Shown in pieces: positions 1-64,000 of a DNA stretch of 64,000 bases (position 1 is the first letter of the stretch; each line of letters starts with the position of its first letter). The stretch is taken from assembly GCF_900112335.1 (NCBI RefSeq), contig NZ_FOLG01000003.1:310001-374000 (forward strand). Reading direction: 5' to 3'. This stretch comes from Tropicimonas isoalkanivorans. Its GTDB lineage: Bacteria > Pseudomonadota > Alphaproteobacteria > Rhodobacterales > Rhodobacteraceae. The notes beneath the pieces were generated by a model. The model worked only from the letters and a program-made list of their open reading frames with translations. It was not told where the DNA came from and did not search any database. The position numbers were made by a program, and so were the translations under genes.

Positions 1-271
1 GCGCCACCCGGTCGGTGGGAAAGTAGGTCCGCTGCCGGGCCTGATAATCGAGGTAACCCATCGCCACCATGCTCTTGAGCAGCGCCGAAGTGCTGGACTG
101 CGGATATCCCAACCGGGTCGATACTTCGACAACGTTCAGCGGACGACGAAGTTCGTCGAACAGCTCGAGCGTTTCCAGCGTGCGGGCGACGGATTTAACC
201 ACGTTGCGACGATGGCCCATGGGCATCGGGCGCGCAGCGTTCGGATCCATCTCCATATCATGCAGCGTCAT
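1..271 (-). CDS. IclR-family transcriptional regulator, N-terminal part (cut by window edge)
   Basis: Reading leftwards from an ATG at 271-269, about 90 codons stay open to the window edge. The visible part is the winged helix-turn-helix domain of the IclR family: an N-terminal segment VVKSVARTLETLELFDEL, then a helix with RLGYPQSSTSALLKSM and a wing containing YLDYQARQRTYFPT. A good ribosome site (GGGAGG on the minus strand, at 278-283) sits 6-7 bases before the ATG. The gene diverges from the long operon starting at 461, and two palindromic sites lie in the shared gap, so it is a plausible local regulator of that operon. The effector domain is outside the window, so the ligand cannot be guessed. 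Confidence 0.85.
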   Translation of the reverse strand, partial: MTLHDMEMDPNAARPMPMGHRRNVVKSVARTLETLELFDELRRPLNVVEVSTRLGYPQSSTSALLKSMVAMGYLDYQARQRTYFPTDRVA

Positions 272-355
272 CCCAAACCTCCCAATATCGAATGACGTTC
301 AACATTATGAACACTTGGCCTGTTCTGTCAACGCGGGATCTGCCGGCGAAGATCA

Positions 356-363
356 CACATGTG
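356..363. promoter_or_regulatory. Short palindrome CACATGTG, possible IclR operator half
   Basis: An 8-bp perfect palindrome in the divergent gap between the IclR gene (ends at 271) and the SDR operon (starts at 461). It resembles the recurring CACATATGTG element with the central two bases missing, and lies 20 bases from a better copy at 376-385. It is weak as a lone site. Confidence 0.35.
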
Positions 364-375
364 CCGAGACATCCG

Positions 376-385
376 CAGATATGTG
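376..385. promoter_or_regulatory. CACATATGTG-type operator copy (CAGATATGTG)
   Basis: One mismatch to the recurring 10-bp palindrome CACATATGTG. It lies between a divergent IclR gene and the first SDR of the long operon, 75 bases before the chosen SDR start. Similar elements precede most other transcription units here, which supports a shared operator. Confidence 0.55.
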
Positions 386-460
386 GGAAAGCGGCGACCT
401 GAGTTTCCTTACCGCCCCGCCCGGCCCTATCGCTGTGGGAACCCAACGATGGAGCGGACA

Positions 461-1222
461 ATGCGTGGACTGAAGAATCGCGTGGTGATTCTCACCGGAG
501 GCAGCAGCGGGATCGGCAAGGCAACCGCCTTGCGACTGGCCGAGGAGGGCGCGAAGGTCGCGATCTTCGACCTGAACGAGTCCGGCGCACGAGACGCAGC
601 AGCCGAGGTGCGAGACGGCACGATCAGGGCATACGGGGTCGACATCACTGATCGCGCCGCTGTCGAGGCCGCCGTAGAGCAGGTCGAAGCCGATCTCGGG
701 CCGGTCGAGCTTCTGGCCAATGTCGCGGGTTGGGACCTGCCAGCGCCGTTCGTCGAAACTGACCGAGACTTCTGGGACAAGGTCATCGCCATCAATCTTT
801 ATGGTCCGCTGATCATGCACCATGTCGTCCTGCCGCGCATGGCCGCACGAGGCTTCGGCCGGGTGGTGAACGTCTCTTCGGACGCCGGCCGCGTGGGGTC
901 GTCGGGTGAGGCGGTCTATTCCGCCTGCAAGGGCGGCATCATCGCCTTTACCAAGACGATGGCGCGCGAAATGGCGCGCAAGGGCATCACGCTCAACACC
1001 GTGGCTCCCGGTCCGACCGACACACCGCTCTTTGACGGGTTCAAGGCCGCGTCGGACGTCGGCGAGAAAATCGCAGCAGGGCTGGCCAAGGCAATCCCGC
1101 TCGGCCGGCTGGGTCAGCCGGAAGACTACCCGGGCACGCTCGCCTTCCTCCTGTCGGACGACGCCGCCTTCCTGACCGGCCAGACGATCAGCGTCTCCGG
1201 CGGCCTGACGATGCACGGTTGA
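461..1222 (+). CDS. SDR-family oxidoreductase (3-oxoacyl-ACP reductase / hydroxyacyl-CoA dehydrogenase type)
   Basis: About 253 residues, a classical short-chain dehydrogenase. A Rossmann motif TGGSSGIG lies near the N terminus, a VSS serine segment in the middle, and the catalytic YSACK (Y-x-x-x-K) follows. I chose ATG 461 because GGAG (451-454) is spaced correctly and the protein then begins MRGLKNRVV, as SDRs usually do. An in-frame ATG at 449 is an alternative. It is the first gene of an operon running to 9614, in which ACADs and hotdog hydratases make an acyl-CoA beta-oxidation role likely, for example NAD-dependent oxidation of a 3-hydroxyacyl-CoA. Substrate unknown. Confidence 0.85.
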   Translation: MRGLKNRVVILTGGSSGIGKATALRLAEEGAKVAIFDLNESGARDAAAEVRDGTIRAYGVDITDRAAVEAAVEQVEADLGPVELLANVAGWDLPAPFVETDRDFWDKVIAINLYGPLIMHHVVLPRMAARGFGRVVNVSSDAGRVGSSGEAVYSACKGGIIAFTKTMAREMARKGITLNTVAPGPTDTPLFDGFKAASDVGEKIAAGLAKAIPLGRLGQPEDYPGTLAFLLSDDAAFLTGQTISVSGGLTMHG

Positions 1223-1233
1223 GGGAGGTTTCC

Positions 1234-2142
1234 ATGGGTATTCTGGACGGAAAGACCACGATCGTTACCGGCGCAGGCGGGGGCATCGGTCGCGCGGTCG
1301 CGATGGGCCTCGCCGCCGAAGGTGCGAACGTATTGGTCAACGACATCGGCGCCAGCCTTCAGGGCGACGGCGAGGATGTGGATCTTGCGGCAAAAGTTTG
1401 CGCCGAGATCAAGGCGGCAGGCGGCCGGGCTTGCCCCTCCTCCCTTTCGATCACAGATCCGGCGGCCGGACAGGACTTGGTGACGGAAGCCATGGACACA
1501 TTCGGAGGGCTCGACCTGGTGGTCAACAACGCGGGCATCCTGCGCGACCGCATGTTCCACAAGATGAGCCATCGCGATTTTCGCGATGTGCTCGAGGTTC
1601 ATCTTTTCGGCTCGTTCTCTCTATCGCGCGCTGCCGCCTCGCAATTCCGGGAGCAGGAGAGCGGTGCCTTCGTCCACATGACCTCGACTTCCGCGCTGAT
1701 CGGCAACTTCGGCCAGGCGAACTACATGGCTGCCAAGATGGCGCTTGTCGGCATGTCGCGTGGAATCGCCCTGGACATGGCGCGCTACGGTGTGCGTTCC
1801 AACTGTATTGCCCCGTTCGCCTGGAGCCGGATGACAAGCTCGATCCCATCGGAAACGCCCGAAGAGAAACAGCGCGTCGAGCGGTTCAAGCAAATGACCC
1901 CCGAAAAGGTCGCGCCGCTGGTCGCCTATCTAGGTTCGGACCTCGCCAAGGATGTCTCTGGCCACGTGCTCAGCGTTCGCAACAACGAGATTTATGTGTT
2001 CAACCAGATGCGCCCCGCGCACACCCTGCGCCGGCCCGAGGGCTGGACCGCCCGTGCTATAGCCGAGGCGATGCCCGAAGCGGCAGACGTTCTGACGCCG
2101 CTCGAGCGCTCCTCCGACATTTTCACATGGGATCCGATCTGA
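1234..2142 (+). CDS. SDR-family 3-hydroxyacyl-CoA dehydrogenase (MFE-2 N-terminal-domain type)
   Basis: About 302 residues, longer than a classical SDR and like the (3R)-hydroxyacyl-CoA dehydrogenase domain of peroxisomal multifunctional enzyme 2. It has TGAGGGIG for NAD binding, NNAG, then the serine region and the catalytic YMAAK. The C-terminal extension past residue 250 (EGWTARAIAEAM and onward) is typical of this subfamily. The ATG at 1234 follows GGGAGG at 1223-1228. The next gene, a hydratase-2-like MaoC protein, starts inside the stop codon (TGATG), so dehydrogenase and hydratase, fused in eukaryotic MFE-2, are translationally coupled here. Inferred role: hydration and oxidation steps of one beta-oxidation cycle. 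Confidence 0.85.
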   Translation: MGILDGKTTIVTGAGGGIGRAVAMGLAAEGANVLVNDIGASLQGDGEDVDLAAKVCAEIKAAGGRACPSSLSITDPAAGQDLVTEAMDTFGGLDLVVNNAGILRDRMFHKMSHRDFRDVLEVHLFGSFSLSRAAASQFREQESGAFVHMTSTSALIGNFGQANYMAAKMALVGMSRGIALDMARYGVRSNCIAPFAWSRMTSSIPSETPEEKQRVERFKQMTPEKVAPLVAYLGSDLAKDVSGHVLSVRNNEIYVFNQMRPAHTLRRPEGWTARAIAEAMPEAADVLTPLERSSDIFTWDPI

Positions 2143-2999
2143 TGGCCATTGACTATGAAAAACTGATGTCGGTGCAGATTCCGACAATCGAGCAGACCTA
2201 TACCGAAAAGGACACGATGCTGTATGCGCTCGGGATCGGCCTCGGCAGTGACCCCGTGGACCCCGACCAGCTGCGCTACGTCTATGAGAAAGGCCTGGTC
2301 GCCGCGCCTTCGATGGCCGTGGTCCTAGCACATCCGGGCCTGTGGATCCGCGACCTCGACACCGGCATCGACTATGTGAAGGTGGTTCACGGCGAACAGG
2401 GCCTGACCCTGCACCGCCCGCTGCCCGCCGCAGCGACTGTGACCGGGGAAAGCCGCGTCACGGGCATCGTCGACAAGGGCGAGGGCCGTGGTGCAATGGT
2501 ATATTCCGAACGGGTGATCCGCGACAAGGCGACGGGCGAAAAGCTTGCCACGATCACGCAGAACTCCTTCTGCCGGGCCGATGGCGGCTATGGCGGCCCC
2601 TCGGACCCGGCGCGTAAACCGCATGCGCTGCCGGAACGCGCGCCGGACCTGTCCGTCGACCTGACGACGATCCCGCAACAGGCGCTGCTTTATCGCCTCA
2701 ACGCCGACGTGAACCCGCTCCACGCCGACCCCGAGATCGCGAGGAAGGCGGGCTTCGACCGTCCGATCCTGCACGGCCTCGCCACCTACGGCATCGCCTG
2801 CCACGCCTTGCTCAAAGCGGTTTGTGGCTACGACGCGAGTCGGCTCCGGTCTCTCGACGGTCGGTTCACCGCGCCGGTCTACCCTGGCGAGACGTTCCGA
2901 GCCGAGATCTGGCGTGACGGTGATATCGCAAGCTACCGGATCCGTGCGGTCGAACGCGACGTGGTCGCCATTTCCAATGGACGGGCGGAGATCGCCTGA
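2142..2999 (+). CDS. MaoC-family (R)-specific enoyl-CoA hydratase (MFE-2 hydratase-2 type)
   Basis: About 285 residues, a double-hotdog protein. The C-terminal half holds the hydratase-2 signature NADVNPLHADPEIARKAGF followed by HGLATYG, including the Asp and His of the catalytic motif. The N-terminal half (LRYVYEKGLVAAPSMAVVL) matches the non-catalytic hotdog of MFE-2-type hydratases. It starts with an ATG overlapping the stop of the SDR at 1234-2142, so the two are coupled and probably hydrate and oxidise the same enoyl-CoA. About 185 bases separate it from the next gene; that spacer has no convincing coding content. Confidence 0.9.
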   Translation: MAIDYEKLMSVQIPTIEQTYTEKDTMLYALGIGLGSDPVDPDQLRYVYEKGLVAAPSMAVVLAHPGLWIRDLDTGIDYVKVVHGEQGLTLHRPLPAAATVTGESRVTGIVDKGEGRGAMVYSERVIRDKATGEKLATITQNSFCRADGGYGGPSDPARKPHALPERAPDLSVDLTTIPQQALLYRLNADVNPLHADPEIARKAGFDRPILHGLATYGIACHALLKAVCGYDASRLRSLDGRFTAPVYPGETFRAEIWRDGDIASYRIRAVERDVVAISNGRAEIA

Positions 3000-3183
3000 T
3001 GCCGGCGCGGGGGTCCGTCCAACGCGGACATTCAACACGCTTGTGCGGAAAGGCAGGCCGCGATGCCGCCCGCATTGATCCGCGGCCCGGCGGCTGGAAG
3101 ATCGACGCAAGACAGCGATCCGCGCAGATGCGCCCGCACCAGACACACGAGGCCCCGGCCGAAGCCGACACCGAAAGCCCGAT

Positions 3184-4329
3184 ATGACCGAACTGCACCT
3201 TTCAGAAGACCAGATTCAGATCCGCGATCTTGTACGCCGGGTCGCGCGAGAAAAAGTGGCGCCGCGCGCGCAGGAAATCGACCGGACCGCTGAATATCCG
3301 CACGACATGTTCGACATGATCCGCGACCTGGGTCTGTTCGCCCTGCCGTTTCCCGAGGACTACGGCGGCACGGCGTCGATGCTTTCGGCCTGCGTCGCGG
3401 TCGAGGAACTTGCCCGGGTCTGCTACAACACGGCCTATCTTCTGGTTGTGCAATGGGTGCCGATCGGCGCAATCCTCGCCGGCGGCTCGCCGGAGCAGAA
3501 GGCACGCTGGCTGCCCGGCCTGGCCTCTGGCGAGTTGCGCGGGGCCTTGTCCCTGACTGAGCCGCAAAGCGGTTCGGACGTGGCAGGGATCAAGACCCGC
3601 GCGGTACGGGACGGCGACGACTTCCTGCTGTCTGGATCGAAGATCTGGTGCACCAACGCAGGCATGGCGGATTTCGTCCTTGTCGCCGCCAAAACCGGTG
3701 ACGCGGAGAGCCGCGGCAAGATTAACCTCTTCATCGTCGAAAAGGGCATGAAGGGTTTCGAGGTCGGTCCGAAGGAGGACAAGATGGGCGCGCGCGGCGT
3801 GCCGTCCCACGCGATCTTCCTCGACAACTGCCGGGTGCCTGCAAGCGCCATGCTGGGCGACGAGGCGACCGGCTTCCGCGTTGCGATGGCTGCACTGAAC
3901 GACAGCCGTCCGATCATCGGGGCGCGCGGCGTCGGTCTGGCGCAAGGCGCGCTCGATCACACCATCGAATTCGTGAAAGGCCGCCATGCCTTCGGGCAGA
4001 CGGTATCAGACTTTCAAGGTGTCCGCTGGATGCTCGCCGACATGGAAGTGCAGATCGAAGCCTCGCGCAATCTGGTCTACCAAGCAGCCAAGGCGGTGGA
4101 CGCCGGGGTCTCCGGCAAGCCTTTGGCGCGGCTCGCCGCCATTGCCAAATGCCATTCCACCGATACCGCGATGCGGGTCGCGACTGACGCGGTACAGCTT
4201 TTCGGTGCCTCGGGGATCTCGAACGAGTTTCCGATCAACCGATACTTCCGCGATGCCAAGGTGCTGCAGATCATCGAAGGCACCAACCAGATCCAACGCA
4301 ACATCATCTCCCGCGGCCTTCTGGACTAA
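3184..4329 (+). CDS. Acyl-CoA dehydrogenase (homotetramer type, catalytic Glu present)
   Basis: 381 residues, the usual length for a medium/short-chain ACAD. N-terminal helical domain, middle beta domain with LTEPQSGSDVAG (flavin/substrate loop), and C-terminal helices ending IEGTNQIQRNIISRGL. The glutamate of that last motif (about residue 365) is at the classical catalytic-base position. It oxidises an acyl-CoA to the 2-enoyl-CoA with FAD and passes electrons to ETF, whose subunits lie at 15721-17405. Unlike the three paired ACADs in the window it is a stand-alone enzyme. It sits between two MaoC genes in the operon. The start ATG has only a weak ribosome site. Confidence 0.92.
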   Translation: MTELHLSEDQIQIRDLVRRVAREKVAPRAQEIDRTAEYPHDMFDMIRDLGLFALPFPEDYGGTASMLSACVAVEELARVCYNTAYLLVVQWVPIGAILAGGSPEQKARWLPGLASGELRGALSLTEPQSGSDVAGIKTRAVRDGDDFLLSGSKIWCTNAGMADFVLVAAKTGDAESRGKINLFIVEKGMKGFEVGPKEDKMGARGVPSHAIFLDNCRVPASAMLGDEATGFRVAMAALNDSRPIIGARGVGLAQGALDHTIEFVKGRHAFGQTVSDFQGVRWMLADMEVQIEASRNLVYQAAKAVDAGVSGKPLARLAAIAKCHSTDTAMRVATDAVQLFGASGISNEFPINRYFRDAKVLQIIEGTNQIQRNIISRGLLD

Positions 4330-4358
4330 AGCCTGCACGAAGCGAAGGAAACGAACCA

Positions 4359-4838
4359 ATGGACATCATCGGCCTTGGCCAATTCTACGAGGATCTTCCG
4401 GTCGGGAAGAGCTTTCGCACCATCGGTCGGACAATCACACAGACCGACATCATCAATTTCGTCACGACGACGGGCATGACCGAGGTTCTTTTCGTCAACC
4501 GAGAGTTCCAGTCGAAGGAAAGTGACATCAAAGGAGAAGTCGTTCCGGGTGCGCTGGTATTCACTTTCATGGAAGGGCTGCTGACACAAAGCACCATGCA
4601 GCACACCGGCTTTGCCTTCCTCGAGATGGACCTGAAGGTGATGGGGCCGACCGTCGGTGGCGACACCCTGTTCTGCGAAGTCGAGGTGATCGAAAGCCGC
4701 CGATCCAAGAGCCGCCCGACCCGCGGGCTGGTGCGCACGCGCAACAAGGTCTTCAACCAGAAGGGCGAGCAGGTGATGGAATACACTCCGCTTCGGATGG
4801 TCAAGGCGCGCACCGACGGGACCGGAGAGGCGGCGTGA
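4359..4838 (+). CDS. MaoC-like hotdog dehydratase, single domain
   Basis: 159 residues, one hotdog domain of the MaoC type. Visible features are the N-terminal FYEDLPVGKSFRTIGRT segment common in MaoC-like proteins, the central-helix region around VVPGALVFTFMEGLL, and a C-terminal strand with NKVFNQKGEQVMEY. The canonical D-x4-H hydratase motif is not obvious: the equivalent stretch reads FVNREFQSKESDIKGEVVPG. It may therefore act on an unusual acyl-CoA or as a thioesterase-like or mesaconyl-CoA-hydratase-like enzyme. AAGGAAACG precedes the ATG. Its stop codon overlaps the GTG of the CoA-transferase that follows. Confidence 0.75.
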   Translation: MDIIGLGQFYEDLPVGKSFRTIGRTITQTDIINFVTTTGMTEVLFVNREFQSKESDIKGEVVPGALVFTFMEGLLTQSTMQHTGFAFLEMDLKVMGPTVGGDTLFCEVEVIESRRSKSRPTRGLVRTRNKVFNQKGEQVMEYTPLRMVKARTDGTGEAA

Positions 4839-6082
4839 CGCGCGCCAGACCCTCCGGAGGGCCGCTGGCTGGATTGAGGGTCATCGACCTGACGGTGAAC
4901 GTGCTCGGCCCGGTGGCAACGCAGATCCTCGGCGACATGGGCGCTGACGTCATCAAGATCGAGGAACCGGCGGGTGACTACACGCGCAATGTCGGACCCA
5001 GCCGCACCCCCGGCATGGGGGTGTTCTTCCTGAACATCAATCGCAACAAGCGCAGCGTCGTTCTGAACCTCAAGCTTCCTGCAGCGCGCGATGCCCTGAT
5101 GAAGCTGGTGGCCGGTGCCGACGTGTTCGTGCACTCCATGCGGCCCGGAGCGGCGAAACGGTTGGGCATCTCCTACGAAGATGTCCGCGCCGTGAAACCG
5201 GACATCGTCTATGCCTCGGCCGGCGGTTTCAGGCCCGACTCTTCGCGCGCAAATGATCCGGCGTTCGACGACGTTATTCAGGGCATGTCGGGAATCGCTG
5301 CGATGAATGGACGGCAATCCGGCGTCCCGCAGTACTTGCCGACCGTGATCGCAGACAAGTTCTGCGGCCATGTGTTGGCCTCTTCCGTCGGCATGGCGTT
5401 GTTGTGGCGCGAGCGCACCGGCGAGGGCCAGGAAGTCCATGTGCCGATGTATGAGACCATGACCAGCTTCAACCTGATCGAACATCTCTGGGGTGGCGTC
5501 CTGGACCAACCGGAGCTGGGGATCGGCTACGCCAGGATGCTGACGCCGCACCGCCGGCCCTACCCGACCTCGGATGGATACATCTGCCTGCTGGCCAACA
5601 CCGACGCACAATGGGAACGAATGTTCGCGGTCATGGGCCGAGCTGACCTGATCGGCGACCCGCGCTTTGCCAAGGCGGTCGAGCGGTCGCGCAACATCGA
5701 CCGGCTTTATGCCATCGTGGTCGAACAGATGGCGACGCGATGCACCTCCGAATGGCACCGTCTGCTGGACGAGGCCGATATTCCGAACGGTCCGATGAAC
5801 GACTTCGACGACCTTCTGGCCGATCCCTACTTCGAGGAGACGAAGTTCTTCCGGAAAGTGTCGCATCCGACAGAGGGGCGCATGATGACGATGGCCGTTC
5901 CGGTCTCGTATTCGCGATCCGGCGCTGAGATCCGCAAGCTGGCACCGCGCCTGGGAGAGGACGGAGCGGCGATCCTGGCCGAGATCGGCTTGCGACCCGA
6001 TGCAGCGGCGGCCCTGGGCGCCCCTTCATCCTCAGACCCGAAGACGTCGCCGGCCGCTGCCGGCGAGGAGGCCCTACCGTGA
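4835..6082 (+). CDS. CaiB/BaiF family III CoA-transferase
   Basis: 415 residues, the usual size for this family. It opens with PLAGLRVIDLTVNVLGP and has GADVIKIEEP, then FDDVIQGMSGI, in which the first aspartate aligns with the catalytic Asp of formyl-CoA transferase. It moves CoA between carboxylic acids through an enzyme-bound anhydride/thioester without ATP. GTG start at 4835 in GTGA overlap with the preceding MaoC stop, and the next ACAD begins with the same GTGA arrangement, so translation is tightly coupled. The last 30 residues are rich in Ala, Pro and Ser and probably unstructured. Confidence 0.9.
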   Translation: MTRARPSGGPLAGLRVIDLTVNVLGPVATQILGDMGADVIKIEEPAGDYTRNVGPSRTPGMGVFFLNINRNKRSVVLNLKLPAARDALMKLVAGADVFVHSMRPGAAKRLGISYEDVRAVKPDIVYASAGGFRPDSSRANDPAFDDVIQGMSGIAAMNGRQSGVPQYLPTVIADKFCGHVLASSVGMALLWRERTGEGQEVHVPMYETMTSFNLIEHLWGGVLDQPELGIGYARMLTPHRRPYPTSDGYICLLANTDAQWERMFAVMGRADLIGDPRFAKAVERSRNIDRLYAIVVEQMATRCTSEWHRLLDEADIPNGPMNDFDDLLADPYFEETKFFRKVSHPTEGRMMTMAVPVSYSRSGAEIRKLAPRLGEDGAAILAEIGLRPDAAAALGAPSSSDPKTSPAAAGEEALP

Positions 6083-7197
6083 CGAATCTTTCCGAAGACC
6101 GCAGGATGCTGGTCGACAGCGCCCGAGCTTTTGCCGAGCGGCACCTGTCGCCCGATCTCACCCGCAAGCAGCAGCTGCCGGCCGGGTACGACCCGACGCT
6201 CTGGTCCGGACTTGCCGAGCTTGGCGTGCCCGCCATGCTTGTGCCCGAAGACATGGGCGGGCTGGGGCTGACGCTCTCCGACCTCGCGGCGATGCTGACC
6301 GAACTCGGCAAACCGCTGTTACCGCTGCCGGTCGTTCCCGTCGCCTTTGCCACGCTCGCTCTGGTGCACGGCGCGGACAAGGATCTGCGCGAGCGTCTTC
6401 TTCCCGCCATTGCGGCGGGCGAGGCGCTGCCGGCGGTCGCCTGGCAGGAACAGCTGGCCGGCTTGCCGGGCACGACCGTCGCGACTACCGCGCAGGAAAA
6501 CGGTGATCGCTGGCAGTTGACCGGCACGAAGAGCATGGTCCTTCCCGCCGCCGACTGGACCGGGCTGATCGTGCTGGCCTCGGACGGTGGGGAGCAGGGT
6601 CTTTTCTGGGTCGAAGGCGATGCCGCCGGCATTGCGACGGAACCGCTCGCAGGCCCGGACGACAGCCTGTCCGCCACCGTCACCTTCGAAATGGCAGAGG
6701 CCATTCGCCTGCCGGGCGGTCGCGATGTCTTCGACACCGCACTGGCGGGCGCCACGCTTCTGGCATCGGCCGAGTTGCTGGGCCTGATCCATGGCGCCAT
6801 GGACTTGACGCTCGACTATCTCGGGACGCGCAAGCAGTTCGGGACCGCCATCGGCGCGTTCCAGGCCTTGCAGCACCGGGCGGTGGACATGCACTTGGCA
6901 CGAGTCCTGACCGGATGCTCGCTCGAGACCGCGCTGGAAGAGGCCGAGTGCGCCACGACGTCCGCCGATCGCCTGCGCGCCGCCAGCCGTGCCAAGGCCC
7001 GGGCCAGCGCCAGTGCGTTGCAGGTCACCAAGGAGGCGATCCAGATGCACGGCGGCATCGGTTTTACCGACGAGCATGTTATCGGCCGCTACCTCAAGCG
7101 CGCGCTGGTGTTGCAGGCCTGGCTCGGCAATGCCGCCGAGCAGCGCCGCCGCTACGCCGCGATGTCGCGGCCTCGCAGCACGGAGACAACCGCATGA
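6079..7197 (+). CDS. Acyl-CoA dehydrogenase, short partner subunit of a heteromeric pair
   Basis: 372 residues. ACAD fold with the C-terminal motif QMHGGIGFTDEHVIGRYLKR instead of the catalytic EGT-x-QIQ motif, and a long middle domain that keeps little of the flavin-loop sequence. That is the pattern of the second subunit in alpha2beta2 ACADs, first characterised in mycobacterial steroid side-chain degradation. The next gene (7194-8372) is the matching subunit and overlaps it by 4 bases (ATGA). GTG start overlapping the previous stop. The two products probably form one FAD-containing heterotetramer; alone, this subunit is unlikely to be active. Confidence 0.88.
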   Translation: MTNLSEDRRMLVDSARAFAERHLSPDLTRKQQLPAGYDPTLWSGLAELGVPAMLVPEDMGGLGLTLSDLAAMLTELGKPLLPLPVVPVAFATLALVHGADKDLRERLLPAIAAGEALPAVAWQEQLAGLPGTTVATTAQENGDRWQLTGTKSMVLPAADWTGLIVLASDGGEQGLFWVEGDAAGIATEPLAGPDDSLSATVTFEMAEAIRLPGGRDVFDTALAGATLLASAELLGLIHGAMDLTLDYLGTRKQFGTAIGAFQALQHRAVDMHLARVLTGCSLETALEEAECATTSADRLRAASRAKARASASALQVTKEAIQMHGGIGFTDEHVIGRYLKRALVLQAWLGNAAEQRRRYAAMSRPRSTETTA

Positions 7198-8372
7198 CCT
7201 ACCCCCGGACCCAGGGCAGCACGACCGATTGGACCCGCATGGACGATGCGGCCTTTCGCGCCGCCGTGCGCGAGTTCTTTGCACGCCACTACCCGGAAAA
7301 CCTGCGCTACGCGTCCGCGCGCCTGCGTCTGGACGAGGTCAGGGACTGGTACGCGACGCTATCTGAGCACGGCTGGATCGCACCGTCGTGGCCTCAGGAA
7401 TATGGCGGCATGGGGCTCGACCCCGGCAAGCACGTCATCTTCGTCGAAGAACAGGAAGCGCACGGCGTCGCTCGCGTGCCCGATCACGGGATCATCATGG
7501 TCGGCCCCCTGCTGATCCAGGAAGGCACGGACGAGCAGCGCGCGCGCTATCTGCCTAGGATCCTCTCCGGCGAGGAAATCTGGTGCCAGGGATACTCCGA
7601 ACCCGGCGCCGGGTCTGACCTTGCCAACGTCCGTACCGCCGCGGTGCGGGACGGCGACGACTACATCGTCAACGGGCAGAAGACATGGTCCACCCTGGCG
7701 CAGGACGGCACCCACATGTTCATGCTGGTGCGCACCGACCAGGATGCCAAGAAGCAAGAGGGAATTTCGTTCCTTCTGGTCGACATGACGACGCCCGGCA
7801 TCACCGTCCGGCCCATGAAGACGCTCGCCGGTCATGAGGAATTCTGCGAGGTGTTTTTCGACGACGTTCGTGTGCCCGCCGCCAACATCGTCGGTGAGGT
7901 CAATCGGGGCTGGTCCATCGCCAAGGCCCTGTTGACCTTCGAACGGCTGTTCCTCGGGTCGCCCAAACTGGCACAAAGCGCCCTCTCGCGGCTCGGCACC
8001 TTGGCGGTCCTGACCGGGCAGAACGACGATCCGGTCTTTCGCGAGCGCTTTGCCGGGCTTGAGATGGATGTCGCCGATCTGAACGCGCTCTACCGCCACT
8101 TCAGCGGCATCGTGAAGGCCGGCGGCAAGCTCGGGCCTGATATCAGCTTGCAGAAGATCTACGGGACCGAAACCTTTTCCAGGATCGCCGACGCCATCGT
8201 CGAGATCGCCGGAACCGGCGCAATGATCGGCGGCCGCGCCCCGCTGGGAGACGATGGCTTCGACGTGCTTGCCGCGTTCTACAACGCCCGGCCCGCGACG
8301 ATCTACGGTGGCACCAACGAAATTCAGCGCAACATCGTGGCCACCGCGGTGCTCGATCTGCCGCGCCGCTGA
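7194..8372 (+). CDS. Acyl-CoA dehydrogenase, long catalytic-type subunit of a heteromeric pair
   Basis: 392 residues. It has YSEPGAGSDLANVRT (flavin/substrate loop), NGQKTW, and the C-terminal YGGTNEIQRNIV, in which the classical catalytic Glu is Gly. A Glu-Arg pair at about 250-251 (LLTFERLF) is conserved in all three long subunits of this window, in the region where studied heteromeric ACADs and isovaleryl-CoA dehydrogenase carry their catalytic glutamate. I therefore infer E250 as the base. ATG overlaps the partner's stop. It is followed 15 bases later by a CoA-transferase, so activation and first oxidation are encoded side by side. Confidence 0.9.
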   Translation: MTYPRTQGSTTDWTRMDDAAFRAAVREFFARHYPENLRYASARLRLDEVRDWYATLSEHGWIAPSWPQEYGGMGLDPGKHVIFVEEQEAHGVARVPDHGIIMVGPLLIQEGTDEQRARYLPRILSGEEIWCQGYSEPGAGSDLANVRTAAVRDGDDYIVNGQKTWSTLAQDGTHMFMLVRTDQDAKKQEGISFLLVDMTTPGITVRPMKTLAGHEEFCEVFFDDVRVPAANIVGEVNRGWSIAKALLTFERLFLGSPKLAQSALSRLGTLAVLTGQNDDPVFRERFAGLEMDVADLNALYRHFSGIVKAGGKLGPDISLQKIYGTETFSRIADAIVEIAGTGAMIGGRAPLGDDGFDVLAAFYNARPATIYGGTNEIQRNIVATAVLDLPRR

Positions 8373-8387
8373 GACAATGGAGAAGAC

Positions 8388-9614
8388 ATGACCACCCCAC
8401 CCCTCGACGGCATCCGCATTCTCGACCTCTCTCGCGTGCTGGCTGGGCCTTGGGCCGCGCAGTACCTGGCCGATCTCGGCTGCGAGGTGATCAAGGTCGA
8501 ACGGGCCGGTACTGGGGACGACGCCCGGGCCTACGGGCCGCCCTATGTCAAGGACGCCGACGGCAACGACACGTCAGAGAACTTCTTTCACTTGTCATGC
8601 AATCGCGGGAAGAAATCGTTGACGGTGGACATTGCCCAGCCCGAAGGGCAGCAGATCGTCAAGCGACTGGCCGGAACCTGTGACGTGTTGGTCGAGAACT
8701 TTAAAGTCGGCAACCTCGCCAAGTACGGGCTCGACTACGACAGTCTGCACAAGGAGTTTCCACGGCTCGTCTATTGCTCGGTCACCGGTTTCGGCCAGAC
8801 CGGACCCTACCGCCTTCGGCCCGGCTACGATGCGATATTTCAGGGCATGAGTGGATTGATGAGCGTCACAGGCATCGCCGAGGGCGAGCCGGGTGCGGGT
8901 CCGATGAAGGTGGGCCCTTCGATCACCGACATCATCTGCGGCCTGAACGCCGTGATTGCCGTGGTCTCCGCGCTGTATGCCCGCGACGTGAAGGGCGCGC
9001 CGGGGCAACAATTGGATCTTGCGTTGTTCGACACCGCGGTCGCGGCAATGTCACATTATGCCCAGATTTACCTGTCCTCCGGTGTCGCCCCGTTCCGCCG
9101 CGGGACGCAGGGCAACGGCGGCGTGCCCAGCCAGATGTTCTACACGAAGGACGGCGCGTTGATGTTGACGGCAGGGAATTCGGCTCAATACTGTCGGCTG
9201 TGCGAAGCGATCGGCCGCCCGGAAATGGCGCGCCATCCGCTGTACGAGGACGCGCGCACCCGCATCGCAAACCGCAGCGGGCTGTCCGCCTGGCTGCAGG
9301 AGCATTTCTTGACGGATACCACGGCACACTGGCTGGATGCGCTGGAAAAGGGCGGCGTACCCTCGGGACCGATCTATGACTTCGAAGAGGTCTTTGCCGA
9401 TCCGCACATGGTGTCGCGCGGACTGAAAGTCACGGTCGAGCATCCCTTCAATCCCGCTGTGGACCTGATCGGCAGTCCGCTGCGGATGTCGGAGACCCCG
9501 GTGGCCACCCCCAAGGCGCCGCCGCTTGTTGGAGAGCACACCACAGCGCTGCTTGACGAACTCGGATACGATGCATTGACCCAGCAGGATTTCCGGGCCC
9601 GGGGTGTCATCTGA
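8388..9614 (+). CDS. CaiB/BaiF family III CoA-transferase
   Basis: 408 residues. It begins PLDGIRILDLSRVLAGPWAAQ, with CEVIKVERAGTGDDAR for CoA binding, FFHLSCNRGKKSL, and the catalytic region RPGYDAIFQGMSGL carrying the expected Asp. GGAGAAGAC lies just before the ATG. It is the last gene of the operon that starts at 461; the next gene is convergent on the other strand. The donor is probably an acyl-CoA intermediate of the same pathway, but neither donor nor acceptor can be read from sequence. Confidence 0.92.
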   Translation: MTTPPLDGIRILDLSRVLAGPWAAQYLADLGCEVIKVERAGTGDDARAYGPPYVKDADGNDTSENFFHLSCNRGKKSLTVDIAQPEGQQIVKRLAGTCDVLVENFKVGNLAKYGLDYDSLHKEFPRLVYCSVTGFGQTGPYRLRPGYDAIFQGMSGLMSVTGIAEGEPGAGPMKVGPSITDIICGLNAVIAVVSALYARDVKGAPGQQLDLALFDTAVAAMSHYAQIYLSSGVAPFRRGTQGNGGVPSQMFYTKDGALMLTAGNSAQYCRLCEAIGRPEMARHPLYEDARTRIANRSGLSAWLQEHFLTDTTAHWLDALEKGGVPSGPIYDFEEVFADPHMVSRGLKVTVEHPFNPAVDLIGSPLRMSETPVATPKAPPLVGEHTTALLDELGYDALTQQDFRARGVI

Positions 9615-9716
9615 CGAGCTTGCCGGCCCGTTCCCAGCACAGATCGCCTGCTGGTCCCGACTTTTTCCGGAAATCAGCCAGCGTTGCAGCGGGCGGTTTC
9701 TTTGCGTCGACGAACG

Positions 9717-10505
9717 TCAGGCCTTGAACATGGGTGAACGTCTTGCCTCGAACGCGGCGATACCTTCGCGCACGTCTTCCGACATCAAAACTGGCGTGCC
9801 CTCCTCGATCTCGCGTTCCAGGCCGTTGTCCAGACCACCGTCGAGTCCCTCACGCGCCAGCAGTTTCATCAGGGCCAGCCCGCGCGAGGACCGCGTCGAG
9901 AACGACGACAGCAGCTGTTCGACCTCGGTCTTGAGGTCCTCATCCGGAACAGCCTTTGTGATCAGACCCCAGTCGGCGGCCTCTGCCGCCGTGATCCATC
10001 GCACGGACAAGAACAGGTCCAGGGCACGGCGCAGGCCGACCAGCCGCGGCAGGCGCTGCGATCCTCCCCACCCCGGGACCAGACCGAACTGCCCGTGCTG
10101 GTCGCCGAATTTCGAGGACTCACCGGCAATCACCATGTCGCAGGCCATCATCAGCTCCAGACCGCCGGCCAGGCATAGCCCCTGTACCTGCGCGACAGTT
10201 ATCAAACGTGAACGCTCGAACCTGCGCAGGACCTCATGCCCCTTGCGCAGGAAAACGTTCAGATCAGCTGCGTTCTGCTGGACCGACTTCACCTCGACGA
10301 GGTTCGCCCCCGTGCAAAAATGCTTGCCCTCGGCGCGGATACAGAGGGAATGGAGGGATGTGTCCGACTCGAAGTCGGTCAATTCAGAGCCGATCGCGTC
10401 CCAAACCTGCATGGACAGGCAATTCAAACGGTCGGGTTGCGACAGGACAATCACGCCTGTGCGATCCTCGACAAAGGACTTGATTAGTTTTGACGTTGTT
10501 TGCAT
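9717..10505 (-). CDS. Crotonase-fold protein with altered active-site glutamates
   Basis: 262 residues, enoyl-CoA hydratase/isomerase family. The oxyanion-hole segments are visible as KHFCTGANL and VQGLCLAGGLELMMACD. At the two positions that hold the catalytic glutamates of classical enoyl-CoA hydratase, this protein has FGDQHGQFG (His) and ALDLFLS (Asp). Simple 2-enoyl hydration is therefore doubtful; isomerase, hydrolase or retro-Claisen chemistry are alternatives. The gene diverges from the IclR regulator at 10640, with an operator-like palindrome at 10605-10614 in between, so it is a likely direct target. It converges on the operon ending at 9614. Confidence 0.85.
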   Translation of the reverse strand: MQTTSKLIKSFVEDRTGVIVLSQPDRLNCLSMQVWDAIGSELTDFESDTSLHSLCIRAEGKHFCTGANLVEVKSVQQNAADLNVFLRKGHEVLRRFERSRLITVAQVQGLCLAGGLELMMACDMVIAGESSKFGDQHGQFGLVPGWGGSQRLPRLVGLRRALDLFLSVRWITAAEAADWGLITKAVPDEDLKTEVEQLLSSFSTRSSRGLALMKLLAREGLDGGLDNGLEREIEEGTPVLMSEDVREGIAAFEARRSPMFKA

Positions 10506-10604
10506 CGCTCAAACTCCATGACACGCCAGAATAGGGGCCGACCTACAATGGCCAATTCACAGACTGGAAAGTCAAACCGCACGCGCGCCGTCTTGCCACA
10601 AGGA

Positions 10605-10614
10605 CACATACGTG
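10605..10614. promoter_or_regulatory. CACATATGTG-type operator copy (CACATACGTG)
   Basis: One mismatch to the recurring palindrome. It lies 25 bases before the start of the IclR gene and 100 bases upstream of the divergent crotonase, the usual place for an autoregulatory IclR site. Confidence 0.6.
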
Positions 10615-10639
10615 GCGCCACGCGCGTGAAAGGCGTCCG

Positions 10640-11461
10640 ATGACGGGCAAGCCCGAAGCCCCACGTTCGATCGGCCGGCTGATCGGCACGTTCGAGATCA
10701 TCGCGGTCAACGAGAACGGGCTGACGCTGGCGCAACTTGCGGAAAAACTCGAGTCGCCGAAAAGCAGCCTCCTGACCATGCTGCGGCCGCTGGTTCAGCA
10801 GGACTACCTGTCACACGAGAACGGCCGCTACTTCCTGGGACCTGCAGTGTTCGGATGGGCGTCGAAAATACTGGCCAACTCGCGTTCGGCCGAGGTGATC
10901 CGGGATTATCTCGCGCGGCTAAGGGACGCGAGTGGCGAGACGGCGATCTTCGTGACCCTAGACCGCAACAACGATGTCATCGATTACGTCGAGGTCTTCG
11001 AGAGCACCCAGGCCATAAGATACTGCGTGCAGGCCGGGGTAACACGCCCGCTTTATCCTTCGGCAGCCGGGCAGCTGATGCTGGCCTTCCAGGAGCCGGG
11101 ATGGCAATCTGCCTATCTCGACCGGACCCCGCTCAAGCGGGTGACAGAGGCAACCGTGGTTGACAGGTCGAGGATTGAAGCGCGTCTGATCGAAATCCGC
11201 CGGTCCGGCATTTCATTTTCCGTTGATGGCGCGGTCAGCGGTGCGGCGGGCTTGGCGGCGCCGGTTTTTCGCGGGGGAGGGACGTTGGCCGGATGCCTGC
11301 TGCTCGGCGCGCCGTCGAACCGCGCGGTGAGGAACCGCGCGGCCCTTGAAAAGACCCTCGGACGGATCGTCCGCGAGACGTCCATAGCCTTGGGGTGCCA
11401 GGACTACGACACCCTTATACGGGAGAAGTCGGCGGAAATTGAGGCTTCCGCTTCTCGGTGA
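10640..11461 (+). CDS. IclR-family transcriptional regulator
   Basis: 273 residues, full length. N-terminal winged helix-turn-helix (SIGRLIGTFEIIAVNENGL, then LAQLAEKLESPKSSLLTML, wing HENGRYFLGP), followed by the GAF-like effector domain with AGVTRPLYPSAAGQLML and a C-terminal GAAGLAAPVF segment. IclR proteins bind palindromes near their own promoters, and one copy of the recurring CACATATGTG element lies 25 bases upstream. Its 3' end overlaps the convergent crotonase gene by 47 bases. It is one of only two IclR genes seen here (the other is cut off at position 1), so it is a leading candidate to control the scattered sites. Confidence 0.93.
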   Translation: MTGKPEAPRSIGRLIGTFEIIAVNENGLTLAQLAEKLESPKSSLLTMLRPLVQQDYLSHENGRYFLGPAVFGWASKILANSRSAEVIRDYLARLRDASGETAIFVTLDRNNDVIDYVEVFESTQAIRYCVQAGVTRPLYPSAAGQLMLAFQEPGWQSAYLDRTPLKRVTEATVVDRSRIEARLIEIRRSGISFSVDGAVSGAAGLAAPVFRGGGTLAGCLLLGAPSNRAVRNRAALEKTLGRIVRETSIALGCQDYDTLIREKSAEIEASASR

Positions 11462-12221
11462 ATCCCGCGACGCCCTCGCGCACTTCCGGCCCGGTGAATC
11501 CGAGGAACTCGAGTGCCAGCGACGCGTCGAAGATCGGCCCTGCCTGCCGCAGCCAGTTGTTCAGCGAGTGCTTGGTCCAGCGGATTGCGCTCGGGGCCAT
11601 GTTGGCCAGTTTCGTGGCGGCCTTGAGAGCCGTCTCTTCCAGCGCGTCATCCTCCACGCACATGGATACGAGGCCGATCCGTTCCGCTTCCTCACCGGTA
11701 AGCGTGTCGCAGGTCAGCAGATAGTACTTCGCCTTTGCCATGCCGCAGAGCATCGGCCATATGATTGCCGCGTGATCGCCCGCCGCCACACCCAGTTTCG
11801 TGTGCCCGTCGATGATCTTGGCCGTCTTCGAGACGATCGAGACATCAGCCAACATTCCGCAGACCAGCCCGGCACCCACCGCCGGGCCGCGAATTGCGCT
11901 GACGATGGGCTTGTTGCAATCGATCACGTTCATCACGATGGCGCGCGCTTCCTTCCAGTTGCGGGCACGGATCTCGAAGTCGTCCATGATGCCGTGAATC
12001 ATCGACATCTCGCCGCCTGCCGAGAACGCCTCCCCCTCGCCCGTCAGGATCACCGCATTGATGTCCGGGTCGGCGTCGACATCGCGCCATACCTCGCCCA
12101 GTTCGGCATGCATGGTCTGGTCCGCGGCATTCAACTTGCCGGGATTCGACATGGTGACGCGCAGGACGCGGTCTGCGGCCATGTCGAACTTGAGGCGCTG
12201 GTATCTGGCATATCGCTGCAT
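11415..12221 (-). CDS. Crotonase-fold protein (enoyl-CoA hydratase/isomerase family)
   Basis: 268 residues. Crotonase oxyanion-hole segments appear as EAFSAGGEMSMI and IRGPAVGAGLVCGMLAD. The classical hydratase glutamates are absent (DGHTKLGVAAGD and KAKYYLL at those places), so ordinary hydration is uncertain. The middle GDHAAIIWP resembles the crotonase at 35144-35950 (GDGGAVIWP), so the two are probably paralogues. The 3' end overlaps the IclR gene tail-to-tail by 47 bases. The promoter faces the operon at 12466, with a perfect CACATATGTG site in the gap. Confidence 0.87.
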   Translation of the reverse strand: MQRYARYQRLKFDMAADRVLRVTMSNPGKLNAADQTMHAELGEVWRDVDADPDINAVILTGEGEAFSAGGEMSMIHGIMDDFEIRARNWKEARAIVMNVIDCNKPIVSAIRGPAVGAGLVCGMLADVSIVSKTAKIIDGHTKLGVAAGDHAAIIWPMLCGMAKAKYYLLTCDTLTGEEAERIGLVSMCVEDDALEETALKAATKLANMAPSAIRWTKHSLNNWLRQAGPIFDASLALEFLGFTGPEVREGVAGFTEKRKPQFPPTSPV

Positions 12222-12333
12222 CTGGCAGTCGTCCTTTCCTGTCTGTGTCCGCCCCTCTGGTTACGGATCTCCCCTTCACTAGCGCGGAGCAAGATCGCTT
12301 GCCCGTTGCCCGGCGTCGATGGTCGGACCTTGG

Positions 12334-12343
12334 CACATATGTG
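12334..12343. promoter_or_regulatory. Perfect CACATATGTG operator copy
   Basis: Exact 10-bp palindrome in the 244-base divergent gap between the crotonase starting at 12221 and the ACAD operon starting at 12466. The rest of that gap shows no coding content. Confidence 0.65.
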
Positions 12344-12465
12344 TTGATCCCCCTGCCCTGCCTGTTCGTCGGCTTGGCTTCCGGCCAACCGCACGTCATC
12401 TCTGACAGCCAGAACGGGGACCGATGGCGCTTTGACGCCCGGAGCCCACAGAAGGACAAGAACAG

Positions 12466-13686
12466 ATGGAACTGAGCTTCTCCCCCGACGAACTGGCCTT
12501 CCGCGCCGAGGTGCGGGCGTTTATCCGCGACAACCTGCCCGAGGACATTCGTGCCTTTGCTCACAGGTCCGGCTACTACAAGGCCGACCAGGTGCGTCGC
12601 TGGCAGAAGATTCTGGACAGCCGGGGCTGGGCAGCCGGGCACTGGCCGGTCGAATTCGGCGGGCCGGGCTGGACGGCCGTGCAGCGCTATATCTTCAACG
12701 AGGAGCTTTTGCGCGCGCCCGCGCCAGAGCCGCTGTCCTTCAACATCAACATGGTCGGCCCGGTCATCTACACCTTCGGGACCGAAGAGCAGAAATCCCG
12801 ATTTCTACCGAAGATCCGAAGCCTCGACTGGTGGTTTTGCCAGGGGTTCTCGGAACCCGGTGCGGGGTCCGATCTTGCCGCGCTGAAGACCTCTGCCGTG
12901 ACGGACGGCGACAGCTACGTGATCAACGGCCAGAAGATCTGGACCTCCACCGCCCAGCACGCCGATTGGATGTTCGCCCTGGTGCGCACGGATCCGAAAG
13001 CGCCGAAGAAGCAGATGGGCATCTCGTTCCTGCTGATCGACATGAACACGCCCGGGATCGACGTGCGCCCAATCGTCACCATCGACGGCGAGCACCACAC
13101 CAACGAGGTCTTCTTCGACAACGTCCGGGTGCCGGCGGAAAACCTGATCGGCGAAGAGAACAAGGGCTGGGACTACGCCAAGTTCCTGCTTGGCAGCGAA
13201 CGGACGGGCATCGCCCGCGTGGGCCTGTCCAAGGGACGGATGGACCGCGCGCTGGAGCTTGCCCGTGTGGCGCCTGTGTACGGCGGCGCACGGCTGATCG
13301 AAGATCCCGGCTTCCGGCAGCGCGCCTTGAAACTCCAGGTGGAACTAAAGGCATTGGAGATCTCGGCGTTGCGCATCATTGACCGTCAGCGCCGCAATCC
13401 GTCGGACAAGCCCGACGCGGCCTCCTCGATCCTCAAGCTTCGCGGCGCCGAAACCCAGCAAGCCAGCGCCGAATTGCTTGCCGACGCGGCCGGACCCTCT
13501 GCCGCGCCGTTTTTCGACTTCCGCGAAATGTTCTCTGACAACGAGGTGCCTCAAGGCGTTGCCAGGGCCGACGGCGCCATGCGCGTGCATTTCGCCGCCC
13601 GCCCGGCAACCATCTACGGAGGCGCGAGCGAGGTGCAGAAGAACATCATAGCCAAGGCAATCCTTGGATTTAAGGACAAGCCATGA
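12466..13686 (+). CDS. Acyl-CoA dehydrogenase, long catalytic-type subunit of a heteromeric pair
   Basis: 406 residues. It has FSEPGAGSDLAALKTSAV, NGQKIWTST and the C-terminal YGGASEVQKNIIAKA. The classical catalytic Glu is Gly, while the conserved Glu at about residue 245 (LLGSERTG) matches the position used by heteromeric ACADs. AAGGA stands 8 bases before the ATG. The partner subunit starts in the stop codon (ATGA at 13683). First gene of a seven-gene operon that also makes the ETF electron acceptor. Confidence 0.92.
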   Translation: MELSFSPDELAFRAEVRAFIRDNLPEDIRAFAHRSGYYKADQVRRWQKILDSRGWAAGHWPVEFGGPGWTAVQRYIFNEELLRAPAPEPLSFNINMVGPVIYTFGTEEQKSRFLPKIRSLDWWFCQGFSEPGAGSDLAALKTSAVTDGDSYVINGQKIWTSTAQHADWMFALVRTDPKAPKKQMGISFLLIDMNTPGIDVRPIVTIDGEHHTNEVFFDNVRVPAENLIGEENKGWDYAKFLLGSERTGIARVGLSKGRMDRALELARVAPVYGGARLIEDPGFRQRALKLQVELKALEISALRIIDRQRRNPSDKPDAASSILKLRGAETQQASAELLADAAGPSAAPFFDFREMFSDNEVPQGVARADGAMRVHFAARPATIYGGASEVQKNIIAKAILGFKDKP

Positions 13687-14837
13687 ACTTTGAATACTCC
13701 GACGAACAGGCCCTGCTGTCCGACGCCGTGACCCGTTTCGTGTCCGACCGTTACGGCCTTGCCGGGGTGCGATCCGCGGCAGAGACCAAGGACGGCGTGA
13801 CCGCCGCGAACTGGCAGGGCATGGCAGACATGGGGCTTCTGGGAATGCCCTTCCCCGAGCAGGCAGGCGGCTTCGGCGGCGGCCCGGTCGAAACGCAGAT
13901 CGTCATGGAGGCCTTTGGCCGCGGGCACGTGCTCGATCCATGGGTGGGTGGCGTGCTCTTGCCCGGCGCGCTGCTCTCGGCGCTGGACCCCGCGCGGCTG
14001 ACCGAGCTGGTTCCGGATGTGGCGACCGGCGACCTTGTCCTTGCGCTGGCACATGAAGAGGACGGCGCGCGCTACGTCACCGCCCAAGTGGTGACGAACG
14101 CCCGGCGTTGTGGCAACGGGTGGCGGCTGAGCGGGCGCAAGGTCAACGTGCTGGCCGGAGCTGCCGCAAACCGCCTCTTCGTCACCGCCCGGACTGCCGG
14201 AGCGGAGGCGGACGAGGACGGGATCTCGGTCTTCGAAGTGCCGGTGGACGCGCCCGGCCTGTCGCGGACCGCCTACCGCCAATACGACGGCCAGACCGTC
14301 GCCGCGCTGACACTGGACGACGTGTCCCTGCCCGATGGGGCACTCGTCGGCGACGAGGGCGAAGCCTTCTCTGCGTTGGAGCTGGCCCTAGACACCGCCA
14401 CCGCGGCGATCTGCGCCGAGGCGGTCGGGGCGACCGAGACAATGCTTCACGCCACCGTGGACTATCTCAAGACGCGCCAGCAGTTCGGCGGCCCACTGTC
14501 ACGCTTCCAGGTCCTGCAACACCGCTGTGCCGAGATGTACGTCGCCGTCGAGCAGGCCCGCTCCATGGCGCTTTACGCAGCGGTCAGCCTCGGACTGGAG
14601 GACCGGGACGAACGGCGCCGCGCCATTTCCGCCGCCAAGGTGCAATGCGCCGAGAGTGCGCGCTTTGCCGGACAAAACGCGGTCCAGATGCATGGCGGGA
14701 TCGGTGTCACGGACGAACTGCTGGTCGGCCATCTGTTCCGCCGAACGACGATGATCGAACGGCAGTTCGGCGATGCCGGACATCATCTCGCCCGCCTCGA
14801 CCGGCTGGGCGGCCTCGACAATCAAATGGGAGAATAG
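13683..14837 (+). CDS. Acyl-CoA dehydrogenase, short partner subunit of a heteromeric pair
   Basis: 384 residues. ACAD fold; the C-terminal motif QMHGGIGVTDELLVGHLFRR replaces the catalytic EGT-x-QIQ segment, as in the short subunits at 6079 and 48924. The middle domain is divergent and lacks the usual SEP-x-AGSD loop, as expected for a subunit that completes the FAD site but does not supply the base. It overlaps the long subunit gene by 4 bases. The three short subunits resemble each other in the KTRQQFG / GTRKQFG helix and end about the same distance after HGG. Confidence 0.88.
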   Translation: MNFEYSDEQALLSDAVTRFVSDRYGLAGVRSAAETKDGVTAANWQGMADMGLLGMPFPEQAGGFGGGPVETQIVMEAFGRGHVLDPWVGGVLLPGALLSALDPARLTELVPDVATGDLVLALAHEEDGARYVTAQVVTNARRCGNGWRLSGRKVNVLAGAAANRLFVTARTAGAEADEDGISVFEVPVDAPGLSRTAYRQYDGQTVAALTLDDVSLPDGALVGDEGEAFSALELALDTATAAICAEAVGATETMLHATVDYLKTRQQFGGPLSRFQVLQHRCAEMYVAVEQARSMALYAAVSLGLEDRDERRRAISAAKVQCAESARFAGQNAVQMHGGIGVTDELLVGHLFRRTTMIERQFGDAGHHLARLDRLGGLDNQMGE

Positions 14838-14840
14838 CGC

Positions 14841-15686
14841 ATGTTCCGCGATGGACTTATGTCGGGCAAGAAGGTGCTTGTGACCGGCGGTGGCTCGGGC
14901 CTCGGACGCAGCTTCGCGTTGCGGCAGGCCGAACTCGGGGCCGAAATCGTGATCTGCGGGCGCCGGCAAGCGGTCCTGGACGAGACCGCGCAGGACCTGC
15001 TCCGGGCCGGTGCGCCGAGCGTTGATATCTTCTCCTGCGACATCCGGGATGCGGCGGCCATCGACGAGATGTTTGATGCGATCTGGGCGAAGGGCCCCCT
15101 GACCGGCCTGATCAACAACGCTGCCGGGAACTTTGTGGCCCGGACCGAGCGCTTGTCTCCGAAGGCCATGGATGCCGTCCTGAACATCGTCCTGCACGGT
15201 TCGCTCTACTGCACGACCGCGGCGGGACGGCGCTGGATCGAGGGGGGGCAGCCCGGAACCGTTCTGTCTGTCGTTTCGTCTGCTGCGACCTCGGGTCGGG
15301 CTTTCACCGTCCCGTCCGCCGCCGCCAAGGCTGGAGTCTTGGCGATGACAAAAAGCCTCGCCGTCGAATGGGGCCCCTACAACATCCGTACCGTCGCCGT
15401 CGCGCCCGGCCTGTTCCCGACCGAAGGCGCCTGGGGGAACCTGCGGCCCGACGGATCCGACAAGATCCCGCAGGCGATGGAAGTCCCGCTGCGCAGACTT
15501 GGAGACCATTCCGAGATCGCCAATCTGGTGGCCTACCTCATGTCCGACGAGGCCGGCTACATCAGCGGCGAATGCGTAACGATCGACGGCGGACGTGACC
15601 TTCTGGGCGGCGGCGGTTCGGGGATCCTCGGGTTCTTCGATTTCACCGACGCGCAATGGGAAACCGCCCGCAAGGGCAAAGGGTGA
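14841..15686 (+). CDS. SDR of the 2,4-dienoyl-CoA reductase type
   Basis: 281 residues. TGGGSGLG for NADPH binding and the sequence NNAAGNF are characteristic of 2,4-dienoyl-CoA reductases and peroxisomal trans-2-enoyl reductases. The usual Tyr of the YxxxK motif is absent; the segment reads FTVPSAAAKAGV, with the Ser and Lys used by the dienoyl-CoA reductase subfamily. It starts MFRDGLMSGKK, the common start of that group, 3 bases after the previous stop, with GGGAG upstream. Probable role: reductive removal of a double bond that blocks beta-oxidation, or its reverse as a dehydrogenase. Confidence 0.85.
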   Translation: MFRDGLMSGKKVLVTGGGSGLGRSFALRQAELGAEIVICGRRQAVLDETAQDLLRAGAPSVDIFSCDIRDAAAIDEMFDAIWAKGPLTGLINNAAGNFVARTERLSPKAMDAVLNIVLHGSLYCTTAAGRRWIEGGQPGTVLSVVSSAATSGRAFTVPSAAAKAGVLAMTKSLAVEWGPYNIRTVAVAPGLFPTEGAWGNLRPDGSDKIPQAMEVPLRRLGDHSEIANLVAYLMSDEAGYISGECVTIDGGRDLLGGGGSGILGFFDFTDAQWETARKGKG

Positions 15687-15720
15687 TCGTCCGGATCCAC
15701 CCTAGAAACAGGAGCAAAAA

Positions 15721-16479
15721 ATGAAGGTACTTGTACCGGTCAAGCGTGTGATCGACTACAACGTGAAGGTCCGTGTGAAGGCGGACGGCAGCGGCGTCGA
15801 TCTTGCGAATGTGAAGATGTCGATGAACCCCTTCGACGAGATTGCTGTCGAGGAGGCGATCCGCCTGAAGGAAGCGGGCAAGGCCACCGAGGTCGTCGCG
15901 GTTTCTATCGGCGTCAAGCAGGCGCAGGAGACGCTGCGCACCGCGCTGGCGATGGGCGCCGACCGGGCGATCCTCGTGGTCGCGGCCGACGACGTGCACA
16001 CCGACATCGAACCGCTCGCCGTGGCCAAGATCCTCGCCAAGGTGATCGAGGAAGAGCAGCCCGGCCTCGTGCTGGCGGGCAAGCAGGCGATCGACAACGA
16101 CCTCGGCGCCACCGGCCAGATGCTGGCCGCTCTGACGGGCTGGTCGCAGGCGACCAATGCCAACACCGTGGAGGTGGAGGGCGAGCATGCCGTGGTCACC
16201 CGTGAAGTGGACGGCGGTTTGCAGACCGTGAAGGTGAAAATGCCGACCATCGTCACCACCGACCTGCGCCTGAACGAGCCGCGCTATGCCTCGCTGCCAA
16301 ACATCATGAAGGCGAAGAAGAAGCCGCTGGACGAGAAAACCGTCGCCGATCTGGGCGTCGACGTCGCGCCGCGGTTGGAGATCGTGAAGACCTCGGAACC
16401 GGCGGCACGCTCTGCCGGAGAGATGGTCGGCTCGGTCGACGAACTGGTGGCGAAGCTGAAAGAGAAGGGGGTCGTGTGA
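15721..16479 (+). CDS. etfB: Electron transfer flavoprotein, beta subunit
   Basis: 252 residues, typical length. It starts [20 protein letters not shown], with [16 protein letters not shown] and the AMP-binding region [13 protein letters not shown]. The recognition loop that contacts dehydrogenases ([20 protein letters not shown]) is intact. With EtfA it accepts electrons from acyl-CoA dehydrogenases and delivers them to ETF-ubiquinone oxidoreductase in the membrane, which is not encoded here. AGGAG precedes the ATG; etfA starts inside its stop codon. Because it shares an operon with an ACAD pair, it probably serves the ACADs of this island. Confidence 0.97.
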
Positions 16480-17405
16480 TGGCCGTACTGCTGATTGCCG
16501 AGATTACCGATGGCAACCTGTCGATGGACGCCACCGCCAAGGCGGTTTCCGCCGCAAAGGCTTTGGGCGATGTGACCGTGCTGGCCGTGGGCGCTTCTGC
16601 CAAAGCCGCCGCGGACGAGGCCGCCACCATCGAGGGTGTCTCGAAGGTACTGGTCGCCGAGGACACCCTTTACACTCACCGGCTGGCCGAACCGGTTGCG
16701 GCGCTGATCGCCTCGCTGGCCGGAGACTACAGCCACATCGTTGCCCCGGCGACGACGGATGCCAAGAACATCCTACCGCGCGTCGCTGCGGCGCTGGACG
16801 TGATGGTGCTGACCGACGTGACCGAGGTCGTGGACGCAGACACTTTCGTCCGGCCGATCTACGCGGGCAACGCCATGCAGACGGTCAAGTCGAAGGACGC
16901 GACCAAGGTCATCACCTTCCGGACCTCGACCTTCGATGCTGCCGGAACGGAAGGTTCTGCCTCTGTCGAGACCATCGGCGCGGGCGATAACCCCGGCCTG
17001 TCGGAATGGATTGAGGACAAGGTGGCCGAAAGCGACCGACCGGAACTGACCAGCGCGGGCGTCGTGGTCTCGGGCGGCCGCGGCATCGGCTCCGCGGAAA
17101 ACTTCGCGATCATCGAGAAGCTGGCGGACAAGCTGGGCGCGGCGGTGGGCGCGTCCCGCGCGGCGGTCGACTCGGGCTATGCGCCGAACGACTTGCAGGT
17201 CGGCCAGACCGGCAAGGTCGTGGCGCCGAATCTCTACATCGCCGTGGGCATCTCGGGCGCGATCCAGCACCTTGCGGGGATGAAGGATTCCAAAGTGATC
17301 GTGGCGATCAACAAGGACGAGGAGGCACCGATCTTTCAGGTCGCTGATTACGGCCTGGTGGCGGACCTGTTCGAAGCCATCCCTGAACTCACCGAGAAGC
17401 TGTAA
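16479..17405 (+). CDS. etfA: Electron transfer flavoprotein, alpha subunit
   Basis: 308 residues, typical length. The FAD-binding C-terminal domain is clear: [65 protein letters not shown] and the end [21 protein letters not shown] at 16479 overlaps the etfB stop (TGATG). The following hydrolase gene also overlaps (TAATG), so the operon continues. No missing functional residue is evident. Confidence 0.97.
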
Positions 17406-18274
17406 TGAGCCAGCCTGCGTCCCTTCCCGACGCGGCGCAGGCTCTTGCCTCCTCTGCGCGTGTCCTGCGCACCGGCTTTGACGGGGGCGAGATGGTATGG
17501 CGTTCGTGGGGCGCGGGCCCGGCGCTCGTGCTGCTGCACGGCGGGCACGGGTCATGGATGCACTGGCTGCGCAACATCGCGCCGCTGGCACGCGATTTCC
17601 GTATAATCGCGCCCGACCTGCCGGGCTTCGGCCAGTCGGACGCTCTTCCGCAGCCCAGCATGTCGGCGCTCTGCGAGGCGATCCTGGCGGGCCTCGACGT
17701 TTTGGACCTGCCCGTCAAGTTCCACATCGCCGGCTTTTCATTTGGTAGCTTTCCGGTTGGCTGCATGGCGCGCCGGCTGGCGCCGCGCCTTCATCGGCAG
17801 ATGCTGGTGGGATCCGGCGGGTTGGGTCCGTTCAACCAACAGATCATCGGACGGATGCGGCGCTGGCAGGAAACGCCCGCCGGACCCGCCCGTGACGCAA
17901 TCAACCGGCACAACCTTTCGGTGCTGATGTTGACCGAGCAGGCCATAGATGACACTGCCGTCGCGATCCAGACCTGGAACGCGGCGGCCACCCGCAACAC
18001 CATGCGTGCCGCCGTCATGGCGGCAGACCTGCGCACCGCGCTTCTGGAGCATCCGGTGCACACGGATATCCTCTACGGAAGCGAGGACGCACTTGCCAGC
18101 GGTCACTTCGGGACACGGCGGTCGCTGGCGGAGGCACTGACGACGAAGTCGCGATTTCACTTGTTCGACGGTGCCGGGCATTGGGTTCAGTACGAGGCTG
18201 CCGATGCGGTCAACGCATGGTTCCGCGACACGATCGCATCCGATCTTGCGCGTCATCGAGAGGAAACACACTGA
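17405..18274 (+). CDS. Alpha/beta-hydrolase, probable esterase or C-C/thioester hydrolase
   Basis: 289 residues, cytoplasmic (no signal peptide). Oxyanion motif LLHGGHGSWMHW, nucleophile elbow GFSFGS with Ser at about 112, and His at about 259 in GAGHWVQYE; an Asp in YGSEDALAS near 228 could be the acid. The order fits the large alpha/beta-hydrolase superfamily that includes lactonases and meta-cleavage hydrolases, so the reaction is not assignable. It is translationally coupled to etfA and followed directly by a crotonase, which suggests hydrolysis of an ester, lactone or CoA thioester in this pathway. Confidence 0.8.
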   Translation: MSQPASLPDAAQALASSARVLRTGFDGGEMVWRSWGAGPALVLLHGGHGSWMHWLRNIAPLARDFRIIAPDLPGFGQSDALPQPSMSALCEAILAGLDVLDLPVKFHIAGFSFGSFPVGCMARRLAPRLHRQMLVGSGGLGPFNQQIIGRMRRWQETPAGPARDAINRHNLSVLMLTEQAIDDTAVAIQTWNAAATRNTMRAAVMAADLRTALLEHPVHTDILYGSEDALASGHFGTRRSLAEALTTKSRFHLFDGAGHWVQYEAADAVNAWFRDTIASDLARHREETH

Positions 18275-19102
18275 ATGTCCGAACTCCACGACACCGGAAC
18301 GCCAGATCCCGAGCGAGCCCAAGTCCGCTTGACCCGGAAGGGCAAGGTGGCGATCCTCAGTTTCGACCGACCCGAGCGCATGAACGTGTTCTCGCTGGCC
18401 ATGCGGGACGCGCTGATCGACCACATCGAGACGCTGCAGTCCGACGAGGACACACGCGCCATCGTTTTGACCGGCGAAGGACCCCATTTTACCTGCGGCG
18501 GGGACCTTGACGGGTTCCACGAAACCACCGCGCTCGCAGTGCGGCAGCGGCTGCTGCACGGCTCGACCAAGTTGATGCGGTTGATGGTTGCAGGGATCAA
18601 GCCGGTGATCGGCGCGGCCGAGGGCAATTGCTATGGCGCGGGTGTTTCGATTTTGGCGGCCTGTGATCATGCGGTCGTGGCGGAGGACAGCCGACTTTGC
18701 GCGGCCTTCATCAAGGTAGGCTTTCTCCCCGATCTGGCGCTTCTGTGGTCGCTGCCGCGGCGCGTCGGACTGGGAAAGGCGAAGGAACTGGCCGGGCTGG
18801 CGCCGGTGGTCGACGGCGCCGAGGCCGTCAGGATCGGCCTTGCCGATCGTCTGGCACCGTCCGGGGGCACCCTAGCCGCCGCGCTGGAGGTCGCGCAGGC
18901 CTATGCCGAGCAACCGCCGCTCGCGACCGCGATGCTGAAGGCCGCCTTTGCGCGCGACCTCGACGCCGTTCTCGCCTACGAACAGGACATCCAGCCTGCC
19001 CTGATCGGCTCGCCCGAGCACCTGGAGGCGAAACGTGCCTTTCTCGAAAAGCGCAAGCCGGACTTCGATGCCGCGGCGCGACGGCCCGCCTTCGAGACCT
19101 GA
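18275..19102 (+). CDS. Enoyl-CoA hydratase/isomerase (crotonase family)
   Basis: 275 residues. Oxyanion-hole segments GPHFTCGGDLDGF and AAEGNCYGAGVSILAACD. Around the active site it reads AFIKVGFLPDLALLWSLPRRVG, like PaaG-type isomerases, where the first catalytic glutamate is missing; the second may be kept in KAKELAG. A delta3-delta2 isomerase or a specialised hydratase is more likely than plain hydratase. GAGAGGAAAC precedes the ATG, which follows the hydrolase stop directly. Last gene of the operon that starts at 12466. Confidence 0.85.
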   Translation: MSELHDTGTPDPERAQVRLTRKGKVAILSFDRPERMNVFSLAMRDALIDHIETLQSDEDTRAIVLTGEGPHFTCGGDLDGFHETTALAVRQRLLHGSTKLMRLMVAGIKPVIGAAEGNCYGAGVSILAACDHAVVAEDSRLCAAFIKVGFLPDLALLWSLPRRVGLGKAKELAGLAPVVDGAEAVRIGLADRLAPSGGTLAAALEVAQAYAEQPPLATAMLKAAFARDLDAVLAYEQDIQPALIGSPEHLEAKRAFLEKRKPDFDAAARRPAFET

Positions 19103-19110
19103 AAATCAGA

Positions 19111-19118
19111 TACATGTG
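19111..19118. promoter_or_regulatory. Degenerate palindrome TACATGTG in promoter gap
   Basis: Lies in the 110-base gap before the SDR-ligase-MFS operon. It is one base from the 8-bp CACATGTG form at 356 and could be a weak operator, but the evidence is thin. Confidence 0.25.
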
Positions 19119-19212
19119 GATATGGTTCAGACCGTTCCGACCACGCCCTAAACAGCGCAGTCTGTGATCAAACGTGGCAGAGGCAGCCGTGCCACGCGAC
19201 AGGGAGGACAAA

Positions 19213-19953
19213 ATGTCAGACAGCTTGAAGGGGCGGCGCATCCTTGTGACCGGCGCCGCATCGGGGATCGGGCGCGCCGCCGCAACCCTGTTCGAAAGCG
19301 AAGGTGCGCAGGTCGCCTGGCTCGACGTGGCCGAGGAGCGACTGGCGGCCTGCAATGTCGCCGAGGGCAGCACGCGCATTCCTTGCGACCTTGCGGACCC
19401 CGAGGCCATTGCCCGCGCCGTTCCGAAGGCTGCCGAAATGCTTGGCGGACTGGACGGCATCCTGAACTCGGCAGGCATCGCGGACACCGCAACGCTGGAT
19501 GCGACCGAACTTGACGCATGGAACCGCGTGATCGCCATCAACCTGACTGCTCCCATGCTCGTCTGCCGGACGGCCCGGGCAGCACTCGACGCGGCGGGCG
19601 GCGGCAGCATTGTCAACATCGCGTCGGCCTCGGGGCTGCGTCCCGCCAACTCAGGCGCGGCGTACTCCGCCTCCAAGGCGGGTGTGATCATGCTGACGCG
19701 TTCCCTGGCGACGGAATGGGCGCCGAAGATCCGCGCCAACGCGGTCTGCCCGGGCACAGTCGACACACCGATGCTGGAAGGCCTTTTCGAACGCGATGCC
19801 GAATTCGAGGAGCGCATCCGCGCCAGCTATCCGCTCCAGCGCCTGGCATCCGCCGAAGAAATCGCCGAGGCGGCACTCTACCTGATCTCGGATCGGTCGT
19901 CCTTTGTCACCGGCATTGCGCTGGCGGTGGATGGCGGAAGGACCTTGCACTGA
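19213..19953 (+). CDS. SDR-family oxidoreductase
   Basis: 246 residues, classical SDR: TGAASGIG near the N terminus, NSAG, then NIASASGL and the catalytic YSASK. The ATG at 19213 follows AGGGAGG (19201-19207). The aspartate in WLDVAEE after the second strand suggests NAD preference. It is coupled to the ligase gene by a TGATG overlap. The C-terminal half closely resembles the SDR remnant at 30412-30840 (both have NAVCPGPV/T and end in DGGR-x-xH), so the two are probably paralogues. Confidence 0.88.
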   Translation: MSDSLKGRRILVTGAASGIGRAAATLFESEGAQVAWLDVAEERLAACNVAEGSTRIPCDLADPEAIARAVPKAAEMLGGLDGILNSAGIADTATLDATELDAWNRVIAINLTAPMLVCRTARAALDAAGGGSIVNIASASGLRPANSGAAYSASKAGVIMLTRSLATEWAPKIRANAVCPGTVDTPMLEGLFERDAEFEERIRASYPLQRLASAEEIAEAALYLISDRSSFVTGIALAVDGGRTLH

Positions 19954-21809
19954 TGGATCTCGACAAGATCAGGGCCACACCCCTGCGACCGGTGCGCATC
20001 GGCACCACCGAGGCGGAAGCCGCACGCCAGGCAGACGGTAGTGTCGTGTTGCGGCTGAAAGAGGCGCTGGGGCCCTACCCCGAGCGCCTGACAGACTGTC
20101 TGGTGCACTGGGCCCGCGAAAAGCCCAATGCCGTTTTCGTTTCGCAGCGACGCGCGGACGGCTCAGTCGAAGAAGTCACCTTTGCCGAAATGCTTGATTC
20201 GGCGGTGCGCATCGGCACCGCCCTGCTGGATCGCGGACTGACGCCCGAGCGGCCCTTGATGATCCTTTCCGAGAACGAGATCGACCAGGCACGGCTGTAC
20301 CTGGGCGCGTTACATGTGGGCGTGCCTTACGCCTCGGTTTCGCCCAATTACTCTTTGCTTGCGCAGGAATTTTCCAAGCTGCGGGGGCTCATCGACCTGA
20401 TGAATCCCGGGTTGATCTACGTCTCGGATGCCGATCGATACGGCCGGGCCCTGGCCGCGGTCGCGGGCGCAATCGAGGTGGTCAGTCTGACCGGTACTGT
20501 CCAGGGTCGCGAGGTCACCCCCTTCGACACCCTGCTCGACCACCGGGACGACGCCCGGGTGGAGACCGCTCACCGTGGCATCACACCCGATACAATCGGC
20601 AAGTTCCTTTTCACCTCGGGCACGACGGGCAACCCCAAGGGCGTGATCTTTCCGCAGCGGATGCTGACGAGCCAGCGGCAGCAGGTCGCCCAGACCTTTG
20701 CCTTCCTGATGGATGAACCGGCCCGCATCGTGGATTGGCTGCCCTGGCACCACACCTTCGGAGGCACCAACAATTTCGGTCTGGCGCTCTATTCCGGTGG
20801 AACCTACCGGATCGATACCGGGCGTCCGATGGCGGGCCAGTTCGAGCCGTCCATCGCCAACATCCGGGATGTCTGGCCGAATATTTATCTGAACACGCCG
20901 GCCGCTCTGGAACTGCTGTTGGCCGAGATGCGCGAGGACAGCACGTTCCGCGACCTGTTCTTCGAGAACTGCCGCTTCATCTACTACGGTGGCGCCACCC
21001 TGCCGTTGCACATCTGGTACGGGCTGGACGAGGCCTCCATCGCCGCCACCGGTATGCGGACGCTCATCACCTCCGGCGTGGGCTGCACCGAGGCCGGGCC
21101 GACCCCGACCAGCACCAACTGGGATCCCGAGTGGCAGGCCACGGTCGGCGTGCCGGTGCCGGGGATGGAGCTGAAGATCGCGCCAGTCAACGACAAGCTC
21201 GAGCTGCGGTTCAAGGGGCCCTGCGTGACCCCGGGCTACTGGAAACAGCCCGAACTGACCGCGAAAGCCTTTGACCAGGATGGGTACTATCGGTCCGGCG
21301 ATGCAGTGCGCTGGATCGACCCGGAAAAGCCCGAAGCCGGACTGCGCTTCGACGGGCGCATCGCTGAGAACTACAAGCTGTCATCGGGAACCTGGGTGCA
21401 TGTCGCCGATGTGCGCGCGGCGCTGATGACCGCCCTGGGGCCGCTTGCCTCCGACATTGTGATCGCAGGACCGGACCGCGCCTATCTGACCGCCATTGTA
21501 TTTCCTGAAATCGGCGCTTGCGCCCGCCTTGCGGGCCTTCCCGGTGCCAGCGACAGGGCAACGGTGCTGGCGCACCCGAATGTGCACGCGGCCATTGACA
21601 AGGCACTGGCCGAAGCCGCGGCAGCCGAGCGCGGCGCGTCGCGCAAGGTGGTGCGTTGGGTTGTGACGCCGGAACCGGCGCTGCTGGACACCGGAGAACT
21701 GACAGACAAGCGGGCGATCAGCCAGAAGACCGTGCTTGCCCGCCGTGCAGCCACGGTGGAGCGCATGTACGCGGAACCGCGGCCCGAGGAAGTGCATGGC
21801 ATCGACTGA
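19953..21809 (+). CDS. Acyl-CoA ligase, feruloyl-CoA-synthase-like (AMP-binding)
   Basis: 618 residues, the length of feruloyl-CoA synthases rather than the 500-550 of fatty-acid ligases. The phosphate-binding loop TSGTTGNPKG is at about 221-230, then WLPWHHTFGGTNNFG, YYGGATLP and the adenylate motif YYRSGDAVRW. The C-terminal domain has NYKLSSGTWVHV in place of the common GGENIYP, as in feruloyl-CoA synthases. Reaction: acid + ATP + CoA to acyl-CoA + AMP + PPi. Neighbours (SDR upstream, MFS transporter downstream) suggest uptake and activation of an aromatic or alicyclic acid, but the substrate is unproven. ATG overlaps the previous stop. Confidence 0.87.
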   Translation: MDLDKIRATPLRPVRIGTTEAEAARQADGSVVLRLKEALGPYPERLTDCLVHWAREKPNAVFVSQRRADGSVEEVTFAEMLDSAVRIGTALLDRGLTPERPLMILSENEIDQARLYLGALHVGVPYASVSPNYSLLAQEFSKLRGLIDLMNPGLIYVSDADRYGRALAAVAGAIEVVSLTGTVQGREVTPFDTLLDHRDDARVETAHRGITPDTIGKFLFTSGTTGNPKGVIFPQRMLTSQRQQVAQTFAFLMDEPARIVDWLPWHHTFGGTNNFGLALYSGGTYRIDTGRPMAGQFEPSIANIRDVWPNIYLNTPAALELLLAEMREDSTFRDLFFENCRFIYYGGATLPLHIWYGLDEASIAATGMRTLITSGVGCTEAGPTPTSTNWDPEWQATVGVPVPGMELKIAPVNDKLELRFKGPCVTPGYWKQPELTAKAFDQDGYYRSGDAVRWIDPEKPEAGLRFDGRIAENYKLSSGTWVHVADVRAALMTALGPLASDIVIAGPDRAYLTAIVFPEIGACARLAGLPGASDRATVLAHPNVHAAIDKALAEAAAAERGASRKVVRWVVTPEPALLDTGELTDKRAISQKTVLARRAATVERMYAEPRPEEVHGID

Positions 21810-22989
21810 TGCCGGGACAGCGGAGGCCGCGGCGCCGCGTATTCTGCTGCCAGTCCTCGCCTGCGGCAACTTCGTGGCCGTGGCGTCCGCCTGGCTGATC
21901 GTCGGATTGCTGCCTCTGGTCCGGACCGACCTGGGGCTCGACGACGTCGGCGCCGCGTCGCTGGTGTCGGTCTTCACCCTGACCTACGCGCTGACCTCGC
22001 CATTCCTGGGCCTGCTGGCGGTACGCCTGGGCTATCGCCTGACGCTGGCGCTGGCGATGAGCCTGGTGACACTTACCGCCATCGCAACTGCGCTTGCACC
22101 GGGATATGGCACCCTGATCGGGGCACGCATCTTCGCTGCGCTCGGAAGCGCCGCCTTCACGCCAGTCGCCGCGGCTTTGGCGGTGGCGCGCAGCGCGCCT
22201 GGTCGGCAGGGCGTGGCGCTGGCGGTGATCTATATCGGAATCCCGATGTCGCAGATCCTCGGCATTCCTCTGGGCACCACACTTGGGTTCGCGTTTGGCT
22301 GGCATGGCGCATTCTATGCCGTTGCAGCACTATCCCTGACACAACTGGCGCTGATCTTTGTGACCGTCCCCGGTACGGGGCGGCCGCCCCGACCCGCGCC
22401 GGGCGCGATGGCCGAGGGCCTTTCCCGGCCGGGGATGCTGCCGACGCTGGCGGTCGCGGTGCTCTGCTCCTGCACGGCCAACATTTTCTACACCTTCGTG
22501 GCAGACATACTCGTCGACCGCGCCGCTCTATCCGGGGCCGGTATCAGCATGGGGCTCACCTGTCTGGGCCTGGGGACGCTATTCGGCACGTTTCTGGTCG
22601 GACGGTTGCTGGATATCGTCGGTCCACGGCGCATTCTGCTGGCCAGTTTCGCGATCGGGGCGCTGGCTCTGCCCTTCACCACGCTTACCCGCTATGGAAT
22701 GCCACTAGCTTACCTCTGGATGATCCTTCTGGGAGCGACGCTCTTCACCCATATACCCGCCTTGCAGTCGCGGATCACCACGCTGGCACCGGGGCTCGCC
22801 GGGTTGCTCTTCGGACTGATCTCCTCAATGGTCTACGTTGGCGCCTCTCTGGGATCTTTCACCGGCGGGCTGGTGGCCAAGCATCTCGGGCTGATCTGGC
22901 TGGGACCGGCTTCCACCACCGTTGCTGTGGTGCTGCTGGCGGTGATCCTGGGCGACCGGCGTTGGTCACCCGCCAACCGGGCATCCTAG
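21796..22989 (+). CDS. MFS transporter, DHA1-like
   Basis: 397 residues with about 12 hydrophobic segments in two halves. The first helix is near residue 20; the loop between helices 2 and 3 has GLLAVRLGYRLT, a variant of the MFS G-x-x-x-D-R-x-G-R motif. The second half contains GTFLVGRLLDIVGPRR. It starts 14 bases inside the ligase gene, so it is co-expressed. It may import the acid activated by the ligase or export a by-product; DHA1-type proteins are often exporters. Confidence 0.85.
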   Translation: MASTDAGTAEAAAPRILLPVLACGNFVAVASAWLIVGLLPLVRTDLGLDDVGAASLVSVFTLTYALTSPFLGLLAVRLGYRLTLALAMSLVTLTAIATALAPGYGTLIGARIFAALGSAAFTPVAAALAVARSAPGRQGVALAVIYIGIPMSQILGIPLGTTLGFAFGWHGAFYAVAALSLTQLALIFVTVPGTGRPPRPAPGAMAEGLSRPGMLPTLAVAVLCSCTANIFYTFVADILVDRAALSGAGISMGLTCLGLGTLFGTFLVGRLLDIVGPRRILLASFAIGALALPFTTLTRYGMPLAYLWMILLGATLFTHIPALQSRITTLAPGLAGLLFGLISSMVYVGASLGSFTGGLVAKHLGLIWLGPASTTVAVVLLAVILGDRRWSPANRAS

Positions 22990-22993
22990 CGGC

Positions 22994-24170
22994 TCAAGGC
23001 AGCTTCGACGACGGGTGCATCGGATCCGCGCCTTCCTCGGCCAAACTGGTAAGCGTACGGGCGCGGACGTCCAGCCACCAACCCGCTTCCTTCGGCCACA
23101 GGCCATGACCGTCGATCCCGAGATCCGCCGCCGCGTGACGTGCCCAGTTCGGATCGTCGAGAAACGCGCGTCCCACAGCCACGATGTCCGCCTCGCCCGC
23201 GGCGAGGTTTGCCTCGGCCCGGCGCCCCCGCAGGATCAGCCCAAGTCGCCTCGGGCATCCCGGTTTCCCTCCTCAGGAAGTCCGAGTAGGGCCGGTGAAA
23301 GCCAAAGCCGCGACGAATGCGCGTATCCGAGGTGCGATCCGCCACCGCACCGCCGGATGAGACGTCAAGCACGTCAACCCCCGCTGTCCGCAACGCGCGG
23401 TAGAACGCCACGTTGTCCTCAAGAGTCCAGCCGCCGTCGAGTCCGTCCAGCGCCGAAAGCCGGTAAAACAGCACGGCCGCCTCTCCGACTGATGCTCGAA
23501 CCCGGCGCACCATCTCGAGGCCAAAGCGCATCCGGTTGTCACGGCATCCGCCCCAGCGGTCTGTCCGGGTGTTGGAGAGCGGCGACAGGAACGCAAGCGG
23601 CAGGTAGCCGTGCGCGCCGTGGAAGTCGATTACCCGGAAACCCGCCCGGACTGCCCGGTCGGCCGCTGCGGCGAAGGCGGAAGAACTTTCTTCGATTGCG
23701 GCCTCGTCCATCTCGGCGGGCAAGGGCCAGCCTCGTCCCGCGGCGATCGCACTTGGCGCGCGGCTCCGCCAGGGCGCATGGCCGCGTGCAGCATCCGCCG
23801 GGCCAAGAGGAGCCAGCCCGTCCCACGGCGTTTGCATCGACCCCTTGCGCCCCGCATCGACAAGCTAGATACCTGCGCCCGCGCCCTCAGCTTCAATGGC
23901 TGCGGCGATGCGCGCCAGTCCGGGAACATGTGAATCGTCCCAGAGGCCAAGATCCTGATCGGTGATCCGGGCCTCTTAAAGGATGGCGGTCGCCTCCAGG
24001 ACCACGAGTCCCGCTCCGCCCATGGCGAAGCGCGCCGCCTGGACCAGACGCCGGTCCGTTGCCATTCCGACGCGGCCCGCCATGTACTGCTACATCGGCG
24101 AGACCATGATGCGGTTGCGCAGCGTGACGCCGCGCAGCGTGAAGGGGCGAAAAAGGCGCGGCTCAACCAA
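22994..24170 (-). pseudogene. Dead NADH:flavin oxidoreductase / old-yellow-enzyme (YqjM-type)
   Basis: Reading leftwards from about 24170 the protein begins VEPRLFRPFTLRGVTLRNRI, the OYE N terminus, then SPM, stop, QYMAG. Three in-frame stops are seen: TAG at 24092-24090, TAA at 23978-23976 and TAG at 23867-23865. Between them recognisable OYE sequence continues (GGAGLVVLEATA, DLGLWDDSHVPGLARIA, DAGRKGSMQTPWDG). The catalytic region DFHGAHGYLPLAFLSPLSN follows intact. A one-base frameshift near 23240 separates FLRRETGMPEAT from GLILRGRRAEANLAAGEAD, and the real end reads VGRAFLDDPNWARHAA. Four independent lesions make a sequencing error unlikely. The family reduces enones, or enoate/dienoyl-CoA C=C bonds, with FMN. 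It overlaps the SDR at 24163 by 8 bases, so the two once formed an operon. Confidence 0.88.
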
Positions 24171-24903
24171 AGACCCAGCCGCCATTGACCGGGATGATTG
24201 CCCCGGTGACGTAGCCTCCGTCGCCCGCCAGCCAGGACACCGCGGCGGCGATGTCCTGCGGCAGGCCCGGCTTGCCCAGAGGCACCACCGCGCGGATCTT
24301 CGCCTTGCGTTCCTCGTCGAAGGCACCTGTCATCCCGGTGTCTTCGATCATGCCCGGAGCGACGCCGTTCACGGTGATCCCGCGCGGCGCCAGTTCGCGC
24401 GCCAAGGCCAGCGTCAGACCGGTCGCGCCCGCCTTGGAGGCGGAATAGGCCAGCATCCCCGGCACGCTGCCGCCGGTCCGTGCCACGACCGACGACAGGA
24501 CGATCACCCGCCCGCCGGGAGCGGTGATGTGCGGCGCAAGGGCGTGGGTAACAAGCAGTGGGCCCTTGACGTTCACCGCGAAGTGCTCGTCCCAGATCGG
24601 TTCGATTTCGCTCAGCGGCTGGTCGAGCCGCGTCGTGCCCATCACGCCCGCGTTGTTGACCAGCACGTCGATCTGACCCAACCGGTCCACTGCCTCGCCC
24701 GCCATCCTCGCGACGCTGTCCTTCGAGGACACGTCACAAGCGATCCATGTGGCCCCCTCGCCGATATCGGTCACGGCCCGGGTCAGCGCGTCCTCGCGGC
24801 GGCCGGTGACCACGACCTTCAGCCCGTCCGCGGCCAGCCTGCGGGCGATGCCAAGGCCGATGCCCGAGTTGCCGCCGGTGACCAGCGCCGTGCTGCGTGC
24901 CAT
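24163..24903 (-). CDS. SDR-family oxidoreductase
   Basis: 246 residues. TGGNSGIG, NNAGVMG, SSVVARTGG and the catalytic YSASK, ending VNGGWVFG: a complete classical SDR. VVVTGRRED after strand 2 suggests NADP(H). It lies 1 base after the stop of the SDR at 24905-25807 and runs into the dead OYE gene downstream, so it is the middle gene of a former three-gene minus-strand operon. Confidence 0.87.
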   Translation of the reverse strand: MARSTALVTGGNSGIGLGIARRLAADGLKVVVTGRREDALTRAVTDIGEGATWIACDVSSKDSVARMAGEAVDRLGQIDVLVNNAGVMGTTRLDQPLSEIEPIWDEHFAVNVKGPLLVTHALAPHITAPGGRVIVLSSVVARTGGSVPGMLAYSASKAGATGLTLALARELAPRGITVNGVAPGMIEDTGMTGAFDEERKAKIRAVVPLGKPGLPQDIAAAVSWLAGDGGYVTGAIIPVNGGWVFG

Positions 24904-24904
24904 C

Positions 24905-25807
24905 TCAGGAAAGACCCAGTTTGGCGCGTGTCTCGGCGTCGAGCGTGGTGGTGTAGGCCGTCGCGCCCTCGAGATCCATGATGTCGTCCTTGCGCGCGAC
25001 CAGATCCTCGATTGTGGGCATCGTGTCCGGATCGCAGGTCAGACCGCGCGATTTCATCAGCCGGATGCGGGCAAAGTACCCGGCGCCGGCGGCAATGGTC
25101 TCTCCCGAGAAATCGCATTCCTTCGAGGCAAGCCACGCAACAGCGGGCGCAACCCGTTCGGGGGTCGACAATGCGAACTGCTTCTCGTCGATGATGCCCT
25201 GCGTCATCCGCGTGCCCGCCACGGGCGAGACCATGTTGATCTGAATGTCGGCTTTCTTTTTCTCGTTCTTCAGATTGTTCATCAGCCCCAGCATAGCCGT
25301 CTTGGCGGCGCCGTAATTTGACTGTCCGTAGCTGCCGACGAGACCCGAGCCCGAGGTGGTGAACACGACGCGGCCGTAACCCTGTTCGATCAGATGCGGC
25401 CAAGCGGCCTTTGTGACGTAGACCGTGCCGTTGAAATGCACCTGCATTACCGTCTCGAAATCGTCCAGCTCCATCTTGATGAAGGTCTTGTCCCGCAGGA
25501 TGCCCGCGTTGTTGACGACGATGTGGATGCCGCCGAACGCCTCGATGGCAGTCGTCACGATGGAGGTGGCGCCTTCGCGGTCGGCGACAGAGGCGTAGTT
25601 CGCAACCGCTTCGCCCCCGGCGGCCCGGATCTCTTCGACCACCTTGTCAGCGGCGGCGGCGTCTCCGGCGCGGCCGTCGATCGTGCCGCCCGGATCGTTC
25701 ACGACGACTTTCGCGCCGCGTTCTGCCAAAAGCATGGCGTGCGCCCGCCCCAGCCCCGCACCGGCACCCGTCACAAGCGCCACCTGTCCGTCGAACCTTA
25801 CCGTCAT
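24905..25807 (-). CDS. SDR-family 3-hydroxyacyl-CoA dehydrogenase (MFE-2 type)
   Basis: 300 residues with the long C-terminal extension of MFE-2-like SDRs. Features: TGAGAGLGRAHA, VVVNDPGG, NNAGILRDKTF (shared with the SDR at 1234) and the catalytic YGAAK. I start at the ATG at 25807 (MTVRFDGQVAL) because ACAGAGG stands just upstream; an in-frame start at 25858 would add an unlikely Arg-rich leader. Divergent from the crotonase-TRAP operon at 26014. Probably oxidises a (3R)-hydroxyacyl-CoA or branched equivalent. Confidence 0.87.
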   Translation of the reverse strand: MTVRFDGQVALVTGAGAGLGRAHAMLLAERGAKVVVNDPGGTIDGRAGDAAAADKVVEEIRAAGGEAVANYASVADREGATSIVTTAIEAFGGIHIVVNNAGILRDKTFIKMELDDFETVMQVHFNGTVYVTKAAWPHLIEQGYGRVVFTTSGSGLVGSYGQSNYGAAKTAMLGLMNNLKNEKKKADIQINMVSPVAGTRMTQGIIDEKQFALSTPERVAPAVAWLASKECDFSGETIAAGAGYFARIRLMKSRGLTCDPDTMPTIEDLVARKDDIMDLEGATAYTTTLDAETRAKLGLS

Positions 25808-26013
25808 CCTCTGTCTCCATGTCCTTCCGGCCCGGGCTGCGCGCACGCGGGTCACCATCGCCTGCCGGAATGCGCGATCATCGGTACGGTTTCCAGCCCG
25901 CGCTTCGCGACCTTTCGCGATAACACATTCATGATGAAGGCTTGGTTGGCGTTTGACGGCCAGCCCGCGTCATCGCTACCGCTTTGGGACCAAAGGTGAC
26001 TTGGGGAGGAGTC

Positions 26014-26799
26014 ATGGCAGACTTGGAAATCGGGATCACGAAGGATGGTATCTGCCGGATCACCCTGAACCGGCCCGATGCGCTCAATGCCGTGACCGAC
26101 GAAATGTTCGATACCCTTGCAGTCGAGTTGCCGAAGATCGGACGCGATGCAGCGGTGCGCGTCGTTCTGCTGGGGTCCGTCGGGCGCGGCTTCTGTGCCG
26201 GTGCCGACGTCAAGGGTATGAAGGGTAACGCAAGTTCGATGCCATTCGAAACCCGTGTCGAGACCTTGCGCCGCCGCCAGGAGGCGGTTGTGGCGCTGCA
26301 CGAGATGCCCAAGGTCACCATCGCCCGCATTCAGGGAGTTGCCGCCGGAGCAGGCATGGCGCTTGCAATCGCCTGCGACCTGCGCGTCGCCGCGCCCCAG
26401 GCCAGTTTCACCACGGCTTTTGCCAAAGTCGGCTTTGCCGGCGATTTCGGCATCACGTATCTGCTTGCCCGCATCATCGGACCGGACAGGGCGCAGCGTC
26501 TGCTGCTGACCTCGGAAAAGCTCGGCGCGCGGGACGCACTTGCCATTGGGCTGGTCACGCATCTGGTCGAGGGCGACCTGACCGCCGAGGCGGACGCCAT
26601 ATCGGCCGGGTTGGCGTCCGGGCCGGTCCTGGCGCACGGTTACATCAAGGCAAACATTCGCGAGGTCGAGTCCGGAAATTTCCGCGCATCTCTCGATGCA
26701 GAGGCCTTCCGCCAGATTCGCCTCGCCACCAGTGAAGATCATACCGAGGCAATCCGCGCGTTCGCAGAAAAGCGCCCGCCCGTGTTCCGGGGCCGCTGA
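26014..26799 (+). CDS. Enoyl-CoA hydratase/isomerase (crotonase family)
   Basis: 261 residues. Oxyanion-hole segments GRGFCAGADVKGM and IQGVAAGAGMALAIACD. The stretch ASFTTAFAKVGFAGDFG lacks the first hydratase glutamate, as in PaaG-type isomerases; the second position is Arg (RAQRLLLT). GGGAGGA precedes the ATG at 26014. It sits 24 bases before the TRAP small permease, so uptake and processing are co-expressed. Confidence 0.87.
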   Translation: MADLEIGITKDGICRITLNRPDALNAVTDEMFDTLAVELPKIGRDAAVRVVLLGSVGRGFCAGADVKGMKGNASSMPFETRVETLRRRQEAVVALHEMPKVTIARIQGVAAGAGMALAIACDLRVAAPQASFTTAFAKVGFAGDFGITYLLARIIGPDRAQRLLLTSEKLGARDALAIGLVTHLVEGDLTAEADAISAGLASGPVLAHGYIKANIREVESGNFRASLDAEAFRQIRLATSEDHTEAIRAFAEKRPPVFRGR

Positions 26800-26823
26800 G
26801 GCCCGTAGCGAAAGGAGGCCCGA

Positions 26824-27375
26824 GTGCTTCGCTCCATCGAAACCCTGGTAACCTGGTTCAGCCGAATTCTATTGTGGCTTGGAGGGGTCTGCGTTGTCGT
26901 TCTGACACTGCACGTCGTGGCGGACGTGTTCATGAAATACGCGTTCCACCGCCCGATCGTCGGCACTCTGGAAATCGTGTCCTGGTACTACATGGTGGGC
27001 ATCGCGTTCCTGCCGGTGGCCTGGGTCCAGCTGAAGCGCCAGCACCTGATGGTCGAGATGTTCACGATGGGCATGTCGCCGCGCTCGACCGCAGTGCTCG
27101 ATGCCGTCGTCGGCATCCTGGCACTGATCTACGTCGCGGTCCTCACCTTCCTCGTGTTCGAAGAAGCGGTTGTGGCAACTAGCCGGAACGAGATCCAAGA
27201 CGTCACCTTCTTCGACATGCCGGTCTGGCCCGCGAGATGGATTCTGTTCGCGGGGTTTGCCTCGATGACAATCGTCATCTTCTACCAGGTCTGCCTCGAC
27301 TTCGTTTTCGGGCTGACCGGGCGCGGGCACCGATCGTACCCCGACAAGACCGACACAATGAACTTCTCCGAGTGA
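26824..27375 (+). CDS. dctQ: TRAP transporter small membrane subunit (DctQ)
   Basis: 183 residues with four hydrophobic segments, as usual for DctQ. Recognisable pieces are the second-helix region VVADVFMKYAFHRPIVGTLE and WVQLKRQHLMVEMF. GTG start with AAAGGAGG upstream. With DctM (27398) it forms the sodium- or proton-driven membrane part of a TRAP uptake system. No intact solute-binding gene adjoins it; the four dctP genes lie elsewhere in the window. Confidence 0.92.
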   Translation: MLRSIETLVTWFSRILLWLGGVCVVVLTLHVVADVFMKYAFHRPIVGTLEIVSWYYMVGIAFLPVAWVQLKRQHLMVEMFTMGMSPRSTAVLDAVVGILALIYVAVLTFLVFEEAVVATSRNEIQDVTFFDMPVWPARWILFAGFASMTIVIFYQVCLDFVFGLTGRGHRSYPDKTDTMNFSE

Positions 27376-27397
27376 ACCGGACGCGAAAGGCAACAGA

Positions 27398-28711
27398 ATG
27401 TCGAACCTGACCATCGGATTCCTTTCCGTTCCCATCCTGCTAACCCTGATTGCCCTGCGGGTTCCGATCGGGTTGGCACTGGGAAGCGTATCGCTCGTCG
27501 GCCTCATCATGGTCCGCGGCGTCAAGGCGACGCTGGGAATTTTCGGTGACCTTCCGATGGAGTTCGGCGCCTCCTGGACGCTGTCCGCGGTACCGATGTT
27601 CATCTTCATGGGCGCTCTGGCCTTCCACACAGGATTGACCAAGTCCTTGTTCGAGGCGGCACGACTATGGCTATCGCGCCTGCCAGGCGGGCTTGCCATC
27701 GCGACGAACTTTGCCTCGGCCGGGTTCGCCGCCGCATCCGGATCGTCGCTGGCGACCTGTGCCGCGATGGGCCGAATTGCCATTCCCGAGATGCTGCGCC
27801 GCAAGTACGACCCGGCGCTCGCATCGGGGTGTGTCGCCGCTGCGGGCACGCTGGGTGCGCTGATCCCGCCGTCCATCATGTTCGTCCTGTACGGCTGGTA
27901 CACCGAGACTTCGATCGGCGCGCTCCTGATGGCTGGCATACTGCCTGGCCTGCTAACCGCCTTCGTCTATTCCATCATGATCTGGGGGCGCTGCATGGTG
28001 TGGCCGGAGCTCGGACCGCCAGCCGAGGAAAACGTTACTTGGGGCGACCGCTTCCGTATCCTGATCGAAATCTGGCCCATTCCGCTGCTGATCCTTGGCG
28101 TCGTCGGCGCGATCTATTCCGGGCTTGCCACCGCGACCGAAGCGGCCGCGATCGGCGCCTTCCTGGCCGCGCTGATCGGCCTCGCCCGGGGCACGCTGAC
28201 CCGCAAGGCGATGGGCGATTCCATCGTCGAGACGCTGAACTCCACCGCCTCGATCTTCTTTGTGGCAATTGGCGCCCTGCTGTTCACCCGCTTCTTCGCC
28301 TTTGCCGGTGTGCCGGGCTTCATCGCTGAGCAGATCGCCCTTCTTGCGCTCAACCAGCTTTCGATAATCCTTGGCTTGACGGTGATCTACCTGATCCTTG
28401 GTATGTTCCTGGATCCCCTCGGTGTGCTCCTGCTGACGTTGCCGGTGATCCTGCCCATCTTCAAGGCAATGGGCATCGACCCGATTTGGGCAGGTGTGCT
28501 GGTGGTGAAATACCTCGAGATCGGGATGATCACGCCCCCGGTGGGTCTGAACGTCTACGTCGTTAAGGGCGTCGTAGGCGATACCATCGCGCTGCCGACG
28601 ATCTTCAAGGGGGTTCTGTGGTTCCTCGCCGCAGAGGTTGCGATCATGACGTTGCTGATCGCTTTTCCCTCGATCTCGACCTTTCTTCCCAATCAGCTCC
28701 TTGGCGGTTGA
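27398..28711 (+). CDS. dctM: TRAP transporter large membrane subunit (DctM)
   Basis: 437 residues, about 12-13 hydrophobic segments. Family signatures: FIFMGALAFHTGLT near residue 75, SGSSLATCAAMGRIAIPEM (pore loop of the first half), LGALIPPSIMFVLYG, and in the second half GMITPPVGLNVYVVKG. It is the ion-coupled substrate channel. It is the only intact large subunit in the window, so any intact DctP here would have to use it or a distant one. Its stop overlaps the EamA gene start by 11 bases. Confidence 0.95.
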   Translation: MSNLTIGFLSVPILLTLIALRVPIGLALGSVSLVGLIMVRGVKATLGIFGDLPMEFGASWTLSAVPMFIFMGALAFHTGLTKSLFEAARLWLSRLPGGLAIATNFASAGFAAASGSSLATCAAMGRIAIPEMLRRKYDPALASGCVAAAGTLGALIPPSIMFVLYGWYTETSIGALLMAGILPGLLTAFVYSIMIWGRCMVWPELGPPAEENVTWGDRFRILIEIWPIPLLILGVVGAIYSGLATATEAAAIGAFLAALIGLARGTLTRKAMGDSIVETLNSTASIFFVAIGALLFTRFFAFAGVPGFIAEQIALLALNQLSIILGLTVIYLILGMFLDPLGVLLLTLPVILPIFKAMGIDPIWAGVLVVKYLEIGMITPPVGLNVYVVKGVVGDTIALPTIFKGVLWFLAAEVAIMTLLIAFPSISTFLPNQLLGG

Positions 28712-29675
28712 TCCCACTTCAGCCGGGCTCGACCCCCTGAAGGGGCCCAGCGATCCCACCCGGCAAAACCGTCCGTTGCTGGGGATCGCCTGCCGCCTGC
28801 TGGGATCGGCGCTGTTCGTCGGCATGGCAGCCCTTGTAAAAATGGCCGAGAACATGCCGGTTGGCATGACAGTCTTCGTACGCTCCATTCTTCCGGCCGT
28901 CGCCCTCTTTGCGTTCTTTGCCGTGCAGGGAAAGCTGGCGAGTCTGTACACCCGTCGTCCGGTCGCCCATGCGGTGCGCGCCGGCTACGGACTCGTCACG
29001 CTGGCAAGCTGGTTTCTGGCGCTGAGGATCCTGCCATTGCCCGACGTTCAGTCCCTGTTGTACCTGACGCCTATGGTGAACACGCTCCTCGCCTGGCTCA
29101 TCTTGAAGGAACACGTCGGTCGGTGGCGTGCAGGTGCATTGGCGGTGGGTCTCGTCGGCATGGTCGTGATCATGGCGCCCAAGGTCACGATGGACTTCGC
29201 CCGCGCCGGTGCGCTGGTGGGGCTCGGACTCTGCCTGATCAACTCGCTGACCTATTCGATCAACGTCATTCACATACGCCAGTTGTCGCAGACCGAAGCG
29301 ACCCATGTGCTGGTGTTCTACTTTTCGCTGTTCATCGCGCTGTTCGCGTTGCTCTCCCTGCCCTTCGGCTGGGTCGTCCCAAGCTGGCACGAGGTCGGCT
29401 TGCTGCTGGCGATCGGCACGCTGGGCGGGATCGGACAGATGCTGATTACAGCCAGCTACCGGTTTGCCCCCGTCGGGCTGCTGGCACCTTTCGAGTATTC
29501 CGCCCTGCTCTACGCGATCGTCATCGGCGCGGTGGTGTTCGGCGAGTATGCGGATGCCAACACTCTGGCGGGCGCCGCATTGATTGTTGCCGCCGGGCTG
29601 ACGGTCTTCTTTCGCGAAAGGCGTGCCGCGCGTCGTTCCAGGCTTGTCGGACCAGCCCCGGACCAGCGCGACTGA
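28701..29675 (+). CDS. EamA/DMT-family transporter
   Basis: 324 residues with about 10 hydrophobic segments in two EamA repeats (first LLGSALFVGMAALVK through LPLPDVQSLLYLTPM; second LVGLGLCLINSLTYS through PFEYSALLYAIVIG). The TTG at 28701 is the most upstream start and overlaps dctM; later starts are possible. Such proteins often export metabolites or take up small organic compounds. Its position after a TRAP module suggests transport of a related compound or of an overflow product. A near-perfect operator copy follows its stop. Confidence 0.85.
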   Translation: MAVDPTSAGLDPLKGPSDPTRQNRPLLGIACRLLGSALFVGMAALVKMAENMPVGMTVFVRSILPAVALFAFFAVQGKLASLYTRRPVAHAVRAGYGLVTLASWFLALRILPLPDVQSLLYLTPMVNTLLAWLILKEHVGRWRAGALAVGLVGMVVIMAPKVTMDFARAGALVGLGLCLINSLTYSINVIHIRQLSQTEATHVLVFYFSLFIALFALLSLPFGWVVPSWHEVGLLLAIGTLGGIGQMLITASYRFAPVGLLAPFEYSALLYAIVIGAVVFGEYADANTLAGAALIVAAGLTVFFRERRAARRSRLVGPAPDQRD

Positions 29676-29685
29676 AACATATGTG
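29676..29685. promoter_or_regulatory. CACATATGTG-type operator copy (AACATATGTG)
   Basis: One mismatch to the recurring palindrome. It starts right after the EamA stop and about 115 bases before the dead aldo-keto reductase, so it would have served that gene's promoter. Confidence 0.5.
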
Positions 29686-29798
29686 GTATCTGCGTTCGCA
29701 GGTCGGAACAGCATCGCGACCCCGCCCCCCCGGTGCCCTAAGTTGGCGCGGAACGTTCGTGCCTTTGTGCATCACGCGCGAGCGAATTGGGAGGCTCA

Positions 29799-30410
29799 AT
29801 CAAGTACGCACGTATGGGAAATACCGGGCTGATAGGGTCTAGTATGACGCTGGGCTCGATGACCTTCGGATCGGGCACGGGCGCCTACGGGGCGATGTGT
29901 ACCGTCGGACAGGATGCAGCGGACGATCTGGTGGCGCGCGCCTTCGACGCCGGTGTGAATTGCTTCAACGCCGCCTCGACTTACGGTGGGGGCGAATCCG
30001 AAGAAATCCTCGGTCGCGCCCTCGGCAAGCGTCGCGGCGACGCCGTGCTGATGAGCAAGGTGGGATTTCGCCTGACGAAGGACGTCCTCGACGGCGGCAC
30101 TTCGGGCCGGTCGATCATCAAGACTTGCGACGACTGCCTGCGTACGCTCGGCACAGACTGGCTTGACGTCTTCGAGGTGCATCGCGTCGATCCCCACACA
30201 CCGATGGACGAAATCCTGGCCGCGCTCGACCTGCTCGTGCAGCAGGGCAAGTGGCGCTACACAGCCTTTGCCAACTGGCCCGCATGGATGGTGGGGCGCG
30301 CTAACGCGCTGCAACAGGAGTGCCGACAGGCGCCGTTCAGGGCCACGGAGCTGCTGTACACGCTGATCAACCGCGATATCGAGGAAAGCCATATCGACCT
30401 TCTGGCGGCC
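29799..30410 (+). pseudogene. Truncated aldo-keto reductase (C-terminal third deleted)
   Basis: About 204 codons of an aldo-keto reductase are readable: KYARMGNTGLIGSSMTLGS, YGGGESEEILGRALGKRR, MSKVGFR (the active-site Lys), DVFEVHRVDP (His) and LLYTLINRDIEE. The catalytic DTA-x-x-Y region reads FNAASTY, so the Asp is Asn. GGGAGG stands correctly before position 29799, but the codon there is ATC, not ATG. Homology stops abruptly near 30405, where SDR sequence begins in another frame. A deletion that joined two genes, plus loss of the start codon, explains this. Once probably a dehydrogenase acting on an aldehyde or sugar-like substrate. Confidence 0.82.
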
Positions 30411-30411
30411 G

Positions 30412-30840
30412 CGGCTCCTCCAGTCCATCAACCTGCTGGCCCCCTTCGTGGTCTGCCGCGAGGCACTGCGGCACATGCCCGATGCGAATTGCTTCATCGT
30501 CAACGTCGCCTCGGCCAGCGGATTGATGCCTTTGGGCGCCAACGGCGCCTATCCGGCCGCCAAGGCAGGCCTAATCATAATGTCCAAGGTGCTGGCCTAT
30601 GAACTGGCTCACCGGGTCCGCGTCAACGCGGTCTGCCCCGGGCCGGTGGAAACGCCGCTGCTGATGGATGCCCGCCCGGACCGTGAGGCATTTGCCGCCC
30701 AAGTCGGCAAAGCCTACGCCATGAAGCGCATCCCCCGCCCCGACGAAATCGCCAGCGCGATCTGTTTCCTCGCCTCGGACGATGCATCCTTCATTACCGG
30801 CACGGCGCTGGCCGTGGACGGGGGCCGTGTCTACCATTGA
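30412..30840 (+). pseudogene. SDR remnant (C-terminal half only)
   Basis: From about 30415 the sequence reads LLQSINLLAPFVVCREAL, then FIVNVASASGL, the catalytic YPAAK, NAVCPGPVETPLL, and the end ITGTALAVDGGRVYH: the second half of a classical SDR, including its active site. The NAD-binding N-terminal half is missing and no start signal remains. The frame differs from the aldo-keto reductase fused upstream, so no hybrid protein is made. Its closest relative in the window is the SDR at 19213. A GTG-like start at 30448 could only produce a non-functional fragment. Confidence 0.82.
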
Positions 30841-30865
30841 CCCGACCCCTGCCCTGCCCCCCGGC

Positions 30866-31991
30866 CTAATCTGCCGAGAGCTGTGCGTAGATTTCGGATC
30901 TCAACGCCTCCCGATATGCCTCCCACTGCGCTTCGTCCCAGTCGTCCTCGCCGATCTCGGCGACAATCGCCCGCCAATTCTTGATCACCTCGCGATGTGC
31001 GTCCGCGATGGCCTGCGCATCCGCGACACCGCGCTCGGTCGCCTGCGCGACAAGACCCGCAGCTTCGCCGTTACGGAACCCCTTCAACGCCTCGCTCAGC
31101 GCCGGATCCCGTGCAACGAATGCCACACCTTCGGACTCAGTTTGCGTCTTCGCGCCTGCGGCCCTGCCATTCGTCACCTACTGGTAGTCTGCGATCGCGC
31201 CGGGCGCCACATCCAGCCAGATCTGCCGCTCTACACGGGTGAACCCCCTCCAGAGGTCGAAATTGACGCCGACCTGCCCGATCGACTGGAAGTTCCCCGG
31301 CGTGACCTCCGTCACGCTGTCCAGCACCTCTCCAAGCCGTAATGGCAACAACTGGCCCGGATCGAGGAGCACGCAATCGAGTTGAGCACGTTGCAGTGCC
31401 TCGTAGATCTTATTGAATGCAACGTTCACGGGCGACGCGCCCAGTTCAGCAGCCAGTTGTCCCATGGACCCCGATCCGCGCATCCGCTTGCCGGCAAAGT
31501 CGGCCTGCGTCGTCACCTAATTCCCTTTGCACATCAGATTGTAGGGCGCCGTCGAGACCGCGAAGAGGATCTCGATATTGTCCTGCTCGGCCTCCTCCTG
31601 GCAGGCCGCACAATCGATCAGGATCGATTTGGTCATCGCGGCCGCCCCGGCCCTGGGATCGGTGCCGAAGACGATCAGATCACCGATCAGGGTCAGAACC
31701 GGCAGCTCAGACGGCGTGTAGTTGAAGGTCCGCGTCGCCGCGTCCACCGCACCGGATGACACGGCCGACAATGTCGTGGTCGGCGACGCGAGCACCCCGC
31801 CGGGAACGACCTTCACCGTCCGCGTCACCCCCCGTCGCTTCGGTGATCGTCTTGAAGTAGCGGTCTGGCAAATCGACGTCTTCTGATGTGGGAGATGTGA
31901 AGTGACTGTAGACGAGCTCTTGTGCGAGTGTCGGCTGCGCCACCGGAATGGTCAGCCCGATGAGTGCCGATCGAATGGCAGACGTTCTCAT
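30866..31991 (-). pseudogene. dctP: Dead TRAP solute-binding protein (DctP)
   Basis: Reading leftwards from ATG 31991: a signal peptide (IRSALIGLTIPVAQPTLAQE), then a frameshift near 31825. From there the DctP body is in one frame with TAG stops at 31519-31517 and 31180-31178. Recognisable parts are FNYTPSELPVLTLIGDL, the CAACQ cysteine pair, STAPYNLMCKG, GQLAAELGASPVN, YEALQRAQLDCVLL and the end DDWDEAQWEAYREAL, which matches the intact DctP at 41079. Three lesions show it is inactive. The start overlaps the stop of the isomerase gene (31988) by 4 bases, so it was in an operon with it. Confidence 0.87.
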
Positions 31992-32890
31992 TTCAGGTTT
32001 CCTCCCATAGTGATTTCATGTCCTCCGGCTCGGGCCGCAGCTGTGTCGGCCCTCCGCAGCGCCTCCAGCGCCGCCTCTTCGCCCGCGCGGCCGGACCCGC
32101 GCGGGAAGAACTCGCATTCGACAAGGGCGCCCGGCCGCAGCCGGGCAAAGGCCGCCAGGATCTTGGCGAAGTCCAGGGTGCCCGTACCCGGTTCGGCGCG
32201 TTCCGGAAAGTCCGCGATCTGCAGGATCGCGACGCGTTCCGAGACCTTGTGAAGGGCTTCCAGAACGTCACCGTCCATCGCGGCGACATGGTGGGTGTCG
32301 AAAATCAAACCGATCTCCGGGCCTGCAGTTCGCGCGACCTCGTCCGCGGCATGAATGTGGTTCAACAGCATGCCAGAGACGCGCTTCGCACTGACGCTTT
32401 CGACGCAGAGCCGCAGACCGGCGGATCGAATCTCGGACACAAGCCCGGCCAGCCGATCTGACATCAGGGTAAGCTGGTCGGCCACGGGGCAATCGTCCAG
32501 CATCACGCTGGTCACCGTCAACGCTTCGGCCCTGACCCTTTCGGCAGCCTCGGCGCAAGCCAATACCTCGGCGCGGATGAGCTCGGTGGCCTCCTGCCCG
32601 CCCTGGCCCCAGGCGAGCCTCTGCAAAGGCGGCGGGCTGACCACGAAAGACCCGAAGCGCAGCCCGTGTTCCGCCAGCGCCCTTCCCATACGGGCCTGGA
32701 CCGCGGGCGGCCTGAGGCGCAGCATGTTGTCGGCGATGCCAGCAAGGCCCATCCCGGCCACATGATCGATTTGCGCAATCGGATCGGTGCTGCCGACCGT
32801 CTCGCGAAACATCGGCTCGTCGAGGCTGCGGATGCCCAGGGTTGCCGCGAACGGCACGGTCCAGTCATGAGGTGTACCTGTTCGCAACAT
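31988..32890 (-). CDS. TIM-barrel sugar-phosphate isomerase/epimerase-like protein
   Basis: 300 residues, xylose-isomerase-like TIM barrel (AP-endonuclease 2 superfamily). Likely metal ligands occur in order: a Glu in LCVESVSAKR, then DTHHVAAMDGD (Asp and His), then LVECEFFPRGSG (Glu), similar to hydroxypyruvate isomerase and IolE/IolI relatives. GGAGGAAAG precedes the ATG at 32890. It lies between two broken dctP genes on the same strand and seems intact, so it is the survivor of that operon. A GntR-type site lies 11 bases upstream of the start. The substrate is probably a small hydroxy- or keto-acid or sugar acid. Confidence 0.78.
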   Translation of the reverse strand: MLRTGTPHDWTVPFAATLGIRSLDEPMFRETVGSTDPIAQIDHVAGMGLAGIADNMLRLRPPAVQARMGRALAEHGLRFGSFVVSPPPLQRLAWGQGGQEATELIRAEVLACAEAAERVRAEALTVTSVMLDDCPVADQLTLMSDRLAGLVSEIRSAGLRLCVESVSAKRVSGMLLNHIHAADEVARTAGPEIGLIFDTHHVAAMDGDVLEALHKVSERVAILQIADFPERAEPGTGTLDFAKILAAFARLRPGALVECEFFPRGSGRAGEEAALEALRRADTAAARAGGHEITMGGNLK

Positions 32891-32900
32891 CGCTTTCCTC

Positions 32901-32915
32901 CATATTGCATGTAAC
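32901..32915. promoter_or_regulatory. GntR-type operator copy (CATATTGCATGTAAC)
   Basis: 14 of 15 bases match the site upstream of the UGSC operon (51216-51230), and part of it matches the site at the GntR gene (56390-56402). It lies just upstream of the isomerase ribosome site, downstream of the frameshifted dctP. It links this locus to the GntR gene 23 kb away. Confidence 0.6.
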
Positions 32916-32970
32916 TTTGCGGCAAACGGAGATGGGGCGGCATGTCGTCCGCCCCTTCCTTCGTGGCGCT

Positions 32971-34082
32971 TCAAGCCAGGTTCGTGAAGATCTCGTCTCG
33001 CAATGCGGCCTGGTAGGCGTCCCACTGCGCTTCGCTCCACGGCTGCCCACCGATGTCGACCACGATGGCTTCCCACTTCGTCGTTGCTTTGGCCACGGCA
33101 TCGCGGACTGTCTCCGGGTCTTTCACACCACGTCCCGAAGCGACGCCGAGCAGGCGGTCGTCCTCGACCGACTGTGCCGACTGCACGGCATCAACCAACT
33201 CGGGCGTCGGCGAGTTCATCGTCGTCCCCCGGCCCGGCCCCGCATCGCGCGCCGCGGCCACGCGCAGGACGGACGCCTCTTCGTAGCCGCAGATGGCCTG
33301 CACGCCGCTTTCATAGAAGGCGGCCATCTCGGCGTCCGAGAGCGAGCCCCAGACATCGGCGTTCACGGCAAGGAACCCGACGGTGAACGTGCCCATCGGC
33401 AGTTCGGTCACGTTTTTTACCACATCCCACAGCCCTGCCCCTTCGAGATTGTCCATCGACAGGAGGGTGCAATCCAACTGGCCGCGCTGAAGGCCCTCGT
33501 ACACGTCCGTCAGAGGCGTGTTCACGGGCACAGCGCCGAGGTTACCCACCAGAAGCGCCATGCCGCCGGTGGCTCGCACCTTCAATCCTTTGAGATCCTC
33601 AGGCGCAACCACTACAGCCTTGTTGTACAACAGTGCACAGGTCGGCGTGGCGGTGTTGAGCAGTACAGTGATGTTGTGCTGTTGCATCTCGTCCTGGCAT
33701 TGCGGGCAGTCGAGCAGCATGACTTCGGTCTTGGCTGCAGCTGTCACCAGCGGGTCATTGCCGCTGCGGTCGCCCAGTAGCGTTGGGGTCGGCAGGTCCG
33801 AGGGCATGTAGTTGTAGATCAGCGTTCCCGCGTCCACCGCGCCGCTCGCAGCGAGGATAGTACGGTTTCCGCCCCGGCAAGCGCACCGCCCCAGCCCAAC
33901 TCGAAGGTCAGGCTCCCGCCGGTCGCATCGGTCATTGGGTCAAAGAAACCTTCCTGCGCCTGGCTTGTCGTGCTGGCGCTCGACGCATGGGTTGAGAACA
34001 CCAGCTGGCGCGTCTCGGCTGTCGCGACAGTCGAAACTGCCGACAATGCAAATGCAAAAAGAAATGGGATCTGACGGTCCAC
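32971..34082 (-). pseudogene. dctP: Frameshifted TRAP solute-binding protein (DctP)
   Basis: The first 80 or so codons from GTG 34082 (with GGGGAGGAGG upstream) encode a signal peptide ending VATAETRQ and the N-terminal lobe up to GGALAGAETVLSS. Near 33855 the frame shifts, and the rest (SGAVDAGTLIYNYMPSDLP through PWSEAQWDAYQAALRDE) continues in another frame to 32971. The body has the family cysteine pair CPQCQ but lacks the third Cys seen in the paralogues (its aligned region is TPTCALLYNK). It has one clean frameshift and no internal stops, so it is either a very young pseudogene or a sequencing error. It diverges from the MaoC operon at 34290. Confidence 0.75.
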
Positions 34083-34166
34083 GGCGTCCTCCTCCCCAAG
34101 TATGCGATTATCGTTGCGTCAGCCTAAGGTCCGGACGGGCCGGGCATGATGCGGTCGCTGAAGCTT

Positions 34167-34180
34167 CGCACATATGTGCG
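34167..34180. promoter_or_regulatory. Perfect 14-bp operator palindrome CGCACATATGTGCG
   Basis: The longest exact form of the recurring element. It lies in the divergent gap between dctP (34082) and the MaoC operon (34290), 46 bases centre to centre from a second copy at 34213. Confidence 0.7.
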
Positions 34181-34212
34181 GAATTCTGCGCTGTGGGCCG
34201 GTGCCGTCTACC

Positions 34213-34226
34213 CGCACATCTGTGCG
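34213..34226. promoter_or_regulatory. Second operator palindrome CGCACATCTGTGCG
   Basis: Same arms as the site at 34167, with one central mismatch. Two sites between divergent genes suggest one per promoter or cooperative binding. Confidence 0.65.
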
Positions 34227-34289
34227 ATCCACGGCAAAGGGCTGGCTCGGCTGCGGGACTGCGGGTCTGATCCCGCCGGGAGGCGCAGA

Positions 34290-34724
34290 ATGACAGGCAT
34301 GACCATCGAAAGCTTTGCGCGCGATCTGGAGACGCGTTTCGGACACAAATTCGTCGAAACCATCGAATCGGGGCGCGTGCGCGACTATCTGGCAGCGTTG
34401 GACGCGACCGCGCCCGATGCGGACCGGCCCGAACCCGGCACCCCCGTGCCACCCCTGTTTCTGCTCACGCTGGCCCGCCAGCGCCGGCCGCACCTCGCAC
34501 AATCGACAGGCGGTGGCGGCGTGAACGCGGGCGACACCTTTCGTTTTCTTGCCGAAGCGAGGGTCGGGGACCGCATCACCGTGACGTGCACTGTGACCGA
34601 GATCGTCGAGAAGACCGGCAAACGGGACATGCTGCGCGCGACGGTCCACTTCGACTATGTCAACCAGCATGGCACGAAGATCGCCGAACGGGACAACACC
34701 CTGATGCGGTGGGCGACGGCATGA
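34290..34724 (+). CDS. MaoC-like hydratase subunit (FAS1-like dehydratase domain)
   Basis: 144 residues, one hotdog domain of the non-catalytic type, with RVRDYLAALDATAPDADRP near the N terminus and TFRFLAEARVGDRITVTC / FDYVNQHGTKIAERDNTLM in the sheet. GGGAGG is placed for the ATG at 34290; ATG 34299 is an alternative. The next gene (34721) is a second short hotdog overlapping by 4 bases. Such split pairs form heteromeric enoyl-CoA hydratases, known from steroid side-chain degradation (ChsH1-ChsH2). I infer that the pair hydrates a bulky enoyl-CoA. Confidence 0.82.
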   Translation: MTGMTIESFARDLETRFGHKFVETIESGRVRDYLAALDATAPDADRPEPGTPVPPLFLLTLARQRRPHLAQSTGGGGVNAGDTFRFLAEARVGDRITVTCTVTEIVEKTGKRDMLRATVHFDYVNQHGTKIAERDNTLMRWATA

Positions 34725-35125
34725 CACATGATGTCGTACCTCGCGTGGAAGAGCATCGCGGTCCGATCACCCGCATGCACCTGGTGGAATGGTGCGCCGC
34801 GGAGAACGACTATTACATCCTGCATTACGATGAGCGGCATGCCCTGCGCATGGGGTTTCAGGCCCCGCTGATCCAAGGCACTTACAAGTTCGCGCTGCTG
34901 GGCCAGCTCATTGCACGCTGCTGGCCGGAGGCAAGGCTCGACTCGGTCTCGATTCGGTACGTGCGCGCCGACTCAGAAGGCATCGTACTGACATTGTCCG
35001 CCGAAGAGACCGCGTGCGAAGAAGGCGCGGGTGGGACACGCAGGATTTTGGCGCTGACAGTCACGGGCGAGGATGCATCGCCAAGCGCCACCGGAGAGGC
35101 GACTATCGTCACGCCCCAGACCTGA
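34721..35125 (+). CDS. MaoC-like hydratase partner subunit
   Basis: 134 residues, second hotdog of the pair. It has MHLVEWCAAENDYYILHYDE followed by GFQAPLIQGTYKFALLGQ, the place where catalytic MaoC subunits carry D-x4-H; here ENDYYILHYDERHA gives an Asp and His with similar spacing. Together with the preceding protein it rebuilds the double-hotdog hydratase-2 architecture found in one chain at 2142. It is followed 18 bases later by a crotonase. Confidence 0.82.
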   Translation: MTHDVVPRVEEHRGPITRMHLVEWCAAENDYYILHYDERHALRMGFQAPLIQGTYKFALLGQLIARCWPEARLDSVSIRYVRADSEGIVLTLSAEETACEEGAGGTRRILALTVTGEDASPSATGEATIVTPQT

Positions 35126-35143
35126 TCCCGAAAGGACCGAACC

Positions 35144-35950
35144 ATGACAGACTTGACATACGAAGCCCTCTCGATCGAGCGCCGCGGCGAGATCGCGATC
35201 GTCAAGATGAACCGCCCCGATCAGCTGAACGCTGTTGACGACGCACTTCATGAAGAAATGCCGGATGCCTTCCGCCGGTTGGGCGAGGACAGGACCGTCC
35301 GTGCCGTTGTCCTGACCGGCGCCGGGCGGGCCTTTTCCGCCGGGGGCGACATCAAGGCGATGCTCGAGAGGCTCGAAGATCCGGCGCTGAGATTTCGCGA
35401 GGCGGCCAAGGTGCCTTTGATGGCCAAGTCATTGCTGGCTTCGATCCTCAACCTTCCGCAGCCCCTTGTTGTTGCGCTCAATGGCGACGCGGTGGGCCTT
35501 GGCGCGACGATGGCCCTGGCCGGCGACGTGGTGGTCATGTCCGATTCAGCGCGGTTGGGGGACACTCACGTGAAGGTAGGGCTGGTAGCGGGCGACGGCG
35601 GGGCGGTCATCTGGCCGGCGCTTGTCGGACCCGCCATCGCCAAGGAACTGCTGATGCGCGGCAAGCTTGTCTCGGCGACGGAAGCCCGGGAAATGGGTCT
35701 GGTCCGCCATGTGGTGCCCGCCGAAGAGTGCATTGGCGCCGCCATGAAGCTGGCCGAGGAACTGGCCACCCTGCCCCCGCTGGCCGTGCAATGGACCAAA
35801 CTGTCAGTTCAGAAGTCGATTCTACGCGAATTCGAATTGATCTTTGACGCTTCCATTGCGCTCGAGACGGTCTCGATGCTGTCGGGTGATTATGCAGCAG
35901 CGGTCAACGGTTTTGCCACGAAGACGAAGCCTGTCTTCAGGGGCGAATAA
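35144..35950 (+). CDS. Enoyl-CoA hydratase/isomerase (crotonase family)
   Basis: 268 residues. Oxyanion-hole segments GRAFSAGGDIKAM and LNGDAVGLGATMALAGD. LGDTHVKVGLVAGDGGAVIWP has His where classical hydratase has the first Glu; the second Glu may be in IAKELLMRG. It resembles the crotonase at 11415-12221 in the GDG/H-A-x-IWP stretch and in the WTKLSVQ / WTKHSLN helix. AAAGGA precedes the ATG. Last gene of the MaoC operon. Confidence 0.87.
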   Translation: MTDLTYEALSIERRGEIAIVKMNRPDQLNAVDDALHEEMPDAFRRLGEDRTVRAVVLTGAGRAFSAGGDIKAMLERLEDPALRFREAAKVPLMAKSLLASILNLPQPLVVALNGDAVGLGATMALAGDVVVMSDSARLGDTHVKVGLVAGDGGAVIWPALVGPAIAKELLMRGKLVSATEAREMGLVRHVVPAEECIGAAMKLAEELATLPPLAVQWTKLSVQKSILREFELIFDASIALETVSMLSGDYAAAVNGFATKTKPVFRGE

Positions 35951-37012
<1,062 letters not shown>

Positions 37013-37021
37013 GAGCGACAG

Positions 37022-37039
37022 CCGGAAGGCCTTTTCCGG
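37022..37039 (+). terminator. Possible terminator hairpin between convergent trxB and aldehyde dehydrogenase
   Basis: Six-base perfect stem CCGGAA/TTCCGG with a GGCCTT loop, extendable with a bulge, 10 bases after the trxB stop. There is no clear T run, so it is only a candidate. Confidence 0.35.
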
Positions 37040-37070
37040 ACTACGCTCCCGTCGTCCTCGAGAATTGACC

Positions 37071-38483
37071 CTAGAACTGCAGGGCTTTCGGCTCAACGAA
37101 GTCGTCGATCCCGAACACGCCTATCTCGCGACCGTAGCCCGACTGCTTGAAACCGCCGAACGGTGCTGCCGGATTGAACCGTCCGCCGTTGATCTCGACC
37201 TGTCCGGTGCGCATCCGCCGTGCCGCACGCTCTGCGCGGTCGCGATCCCCAGACCAGACCGCGCCTGACAGCCCGTAGCGCGAGTTGTTGGCGATGGCGA
37301 TGGCGTCATCCTCGTCGTCGGCACCGAAAATGGCGAGCACCGGACCGAATACCTCTTCCTGCGCCAGCGCCGAGTCCGGGTGGACTTCGGCAAAGATTGT
37401 CGGCCGGACGAAATAGCCGCGGCTCAGACCCTCAGGCGTGTCGGAGCCGCCGGCGACCAGCCGCGCCTCGCTTTCGGCGGCACGGATCATCTGCCGTATG
37501 CCGTCTCGCTGACCGGACGAGATCACCGGACCCTGCCGCGTGCCCGGATCCATTGGATCCCCCAGTACCATGCGGCCCGCCACAGCTGCGGCGATTTCGG
37601 CCGCTTTGGACATCTTCCCCGCGGGCACGATCAGGCGCGTCAGCGCCGAGCACGTCTGGCCCGAGTTCAGGAGGCAGGCATTGACCGTGGCCTTCACCGC
37701 CGGTTCCAACTCGGCATCGTCCAGCACCACCGCGGCGGACTTTCCGCCCAGTTCCAGCGACACCCGACGAATGTCCCGCGCCGCCAACGCGGCAAGCCGC
37801 CCGCCCACTCCCGTCGAGCCGGTGAAGGACAACATGTCGACACCCGGGTGCGTGGCAAGGTGTTCGCCGATCACGCGCCCGGGCCCCGTGACCACGTTGA
37901 AGACACCCGGTGGCGCCCCTGCCGCTTCGAAGATCTCGGCCAGCATCAGAGCATTCAACGGTGCCAGGTCAGCCGGTTTCAGGACAACTGTGCAGCCTGC
38001 AACGATCGCAGGAGCCACCTTGGCCACGGCCTGGTGGAGCGGGTAGTTCCAGGGCGTCACCGCGGCGACGACACCGACCGGCTCCATCACGACGCGCGAA
38101 TTGCCGATCTCGCGTTCCCAGGCATAGCTCTCTGCTGCCTTTGCCGTTCCGGCGGCGTTGGTCATTGGCAGGCCGACCTGTACGGGCCCGGCGATCTTGA
38201 TCGGCGTGCCGACCTCTGTTGCGATCACCTCAGCCAGTTCGGGCATCCTTGTCTTGAGGCCGTCGGCAACCCGCGCGACAAGTGCCGCACGCTCCAAGGG
38301 GGGCGTCGCGGCCCAGCCCGGAAATGCGGCCCGTGCGGCAGCAACAGCGGCATCGATATCCCCGGTTGTGCCGGCTGTGATCTGCGCGAACGTGGTCTCT
38401 TCAAAGGGGTTCTCGACGGGCGTGCCTCCGCGCCCCCCTGTCCACCGTCCGTTTATGAAATGGCCGCGATCTGTCCAGTTCAT
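37071..38483 (-). CDS. NAD(P)-dependent aldehyde dehydrogenase
   Basis: 470 residues. Catalytic Cys at about 278 in NSGQTCSAL and general-base Glu at about 244 in SLELGGKS; the coenzyme region TPWNYPLHQ and FTGSTGVGG are intact, as are EEVFGPVLA and PFGGFKQSGYGRE near the end. It oxidises an aldehyde to the acid, or possibly to acyl-CoA, but the GGFKQSG ending favours the non-acylating type. It follows the Nudix gene by 14 bases on the same strand, so they share a promoter near 39170-39335. Confidence 0.94.
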   Translation of the reverse strand: MNWTDRGHFINGRWTGGRGGTPVENPFEETTFAQITAGTTGDIDAAVAAARAAFPGWAATPPLERAALVARVADGLKTRMPELAEVIATEVGTPIKIAGPVQVGLPMTNAAGTAKAAESYAWEREIGNSRVVMEPVGVVAAVTPWNYPLHQAVAKVAPAIVAGCTVVLKPADLAPLNALMLAEIFEAAGAPPGVFNVVTGPGRVIGEHLATHPGVDMLSFTGSTGVGGRLAALAARDIRRVSLELGGKSAAVVLDDAELEPAVKATVNACLLNSGQTCSALTRLIVPAGKMSKAAEIAAAVAGRMVLGDPMDPGTRQGPVISSGQRDGIRQMIRAAESEARLVAGGSDTPEGLSRGYFVRPTIFAEVHPDSALAQEEVFGPVLAIFGADDEDDAIAIANNSRYGLSGAVWSGDRDRAERAARRMRTGQVEINGGRFNPAAPFGGFKQSGYGREIGVFGIDDFVEPKALQF

Positions 38484-38497
38484 GGAGTTCGTGTCCT

Positions 38498-39169
38498 TCA
38501 GTCGATTTCAGAAAACGCGCGCACTTCGCCATCGAAGAAGGGCACCTTGCGCGCAGGGTCCGGGTCAGTCATTCGCGCCTCGAGTTCCAGCAGCACACGG
38601 TGCGTAATCATCGGCAGGTCAAGCGCGCGTGCCTCGGTGAGGCTGACCCAGCTGAGCGCAGACAGCTCACCCGGCGCATCGCGGAAGTCCTCATTGCCCT
38701 GCAACGCCGCCTCGTCTGCCCAGAAGAAGCGCGCGTCGAACCGACGTTTCTGGCCGTGAGGCGTCACGGCGCGGTAGAGAAAGCTGAGCCCTGCGGCCGA
38801 TGGCACCTTGCCCATGTCGGCAAAGGCAGCCCAGTCCGCGGGGACCGTGCCGCTCCAACGACCGGGAACACCCAGCATCATCCCTGTCTCTTCCCACAGC
38901 TCGCGCACGGCCGCGACCTGAAGCGCCCGTACCAGTGTGGCATCGGCGTGACGGTGGAGCCTGTCCCTGCTGCGGGAATCGACCTCTCCGTCCAGCGGAA
39001 CATTGGCGTCGCCGGCATCCACCGCTCCGCCCGGAAATACGAACTTGTTCGGCATGAAGACGGCGCCTTTGCCTCGCTGGCCCATCAACACACGCGGGGT
39101 GCCGTCGCTGTCGCGCCGGCTCAAAACGATCGTCGCCGCATCGCGCAGCTTCACAGGTGCATCTGTCAT
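38498..39169 (-). CDS. Nudix hydrolase, possibly a CoA-pyrophosphatase-like type
   Basis: 223 residues. The Nudix box is present but stretched: GGAVDAGD is separated by a roughly 30-residue insertion from AAVRELWEETGMMLG, which holds the RE-x-x-EE metal-binding core. Long insertions before the core occur in NUDT19/peroxisomal-type Nudix proteins that cleave CoA or acyl-CoA, so recycling or control of CoA esters is an attractive guess in this neighbourhood. First gene of a two-gene minus-strand operon with the aldehyde dehydrogenase. Confidence 0.85.
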   Translation of the reverse strand: MTDAPVKLRDAATIVLSRRDSDGTPRVLMGQRGKGAVFMPNKFVFPGGAVDAGDANVPLDGEVDSRSRDRLHRHADATLVRALQVAAVRELWEETGMMLGVPGRWSGTVPADWAAFADMGKVPSAAGLSFLYRAVTPHGQKRRFDARFFWADEAALQGNEDFRDAPGELSALSWVSLTEARALDLPMITHRVLLELEARMTDPDPARKVPFFDGEVRAFSEID

Positions 39170-39246
39170 CGGGTGCGATCCTACCCTTTGGTTGAATCAT
39201 GCGTAGCACCGCGGAGCCACGGCGCACGTGCTCGAGGCGCCGGAAA

Positions 39247-39256
39247 CACATATGTG
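39247..39256. promoter_or_regulatory. Perfect CACATATGTG operator copy
   Basis: Exact palindrome in the divergent gap between the Nudix gene (starts at 39169) and the carboxyltransferase (starts at 39336). Confidence 0.65.
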
Positions 39257-39335
39257 ACGCCTGCACCGCTCGGCGTCGAAGCGGTCCCGTCGCCATGGCA
39301 GGCTTGCAGGGAACAGACAGGACTCATGACCCCGA

Positions 39336-40970
39336 ATGCCCGACCGCGACCCCGCGAAGCCCGATGAGAAAACCGCCCTTGCCCATGATCCTTCCATCGC
39401 GGCCGGCAGCGCCGGTCCCGGTGCCAGAGGCATGAAGCAGGCGCTGAAAGAGCTTTCCCGGCGCCGCGCGGCCTCGGCCGGCATGGGCGGATCCGATGCC
39501 ATCGATCGACACCATTCGCGCGGGCGTCTGACGGCGCGGGAGCGGATCGAGATGCTTCTTGATACCGCCAGTTTCCGCGAGATGGGCGGGCTGTCGGGCA
39601 AAGCCGAAGACGATGCGTTCACGCCGTCGAACACGGTGATGGGGACTGGCCGCATCGACGGGCGGCGCGTTGCGGTCTCGGCTGACGACGCCACTATCCG
39701 CGGCGGTTCGGTTGAGGCGACGATCCCCGAGAAATGGATCTATGCCGAGCGCTATGCGCTGGAATACCGCCTGCCGATGGTTCGGCTTGTGGACACGGCA
39801 GGCGGCTCGATCCGGACCATCGAGCAGGTCGGTTACGCGCCGGTCCCCGGATACCCTACATGGCCTGTGGTGCCACTCATGGACCGCGTGCCCGTGGTCG
39901 GCATCTGCCTCGGCGCCTGCGCAGGTCTCGGGGCGGTGCGTGTCATGGCCTCGCATTTTTCTGTCATGGTGCGCGGGACGTCCCAGTTATTCGTTTCGGG
40001 GCCGCCGGTGGTGCGCGCCGCGCTTGGCATCGAGACCGAGAAGGAAGCGCTCGGCGGTGCTGCCGTACACGTTCACCGCACCGGACTGGTCCACAACGCC
40101 GCCGAGGACGAATTCGACGCCCTGGCGCAGGCCCGCGATTTTCTCTCATACCTTCCGACCCACGACCGAGAGCTTCCGCCCTGCGTCCAGCCGGACGACG
40201 ATCCCGGCCGGGCGGAGCCGGTCCTGCGCCATCTTGTCCCCGAGGACAGGCGGCAAGGCTATGACATGCGGGTGCTGCTCGACCGGGTGCTTGACCTCGG
40301 GTCGATCTTCGAGATCGGCCGGCATCACGGCGGCTCGACCATCACCATGCTGGCGCGGCTCAACGGGGTGCCGGTCGGTGTCATCGCCAACGATCCGCAG
40401 GTGCTTTCCGGCGCGATGTCTCTGGTGGCAGCACAAAAAACGACACGCTTCGTGCAGCTGTGCGACCAGTTCCGCCTGCCCGTGGTGAATTTCGTCGACC
40501 AGCCCGGAAACCTCGTGGGGCCAGAAGCCGAGAATACCGGCGCCTTGCTCGCCGCGGTCGAAGCATTGAAGGCTATCGAACGCAGCAAGATGCCCTGGAT
40601 CTCCATCATTGTCGGCCGGGTCTACGGTGTTGCAGGCGGCCTGCACGGCCGCAAGCATGGGCGGAACGGGCAATCGATCAACCACCGTCTGGCCTGGCCG
40701 ACGGCCCGCTGGGGGTCGCTCCCGGTCCAGGGCGGGGTCTCTGCCGCCTTTCGGCGCGAGATCGCCGCATCGGCGGACCCGGCCGCCCGTCAGGCCGAAC
40801 TTGAGGTGCATTACGATGCACTGCATTCGCCGTTCCGCACGGCCGAGCGGTTCGGCATTCCCGACATTCTCGACCCGATCGAGACCCGCCCGGTCCTGTG
40901 CGACTGGATCGAGGACGCCCGCCGCCTGACCGAGGTGCAGTTGCAGGACGACCTCGCCCACGCGCGGTAG
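39336..40970 (+). CDS. Acyl-CoA carboxylase carboxyltransferase (beta) subunit
   Basis: 544 residues with both carboxyltransferase halves. The N half has HHSRGRLTARERIEMLLD and MVRLVDTAGGSIR. The C half has VLDLGSIFEIGRHHGGS, VGVIANDP and PVVNFVDQPGNLVGPEAE, then a less usual GVAGGLHGRKHGRNGQ, where most relatives have a shorter Gly-rich loop, and WGSLPVQGGVSAAF. It transfers carboxyl from carboxybiotin to an acyl-CoA. No biotin carboxylase or biotin carrier gene is in the window, so the alpha chain must come from elsewhere, or the protein may instead be a decarboxylase-type relative. Start ATG chosen by position; the ribosome site is weak. Confidence 0.85.
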   Translation: MPDRDPAKPDEKTALAHDPSIAAGSAGPGARGMKQALKELSRRRAASAGMGGSDAIDRHHSRGRLTARERIEMLLDTASFREMGGLSGKAEDDAFTPSNTVMGTGRIDGRRVAVSADDATIRGGSVEATIPEKWIYAERYALEYRLPMVRLVDTAGGSIRTIEQVGYAPVPGYPTWPVVPLMDRVPVVGICLGACAGLGAVRVMASHFSVMVRGTSQLFVSGPPVVRAALGIETEKEALGGAAVHVHRTGLVHNAAEDEFDALAQARDFLSYLPTHDRELPPCVQPDDDPGRAEPVLRHLVPEDRRQGYDMRVLLDRVLDLGSIFEIGRHHGGSTITMLARLNGVPVGVIANDPQVLSGAMSLVAAQKTTRFVQLCDQFRLPVVNFVDQPGNLVGPEAENTGALLAAVEALKAIERSKMPWISIIVGRVYGVAGGLHGRKHGRNGQSINHRLAWPTARWGSLPVQGGVSAAFRREIAASADPAARQAELEVHYDALHSPFRTAERFGIPDILDPIETRPVLCDWIEDARRLTEVQLQDDLAHAR

Positions 40971-41026
40971 GTCGCCCGCAGTCCTTTGCCCTAGTGCAGG
41001 CTTCCGGGGTGATCGTACAATGAAGA

Positions 41027-41053
41027 GGCCGCCTCCATCGCCGGGAGGCGGCC
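41027..41053. terminator. Strong hairpin between convergent carboxyltransferase and dctP
   Basis: Ten-base GC-rich perfect stem: GGCCGCCTCC at 41027-41036 and GGAGGCGGCC at 41044-41053, loop of 7. It lies in the 108-base convergent gap. On the minus strand it is followed by TCTTCATTGT, so it best fits termination of dctP but may work both ways. Confidence 0.65.
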
Positions 41054-41078
41054 ATTCAGAGCCTTTGATGCCGAGCTC

Positions 41079-42206
41079 TCAGAACTCTGCCTTTTCGTAG
41101 ATCTCCTCACGGATCTTCTGTTCGTAGGCGTCCCACTGGGCTTCGTCCCACGCACCTTCGCCGATGTCGTTCACGATCCCGGTCCACTTTTCGACAAGGC
41201 CCTGGAATACGGCGATACTGGCTTCGGGATCAACGGCGCCCCGATCACCGGCGGCCTCGCCCACACGCTCCACGTCGCTGGCGGCATGGGCTTCCACGGC
41301 GTCGATGAACGCCTGGTCCGCCTCGACAAAGCTGACGCCCTTCGCCTCGAAATCCTCCCGGACCGAAATGTCGTCATCTTCATAGGACTTGGCGATGGCC
41401 CTGACCCGCGCCGGGATCGCCTCGATCATCGCAGCGCGCTGTTCGTCGCTCAGTTCGGCCCAGCGGTCGGCATTGATGTTCAACGGCAGGGTGCCGTGAA
41501 ACGTCCCCAAGGCCATCATGTTGACAGAAGTTACCATGTCGCCAAGCTGGTAGGTCTTCAGCCAGGGAATCGAACCGGCAATGCACGAGATCGACCCACG
41601 CTGCATCGCCTCGTAGGCCTCTGTTGTCTGAAGGTTCACCGGGTTGGCACCGATACCGGCCATCAGCTGACCCATCGCGCCGGTGGCCCGGATCTTCACG
41701 CCCTTCAGGTTTGCCAGCGCATTCGCGTCCACGCCCTTGCACATAACGTGGTAGGGGGTCGTGGAATACATCATCATCGGCACGATGCCGAGCTCTTCGT
41801 AGTCCGCCTTGCAGGTCTTGCAGGCGATGAGCAGGTTCTCGTTCACCGCAGCGGTGATCACCCGGGCGTCCTTGCCCAAGACACCCAGGTCCGAGATCAT
41901 GGTCGAGTTGGGCAACTCGGTCGGTGTGTAAAAATCGGTGATCAGCCCCATATCAAGCGCGCCGTCTGACACGGCACCAAGCGTTTCGCGGTTCCCGGCC
42001 AGCGCGCCCCCGGCGGTCAGCTGTATATCGACCTCGCCGTCTGTCGCCTGGGCCACAGCCTCGGCGTAGGGTTCGACGACTACGGTGTTCGCCTGGTGGA
42101 TCGACGGCAGGGCGCTCCCGTATATCAGCGTATCGGCAAGGGCCGGGGCCGCAGTCAGCGCCGCGCTGGCGGCGGCAAGGGCGATTGTCTTCTTATTGAG
42201 TGTCAC
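41079..42206 (-). CDS. dctP: TRAP transporter solute-binding protein (DctP)
   Basis: 375 residues, periplasmic. Signal peptide in the first 25 residues (ends AAPALADT). DctP body: GGALAGNRETLGAVSDG, YTPTELPNSTMISDLGVL, MYSTTPYHVMCKG, RATGAMGQLMAGIGANPVN (the ligand-binding Arg region), YEAMQRGSISC, and C-terminal GAWDEAQWDAYEQKI. Cys pair at about 129 and 132 (CKTC) plus Cys at about 156. GTG start at 42206, preceded by GGAGGA. It lacks adjacent membrane subunits, so it probably uses DctQM at 26824-28711. A variant operator copy lies about 95 bases upstream. Confidence 0.93.
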   Translation of the reverse strand: MTLNKKTIALAAASAALTAAPALADTLIYGSALPSIHQANTVVVEPYAEAVAQATDGEVDIQLTAGGALAGNRETLGAVSDGALDMGLITDFYTPTELPNSTMISDLGVLGKDARVITAAVNENLLIACKTCKADYEELGIVPMMMYSTTPYHVMCKGVDANALANLKGVKIRATGAMGQLMAGIGANPVNLQTTEAYEAMQRGSISCIAGSIPWLKTYQLGDMVTSVNMMALGTFHGTLPLNINADRWAELSDEQRAAMIEAIPARVRAIAKSYEDDDISVREDFEAKGVSFVEADQAFIDAVEAHAASDVERVGEAAGDRGAVDPEASIAVFQGLVEKWTGIVNDIGEGAWDEAQWDAYEQKIREEIYEKAEF

Positions 42207-42301
42207 GTCGGATCCTCCGTTTCGGTTTCGTGCGCAGGCGCTGCGCATGCATCACTTCTTCGCAGTCCGGACCGTTCGGGACACTGTTTGCGGCGAAAAC
42301 A

Positions 42302-42311
42302 CACATGCGTG
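42302..42311. promoter_or_regulatory. Variant operator copy (CACATGCGTG)
   Basis: Two central mismatches to CACATATGTG, arms kept. It lies about 95 bases upstream of the intact dctP at 42206 and just after the dead dehydrogenase gene. Confidence 0.4.
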
Positions 42312-42323
42312 TCGGCTTTCTGA

Positions 42324-43280
42324 TCAGGATTCACGGTCACCACTATCCAGAAGCCGCGACAGCGCCACCAGTCGGCGCGCGCGTTCCCTTTGCCGTTGCC
42401 GCCCCGACGTGCCCGTGAGAGCGGATTCGACCGACGTTGCAATAAGGGCCCGGGTCTCCGCATCCAGCTGCGGCGTACCAAGGTCGTCCCAGCGGCGCTG
42501 GATACCGGGAGAGAAGGGTTCCAGGAACCGCCGGATGCCACCATCGCCGCCCGACAGGGCATAGCTTTCGAACGGTCCCGTCAGAGCCCATTTGCGGCCC
42601 GGGCCCTCGACTACCGCCCGGTCGATCTCCGCGGCCGTGGCAACGCCTTCGGCCAGGAGATGTACCGCCTCGCGCCAGAGCGCGGTTGCAAGCCGGTTGC
42701 CAATGTGGCCGTAGATCTCGCGGTTCAGGCGTACCGGCACACGGCCCCAATGTGCATAGGTCCTGATCGCTGCATCGACGGCTTTTGGATCTGTCCTCTC
42801 GCCGCCCACGACCTCGACCAGCCGCATGAGGTGCGTCGGCGTGAACGGATGGCCCAGAACACAACGACCGGGGAAACGGCATTTCTCCTGCATGCCGGAG
42901 ACCGACAGGGACTAGGTCGACGAGGCGATAAGCACGTCCGCAGGCAGCAGCGCATCCGCGCGGGCGAAGAGATCCGCTTTAAGGGCGGCATCCTCGGCGG
43001 CGTTCTCCTGCACGAAATCGGCGCCCTCAAGCGCTTCTTCCATGTTGCTGGCGACAGTCAGCCGCGCGGGGTCGGCACCGGGGTCCAGCCCCTGCGTCTG
43101 AAGGTCCGGCCACATCTGGGCGACTGCATTGCGCAGGTCTGCGCCGGCTTCGGCGCGGCGGACCCAGACGCGGACATCCAGCCCGCTCGCCAGCATAAGC
43201 GCCGCCCAGCCGGACTCGACCTATCCTGTCGCCAGCAGCGCCGCCGTCCTTATGCCGGATGCTTCCCGATACACAGTCAC
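42324..43280 (-). pseudogene. Dead 3-hydroxyacyl-CoA dehydrogenase (carnitine-dehydrogenase-like)
   Basis: One frame from GTG 43280 to 42324 encodes a protein of about 318 residues broken by two TAG stops, at 43223-43221 and 42914-42912. It begins TVYREASGIRTAALLATG, stop, VESGWAALMLASGLDVRVW: the Rossmann motif with the stop inside it. It continues with DFVQENAAEDAALKADLFA, LIASST, stop, and CVLGHPFTPTHLMRLVEVV (catalytic His region), ending with the C-terminal helical domain (YGHIGNRLATALWREAVHLL). The length and GHPF-x-P motif match the 3-hydroxyacyl-CoA/carnitine dehydrogenase family. No frameshift is present, only nonsense codons. It once preceded dctP on the same strand. Confidence 0.86.
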
Positions 43281-43309
43281 CGTGCCGGTGCTTCCTTTCT
43301 GCTCCTGGA

Positions 43310-44296
43310 TTAATCCGGATCCGGCCGGACAAGCCCCGCGAGGCGCCCCCTGATCGTGTCCTCGGCCTCGGCGGCGACGCGGGCGACGACCTCCGCCGCG
43401 GGTTCAAGGTGGTCGATCAACGCCGCAGACAGTCCGATAGCATAGGCCGCCCCCTCCGCATCGCCGCGTTCCGAAGCGTCGATCCAGGCCGTTCCGCCCC
43501 CGGTCGAGACCAGTTCTTCGTGCAGGTGGCCGCCTTCGGCCTCCATCTTCAATACGCGATCAGCCATCTGGTTTGCGATCGCGCGCGTCGGATCCCCGAT
43601 GGAGCGCAGAATCACCCGCGTCCCGCGTTCATCGACCGCGAGCGCGCGTTCCTTCACGGCCTCGTGCATGTGGGCCTCTTGTGTCAACAGGAAGCGGCTT
43701 CCCATCGCCACGCCCTCGGCGCCCAAAGCCAGCATCGCCGCGACCTGTGTGCCGCGCGCGACTCCTCCGGCTGCGATGACCGGAATCGACACCGTCTCGA
43801 GGATGCGCGGGACGAGAACGAGGGCCGGGACGTCGTCGGGGCCAAGATGACCGGCCCCCTCGAACCCCACAACCGTCACGGCGTCCGCGCCGAGCTCCTC
43901 CGCCTTTCGGGCGAAACGGACGGACGTGCACTTGTGCACCACCGTGATTCCGGCTGCCTTGAGCCTGGGAATGTACTTGCCCGGATTGGCGCCCGAGGTT
44001 TCCACGATCCTGACGCCGCTCTCCAGAATGGCCGCGACGTAGTCGTCCGGAGATGCCCCGCGCATGTTCTGAATGATCGTCAGGTTGACACCGAAGGGTC
44101 GGTCGGTCAGCGCCCGGGCCTTGTCGATCTCGGCCAATAGCGCGTCAGGGCCGGAGAAGCTGTGGACCGCGATCAGCCCCAGCCCGCCGCCATTCGAGAC
44201 GGCGGCCGCTAGATCGGCGCGAGAGATATGCCGCATCCCGCCCTGAACGATGGGGTGACGGATGCCGAAAAGACGGGTAATTCGTGTCTCGATCAT
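43310..44296 (-). CDS. Nitronate monooxygenase-like FMN protein
   Basis: 328 residues, TIM-barrel FMN family of nitronate monooxygenase and FabK. It starts TRITRLFGIRHPIVQGGM, then GGGLGLI, PFGVNLTI, HKCTSVRFARKAEELGADAV, the catalytic-His region FEGAGHLGPDD, GGVARGTQVAAMLALGA and GSRFLLTQEAHMHE. Start ATG overlaps the thiolase stop (ATGA). In acyl-CoA islands such proteins may detoxify nitronates such as propionate-3-nitronate or act as enoyl-CoA reductases. A paralogue lies at 50057. Confidence 0.85.
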   Translation of the reverse strand: MIETRITRLFGIRHPIVQGGMRHISRADLAAAVSNGGGLGLIAVHSFSGPDALLAEIDKARALTDRPFGVNLTIIQNMRGASPDDYVAAILESGVRIVETSGANPGKYIPRLKAAGITVVHKCTSVRFARKAEELGADAVTVVGFEGAGHLGPDDVPALVLVPRILETVSIPVIAAGGVARGTQVAAMLALGAEGVAMGSRFLLTQEAHMHEAVKERALAVDERGTRVILRSIGDPTRAIANQMADRVLKMEAEGGHLHEELVSTGGGTAWIDASERGDAEGAAYAIGLSAALIDHLEPAAEVVARVAAEAEDTIRGRLAGLVRPDPD

Positions 44297-45498
44297 CAGG
44301 CTGCCTCGAAAATCGCGGCCATGCCCTGACCGCCGCCGACGCACATGGTCTCCAGTCCGCGTTTTGCCCCCTGCCGCTTCATCTGGTGCAGCAACGTCGT
44401 CATGATGCGCGTGCCCGTGGCGCCGATGGGATGACCCAGCGAGATCCCTGAGCCGTTGACATTGACCCGGGGATCGTTGGCGTCCAGATCCCAGGACTTC
44501 AGCACTGCAAGAACCTGCGCCGCGAATGCCTCGTTGACCTCGATCAGATCCAAATCGGAAAGGCTCAACCCGGATTTCTGCAGCACCTTCGCTGTCGCGG
44601 GCACCGGGCCGATACCCATGCGCGCCGGATCGCACCCGACGGCGGCCCAGCCGCCGAAGAATGCGATGGGCTTCAGACCAAGAGCCTCGAGCCGCTCCTC
44701 TGCCACGATCAGGCAGGCAGACGCCGCGTCGTTCTGCTGGCTGGCGTTTCCGGCCGTCACGGTGCCATCCTTCATGACGGCACGCAGCCCTGCCAGGCTC
44801 TCGGCCGAGGTTTCCGGGCGGATGCCTTCGTCGCGGGCCACGACGACGGGATCGCCCTTTCGCTGCGGCACCTCGACGGGCACGACCTCGTCGTCGAAGC
44901 GACCCTCGACCCATGCGGCGGCTGCCTTGCGGTGACTTGCCGCGGCGAGGGTATCCGACGCCTCCCGGGTGATCGCGTGATCTTTCGCCAGGTTCTCGGC
45001 GGTCTCGACCATGCCCGAGATCACACCGTAGCGCTCAACGGGCTGCGAGCGTTCGCGTCCACGATCCAGCCGGTCGTAAAATTTCACTGTCCCGGCGCGC
45101 GCGCCCCAGCGCATGTCGGTCGAGTAGTACTCGATCCGGCTCATGTTTTCGACGCCGCCCGCCAAAACCACGTCACAGGCGCCGCTCTCCACCATCATCG
45201 CCGCCGTGGCAATTGACTGCAGTCCGCCGCCGCAGCGCCGGTCCAACTGCATTCCGGGCACGGTCTCAGGCAGTCCGGCCGACAGAGCCAGCCAGCGTCC
45301 AATGCAGGGCGTCTCGGAATTGGCATAGGACTGGGCGAAGACGAGGTCTTCGATGGCGCCCGGGTCTATGCCGCTGCGCGCGATCACCGCCCGGACCACC
45401 GCCGCGCCCAGATCCTCGACTGGCAGATCACGGAACGCACCGCCGAAACGGCCGATGGGAGAGCGGAGAGGGGCGACAATGGCGGCGCGGCGGGACAT
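44296..45498 (-). CDS. Acetyl-CoA C-acyltransferase (thiolase)
   Basis: 400 residues. Nucleophilic Cys at about 89 in DRRCGGGLQS (most thiolases have N-x-x-C-x-S/A-G), His at about 356 in GHPIGATG, and second Cys at about 386 in CVGGGQGMA; NASQQNDAAS and NEAFAAQ are also kept. It cleaves 3-oxoacyl-CoA with CoA to release acetyl-CoA (or propionyl-CoA), the last step of a beta-oxidation cycle. It is the only thiolase in the window. GAGG precedes the ATG. Divergent from the SDR-CoA-transferase operon with an operator copy between. Confidence 0.95.
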   Translation of the reverse strand: MSRRAAIVAPLRSPIGRFGGAFRDLPVEDLGAAVVRAVIARSGIDPGAIEDLVFAQSYANSETPCIGRWLALSAGLPETVPGMQLDRRCGGGLQSIATAAMMVESGACDVVLAGGVENMSRIEYYSTDMRWGARAGTVKFYDRLDRGRERSQPVERYGVISGMVETAENLAKDHAITREASDTLAAASHRKAAAAWVEGRFDDEVVPVEVPQRKGDPVVVARDEGIRPETSAESLAGLRAVMKDGTVTAGNASQQNDAASACLIVAEERLEALGLKPIAFFGGWAAVGCDPARMGIGPVPATAKVLQKSGLSLSDLDLIEVNEAFAAQVLAVLKSWDLDANDPRVNVNGSGISLGHPIGATGTRIMTTLLHQMKRQGAKRGLETMCVGGGQGMAAIFEAA

Positions 45499-45612
45499 GG
45501 GAAACCTCGGTCTTTTGTGCGCGAAGGGCGCGTGGATCGCCCTTGATGTGCGCAGTCAACGGCTGTCGTCCAGCGACCAGCAGACGAAACGGGCCCGCGA
45601 GCCCACACTCTG

Positions 45613-45622
45613 CGCATATGTG
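45613..45622. promoter_or_regulatory. CACATATGTG-type operator copy (CGCATATGTG)
   Basis: One mismatch to the recurring palindrome, in the 207-base divergent gap between the thiolase (45498) and the SDR (45706). The rest of the gap shows nothing else recognisable. Confidence 0.55.
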
Positions 45623-45705
45623 ATGAAGTCGGCCGGGGCCTTCCTCGCCAGCGACACGCGCTCCTAACGTCCGCGTCGTCCGAAGCCGTCGTCACGAGGT
45701 CAACC

Positions 45706-46479
45706 ATGCCGTCCAAACTCTTCGACCTGACCGGGAAGGTCGCCATTGTCACCGGGTCGTCCCGCGGGCTGGGCTTAGCCAGCGCCCGCGGGCTGGCCGA
45801 GCATGGCGCCAAAGTGGTGATCTCCGGCCGCAAGTCGACTCCCTGCGACGAGGCGGCTGCGCAGATCCGCGCAGAGGGAGGCCAGGCCATAGCCCAGCCC
45901 TGCAACATCGGCCGCAAGGACGAGATCGATGCATTGGTCGGGCGCGCGATCGACGCATGGGGCCGCGTCGACATCGTCATGGCCAATGCTGCCATCCACC
46001 CGTGGATCGGCAGCGCGCTGGAGCTTGAGGACGCGACTTTCGACAAGTTCATGCAGGTGAACGTGCTGTCCAGCCTCTGGCTCGTGCAGGGCACCTTTCC
46101 CGGCATGATCGAACGCGGCTGGGGCCGGTTCATCTCGGTGGGTTCGATCGTCGGCCGCGTGGGTGACGCCGTGACCGGCACCTACGGGCTGACCAAGGCC
46201 GCCGACATGCAGATGGTGCGCAACCTTGCTTGCGAATTCGGGGCGAAGGGGATTACCGCAAACTGCATCGCACCGGGAACCTTCCGGACGGAGATGGCGC
46301 GCACCCAATGGGAAGACGGGGCGATGGTGGAGTGGTACTGCGGCCGCAATCCCTCGGCCCGCTTCGGCGAGCCCGAAGAGATCGCGGGCCTTGCGGTGCT
46401 GCTTGCCTCGCCGTCGGGCGGCTACATCAACGGGCAGACCATTCACGCCGATGGCGGCCACACGATCAGTTTTCGCTGA
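45706..46479 (+). CDS. SDR-family oxidoreductase
   Basis: 257 residues. TGSSRGLG for cofactor binding, ANAAIHPW (a variant of NNAG), SVGSIVGRVG and the catalytic YGLTK, then NCIAPGTFRTEM and the end INGQTIHADGGHTISFR. VVISGRKS after strand 2 suggests NADP(H). GAGG precedes the ATG. It is followed by a CoA-transferase that starts 2 bases after its stop. Confidence 0.88.
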   Translation: MPSKLFDLTGKVAIVTGSSRGLGLASARGLAEHGAKVVISGRKSTPCDEAAAQIRAEGGQAIAQPCNIGRKDEIDALVGRAIDAWGRVDIVMANAAIHPWIGSALELEDATFDKFMQVNVLSSLWLVQGTFPGMIERGWGRFISVGSIVGRVGDAVTGTYGLTKAADMQMVRNLACEFGAKGITANCIAPGTFRTEMARTQWEDGAMVEWYCGRNPSARFGEPEEIAGLAVLLASPSGGYINGQTIHADGGHTISFR

Positions 46480-46480
46480 C

Positions 46481-47572
46481 ATGGGACAGCTAGAGGGACT
46501 CAAGGTGCTGGACCTTACCAGCTTCATTCCCGGCCCTTTCCTGACGCTGGCGCTTGCCGATCACGGCGCTCAGGTCACCAAGATAGAGATGCCGCCCGGC
46601 GGGGACGCCTATCGCCAGACCGGACTCGCGCAAGGCGGGCATACTGCGCTCTTCCGGGCTTACAACCGCGGCAAGGACAGCCTTGCTTTGAACCTGAAGG
46701 ATCCGGCGGACCGCGCGCGGTTCCTTGCTTTGGCCGACGACGCGGACGTGATCGTCGAGGGGGCGCGGCCCGGTGTCGCCAGACGGCTGGGGGTCGACTA
46801 CGACACGATTAGCGCCCGTAACCCGCGCATCGTCTATTGCTCGATCAGCGCCTTCGGACAGGACGGCCCGGACGTGGCGCGACCGGCACACGACCTTGGT
46901 CTGGCGGGAGCGACGGGTTTCCTCTCGATGAACCTCGGTTCGGACGGCCGCCCGACGATCCCCGCGATCCCCGTGTCGGATGTCACCGCCGGACTCTTCG
47001 GCCTGTCGGGCGTGCTGATGGCCCTGCTCGGACGCGAAAGGACGGGTAAAGGCGACTTTCTCGACATCTCGATGCAGGAGACGCTTCTCGCCTCAATGCT
47101 CAACATCCTGCCGCCGGCACTGACCGAAGACCGTCAGCCCGACCCGCGCCAGGAGAGGACCACCGGCGGCGCCGCGTTCTACGCGCTGTACGACTGCGCC
47201 GATGGTCGGCAGATCGCCCTCGCCGGGCAGGAACCGAAGTTCGTGACCGCGCTTCTCGGGCATCTCGGCCGGACGGACCTCGCCGATCTGTGTCAAAGCC
47301 CCGGCCCGCACCAGGCTCCGGTCTTCGCGCTGCTGACGCAAACCTTCGGCGAAATGACGGCATCGGAGGCAGGCGCGCTTTGCGATCGGCTGGACCTGTG
47401 CTGGGGGCCGGTCAATTCACTGCCCGAGGCGCTGGTCGATCCGCAGATCGTCGCGCGTGGCCTGATCCTGACGGCACCCGACGGGACCCGTCATGTCGGC
47501 ACCCCGATCCGGTTCCGGAACCAGCCCGCCGACCTGTCACTCGACGCACCGCAGCTGGATGCGGACGCGTGA
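46481..47572 (+). CDS. CaiB/BaiF family III CoA-transferase
   Basis: 363 residues, at the short end for the family. It begins QLEGLKVLDLTSFIPGP, then GAQVTKIEMPPGGDAYRQ, FRAYNRGKDSLALNL and RPAHDLGLAGATGFLSM, where the Asp after RPAH aligns with the catalytic residue. The spacing SDR to CoA-transferase is 1 base. The CDS is followed by a 130-base leader that holds an operator-like site before the third ACAD pair. Confidence 0.88.
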   Translation: MGQLEGLKVLDLTSFIPGPFLTLALADHGAQVTKIEMPPGGDAYRQTGLAQGGHTALFRAYNRGKDSLALNLKDPADRARFLALADDADVIVEGARPGVARRLGVDYDTISARNPRIVYCSISAFGQDGPDVARPAHDLGLAGATGFLSMNLGSDGRPTIPAIPVSDVTAGLFGLSGVLMALLGRERTGKGDFLDISMQETLLASMLNILPPALTEDRQPDPRQERTTGGAAFYALYDCADGRQIALAGQEPKFVTALLGHLGRTDLADLCQSPGPHQAPVFALLTQTFGEMTASEAGALCDRLDLCWGPVNSLPEALVDPQIVARGLILTAPDGTRHVGTPIRFRNQPADLSLDAPQLDADA

Positions 47573-47612
47573 AACCGGGCCTTCACTTCCGATGGGCGCG
47601 ACGGCGCCCCAA

Positions 47613-47622
47613 CACATCCGTG
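47613..47622. promoter_or_regulatory. Variant operator copy (CACATCCGTG)
   Basis: CAC and GTG arms kept with two central mismatches. It lies in the leader between the CoA-transferase (47572) and the ACAD pair (47703), suggesting an internal promoter. Confidence 0.35.
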
Positions 47623-47702
47623 GAAAACGTCGTGCCTCCGTGGCAATCGCCGCCCACCCGGTCGATCATCGTTCACAGAACCGCAAATCCGGGGGCCCGC
47701 AC

Positions 47703-48911
47703 GTGAGCGCGACCACACCAGACGAAATCGGGGATTTCAGGCAGGAGGTACGCGACTTCCTGAAAGAGAATCTGCCTGACGACATGGCACACCGCGGCCG
47801 CAATGGCTTTCTGGCCGCCCGCGAGGACTCGCTGGGCTGGCAGCAAATCCTTGCCAAAAAGGGCTGGTCGGTGCCGCACTGGCCAGAGGAACACGGCGGT
47901 CCGGGCTGGAGCGCGATGCAGCGATATGTCTTCGACGAGGAATGCTATCTGGCGGGCGCCCCAACCATCAACATTGGCGGCGTCGGACTGGTCGCGCCGG
48001 TGATACAGGCCTTCGGCACCCAAGAGCAGAAGGATCGATTCCTGCCGCCGATCCGCAATGGCGAGGTGTTCTGGATTCAGGGGTTTTCAGAACCCTCCGC
48101 CGGGTCCGATCTTGCCTCGCTGCGCACCACGGCGGTTCGGCAAGGCGACGAGTATGTCATCAACGGTCAGAAGATCTGGACCTCGCACGGGCTATTCGGC
48201 GACTGGAACTTCATGCTGGCCCGCACCGACCCGGAGGCGAAGAAGCAGGCCGGGATCTCGTTTTTCCTGATCGACGTCAAGACGCCGGGCCTGACGATCC
48301 GACCAATAGAGAGCCTCGAAGGCTCACACCACCTTACCGAGGTCTTTTACGACGATGTGCGCGTGCCGGTTTCGAACCGCGTCGGCGAAGAGAACAAGGG
48401 CTGGGACTACACCAAATACTTGCTGTTCAACGAACGCGCCTTTTACGGCGCGGAGGCGCCGTCGCTGAAGCGTTACCTTGCCAAGATCAAGACCTATGCC
48501 CGTCGCGAGACTGTGGATGGCCGGCCACTTATCGAAAACTGCACCTTCGCCACGCGTCTGGCCGAACTGGAGCTGGAGGTCATGGCGGTGGACATGACCG
48601 TGAGCCGCGTGATCGCCCACGGCCTGACTGAGCGCAACGGCGGCAATGCCGTCGGCTCGATTCTGAAAGTCCGCGGAACGGAACTGGCTCAGAAGCTGAC
48701 CGATCTTCTGGTCGAGACGATCGGCGACTATGGGGCCTATGCCTATCCCGACACCAACGAGGAACCCGAGATGCGGGACATGCCACATGCGGGGCCGAAC
48801 TATGCGCCGGGCCTCTTTGCCGAGCTGATCTACCGGCGTGCTGCTTCGATCTACGGTGGCGCCAACGAAGTGCAGCGGAACATCATCGCCAAGACCCTGT
48901 TCCGATTCTGA
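47703..48911 (+). CDS. Acyl-CoA dehydrogenase, long catalytic-type subunit of a heteromeric pair
   Basis: 402 residues. FSEPSAGSDLASLRTTAV, NGQKIWTSHG and the C-terminal YGGANEVQRNIIAKT with Gly at the classical Glu position. The inferred base is Glu at about 244 (LLFNERAF), as in the other two long subunits. GTG start at 47703 gives a normal ACAD N terminus; an in-frame ATG at 47592 would add 37 Arg/Ala-rich residues and cover the operator-like site, so I disfavour it. The partner is at 48924. Confidence 0.88.
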   Translation: MSATTPDEIGDFRQEVRDFLKENLPDDMAHRGRNGFLAAREDSLGWQQILAKKGWSVPHWPEEHGGPGWSAMQRYVFDEECYLAGAPTINIGGVGLVAPVIQAFGTQEQKDRFLPPIRNGEVFWIQGFSEPSAGSDLASLRTTAVRQGDEYVINGQKIWTSHGLFGDWNFMLARTDPEAKKQAGISFFLIDVKTPGLTIRPIESLEGSHHLTEVFYDDVRVPVSNRVGEENKGWDYTKYLLFNERAFYGAEAPSLKRYLAKIKTYARRETVDGRPLIENCTFATRLAELELEVMAVDMTVSRVIAHGLTERNGGNAVGSILKVRGTELAQKLTDLLVETIGDYGAYAYPDTNEEPEMRDMPHAGPNYAPGLFAELIYRRAASIYGGANEVQRNIIAKTLFRF

Positions 48912-48923
48912 GGAAGACATCCG

Positions 48924-50060
48924 ATGTTCGAGGAAGCCAGCCCCGACCTCACCGACGAGCAGCGCATGATCCTGGACGGCGCAAACCGCTTCGTTACCGA
49001 GATTTGCCCGTTCGAGAAACGCCGCGAGGCCACAAAAGCCGGTGTCACGCTGGACCGCACGGTCTGGGGGCAGATGGCCGAACTGGGCTGGTTCGGCCTT
49101 GGCCTGTCCGAAGAGGCGGGCGGCTTCGGCGGCACGCTTGAGGACGTTGCACTGATCGCCGAGACGCTGGGCCGGGGACAGGTCTTGGAACCGTTCACGA
49201 TGTGCGCGGTCTTTCCGGCGCGCCTGCTGGTCGGAATTGGCGGTCAGACCGACCTGATCGAAAAGATCGTCTCCGGGGAAAAGCTGGTCGCAGTTGCCCA
49301 TTCGGAGCCGGATGCGCGGGGCGATGTGACCCGCATCGCCGTGACCGCGTCCCCCGAAGGCGGCGGATTCCGGCTGGACGGCCTCAAGTCTCTGGTGGTG
49401 GGCGGGGATCACGCCGATGTCCTTCTGGTGACCGCCCGCCTGCCGGACGGCAGCCTGGGCCTGTTCCGCCTCGCGCGCCACAGCGAGAGTGTCACCACGG
49501 AAGGGACCCGGCTAGCCGACTGGACGTCGGGCCTCGACCTGCGGTTCACCTCGGCCATCGCCGAACGGATCGCCTCGGGAGATGCCATGGCGCATGCGCT
49601 TGCGGCGGCGCGGGACGAGGCGGTGACCATGCTGTGCGCCGAATGCGTGGGCGCAATGGACGGCACGATCCAGGTCACCGCGCCCTACATCAGCGAGCGG
49701 CGGCAGTTCGGCGTGCCCCTTTCATCCTTCCAGGCCTTGCAGCATCGGATGGCGGACATGGCGGCCGACCTGACCATCGCCCGGTCCGCGGTTTTGCGGG
49801 CGCTCTCTTTCCTTGGGGCGCCTTCGGCTGAGCGCGCCGCGCAGGTGGCCGGGTGCAAGGCGCTGGTGCAGCGGTTGGGCCGGTGGACGACGCAGCAGGG
49901 CATCCAGCTGCATGGCGGCTATGGCATCACCGAAGAATACCAGGTCGGCCAATACCACAAGCGGCTGCTTGTCACCGATGCGATGTTCGGCAGCCGGGAC
50001 GTCAACCTTTCCCGTTACACCGGGCACATGCTGTCCCGCATGATGGAAGCTGCGCAGTGA
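48924..50060 (+). CDS. Acyl-CoA dehydrogenase, short partner subunit of a heteromeric pair
   Basis: 378 residues. It has the short-subunit ending QLHGGYGITEEYQVGQYHKR and a divergent middle domain without the SEP-x-AGSD loop, matching the genes at 6079 and 13683. GAGGAAG precedes the ATG, 12 bases after the long subunit. The flavoprotein gene that follows starts inside its stop codon (GTGA). Confidence 0.88.
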   Translation: MFEEASPDLTDEQRMILDGANRFVTEICPFEKRREATKAGVTLDRTVWGQMAELGWFGLGLSEEAGGFGGTLEDVALIAETLGRGQVLEPFTMCAVFPARLLVGIGGQTDLIEKIVSGEKLVAVAHSEPDARGDVTRIAVTASPEGGGFRLDGLKSLVVGGDHADVLLVTARLPDGSLGLFRLARHSESVTTEGTRLADWTSGLDLRFTSAIAERIASGDAMAHALAAARDEAVTMLCAECVGAMDGTIQVTAPYISERRQFGVPLSSFQALQHRMADMAADLTIARSAVLRALSFLGAPSAERAAQVAGCKALVQRLGRWTTQQGIQLHGGYGITEEYQVGQYHKRLLVTDAMFGSRDVNLSRYTGHMLSRMMEAAQ

Positions 50061-51031
50061 GGACCCGCATTACCGAGCTGCTCGGCATCCGCCACCCCGT
50101 CGTGCAGGGCGGGATGCAATGGGTCGGGCGGGCCGAGCTGGCTGCTGCGGTGTCCAACGCCGGAGGGCTGGGGATCGTCACCGCCCTGACCCAGCCCACG
50201 CCGGAAGATTTGTCAGCCGAGATTACGCGTTGCCGCAGCATGACCGACAAGCCCTTCGGCGTGAACCTGACGATCCTGCCGACGTTGCGGCAGACCCCCT
50301 ATGACGACTACCTCGCCGCGGCGCTGGATGCAGGCGTCACCGTGATCGAGACAGCGGGGCGCAGTCCCGAGCCCTACATGGAACGAATCAAGGCCGCAGG
50401 CGCCAAGGTGATCCACAAGTGCACCTCGGTGCGCCACGCGCTGACGGCCGAAAGAATTGGAGTGGACGCAGTCAGCGTGGACGGATTCGAATGCGCCGGG
50501 CACCCGGGCGAGGACGACGTGCCGAACCTCATCCTTCTGCCGCGCGCCGCGGACGGCCTGTCGATACCGTTTCTGGCTTCGGGCGGCATCGCGGACGGCC
50601 GCGGCCTTGCCGCGGCGCTGGTGCTGGGCGCCGATGGCGTGAACATGGGCACGCGCTTCATGGCGACGGCCGAGGCGCCGATCCACGAGAATGTGAAGCG
50701 CCGCATCGTCGAGGCGAGCGAACTGGACACGGTGCACCTTCTGCGCCCCCTGCGGAACACGGCACGATATTTCAGGAATTCTGTGGCCGAGGAAGTGCGC
50801 GACGTCGAGAAGGCCCGCGGCCCGGATTTGGCCATCGGCGACGTGGCACCGCTCATCGCGGGGGCACGGGGACGGAAGGTCTACGAGGGCGGCGATCTCG
50901 ATGCCGGTGTCTGGACGGCCGGCCTTGCCGCCGGCTTGATCCACGACATTCCGACCTGCGAGGTCCTGATTGAGCGGATGGTCTCGGAAGCCGAGGCAAT
51001 TCTACGCGCGCGGTTCGCCCTTTTCGAGTGA
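50057..51031 (+). CDS. Nitronate monooxygenase-like FMN protein
   Basis: 324 residues, paralogue of the protein at 43310: TRITELLGIRHPVVQGGM, NAGGLGIVTALTQ, PFGVNLTILPT, HKCTSVRHALTAERIGVDAV, the His region FECAGHPGEDD, GGIADGRGLAAALVLGA and GTRFMATAEAPIHE. GTG start overlapping the ACAD stop. It sits downstream of an ACAD pair, whereas its paralogue follows the thiolase, which suggests a role tied to acyl-CoA chemistry rather than chance. Confidence 0.86.
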   Translation: MRTRITELLGIRHPVVQGGMQWVGRAELAAAVSNAGGLGIVTALTQPTPEDLSAEITRCRSMTDKPFGVNLTILPTLRQTPYDDYLAAALDAGVTVIETAGRSPEPYMERIKAAGAKVIHKCTSVRHALTAERIGVDAVSVDGFECAGHPGEDDVPNLILLPRAADGLSIPFLASGGIADGRGLAAALVLGADGVNMGTRFMATAEAPIHENVKRRIVEASELDTVHLLRPLRNTARYFRNSVAEEVRDVEKARGPDLAIGDVAPLIAGARGRKVYEGGDLDAGVWTAGLAAGLIHDIPTCEVLIERMVSEAEAILRARFALFE

Positions 51032-51055
51032 AGGTTGCCGGGAGCCCGGCACCTT
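51031..51055 (+). terminator. Hairpin at end of the ACAD-flavoprotein operon
   Basis: Stem AAGGTTGCCGGG with CCCGGCACCTT (one bulged T) directly at the stop codon, loop of 2 bases. No T run follows, so it may be a terminator or only an mRNA 3' stabiliser. Confidence 0.4.
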
Positions 51056-51112
51056 GCGTCGGCGGCCGAGGAAGGCGCAACGAACATCTGCCGCGACGGG
51101 ACAGCGGCAACT

Positions 51113-51124
51113 GCGCATATGCGC
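51113..51124. promoter_or_regulatory. Palindrome GCGCATATGCGC, variant operator
   Basis: Perfect 12-bp palindrome with the CATATG core and symmetric A-to-G/T-to-C changes from CACATATGTG. It lies about 95 bases upstream of the GntR-type site in the same gap, before the UGSC operon. Confidence 0.4.
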
Positions 51125-51214
51125 GGCCAGCTGGCCTTGCCCTCTTCGAAGGCGACCGGCCCATAATCTGGAAACGCCTTAAAAAACGTTGACGGACCAA
51201 ACTGCTCCCATTAT

Positions 51215-51230
51215 GCATATTACATGTAAC
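51215..51230. promoter_or_regulatory. GntR-type operator upstream of the UGSC operon
   Basis: GCATATTACATGTAAC, containing the exact 10-bp palindrome TTACATGTAA (51220-51229), 53 bases before the UGSC gene start. Close copies occur at the GntR gene promoter (56390) and upstream of the isomerase (32901). FadR/FCD-type GntR proteins bind short palindromes of this kind. Confidence 0.65.
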
Positions 51231-51282
51231 ATGTAGATTCGGGTCGTAAGAGCCGATCAACCCGCAGAAAGGGATCCGAACC

Positions 51283-51846
51283 ATGACAAAGGGCTACGTC
51301 CTCGATCCGACCGGTTTCCGAACGGACGACAACGAAGACGCCGGGCCGCCTCTGCCCGGCCTGAAAGGCGCCGTGATTGGTTTCCGCGTCGATGAACTCT
51401 GGCGGTCTTGGGACTGGGTCAGCGAGATCTGGGCAGAGATGCTGCGCCAAGAAGGCGCCGAAGTGCGCTTCTGGCGCGCGGGCGGTCGCACGGGGCCGGT
51501 GGGCGAAAAGGTGATCCGGGAACTCGACGAGTTCACCGACGAGCTCGACGCCTTCGTCGTAGGCTTGGCGAACTGCGGCTCCTGTACTTCCTGGACAATT
51601 CACGACGCCCTTTGGGGCAAAAAGAAAGGCTTGCCGACCGTGGCGGTCGCCACCCGGCACTTCGACGAACTGTCGCAGAACCTCGCCCGCCGCGGCGGCG
51701 AGTCCGCCCTGCGCCGCCACATCCTGCCCTACCCCCTCGACATCCGTCAGAAGGCTGAAGTTCATGACATTGCAAAAGACCACTATCGACCGTTCCTGCG
51801 GACCTTCGGGTTGCGAGATAGACTGGCTGTCGAGCCAGCGGCATGA
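51283..51846 (+). CDS. UGSC-family protein (Cys form, CGSC motif)
   Basis: 187 residues, soluble, no signal peptide. Residues 98-101 are CGSC in LANCGSCTSWTIHD. The UGSC family is named for a Sec-Gly-Ser-Cys motif in selenoproteins; here the first position is Cys. A leading strand (KGAVIGFRVDELW), amphipathic helix and second strand before the motif suggest a redox-type alpha/beta fold. Function unknown; the CxxC-like motif suggests thiol or selenol chemistry. AAAGGGA precedes the ATG. The partner gene starts 83 bases inside this one. In the fused homologue at 60303 the same motif reads DCGSCTSWLIHD. An upstream GntR-type site suggests substrate-induced expression. Confidence 0.82.
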   Translation: MTKGYVLDPTGFRTDDNEDAGPPLPGLKGAVIGFRVDELWRSWDWVSEIWAEMLRQEGAEVRFWRAGGRTGPVGEKVIRELDEFTDELDAFVVGLANCGSCTSWTIHDALWGKKKGLPTVAVATRHFDELSQNLARRGGESALRRHILPYPLDIRQKAEVHDIAKDHYRPFLRTFGLRDRLAVEPAA

Positions 51847-52885
51847 GGCAGAGCTGACTCACGAGTCCTTCAATGCCTTTGCAATGGAGCAGGGGTGGGG
51901 TGACGGGCTGCCACTGATCCCGCCGACCGAGGCGCGGGTCCGAGGGATGATTGCGCAGAGCGGGCGGTTCCCGGACGAGGTGGTTGCCGTCATGCTGCCG
52001 CTGCGGGCCGAGGCCACCGTCGAGAAAATCGCGATCAACGCGGTCATGGCGGGCGCGCCGCCCGAGGCGATGCCGCTTCTGATCGCCACGGTCGAGGCCA
52101 TGACCGATCCGAAATTCGAGCTTGCCTCGCTGAACGCCACGACGGGGTCCGTCGTGCCGGCCATGATCATCAACGGACCGATCCGACACAAGCTGAAGAT
52201 CCCCTTCGGCGCCGGGTGCCTTGGCGGTGTTGCCGGTCACGCGCCAGCCATCGGTCGGGCGATTCGCCTGCTGATCCGCAACGTGGCCGGCCAGCAGATC
52301 GACGTGACCTCGCAAAGCACCTACGGCACTCCGGGCCGCGTCGCGGGCATCGTCTTCGGCGAATGGGAAGAGAAGTCCCCCTGGGCGCCGCTGGCCGAAC
52401 GGCTGGGCGTCAAGGGGGACGCCGTGACGGTCTACGGAGCGATGGGCACCGCCAACATCTGCGATATGATCGGCAACACCGCCGACCATTTCCTCCAGAT
52501 CATCGGCAAAAGCCTCGCCTATCCGGGGGCCAACGGGTTCCTGCCGTCGTCGCAATGGTCCGAGGTTCTGGTCGCCATCAATCCGGTTTGGGCCGAGGTG
52601 GTCGGCAAAGCTTATCCGAACCCCGAAGACGTGCAGCAGAAACTGTACGATTACGCCTCGATCCCAATCGACTTCCTCGATCCGGTCTACAAGGAACCGA
52701 TAGAGCGTATCGGGCGCCTGAAGAACGGGCGTGTCCATCTGATCCAGAAGCCCGAAGAGGTATTCTTCATGGTGGCGGGCGGCATGGGTGGCCTGCACGC
52801 GGCAATGCTGCATTCCTGGGGCACCTGCCTCACAACCACGCGGGCAATTCCCCAGGTGGCGGACACGGAAACGGCGGCGGCATGA
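51764..52885 (+). CDS. Partner protein of the UGSC family, unknown function
   Basis: 373 residues, not recognised as a named enzyme. The conserved blocks, shared with the C-terminal part of the fused protein at 60303, are GWGDGLPLIPPTEARVRGMI, EATVEKIAINAVMAGAPPEA, NGPIRHKLKIPFG with GHAPAIGRAIRLLIRN, and KSPWAPL. No signal peptide and no membrane helix are evident. The N terminus has SCGPSGCEIDW, two Cys. The ATG at 51764 lies 83 bases inside the UGSC gene, an unusually long overlap; no good later start is visible, so the true start is uncertain. Fusion in the paralogue says that the two proteins act together. Confidence 0.75.
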   Translation: MTLQKTTIDRSCGPSGCEIDWLSSQRHEAELTHESFNAFAMEQGWGDGLPLIPPTEARVRGMIAQSGRFPDEVVAVMLPLRAEATVEKIAINAVMAGAPPEAMPLLIATVEAMTDPKFELASLNATTGSVVPAMIINGPIRHKLKIPFGAGCLGGVAGHAPAIGRAIRLLIRNVAGQQIDVTSQSTYGTPGRVAGIVFGEWEEKSPWAPLAERLGVKGDAVTVYGAMGTANICDMIGNTADHFLQIIGKSLAYPGANGFLPSSQWSEVLVAINPVWAEVVGKAYPNPEDVQQKLYDYASIPIDFLDPVYKEPIERIGRLKNGRVHLIQKPEEVFFMVAGGMGGLHAAMLHSWGTCLTTTRAIPQVADTETAAA

Positions 52886-54462
52886 ACGGGGCCGGATTTG
52901 CCGGTACGCGATCCGGGGCGGCTGTGTCCGCTCCGGATCCGGCCCAGACGCAAAGACCAGACTCTCCGCGGACCGATGCGCACGCAAGTCAGGTCGTGCG
53001 GATCGGAGCGCAGTCGCGGTCCGGAGACGACATCCGTGCCCGGGCGCAGTCCCTCGCCGAGGCCCTGGCCACTTTAGGCGTCGGGGCCGGCGACGCGGTG
53101 GCGCATCTTGCCCCCAACGGATTTTCGCATTTCGAGGTCGAATTGGCGATGCGCGCGCTCGACGGCTTCGTCGTGCCGCTGAACTGGCACATGGCGCCGC
53201 CGGAAATCGAGTACATCCTTTACGACTGCGCAGCAAAGGCGCTCGTCGGAACCGGCTCCCTCTTAGACAGTGTCGGCGATGCACTTGCGCCGCATGTCCG
53301 CCGGATATCGCTGTCGCCCGAAACGGGATCGGCGCGGCTGGATTACGAAACCCTTGTGCGGACACCCGTGTCGCAAACCCGCAAGGGCCGCGGGCTGGAA
53401 AGTTCGATCATTTACACGTCGGGTACCACCGGGAAACCGAAGGGCGTGCGCCGCCTGCCGCAGAACCAGCGGGAGATCGACGCCCGCGCGGCAGCGCTGC
53501 GGGTGCTCTACCCCTCGCGCCCCGGAGCGCGGGCGCTGGTGACGGGCCCCCAATACCACCTGTTCTCGCTGGCCGTCTCAATGACCTACTTCGGGGCCGG
53601 GGCCTCCGTCACGGTTATGGAGCGTTTCGATGCGGAGGAGTTCCTGAGCCTGGTCGAACGGCACCAAATCACGCACACCCACCTCGTGCCGACAATGATG
53701 GTCCGCCTGATGCGCCTGCCCGCCGAGGTGCGCAACCGCTACGACACGACGTCGCTGGAATTCCTGATCCACTCCGGTTCTGCCTGCGCGGAAGATGTGA
53801 AGCGGGCGATGATCGACTGGCTCGGTCCGGTTATCTGGGAAAGCTACGGCGGGACCGAGACCGGCGCGCTGACGATGATCGGCCCAGAGGACTGGCTGTC
53901 CCGCCCCGGTTCGGTTGGACGGCCCTTCGCGACGGGCGAAGTCCGTATCCACGGAGAGGCGGACGAGCCCCTGCCCCCCGGCGCAGTCGGTCAGGTCTAC
54001 GGCGTGATGCGTGGCACCCCGGACTTCACCTATCACGGCGATCCCGAAAAGCGCGCGGCCGCAGGTCTTGACGGCCGCTTCGCCACCGGCGACCTGGGAT
54101 GGCTCGACGATGACGGCTTCCTCTACATCTGCGACCGCATGGTCGAGAAGCTGATCTCTGGCGGCGTCAATATCTACCCGGCTGAGATCGAGGCTGCGAT
54201 CCTGTCGCATCCGCTGGTCGTCGATGCGGCGGTCATCGGCATCCCGGACCCGGAGTTCGGCGAAAGCGTCTGTGCACATGTCACCACGACCGAACCGATG
54301 TCGCAGGACGAGCTGCGCACGCATCTTCGTTCGCGCATCGCCGGTTTCAAGATCCCGCGCTTGATCGTCTTCGACGACGATCTGCCGCGGCTGGAAAACG
54401 GCAAGATCCTCAAACGCGCGCTGCGCGATGCCTATCGCACCGGCACCTGGAAGGCACCATGA
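52882..54462 (+). CDS. Acyl-CoA ligase / AMP-binding enzyme
   Basis: 526 residues. Phosphate loop YTSGTTGKPKG at about 178-188, ESYGGTETG, ATGDLGWLDDDGFLYICDR (adenylate and hinge), SGGVNIYPAEIE and the catalytic Lys in ENGKILKRALRD. The first 45 residues are polar and low in complexity. ATG overlaps the previous stop (ATGA), and the following CoA-transferase does the same. It would activate a carboxylic acid made or consumed by the UGSC pair; the acid is unknown. Confidence 0.92.
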   Translation: MNGAGFAGTRSGAAVSAPDPAQTQRPDSPRTDAHASQVVRIGAQSRSGDDIRARAQSLAEALATLGVGAGDAVAHLAPNGFSHFEVELAMRALDGFVVPLNWHMAPPEIEYILYDCAAKALVGTGSLLDSVGDALAPHVRRISLSPETGSARLDYETLVRTPVSQTRKGRGLESSIIYTSGTTGKPKGVRRLPQNQREIDARAAALRVLYPSRPGARALVTGPQYHLFSLAVSMTYFGAGASVTVMERFDAEEFLSLVERHQITHTHLVPTMMVRLMRLPAEVRNRYDTTSLEFLIHSGSACAEDVKRAMIDWLGPVIWESYGGTETGALTMIGPEDWLSRPGSVGRPFATGEVRIHGEADEPLPPGAVGQVYGVMRGTPDFTYHGDPEKRAAAGLDGRFATGDLGWLDDDGFLYICDRMVEKLISGGVNIYPAEIEAAILSHPLVVDAAVIGIPDPEFGESVCAHVTTTEPMSQDELRTHLRSRIAGFKIPRLIVFDDDLPRLENGKILKRALRDAYRTGTWKAP

Positions 54463-55553
54463 CGAACGCAAAGCCCCCCCTTCACGGTATCCGCGTCCTG
54501 GACATTGCTTCTTTGTACGCGGCGCCGTTCGCGGCAACGCTGCTTGGCGATTTCGGCGCCGAAGTGATCAAGATCGAACCGCCCGATGGCGACGGGTTCC
54601 GTGGCACGGGCATGTGGGCGGCGGTCGGGCGCGGCAAGAAGTCGGTGGTCCTCGACCTGCGCAGCCCTGAAGGATGCGAGACACTGCGCCAGCTTTGCCG
54701 GACCGCCGATATCATCGTGCAGAATTTCCCGCGCTCCGTTCTGGAGAAACGGGGCATCGGATGGGACAGGCTGCACACGATGAACCCGAAGCTCATCATG
54801 CTGTCGGTCTCGTGCTTCGGCCAGACGGGGCCCTACGCGGACCGACCCGGATCCGGCACCATCGGCGAAGGGTTCGCGGGCCTGACACATCTCACCGGTC
54901 GGCCGGAAGACAAGCCGATGCTGGCCTCGGTCGCCTTGGGCGACGCGATCGGCGCGATGAGCGCGGTCATGGGCGCACTGGCCGCGCTGTACGGTCGTGA
55001 CATGGGCGGCGGCGGTGGCCAGGAAATCGACGCATCGCTGTGGGAACCGGTGCTGACGGCGATCTCGGGTGCGCTGGCGGCGTGGCAACCGGGCGACTCC
55101 CCTGGACGCATGAGCGGACGGCTAGGGACGACGGGCATCCGCAACACCTACAGGACCGCGGATGGCGGCCATGTGGTGCTGTCGGCCTCGACGCCTCGGC
55201 ACCTGAACGACATGACCGAACTGGCGAACTGGGACGGCGCCGACGACCCCGACGCCGCCGTCGCCCGCTGGATTGGCGGACTGCCGCAGCTTGCGGTGAT
55301 CGACGCGCTTGTGGCTCGCCGCATTCCGGTCGCGCCCGTGACCGATCTCGACCGGCTGATCTCGGACCCGCATGTCCTGGCACGCGGCAGCGTGAGACAG
55401 GGCACCATCGGCGGTCGCAGAACCGCCTATGCCGCGCCGCACCCCAGGCTGGAAGGCCTCGCGGCAGAAGCACCGGACATTGATCGCCCGCTGGGCGCGG
55501 ATACCGCCGAGGTTCTTGGCGCACTGAAGGAGACCGCCAATGTGGGCGGATGA
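54459..55553 (+). CDS. CaiB/BaiF family III CoA-transferase lacking the usual catalytic Asp
   Basis: 364 residues. It begins PLHGIRVLDIASLYAAPFAA, with GAEVIKIEPPDGDGFRG and RGKKSVVLDLRSPEG. At the catalytic position it reads RPGSGTIGEGFAGL, so the Asp of formyl-CoA transferase is Gly, with a Glu four residues later. That variant occurs in a subgroup of the family, so the gene need not be inactive, but the mechanism may differ. It overlaps the ligase by 4 bases and the next SDR by 14. Confidence 0.87.
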   Translation: MTNAKPPLHGIRVLDIASLYAAPFAATLLGDFGAEVIKIEPPDGDGFRGTGMWAAVGRGKKSVVLDLRSPEGCETLRQLCRTADIIVQNFPRSVLEKRGIGWDRLHTMNPKLIMLSVSCFGQTGPYADRPGSGTIGEGFAGLTHLTGRPEDKPMLASVALGDAIGAMSAVMGALAALYGRDMGGGGGQEIDASLWEPVLTAISGALAAWQPGDSPGRMSGRLGTTGIRNTYRTADGGHVVLSASTPRHLNDMTELANWDGADDPDAAVARWIGGLPQLAVIDALVARRIPVAPVTDLDRLISDPHVLARGSVRQGTIGGRRTAYAAPHPRLEGLAAEAPDIDRPLGADTAEVLGALKETANVGG

Positions 55554-56313
55554 GTTTTCGGGAACGACGGTCTTGGTCACCGGCGGAGGGTCCGGTATCG
55601 GAGCCGAAACGGCCTCCGCCTTTGCCGGCGCCGGAGCAACCGTCATTGTCTCGGGCCGCCGGCAGACGCCACTGGACGAAACCGTGCGGTCCATTTCGGA
55701 AGCGGGCGGGACCGCGTTCGCGCTGACTGCCGACATGGGCGTGACCTCCGACGTGGTCGATCTGTTCGGGCGCATCGAGGCCCAGCATGGCGGCCCGGAC
55801 ATCCTGATCAACAACGCCGGTCTCGGCGCAAGCGGCGCCACCGCGACCGACATCACCGAAGAAGAGTTCGACGCCGTCTTTGCCGTCAATGCCAAGGGTG
55901 TCTGGCTTGGCATGCGCGAAGCCATTCCACGGATGATCGCACGTGGCGGCGGATGCATCGTAAACGTCTCGTCGAAAAACGGTATCGTTGGGGGGCCGGG
56001 CTCCATTGCCTATACTGGGGCCAAACACGCAGTCGTAGGGCTGACGCGCGCCGCAGCGATCGACCACGGGCGACAGGGCGTGCGGATAAACGCGATCTGC
56101 CCCGCCGCGCATGAATCCGAGATGGCGCTGGCTTTCAGGGACCGTTTCACCCCCGAAGAGTGGGAGGCGCGCATGGCAACCGCCTACCCTGCTACCGGAC
56201 GCATGGGCAGGCTTGACGAAGTTGCGGGGGCAATCCTCTTCCTCTGCTCTCCCGCCGCATCCAACATCCATGGTATCGCCCTGCCCGTGGACGGCGGATT
56301 CACGGCGATCTGA
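55540..56313 (+). CDS. SDR-family oxidoreductase
   Basis: 257 residues. TGGGSGIG, NNAGLGASG, VSSKNGIVGG and the catalytic YTGAK, ending GIALPVDGGFTAI. VIVSGRRQ after strand 2 suggests NADP(H). AAGGAGA lies 6 bases before the ATG, inside the CoA-transferase gene. It ends the UGSC-ligase-transferase operon; the GntR gene follows after 118 bases with its own operator. Confidence 0.9.
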   Translation: MWADEFSGTTVLVTGGGSGIGAETASAFAGAGATVIVSGRRQTPLDETVRSISEAGGTAFALTADMGVTSDVVDLFGRIEAQHGGPDILINNAGLGASGATATDITEEEFDAVFAVNAKGVWLGMREAIPRMIARGGGCIVNVSSKNGIVGGPGSIAYTGAKHAVVGLTRAAAIDHGRQGVRINAICPAAHESEMALAFRDRFTPEEWEARMATAYPATGRMGRLDEVAGAILFLCSPAASNIHGIALPVDGGFTAI

Positions 56314-56389
56314 ACGGTGAGGCGCACATGAAATACCACCGGCCTGAAGGCATAGGAATCTTCGACGCAGCATCGATCTTTTGTGGCAT

Positions 56390-56402
56390 GCATGTAATAT
56401 GC
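56390..56402. promoter_or_regulatory. GntR-type operator at its own gene (minus-strand GCATATTACATGC)
   Basis: On the minus strand this reads GCATATTACATGC, sharing 12 bases (GCATATTACATG) with the UGSC operon site at 51215. It lies 30 bases before the GntR start, consistent with autoregulation. Confidence 0.65.
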
Positions 56403-56431
56403 AGAAATTTTCCGAACACAGGGGATGCCCG

Positions 56432-57124
56432 ATGACCTCGCTTGCCACTCTTTCCGCCTCCGAATCCCTCGTAGCCAGGGCCGCCGACCTCATTCGCGAC
56501 GCCATCCTGTCCGGAGAGATCGCTGCCGGAGATCGGCTGTCCGTACCCGAACTGTCGCGCAGGCTCGGGATTTCGCGGACACCGGCACGCGAGGCGCTGC
56601 TGGTGCTGGAACGCGACGGCATCGTGGAAAGCCGTCCGAGGCTTGGGGTCGTGGTGGTAACCGGCGACGAGCATGATATCCGCGCCCTTTTTCAGCTCCG
56701 CGAGGCCTTGGACGGCATGGCCGCGCGTCTTGCCGCCACCCAACTTTCCGAAGATGGGCGCGCCCGTCTGCGGCCCCTGCTCCAACGCCACGAGGCAGCC
56801 ATCGACGCGCAGGATGTCGAAGCGCACATTGCATGCGATCTCGAGTTCCACGGCATCCTGCGCGATGGCAACGACAACGGCTATCTCGCCTCGGCGCTTC
56901 TGGGGCTGGAACGGCGGCTAACGGTCCTCATGCGCACGTTTTCCCACGCTCCCCGCGCGATGGGACCGGGCGTGCTTCGCGATCACCGCGCCATCATGGA
57001 TGCTGTCCTTACGATGGACGCCGACGCTGCCGAAGCCGCTGCTCGCCGCCACGTCCGCAATGTAGCCCTCTTCTTCACCGCCTCCCTCAAGGAGGGCAGC
57101 GGACCGTCTGCCGACAACCCATGA
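56432..57124 (+). CDS. GntR-family regulator, FadR/FCD type
   Basis: 230 residues. N-terminal winged helix: AADLIRDAILSGEIAAGDRL, then LSRRLGISRTPAREALLVLE and GIVESRPRLGVVVV. The C-terminal FCD domain has LFQLREALDGMAARLAA, DLEFHGILRDG (metal-binding Asp/His) and the late His in VLRDHRAIMDAV and ARRHVRN. Start ATG 56432 follows AGGGG and leaves the operator outside the gene; an upstream ATG at 56381 would place the operator inside the coding region. FCD proteins sense small acids. It overlaps the 2-hydroxyacid dehydrogenase by 4 bases. Confidence 0.93.
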   Translation: MTSLATLSASESLVARAADLIRDAILSGEIAAGDRLSVPELSRRLGISRTPAREALLVLERDGIVESRPRLGVVVVTGDEHDIRALFQLREALDGMAARLAATQLSEDGRARLRPLLQRHEAAIDAQDVEAHIACDLEFHGILRDGNDNGYLASALLGLERRLTVLMRTFSHAPRAMGPGVLRDHRAIMDAVLTMDADAAEAAARRHVRNVALFFTASLKEGSGPSADNP

Positions 57125-58089
57125 AACTGGTCGTTCGCAGCCAATTGCCCCTCGGGAACCGGATCGCGCGGGCGCTGGAAGACCTGCCCTTCGTGTCGGA
57201 AGTCGTTGTGCCGGCGGACGCCGAAGCGCTGTACGCCGCGTTGCCAGGCGCGACCGGGCTGATCACGATGAACAGCCTGTACGACGCCGCTCTCGCGGAC
57301 GCATTGGAGCGCACGCCGTCGCTGCGCTGGCTGCAGCTGCTGTCCGCAGGGTTCGAGAACCTGGCGGCCCACGGCGTTCCGTTCGGCGTGACCGTCACCA
57401 ACGCCGGCAACGGGCGCACGGCCAACGTGGCCGAACATGCCCTGGCGCTTGCCCTGGCGCTGTACCGCGGCATCCCGGTGGCGGTCGCCAGTCAGCAAGC
57501 CTGCCGGTGGGCTCCACCCATCGCAGAGAGCATGGGCACGCTCGAAGGCGCCCGCGCCACTGTTCTTGGCTATGGCAGCATCGGGCAGGCCATCGCCCGC
57601 CGCCTTGCCGCCTTCGATGCCCACGTTGTGGCGCTGAACCGCTCTCCCCGGCAGGACGGCATCGTAGGCGAGACCCGACCGCTCGAAGACCTCGACGCAG
57701 TGTTGGCGGAGACAGAGATCCTCTTCGTCGCGGTGGCCCTGGTTCCGGAAACCAAGCACCTGGTCGATGCCCGGCGGCTGGCCCTGATGCCACGCGGGGC
57801 ACGCCTGGTGAATATCGCCCGCGGCGAGGTCCTCGACACCGACGGGCTGGTCGACGCACTCGGGTCCGGCCTCCTGTTCGGCGCCGGCATCGATACGACG
57901 GACCCGGAACCCCTGCCGCCGGATCATCCGCTCTGGCGCGCGCCGGGCGCGCTGGTGACGCCGCACCTCGGCGGGACCGAGACCGAAAGATCGTCAGAGC
58001 GCATCGTCGCATTGGCAATCGAAAACGCCCGCCGCCTGAACGCGAAACGCCCCTTGAAGGCGCGGATCGCCAGCCTCGCGGCGCAATAA
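57121..58089 (+). CDS. D-2-hydroxyacid dehydrogenase (NAD(P)-dependent)
   Basis: 322 residues. Rossmann motif GYGSIG at about 150-155, then the catalytic triad: Arg 234 (NIARGE), Glu 263 (DPEPL) and His 282 (TPHLGG). It interconverts a 2-hydroxyacid and a 2-oxoacid. Coupled to the GntR gene (ATGA) and 25 bases before dctP, so regulator, enzyme and uptake protein are co-transcribed; the transported compound may be a 2-hydroxy- or 2-oxoacid. Confidence 0.92.
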   Translation: MKLVVRSQLPLGNRIARALEDLPFVSEVVVPADAEALYAALPGATGLITMNSLYDAALADALERTPSLRWLQLLSAGFENLAAHGVPFGVTVTNAGNGRTANVAEHALALALALYRGIPVAVASQQACRWAPPIAESMGTLEGARATVLGYGSIGQAIARRLAAFDAHVVALNRSPRQDGIVGETRPLEDLDAVLAETEILFVAVALVPETKHLVDARRLALMPRGARLVNIARGEVLDTDGLVDALGSGLLFGAGIDTTDPEPLPPDHPLWRAPGALVTPHLGGTETERSSERIVALAIENARRLNAKRPLKARIASLAAQ

Positions 58090-58114
58090 GCATAACAGAA
58101 GGAGGAGAAGACCC

Positions 58115-59254
58115 ATGACCATAAGGAACACAGCCCTGGCATTTGCGGCAAGCGTCGCAGCCCTGCCCGCGACGGCAGACGAGCTTATATACAACACGGG
58201 TCTCGGCCCGACGCACCCGACCGTGACAGACGTCATGGAACCGATGGCGGCCTGGATCGCCGAACAGACGGACGGGCAGACGACGATGAAGGTCGTGACC
58301 GCCGGCGCGCTGGCGGGCATTCGCGAAACCTTGTCGGCCGTCCAGTCCGGCGCTGTCGAACTGGGTCTCGTCAACTTCAACTACACGCCCGACGTCTGGC
58401 CTGTGACCGCCGCGTTAGGATCGCTGTCCCTGATCGGCAAGGATAACCGGGTGATGACCGCCGCCGCGGCGCAAAGCTACCTGCTGGACTGCGAGCGCTG
58501 CCAGGCCGAATACGAAGCGGCCGGTGTGGTGCCGCTGTTCGTCTATTCCACGACGCCGTTCAAGTTGATGTGCCGGGGCATTGAGCCCCTGACGCCTGAA
58601 GCGATGGTGGGCGTCAAGATGCGGGCCTCGGCCGGCGTCGCCCAGGCGGCCGCGGCACTGGGCGCGACACCGCTGAACATGCAGTCGACCGAGACCTACG
58701 AGGGCGTTCAGCGCGGCGCCATCAACTGCGACAGCGGTTCCGTCTCGTGGCTGAAGACCTACAACTTCGGCGAAGTCATGTCGGTGGTGGTGAACCAGTC
58801 CTTTGGCGTGTCCTACAACACTGGCCTGATGACATTCGGGCAGGACGCGTGGCAGGATGTGTCGCCCGAGGCGAAGGACGCGATTTTCTCTTACCTCGCC
58901 AAGGGGTTCACCGACATTTCGCGCGGATACATCAAGGCGGACGAGGCGGCGCGGGCCGAGTTCGAGCCGAAAGGCGTGAAATTCGTCGATCCCGATCCGT
59001 CCTTCGGCGTCCGTATGGACGCGATCGTGAACGAGCAGTTTCGGCTGATCGTCGATCAGGCGACGGCGCGCGGGGTCAGCGATGTCGATGCCGAACTGAC
59101 AATGCTGACGAACAACGTGGCAAAGTGGACGGAAATCGTCGACGGCATAGGAACCGGCGACTGGGGCGATGCGGAATGGCAGGCCTATCAGGATGCGGTT
59201 CAGACCGAGATCGTGGATCGGCTGGAGCGGAAGCTGGCCACGCCGGCCCAATGA
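58115..59254 (+). CDS. dctP: TRAP transporter solute-binding protein (DctP)
   Basis: 379 residues, periplasmic, with a signal peptide of about 22 residues (AASVAALPATADE). DctP body: AGALAGIRETLSAVQSG, FNYTPDVWPVTAALGSL, VYSTTPFKLMCRG, KMRASAGVAQAAAALGATP and YEGVQRGAINC. Cys pair at 126 and 129 (CERC) plus Cys 153, as in the paralogue at 41079; a disulfide or metal site is possible. AAGGAGGAG precedes the ATG. No DctQM gene is nearby in this operon. A strong terminator follows. Confidence 0.93.
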   Translation: MTIRNTALAFAASVAALPATADELIYNTGLGPTHPTVTDVMEPMAAWIAEQTDGQTTMKVVTAGALAGIRETLSAVQSGAVELGLVNFNYTPDVWPVTAALGSLSLIGKDNRVMTAAAAQSYLLDCERCQAEYEAAGVVPLFVYSTTPFKLMCRGIEPLTPEAMVGVKMRASAGVAQAAAALGATPLNMQSTETYEGVQRGAINCDSGSVSWLKTYNFGEVMSVVVNQSFGVSYNTGLMTFGQDAWQDVSPEAKDAIFSYLAKGFTDISRGYIKADEAARAEFEPKGVKFVDPDPSFGVRMDAIVNEQFRLIVDQATARGVSDVDAELTMLTNNVAKWTEIVDGIGTGDWGDAEWQAYQDAVQTEIVDRLERKLATPAQ

Positions 59255-59261
59255 GACAGGC

Positions 59262-59285
59262 GGCGAGGCGGCGCATCGCCTCGCC
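59262..59285 (+). terminator. Rho-independent terminator after dctP
   Basis: Nine-base perfect GC stem GGCGAGGCG / CGCCTCGCC, loop GCGCAT, followed by ATTTTCTTTC. It starts 8 bases after the dctP stop and lies before the convergent LysR gene end. Confidence 0.8.
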
Positions 59286-59318
59286 ATTTTCTTTCCCGAT
59301 GGACATGCTGCATGGGCA

Positions 59319-60200
59319 TCAGCCCATCAAGGCGGCGGCTTCCAGGCGGGACACCAACGGCGACGCTCCGTTTGCCAGCCGGACAAGGGCGAGATCCAGC
59401 TTCAGTTCCAGCCCCCCTACCCGCCGAAGAACGACGCCGCGCACCCAGCTTTCCGGGGTACCGGAGACGACCAGCGCCACCCCCAGTCCAACGGCGACCA
59501 GGTTGATCGTCGCCCATTCGCCCTCGGTTTCCTGCACGACGCGCGGCCTGAGCCCCGCCGCACTTGCGGCGCGGTAAAGCAGGTCGAAGAAACCGGGATT
59601 GACCTCGCGCGCCAGTCCCACGAAGGGCTCGTCCGTCAACATCGCAGGCGAGACTACCGCCTCCCCGGCAAGGGCATGGGTTTCGGCAAGCGCCAGGAAG
59701 AGGTCATGCCGCTCGATCCTTGTGGCGCTGAAGCGGTCGGGCAGGTCCTCGGGCGCATAGACAAAACCGGCATCTGTATCTGCCGCCTCGATCTGGGCCA
59801 GTTGGACCGGCGTGGGCGCCTGATGCAGACGCAGTTCGATCGCCGGCCAGTCCTCGCGAAATCGCCGCAGCGACTTGGTGACCTTGCGCGAGCGCGCCGC
59901 GGTCTCGTGGAATCCCACACGCAACAGCCCCTCCTGCCCCGACGCCAGCCGCCGCGCGCGCTCTGCCGCGAGTTCCAGTTCGCGCAGAAGCCGGCGGGCA
60001 TCCGCCAGATAGGCCGCGCCCGCAGGTGTGATTCTCAGCCGCCGTTTCTCGCGTGTGAAAAGCGCAAAGCCAAGTTCTTCCTCATGCTGGGCAAGGGTCC
60101 GCGACAGCGCGGGCTGCACGACATGCAGCCTCTCGGATGCCCGGCGCAAACTGCCGGATTCGGCGATGGCGACGAAGGTACGGAGGTGGCGGAGTTCCAT
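59319..60200 (-). CDS. LysR-family transcriptional regulator
   Basis: 293 residues. N-terminal helix-turn-helix MELRHLRTFVAIAESGSLRR then SERLHVVQPALSRTLAQHE, and a substrate-binding domain starting near residue 90 (LLRVGFHETAARS). It is divergent from the fused UGSC gene at 60303. The 102-base gap holds a CTTGAT-GCG-ATCAAG palindrome, the usual LysR arrangement, so it probably controls that operon and itself. Confidence 0.94.
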   Translation of the reverse strand: MELRHLRTFVAIAESGSLRRASERLHVVQPALSRTLAQHEEELGFALFTREKRRLRITPAGAAYLADARRLLRELELAAERARRLASGQEGLLRVGFHETAARSRKVTKSLRRFREDWPAIELRLHQAPTPVQLAQIEAADTDAGFVYAPEDLPDRFSATRIERHDLFLALAETHALAGEAVVSPAMLTDEPFVGLAREVNPGFFDLLYRAASAAGLRPRVVQETEGEWATINLVAVGLGVALVVSGTPESWVRGVVLRRVGGLELKLDLALVRLANGASPLVSRLEAAALMG

Positions 60201-60215
60201 GGCTCGATGTGATAC

Positions 60216-60230
60216 CTTGATGCGATCAAG
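60216..60230. promoter_or_regulatory. LysR-type operator CTTGATGCGATCAAG
   Basis: 15-bp palindrome with 6-base arms around GCG, fitting the T-N11-A LysR pattern. It lies 16 bases before the LysR start and 73 bases before the UGSC fusion start. Confidence 0.6.
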
Positions 60231-60302
60231 TTGACAATAAAGGAACATTTGCGCGTTCAATTTCCGTGCCGCAGACTGTGCTTCGACCCAGGAGGAAATC
60301 AC

Positions 60303-62045
60303 ATGAACGTCACCCTGCGCGAAACTGGCGGCCAAACCGCCAGCCTGTCCATCGTCAACCCCATCGCCCGCCAGAAGGTCGAGACCGCCGAGATGGTGCG
60401 CCATCCCGCCGCCCCCCGGCTCGATACTCTGGAGGGCAAGATCATCGGCTTTTTCTGGAACGGCAAGCAGCAGGGCAACCAGGCGCTGGAGCGGACCAAG
60501 GCCAACCTGAAAAAGCTCTATCCCGACGTGCAGTTCCGGGATTACCTGGGGGCCATGGGCGGCGTGTTGCGGCGAGCGTCGGACGAGCAGCTGGATGCGA
60601 TGGCGCGCGAATGCGATGCAGTGGTCGGCACATCGGCCGATTGCGGGTCCTGCACGTCCTGGCTGATCCACGACATGTGCGGCATCGAACAGCGCGGAAC
60701 ACCCGCCATCGCCTGGACCGCGAAGCAGTTTCATGAGGACGCTCACTGGAGCGCCAACGTCTGGGGCGTGCCGGACCTGGTGATCAGCGAAGTGCCCGAG
60801 TGCTTCACCAACAACAGCCCTGACCGCATCCACGCGATGGTCGATGCAGCGATGGACCAGATCATCCGCGGCTTCACCGAAACGCCGACAACTGCCACGT
60901 TGGATTTCAAGCGGATCAACCGCGAGTCGGTCGACGAACGGGAGCTTTCCTACGACGGGGCCGACCTCATGGAGGCCTTCGACGCGATGCAGTCCGCCTT
61001 TGTCCGCGCGGGATGGAGCGACGGCTTTCCACTCGTGCCGCCGACACCCGCAAAGGTTGCGCGCATGGTCGAGGCTTCGGGAAAGCCGGGCGATCATGTG
61101 CTTGGCCTGCTGGAGCCCGGCTTCGGCCTGGCCACGGTCGAGAAGATTGCCGCCAACGCCGTCATGGCCGGTTGTACGCCCGCGATGATGCCTCTGCTCC
61201 TGGCCATCGTCGACGCCTTCCTTGACTATCGCGCGGGCTTTCGGGGGGTCTGTATGTCGACCGGGCCGCAGGCGCCGGTAATCCTCGTGTCGGGGCCGGT
61301 GGTCGACGAGCTGGGTCTGAACTGCGGGATCGCGTCCATCGGACCGGGCAGCCAGAACGCCGCCAACGTCGCCATCGGGCGGGCCGCGCGGCTGTTCATG
61401 ATGAACATCGGCCTGTCCTATCCGGGCGTGTCGGACATGGACACGCACGGCACGACGATGAAGTTCAGTTATTGCGTCGCCGAGAACCAGGCTCGCAATC
61501 CCTGGGCTCCCTATCGGATGGTCAAGGGCTACGCCGAAGACGAATCGACCGTCACGATCAACTCGCCATTCTCGCAGACCTGCCTTTACGATTTCCAGAA
61601 CCAGGACGCGGAGTTGCTGGCCGAGACCTTCGGCTCTGCCATGTCATCGGCCGCCAACGCGATGGGTGCGGCCTGGTTGACGACACACAAGGGCGCCGAC
61701 AACCTGCCGGCCGTCTGGCGCGGCGACCCGGATAATCTGCTGATCCTCTGCCCGGACCACGCGCAGGTCTTCCACCGCGCCGGCTGGAGCCTCGAAACGC
61801 TGCGCGAGAAATTGTACCACTATTCCCGCCTGCCGTTCCGGAAAGCCATGCTCAACAAGACGCCGGAACTGTTCAAAACGGTGCACCCGCATCTGCAATG
61901 GATGTGGGAACAGCCTGACACCGAAATCTCGCTTTACGGCGCGCCAGAGAGTTTCGACATCTTCGTCACAGGTGGCGATGCGGGATGGAGCACCTGGCAT
62001 GATGGCGGCACCTATTCGGTGACGCGCCGGGTCGGCGACATCTGA
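60303..62045 (+). CDS. Fused UGSC domain and partner domain protein
   Basis: 580 residues. Residues 1 to about 210 match the UGSC protein at 51283 (strand KIIGFFWNGKQQGN, motif DCGSCTSWLIHD with CGSC at 114-117). From about 235 on it matches the partner at 51764: GWSDGFPLVPPTPAKVARMV, ATVEKIAANAVMAGCTP, SGPVVDELGLNCG, NAANVAIGRAARLFMMN and NPWAPYRM. Cys-rich positions beyond the motif (for example TCLYDFQNQD, LNCG) are not shared with the split version. GGAGGAAA precedes the ATG at 60303. No signal peptide. Function unknown; the natural fusion shows that the domains work together. Downstream are two 2-hydroxyacid/2-oxoacid oxidoreductases. Confidence 0.82.
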   Translation: MNVTLRETGGQTASLSIVNPIARQKVETAEMVRHPAAPRLDTLEGKIIGFFWNGKQQGNQALERTKANLKKLYPDVQFRDYLGAMGGVLRRASDEQLDAMARECDAVVGTSADCGSCTSWLIHDMCGIEQRGTPAIAWTAKQFHEDAHWSANVWGVPDLVISEVPECFTNNSPDRIHAMVDAAMDQIIRGFTETPTTATLDFKRINRESVDERELSYDGADLMEAFDAMQSAFVRAGWSDGFPLVPPTPAKVARMVEASGKPGDHVLGLLEPGFGLATVEKIAANAVMAGCTPAMMPLLLAIVDAFLDYRAGFRGVCMSTGPQAPVILVSGPVVDELGLNCGIASIGPGSQNAANVAIGRAARLFMMNIGLSYPGVSDMDTHGTTMKFSYCVAENQARNPWAPYRMVKGYAEDESTVTINSPFSQTCLYDFQNQDAELLAETFGSAMSSAANAMGAAWLTTHKGADNLPAVWRGDPDNLLILCPDHAQVFHRAGWSLETLREKLYHYSRLPFRKAMLNKTPELFKTVHPHLQWMWEQPDTEISLYGAPESFDIFVTGGDAGWSTWHDGGTYSVTRRVGDI

Positions 62046-62136
62046 CCCGCGCGGCAGGGGAACGGGGGTCGAGCCATGCCGACCGCGTCCCCCTGCTGAT
62101 CCGCCGTTGCCGATCTGTCCCATCGCCGAGACCAGA

Positions 62137-63054
62137 ATGTCCGTACTTGCACATGACGTCCCCGAGCCGTTCGTGACGGCTCTCCGCGCCGCCGCGCCGG
62201 ATCTGGACATTCGCACCAGCGTTGGACCAGATCCCGAAGCGGTGCGATCCGTCCTGATCTGGTTGGCGGTGCCGGATTTTCTGGAGACGCTGCCAAATCT
62301 GTCGCTGGTCCTTTCGCTGGGCGCCGGGGTCGAGCGACTGATGGTGCCCAGGCTGGTGCCCGACGGCGTCCATATCGGTCGGATTTCCAGCGCCGTGCAG
62401 GCGGAGGGAATGAGCGACTACGTCCTGCTCCATGTGCTGCGCCAGCACCGTCGGCTTTCGCAACTTCAGGACGAGCAGGCACGCGGCGAGTGGCGCTGGC
62501 GGCTCTGGCCCCGCGCCGGCGACGTGGCGGTTGGTGTGATGGGGCTTGGCGCGCTTGGTGCGGATGCGGCGCGGAAGTTGGCGATGGTCGGGTTTCGCAC
62601 CCGCGGCTGGAGCCGGACCCGGAAGTCCATCAAGGGCGTGGCTTGTCACTCCGGTGCCAATGGGCTGGCAGCGTTCCTCGCAGACCTGCACCACTTGGTC
62701 TGTCTGCTTCCGCTGACACCTGCGACCACGGATATTCTCAACGCCGACCTTTTCGCGCAACTCGCACCGGGTGCGTTCCTGATCAACGCCGGACGCGGCG
62801 GCCACCTGGTCGAAGCGGACCTTTTGCCGGCCCTCAATGCCGGTCACCTAGAGGGGGTCACGCTGGACGTACTCCGGCAGGAGCCGCCCCCGGCGGACCA
62901 CCCGTTCTTTGCCGATCCGCGCATCCTGCTGACGCCGCACAGCGCGGTCTGTGCCACACCCGGCCAGCTGGCCCCCGATGCCGCCGAAGCCTGCCGTCGC
63001 GCGGAGCGCGGCGCGCCACCCCCCTGCCCAGTTGACCGCGAAAGAGGTTATTGA
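62137..63054 (+). CDS. 2-hydroxyacid dehydrogenase, glyoxylate/hydroxypyruvate reductase A-like
   Basis: 305 residues, GhrA-type: GLGALG cofactor motif at about 136-141, then Arg 220 (INAGRGGHL), Glu 249 (RQEPPPADHPFF) and His 268 (LTPHSAV). GhrA-like enzymes reduce glyoxylate, hydroxypyruvate and similar 2-oxoacids with NADPH. ATG 62137 gives the normal start; a 91-base gap separates it from the UGSC fusion gene. The next dehydrogenase starts in its stop codon. Confidence 0.9.
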   Translation: MSVLAHDVPEPFVTALRAAAPDLDIRTSVGPDPEAVRSVLIWLAVPDFLETLPNLSLVLSLGAGVERLMVPRLVPDGVHIGRISSAVQAEGMSDYVLLHVLRQHRRLSQLQDEQARGEWRWRLWPRAGDVAVGVMGLGALGADAARKLAMVGFRTRGWSRTRKSIKGVACHSGANGLAAFLADLHHLVCLLPLTPATTDILNADLFAQLAPGAFLINAGRGGHLVEADLLPALNAGHLEGVTLDVLRQEPPPADHPFFADPRILLTPHSAVCATPGQLAPDAAEACRRAERGAPPPCPVDRERGY

Positions 63055-64000
63055 TGCAACAGATTGTCCACCTTTCTGCCTCCGATCTCCGGGATCTCAC
63101 CAAGACGATGCTGGTGGGCCTTGGCCTGCGTGGCGAAGCGCTCGATTCGACGACCGAGGCACTGCACTGGGCCGACCTCTCGGGAATCGACACGCATGGC
63201 ATCGGAATGCTGCCATATTACGACACGCTGGTGACCGCCGGCCGGATAGACCCGACGGCCGTCCCGGCAGAGCCACGGATCAATGGTGCTACTGCCACGA
63301 TAGACGCTATGGGCAATCTCGGTCACGCTGCCGGGATTGGCGCCATCGACCTGGGATGCACGCTTGCGGCCGAATTCGGCCTGTCGGCCATCGGCGTGCG
63401 CAACGCCGCACATTACGGCGCAGCGGGCTTCTATGCCGACCGGGCGGCGCGACGCGGGATAATCGGCATCTCGACGTCTGCTGTCGCGGATCCCTACATG
63501 ATCCCGGCCCGTGGCATCGAAAAGGTGTTTGGCACCAACCCCCTCGCCTTTGCCGCGCCGTCGGCCGAGGATGAACCGGTGCTATTGGACATCGCGACAA
63601 GCACCGCGGCGCTCGGCAAGGTGCATCTCGCACAACGGCGCGGCAGCCGAGTGCCGGAAGGCTGGGCGGTCGATCCGCAGGGTCGGCCCCTGACCGATCC
63701 TGAGGCCATTCTGGCCGACGCACGGGTCACGCCGCTTGGCGCGACGCCGGAGCATGGTGTGCACAAGGGCTACGGCCTTGCCACGATGGTCGAGATTCTG
63801 TCGTCCCTGCTGCCCGGCGCCAGTTGGACGCTGCAGCGGCCGGACAATGCGCCCCGCGACGACGTCGGCCAGTTCTATCTGCTCATCGACCCAGCCCGTT
63901 TCCGGAGCGGCTTTCCGGAGTCCGTCGCCGCCATGTCCGAACGGCTGCGCGCCTCGCCGCCCGCCGATCCGGCGTTGCCGGTGCTGGTCCCGGGCGATCC
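63054..64000 (+). CDS. Malate/L-lactate-type dehydrogenase (LDH2 family), 3' end cut by window
   Basis: 315 codons from ATG 63054 remain open at the window end. Family motifs: GIDTHGIGMLPYY (His at about 48), NLGHAAGIGAIDLG, VRNAAHYGAAGFYADRA (His at about 120), KVFGTNPLAFAAPS, STAALGKVHLA, and VPEGWAVDPQGRPLTDP. This NAD(P)-dependent family oxidises L-malate, L-sulfolactate, ureidoglycolate and similar 2-hydroxyacids. With the GhrA-like enzyme (TGATG overlap) it could interconvert opposite stereoisomers of one hydroxyacid, as known for sulfolactate systems; that is only an inference. Confidence 0.9.
   Translation, partial: MQQIVHLSASDLRDLTKTMLVGLGLRGEALDSTTEALHWADLSGIDTHGIGMLPYYDTLVTAGRIDPTAVPAEPRINGATATIDAMGNLGHAAGIGAIDLGCTLAAEFGLSAIGVRNAAHYGAAGFYADRAARRGIIGISTSAVADPYMIPARGIEKVFGTNPLAFAAPSAEDEPVLLDIATSTAALGKVHLAQRRGSRVPEGWAVDPQGRPLTDPEAILADARVTPLGATPEHGVHKGYGLATMVEILSSLLPGASWTLQRPDNAPRDDVGQFYLLIDPARFRSGFPESVAAMSERLRASPPADPALPVLVPGD

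Follow-up and report, generated by a model that had tools for sequence, protein, structure and literature searches.

Introduction

IclR-family proteins act as activators, as repressors or as both. In the study by Suvorova and Gelfand (2021, PMC8222616), the group-1 IclR motif is given as GKTYCRYW3-4RYGRAMC and that of its even-length subgroup, whose regulons frequently include SDR genes (COG1028), as NGTYCRAW4TYGRACN. According to the same text, tandem group-1 sites are spaced by 18-22 nt (about two turns), even-length sites go with Ser at position 30 of the helix together with Ala or Asn at position 33, and Lys at position 28 is linked to odd-length TGT-11-ACA sites. IclR regulation is described there as generally confined to one or two adjacent operons beside the regulator's own gene, and IclR regulogs as spanning 1 to 55 COGs.

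Here we describe a ten-base palindrome, CACATATGTG, composed of two CACAT half-sites, copies of which mark the gaps between the genes of a degradation island of about 75 kb in a 4.98-Mb genome (51 contigs). The window, i.e. the whole stretch of DNA that was analysed, comprises 64 kb (C48:310001-374000). The palindrome coincides exactly with the CRYW4RYG core of the group-1 operators as presented in PMC8222616; one pair of its copies (354/376, Table 1) is spaced by 22 nt, inside the range given there for tandem sites, and SDR genes, frequent in even-length regulons, are found among the candidate targets. The island sites differ from the even-length subgroup in two respects: the outer GTY/RAC flanks are not conserved, and the core carries C/G where the subgroup has A/T. 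The flanks GKTY ... RAMC were not conserved (flanking columns at most 0.41 bit) in a collection of 53 sites, including those of 7 of the 38 loci with IclR-1 relatives described below; these sites were picked by the CRYW4RYG core and hence provide no second test of it. Some distant relatives of the candidate controller, IclR-2, have sites of the TTTCACAT..TGAAA type.

The regulators of aromatic acid catabolism PcaU, PobR and PcaR offer a further comparison, being likewise IclR-family proteins with catabolic targets. A three-box element similar to theirs precedes IclR-2 orthologues, and the Pca-regulon regulator 8eju was second in a PDB sequence search. These proteins differ in having sites with TCGATWATCG-type cores (Table 1 of PMC8222616) and other substrates. 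No description of a CACATATGTG regulon was found in the open-licence literature searched.

Distribution of the palindrome in the genome

Genome-wide counts were obtained by a mismatch search and from selected stretches, and coding or intergenic positions were assigned with our own simple gene caller, whose start codons are approximate. Three of the four exact copies of CACATATGTG in the genome are located inside the window. With up to one mismatch, 41 sites were found in the 4.98-Mb genome, compared with 7 for a reversed-letter control, and nine of them lie in the 64-kb window, where the density in the rest of the genome predicts 0.42 (Poisson P 7e-10).

It had been claimed in a preliminary description of this DNA that the sites mark gaps between genes, and the counts bear this out. 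Ten of the 11 sites (at most one mismatch) in the last 79 kb of C48 are intergenic, gaps constituting 9% of this segment (binomial P 4e-10); the only coding site of the island, C48:374259, sits within a small reading frame that was taken as real. The other 300 kb of C48 contain one such site, which is coding, and outside this contig 17 of the 21 sites looked at (from a total of 29) are coding and four intergenic. When 320 palindromes of equal G+C content were compared, CACATATGTG ranked first in the island gaps (10 copies against a mean of 0.18), and the form of the runner-up, ACACATGTGT (4 copies), overlaps it.

All of the sites listed earlier are present (three exact, six with one mismatch and three with two). 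The weaker variants among them do exist, but sites with two mismatches are not significant as a class (16 in the window against a shuffle mean of 11.71, with at least 16 in 16 of 100 shuffles), and the signal resides in the sites with no or one mismatch. The latter occupy eight island gaps, six of which separate intact divergent genes, and extend leftward past the window to C48:305651, also between divergent genes. They are intergenic and common to co-functional operons containing acyl-CoA dehydrogenase, hydratase, ETF, thiolase and CoA-transferase genes. Each of the two IclR genes indeed has a copy beside it (354/376 by IclR-2 and 10605 by IclR-1). Two details had to be amended: the longer palindromes at 34167 and 34213 read CGCACA-N2-TGTGCG, not CGCACA-N4-TGTGCG, and the site at 29676 is followed by broken genes rather than by a clean operon.

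Table 1. Features of the island, in window positions; mismatches are counted against CACATATGTG
Feature	Position	Strand	Mismatches	Remarks
IclR-2 gene, 5' part, candidate controller	1..271	-		exits window leftward; whole gene C48:309396-310271; HTH_IclR and IclR_C
Palindrome GAATGACGTTC, IclR-2 leader	290..300			belongs to three-box element in roseobacter orthologues
Predicted IclR-2 promoter, TTGACA-N16-CATAAT	304..331	-		11/12 consensus bases
Site CACACATGTG	354..363		1	tandem partner of 376, centres 22 nt apart
Site CAGATATGTG	376..385		1	between IclR-2 (-) and SDR/ACAD operon (+)
Site CACATACGTG	10605..10614		1	before IclR-1; centre 30.5 bp from its start codon
IclR-1 gene, second IclR-family regulator	10640..11461	+		HTH_IclR and IclR_C
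Site CACATATGTG	12334..12343		0	between enoyl-CoA hydratase gene (-) and ACAD/ACAD/SDR/ETF genes (+)
Site AACATATGTG	29676..29685		1	upstream of stretch of broken genes
Site CACATATGTG within CGCACATATGTGCG	34169..34178		0	before MaoC/FAS1-dehydratase-type gene at 34290
Site CACATCTGTG within CGCACATCTGTGCG	34215..34224		1	46 nt from site 34169
Site CACATATGTG	39247..39256		0	between NUDIX (-) and acyl-CoA carboxylase-type (+) genes
Weak site CACATGCGTG	42302..42311		2	before dctP (-)
Site CGCATATGTG	45613..45622		1	between thiolase (-) and SDR (+) genes
Weak site CACATCCGTG	47613..47622		2	before ACAD pair at 47703
Weak site CGCATATGCG	51114..51123		2	upstream of UGSC-family gene

Recurrence of the sites in related islands

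The sites are found again between the genes of related islands, both in roseobacters and in rhizobia. Among 295 genomes of the family, homologues of IclR-1 were identified in 8 and homologues of IclR-2 in 11, both being present in the source genome and in four others (G061, G044, G153 and G189). In the 12-20-kb loci surrounding IclR-1 in these four genomes all 11 sites are intergenic; wider, 80-kb stretches include coding copies too (4/9 in G044, 3/7 in G153 and 3/7 in G189). The other IclR-1 homologue loci of the family have either no site (L064, L065) or one coding site each (L066, L067).

A scan of species genomes yielded 38 loci with IclR-1 relatives, 31 of which have at least one intergenic site. 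Three exact sites occur in 20 of the 38, and the reversed control was encountered once across all of them. In rhizobial islands 3 of 4 and 5 of 6 sites are intergenic; two such islands are syntenic with the island core and have kept a one-mismatch site in the gap matching that of 12334.

These data bear on the idea that the palindrome is read by a regulator encoded elsewhere or by a general architectural protein, which we consider highly improbable. A few intergenic copies outside the island (4 of the 21 looked at) would agree with it, but the sites are concentrated in the island, whereas an architectural site would be expected genome-wide, and both their recurrence in islands with IclR-2 and their match to the IclR consensus in PMC8222616 speak against it.

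The candidate regulator

The preliminary description had assigned the sites to one regulon controlled by an IclR protein, and had named that encoded at 10640 (IclR-1) for a binding test. The proposal of a single IclR regulon appears to be the best reading of the sites and is well supported. The protein named for the test, IclR-1, seems the less likely of the two IclR proteins. The likely controller, judging from the co-occurrence of genes and sites, is IclR-2, and CACATATGTG is quite probably the operator of this protein, whose gene is transcribed away from the first SDR/ACAD operon of the window. IclR-2 contains an N-terminal HTH_IclR domain (45.3 bits, cut-off 22) and a C-terminal IclR_C domain (43.4 bits, cut-off 24; profile positions 16-131 of 174 matched).

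IclR-2 was searched for in 22 genomes drawn from the 38 IclR-1 loci. An intergenic site near IclR-1 is present in all 15 genomes that have IclR-2, and in none of the seven that lack it (one has a coding copy, L117; two of these loci, L095 and L120, are shorter). The seven comprise pseudomonads, Burkholderiales-type bacteria, a Mesorhizobium and an Acetobacteraceae; their gene neighbourhoods are different, and no common form was seen among the palindromes near their IclR-1 genes. In a tree of IclR-1 (26 of the 38 loci, the window's own protein and three outside rows) the label for IclR-2 and the motif needs only two changes, one of which separates the sister rows of a Bradyrhizobium (L093, both) and a Mesorhizobium (L095, neither); the comparison of 15 with 7 therefore does not represent 22 independent cases.

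The reverse combination was observed in G817, a 140-contig assembly and the only genome with IclR-2 and an exact site in which IclR-1 is missing. It encodes IclR-2 (387.5 bits) and has an exact CCGCACATATGTGCGG in a gap, on a contig that also carries one reversed-control match. Its best match to IclR-1 reaches 110.7 bits, against 279.8 to 455.8 in G678, G921, G967 and G951, which indicates that there is no IclR-1 orthologue. A further genome, G820, has three IclR-2-like genes, a best IclR-1 match of 98.8 bits and two intergenic one-mismatch sites.

Control by IclR-1, with IclR-2 as a passenger, is improbable in the light of these distributions, i.e. the lack of a nearby intergenic site in 7/7 IclR-1 genomes without IclR-2 and the site of G817 in the absence of IclR-1, even though IclR-1 adjoins strong sites in roseobacters and its start codon follows the centre of site 10605 by 30.5 bp. 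This last position suggests that IclR-1 is a probable target rather than a controller. It is also unlikely that the two proteins share these operators, either in competition or as parts of a mixed two-inducer system. Both are IclR proteins whose genes have adjoining sites and co-occur in islands, but their identity is 23% and the motif is missing where IclR-1 occurs without IclR-2.

The helix positions were tentatively mapped via TtgV, and we take the residues to be Ser30 and Ala33 in IclR-2, and Ser30, Thr33 and Lys28 in IclR-1. Those of IclR-2 would fit even-length sites. By our own mapping, the Lys28 of IclR-1 is the residue linked to odd-length TGT-11-ACA sites in PMC8222616, a further point against IclR-1 as the controller.

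Regions upstream of IclR genes

Of the 150-bp regions upstream of 27 distant IclR-2 relatives, 11 contain a match within two mismatches of CACATATGTG, which placed it first among 320 palindromes (mean 1.25, next best 6), in a test that was conceived after such upstream sites had already been noticed. The relatives were gathered by protein similarity and several are close to one another; near-identical relatives, near orthologues and L161 (frame misread) were excluded from the upstream tests. The first 21 relatives (one later dropped) contributed 9 such regions; the seven added later contributed two, a score common to six palindromes, and none within one mismatch. Eleven IclR-1 homologues from genomes without IclR-2 had no upstream site, a weak result since the average palindrome scored 0.53. 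Three further IclR genes present in the genome (L173, L174 and L176) had no site with up to one mismatch in 600 bp, and L174 had one with two mismatches.

Immediately upstream of the genes for the nearer IclR-2 orthologues there is no exact site. TTGACA is found at the place of the IclR-2 promoter in 20 of 23 aligned IclR-2 genes, and in roseobacter orthologues it is followed by a conserved three-box element resembling PcaU-type sites, which most of them carry. This element may be IclR-2's own operator, and it poses the chief difficulty for the view that IclR-2 also recognizes CACATATGTG. As regards autoregulation, the tandem sites 354/376 lie upstream of the IclR-2 promoter in the island described here, and most orthologues show another element in that place. 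A separate palindrome preceding IclR-2 orthologues, GAATGNCATTC, was considered as a rival operator and rejected, because no island stretch contains more than one intergenic copy of it, so that it is not repeated through the islands.

Proposed mode of regulation

We infer that IclR-2 binds CACATATGTG. The two CACAT half-sites would be recognized by a dimer of this protein, and tandem copies like 354 and 376 could accommodate a tetramer. Up to about 14 transcription units might be controlled jointly, with acyl-CoA dehydrogenases, SDRs, hydratases, ETF, thiolase, carboxylase and IclR-1 as candidate targets. The sites, placed in eight gaps, depart from the one or two adjacent operons called general for the IclR family in PMC8222616. 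The predicted regulon looks wider than these; that it would be a wide IclR regulon, of a kind already known, is well supported.

Our guess is that IclR-2 mainly activates, once an acid or an acyl-CoA from the pathway is bound, because the target promoters look weak and eight of the distances from site centre to flanking start codon cluster at 80.5-88.5 bp (8 of 22, the pair 354/376 being counted for the same two genes). In a suggestive sigma-70 comparison, made with no random-gap control, the IclR-2 promoter matched 11 of 12 consensus bases and the best matches of the supposed targets 6 to 9 of 12. This weakly suggests a regulator that is produced steadily and, in the presence of the inducer, activates weak promoters. 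IclR-2 may instead act by repression.

A named regulator and a testable operator are thereby proposed for a large catabolic island related to others in many roseobacters and in some rhizobia, and the choice between two neighbouring IclR proteins is corrected in favour of IclR-2. It is possible, if doubtful, that IclR-2 and the palindrome form a portable control module in these bacteria. The operator would then persist between the genes of islands that have exchanged part of their content, and new catabolic operons could join by acquiring a single copy of the ten-base site, placed at an almost constant distance from the start codon.

Gene content of the island

The island encodes acyl-CoA dehydrogenases, ETF, CoA-transferases, TRAP transport, SDRs, hydratases and a thiolase, as well as a carboxylase-type and an acyl-CoA synthetase-type protein. 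Several genes match NCBIfam models of cyclohexanecarboxylate and pimeloyl-CoA enzymes first or second, yet each of these matches is below the curated cut-off: the top model is BadH for 461-1222, pimC for 12466-13686 and pimD for 13683-14837, and for 3184-4329 acryloyl-CoA reductase comes first and cyclohexane-1-carbonyl-CoA dehydrogenase second. The pathway might serve to degrade an organic and perhaps alicyclic acid in the form of its CoA thioester, and CACATATGTG could be used to delimit its gene set. Further regulators are encoded in the island, a GntR at 56432 and a LysR at 59319.

Sites and their surroundings

The palindrome site at 29676, a one-mismatch copy of the ten-base proposed operator of IclR-2 (the IclR-family regulator gene crossing the left window edge), lies ahead of a stretch of broken genes. 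Within this stretch (window positions 29787-33837) the disrupted genes are adjacent to one another.

Contents of the broken-gene stretch
Feature	Location	Strand	Remark
Incomplete aldo/keto reductase match	within 29787-33837		
SDR-like piece	within 29787-33837		judged by eye
DctP-like pieces	within 29787-33837	-	DctP likeness of 30866-31828 judged by eye

Outside contig C48, the sole exact copy of the palindrome is intergenic (C15:859291; L020 10291), and by eye the genes flanking it appear to be of envelope or polysaccharide type. A copy with one mismatch (C14:25323; L018 10323) has, as judged by eye, a LacI-type regulator-like gene on one side and an ABC-transporter-like operon on the other.

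IclR-2 orthologues and other observations

Upstream of the aligned IclR-2 orthologues (L070-L160) lies a TTGACA promoter; in the roseobacter orthologues a conserved element made up of three boxes, GGAATGNCATTCATATAATCGCAC, comes after it and resembles the sites of PcaU, an IclR regulator of aromatic acid catabolism. The corresponding region of the window is 290-331. The relative genome G820 carries three IclR-2-like genes, spread over at most 19 kb (C11 1-20000; L200), whose neighbours are acyl-CoA-type genes. Two window proteins (51283-51846 and 60303-62045) contain a UGSC family domain.
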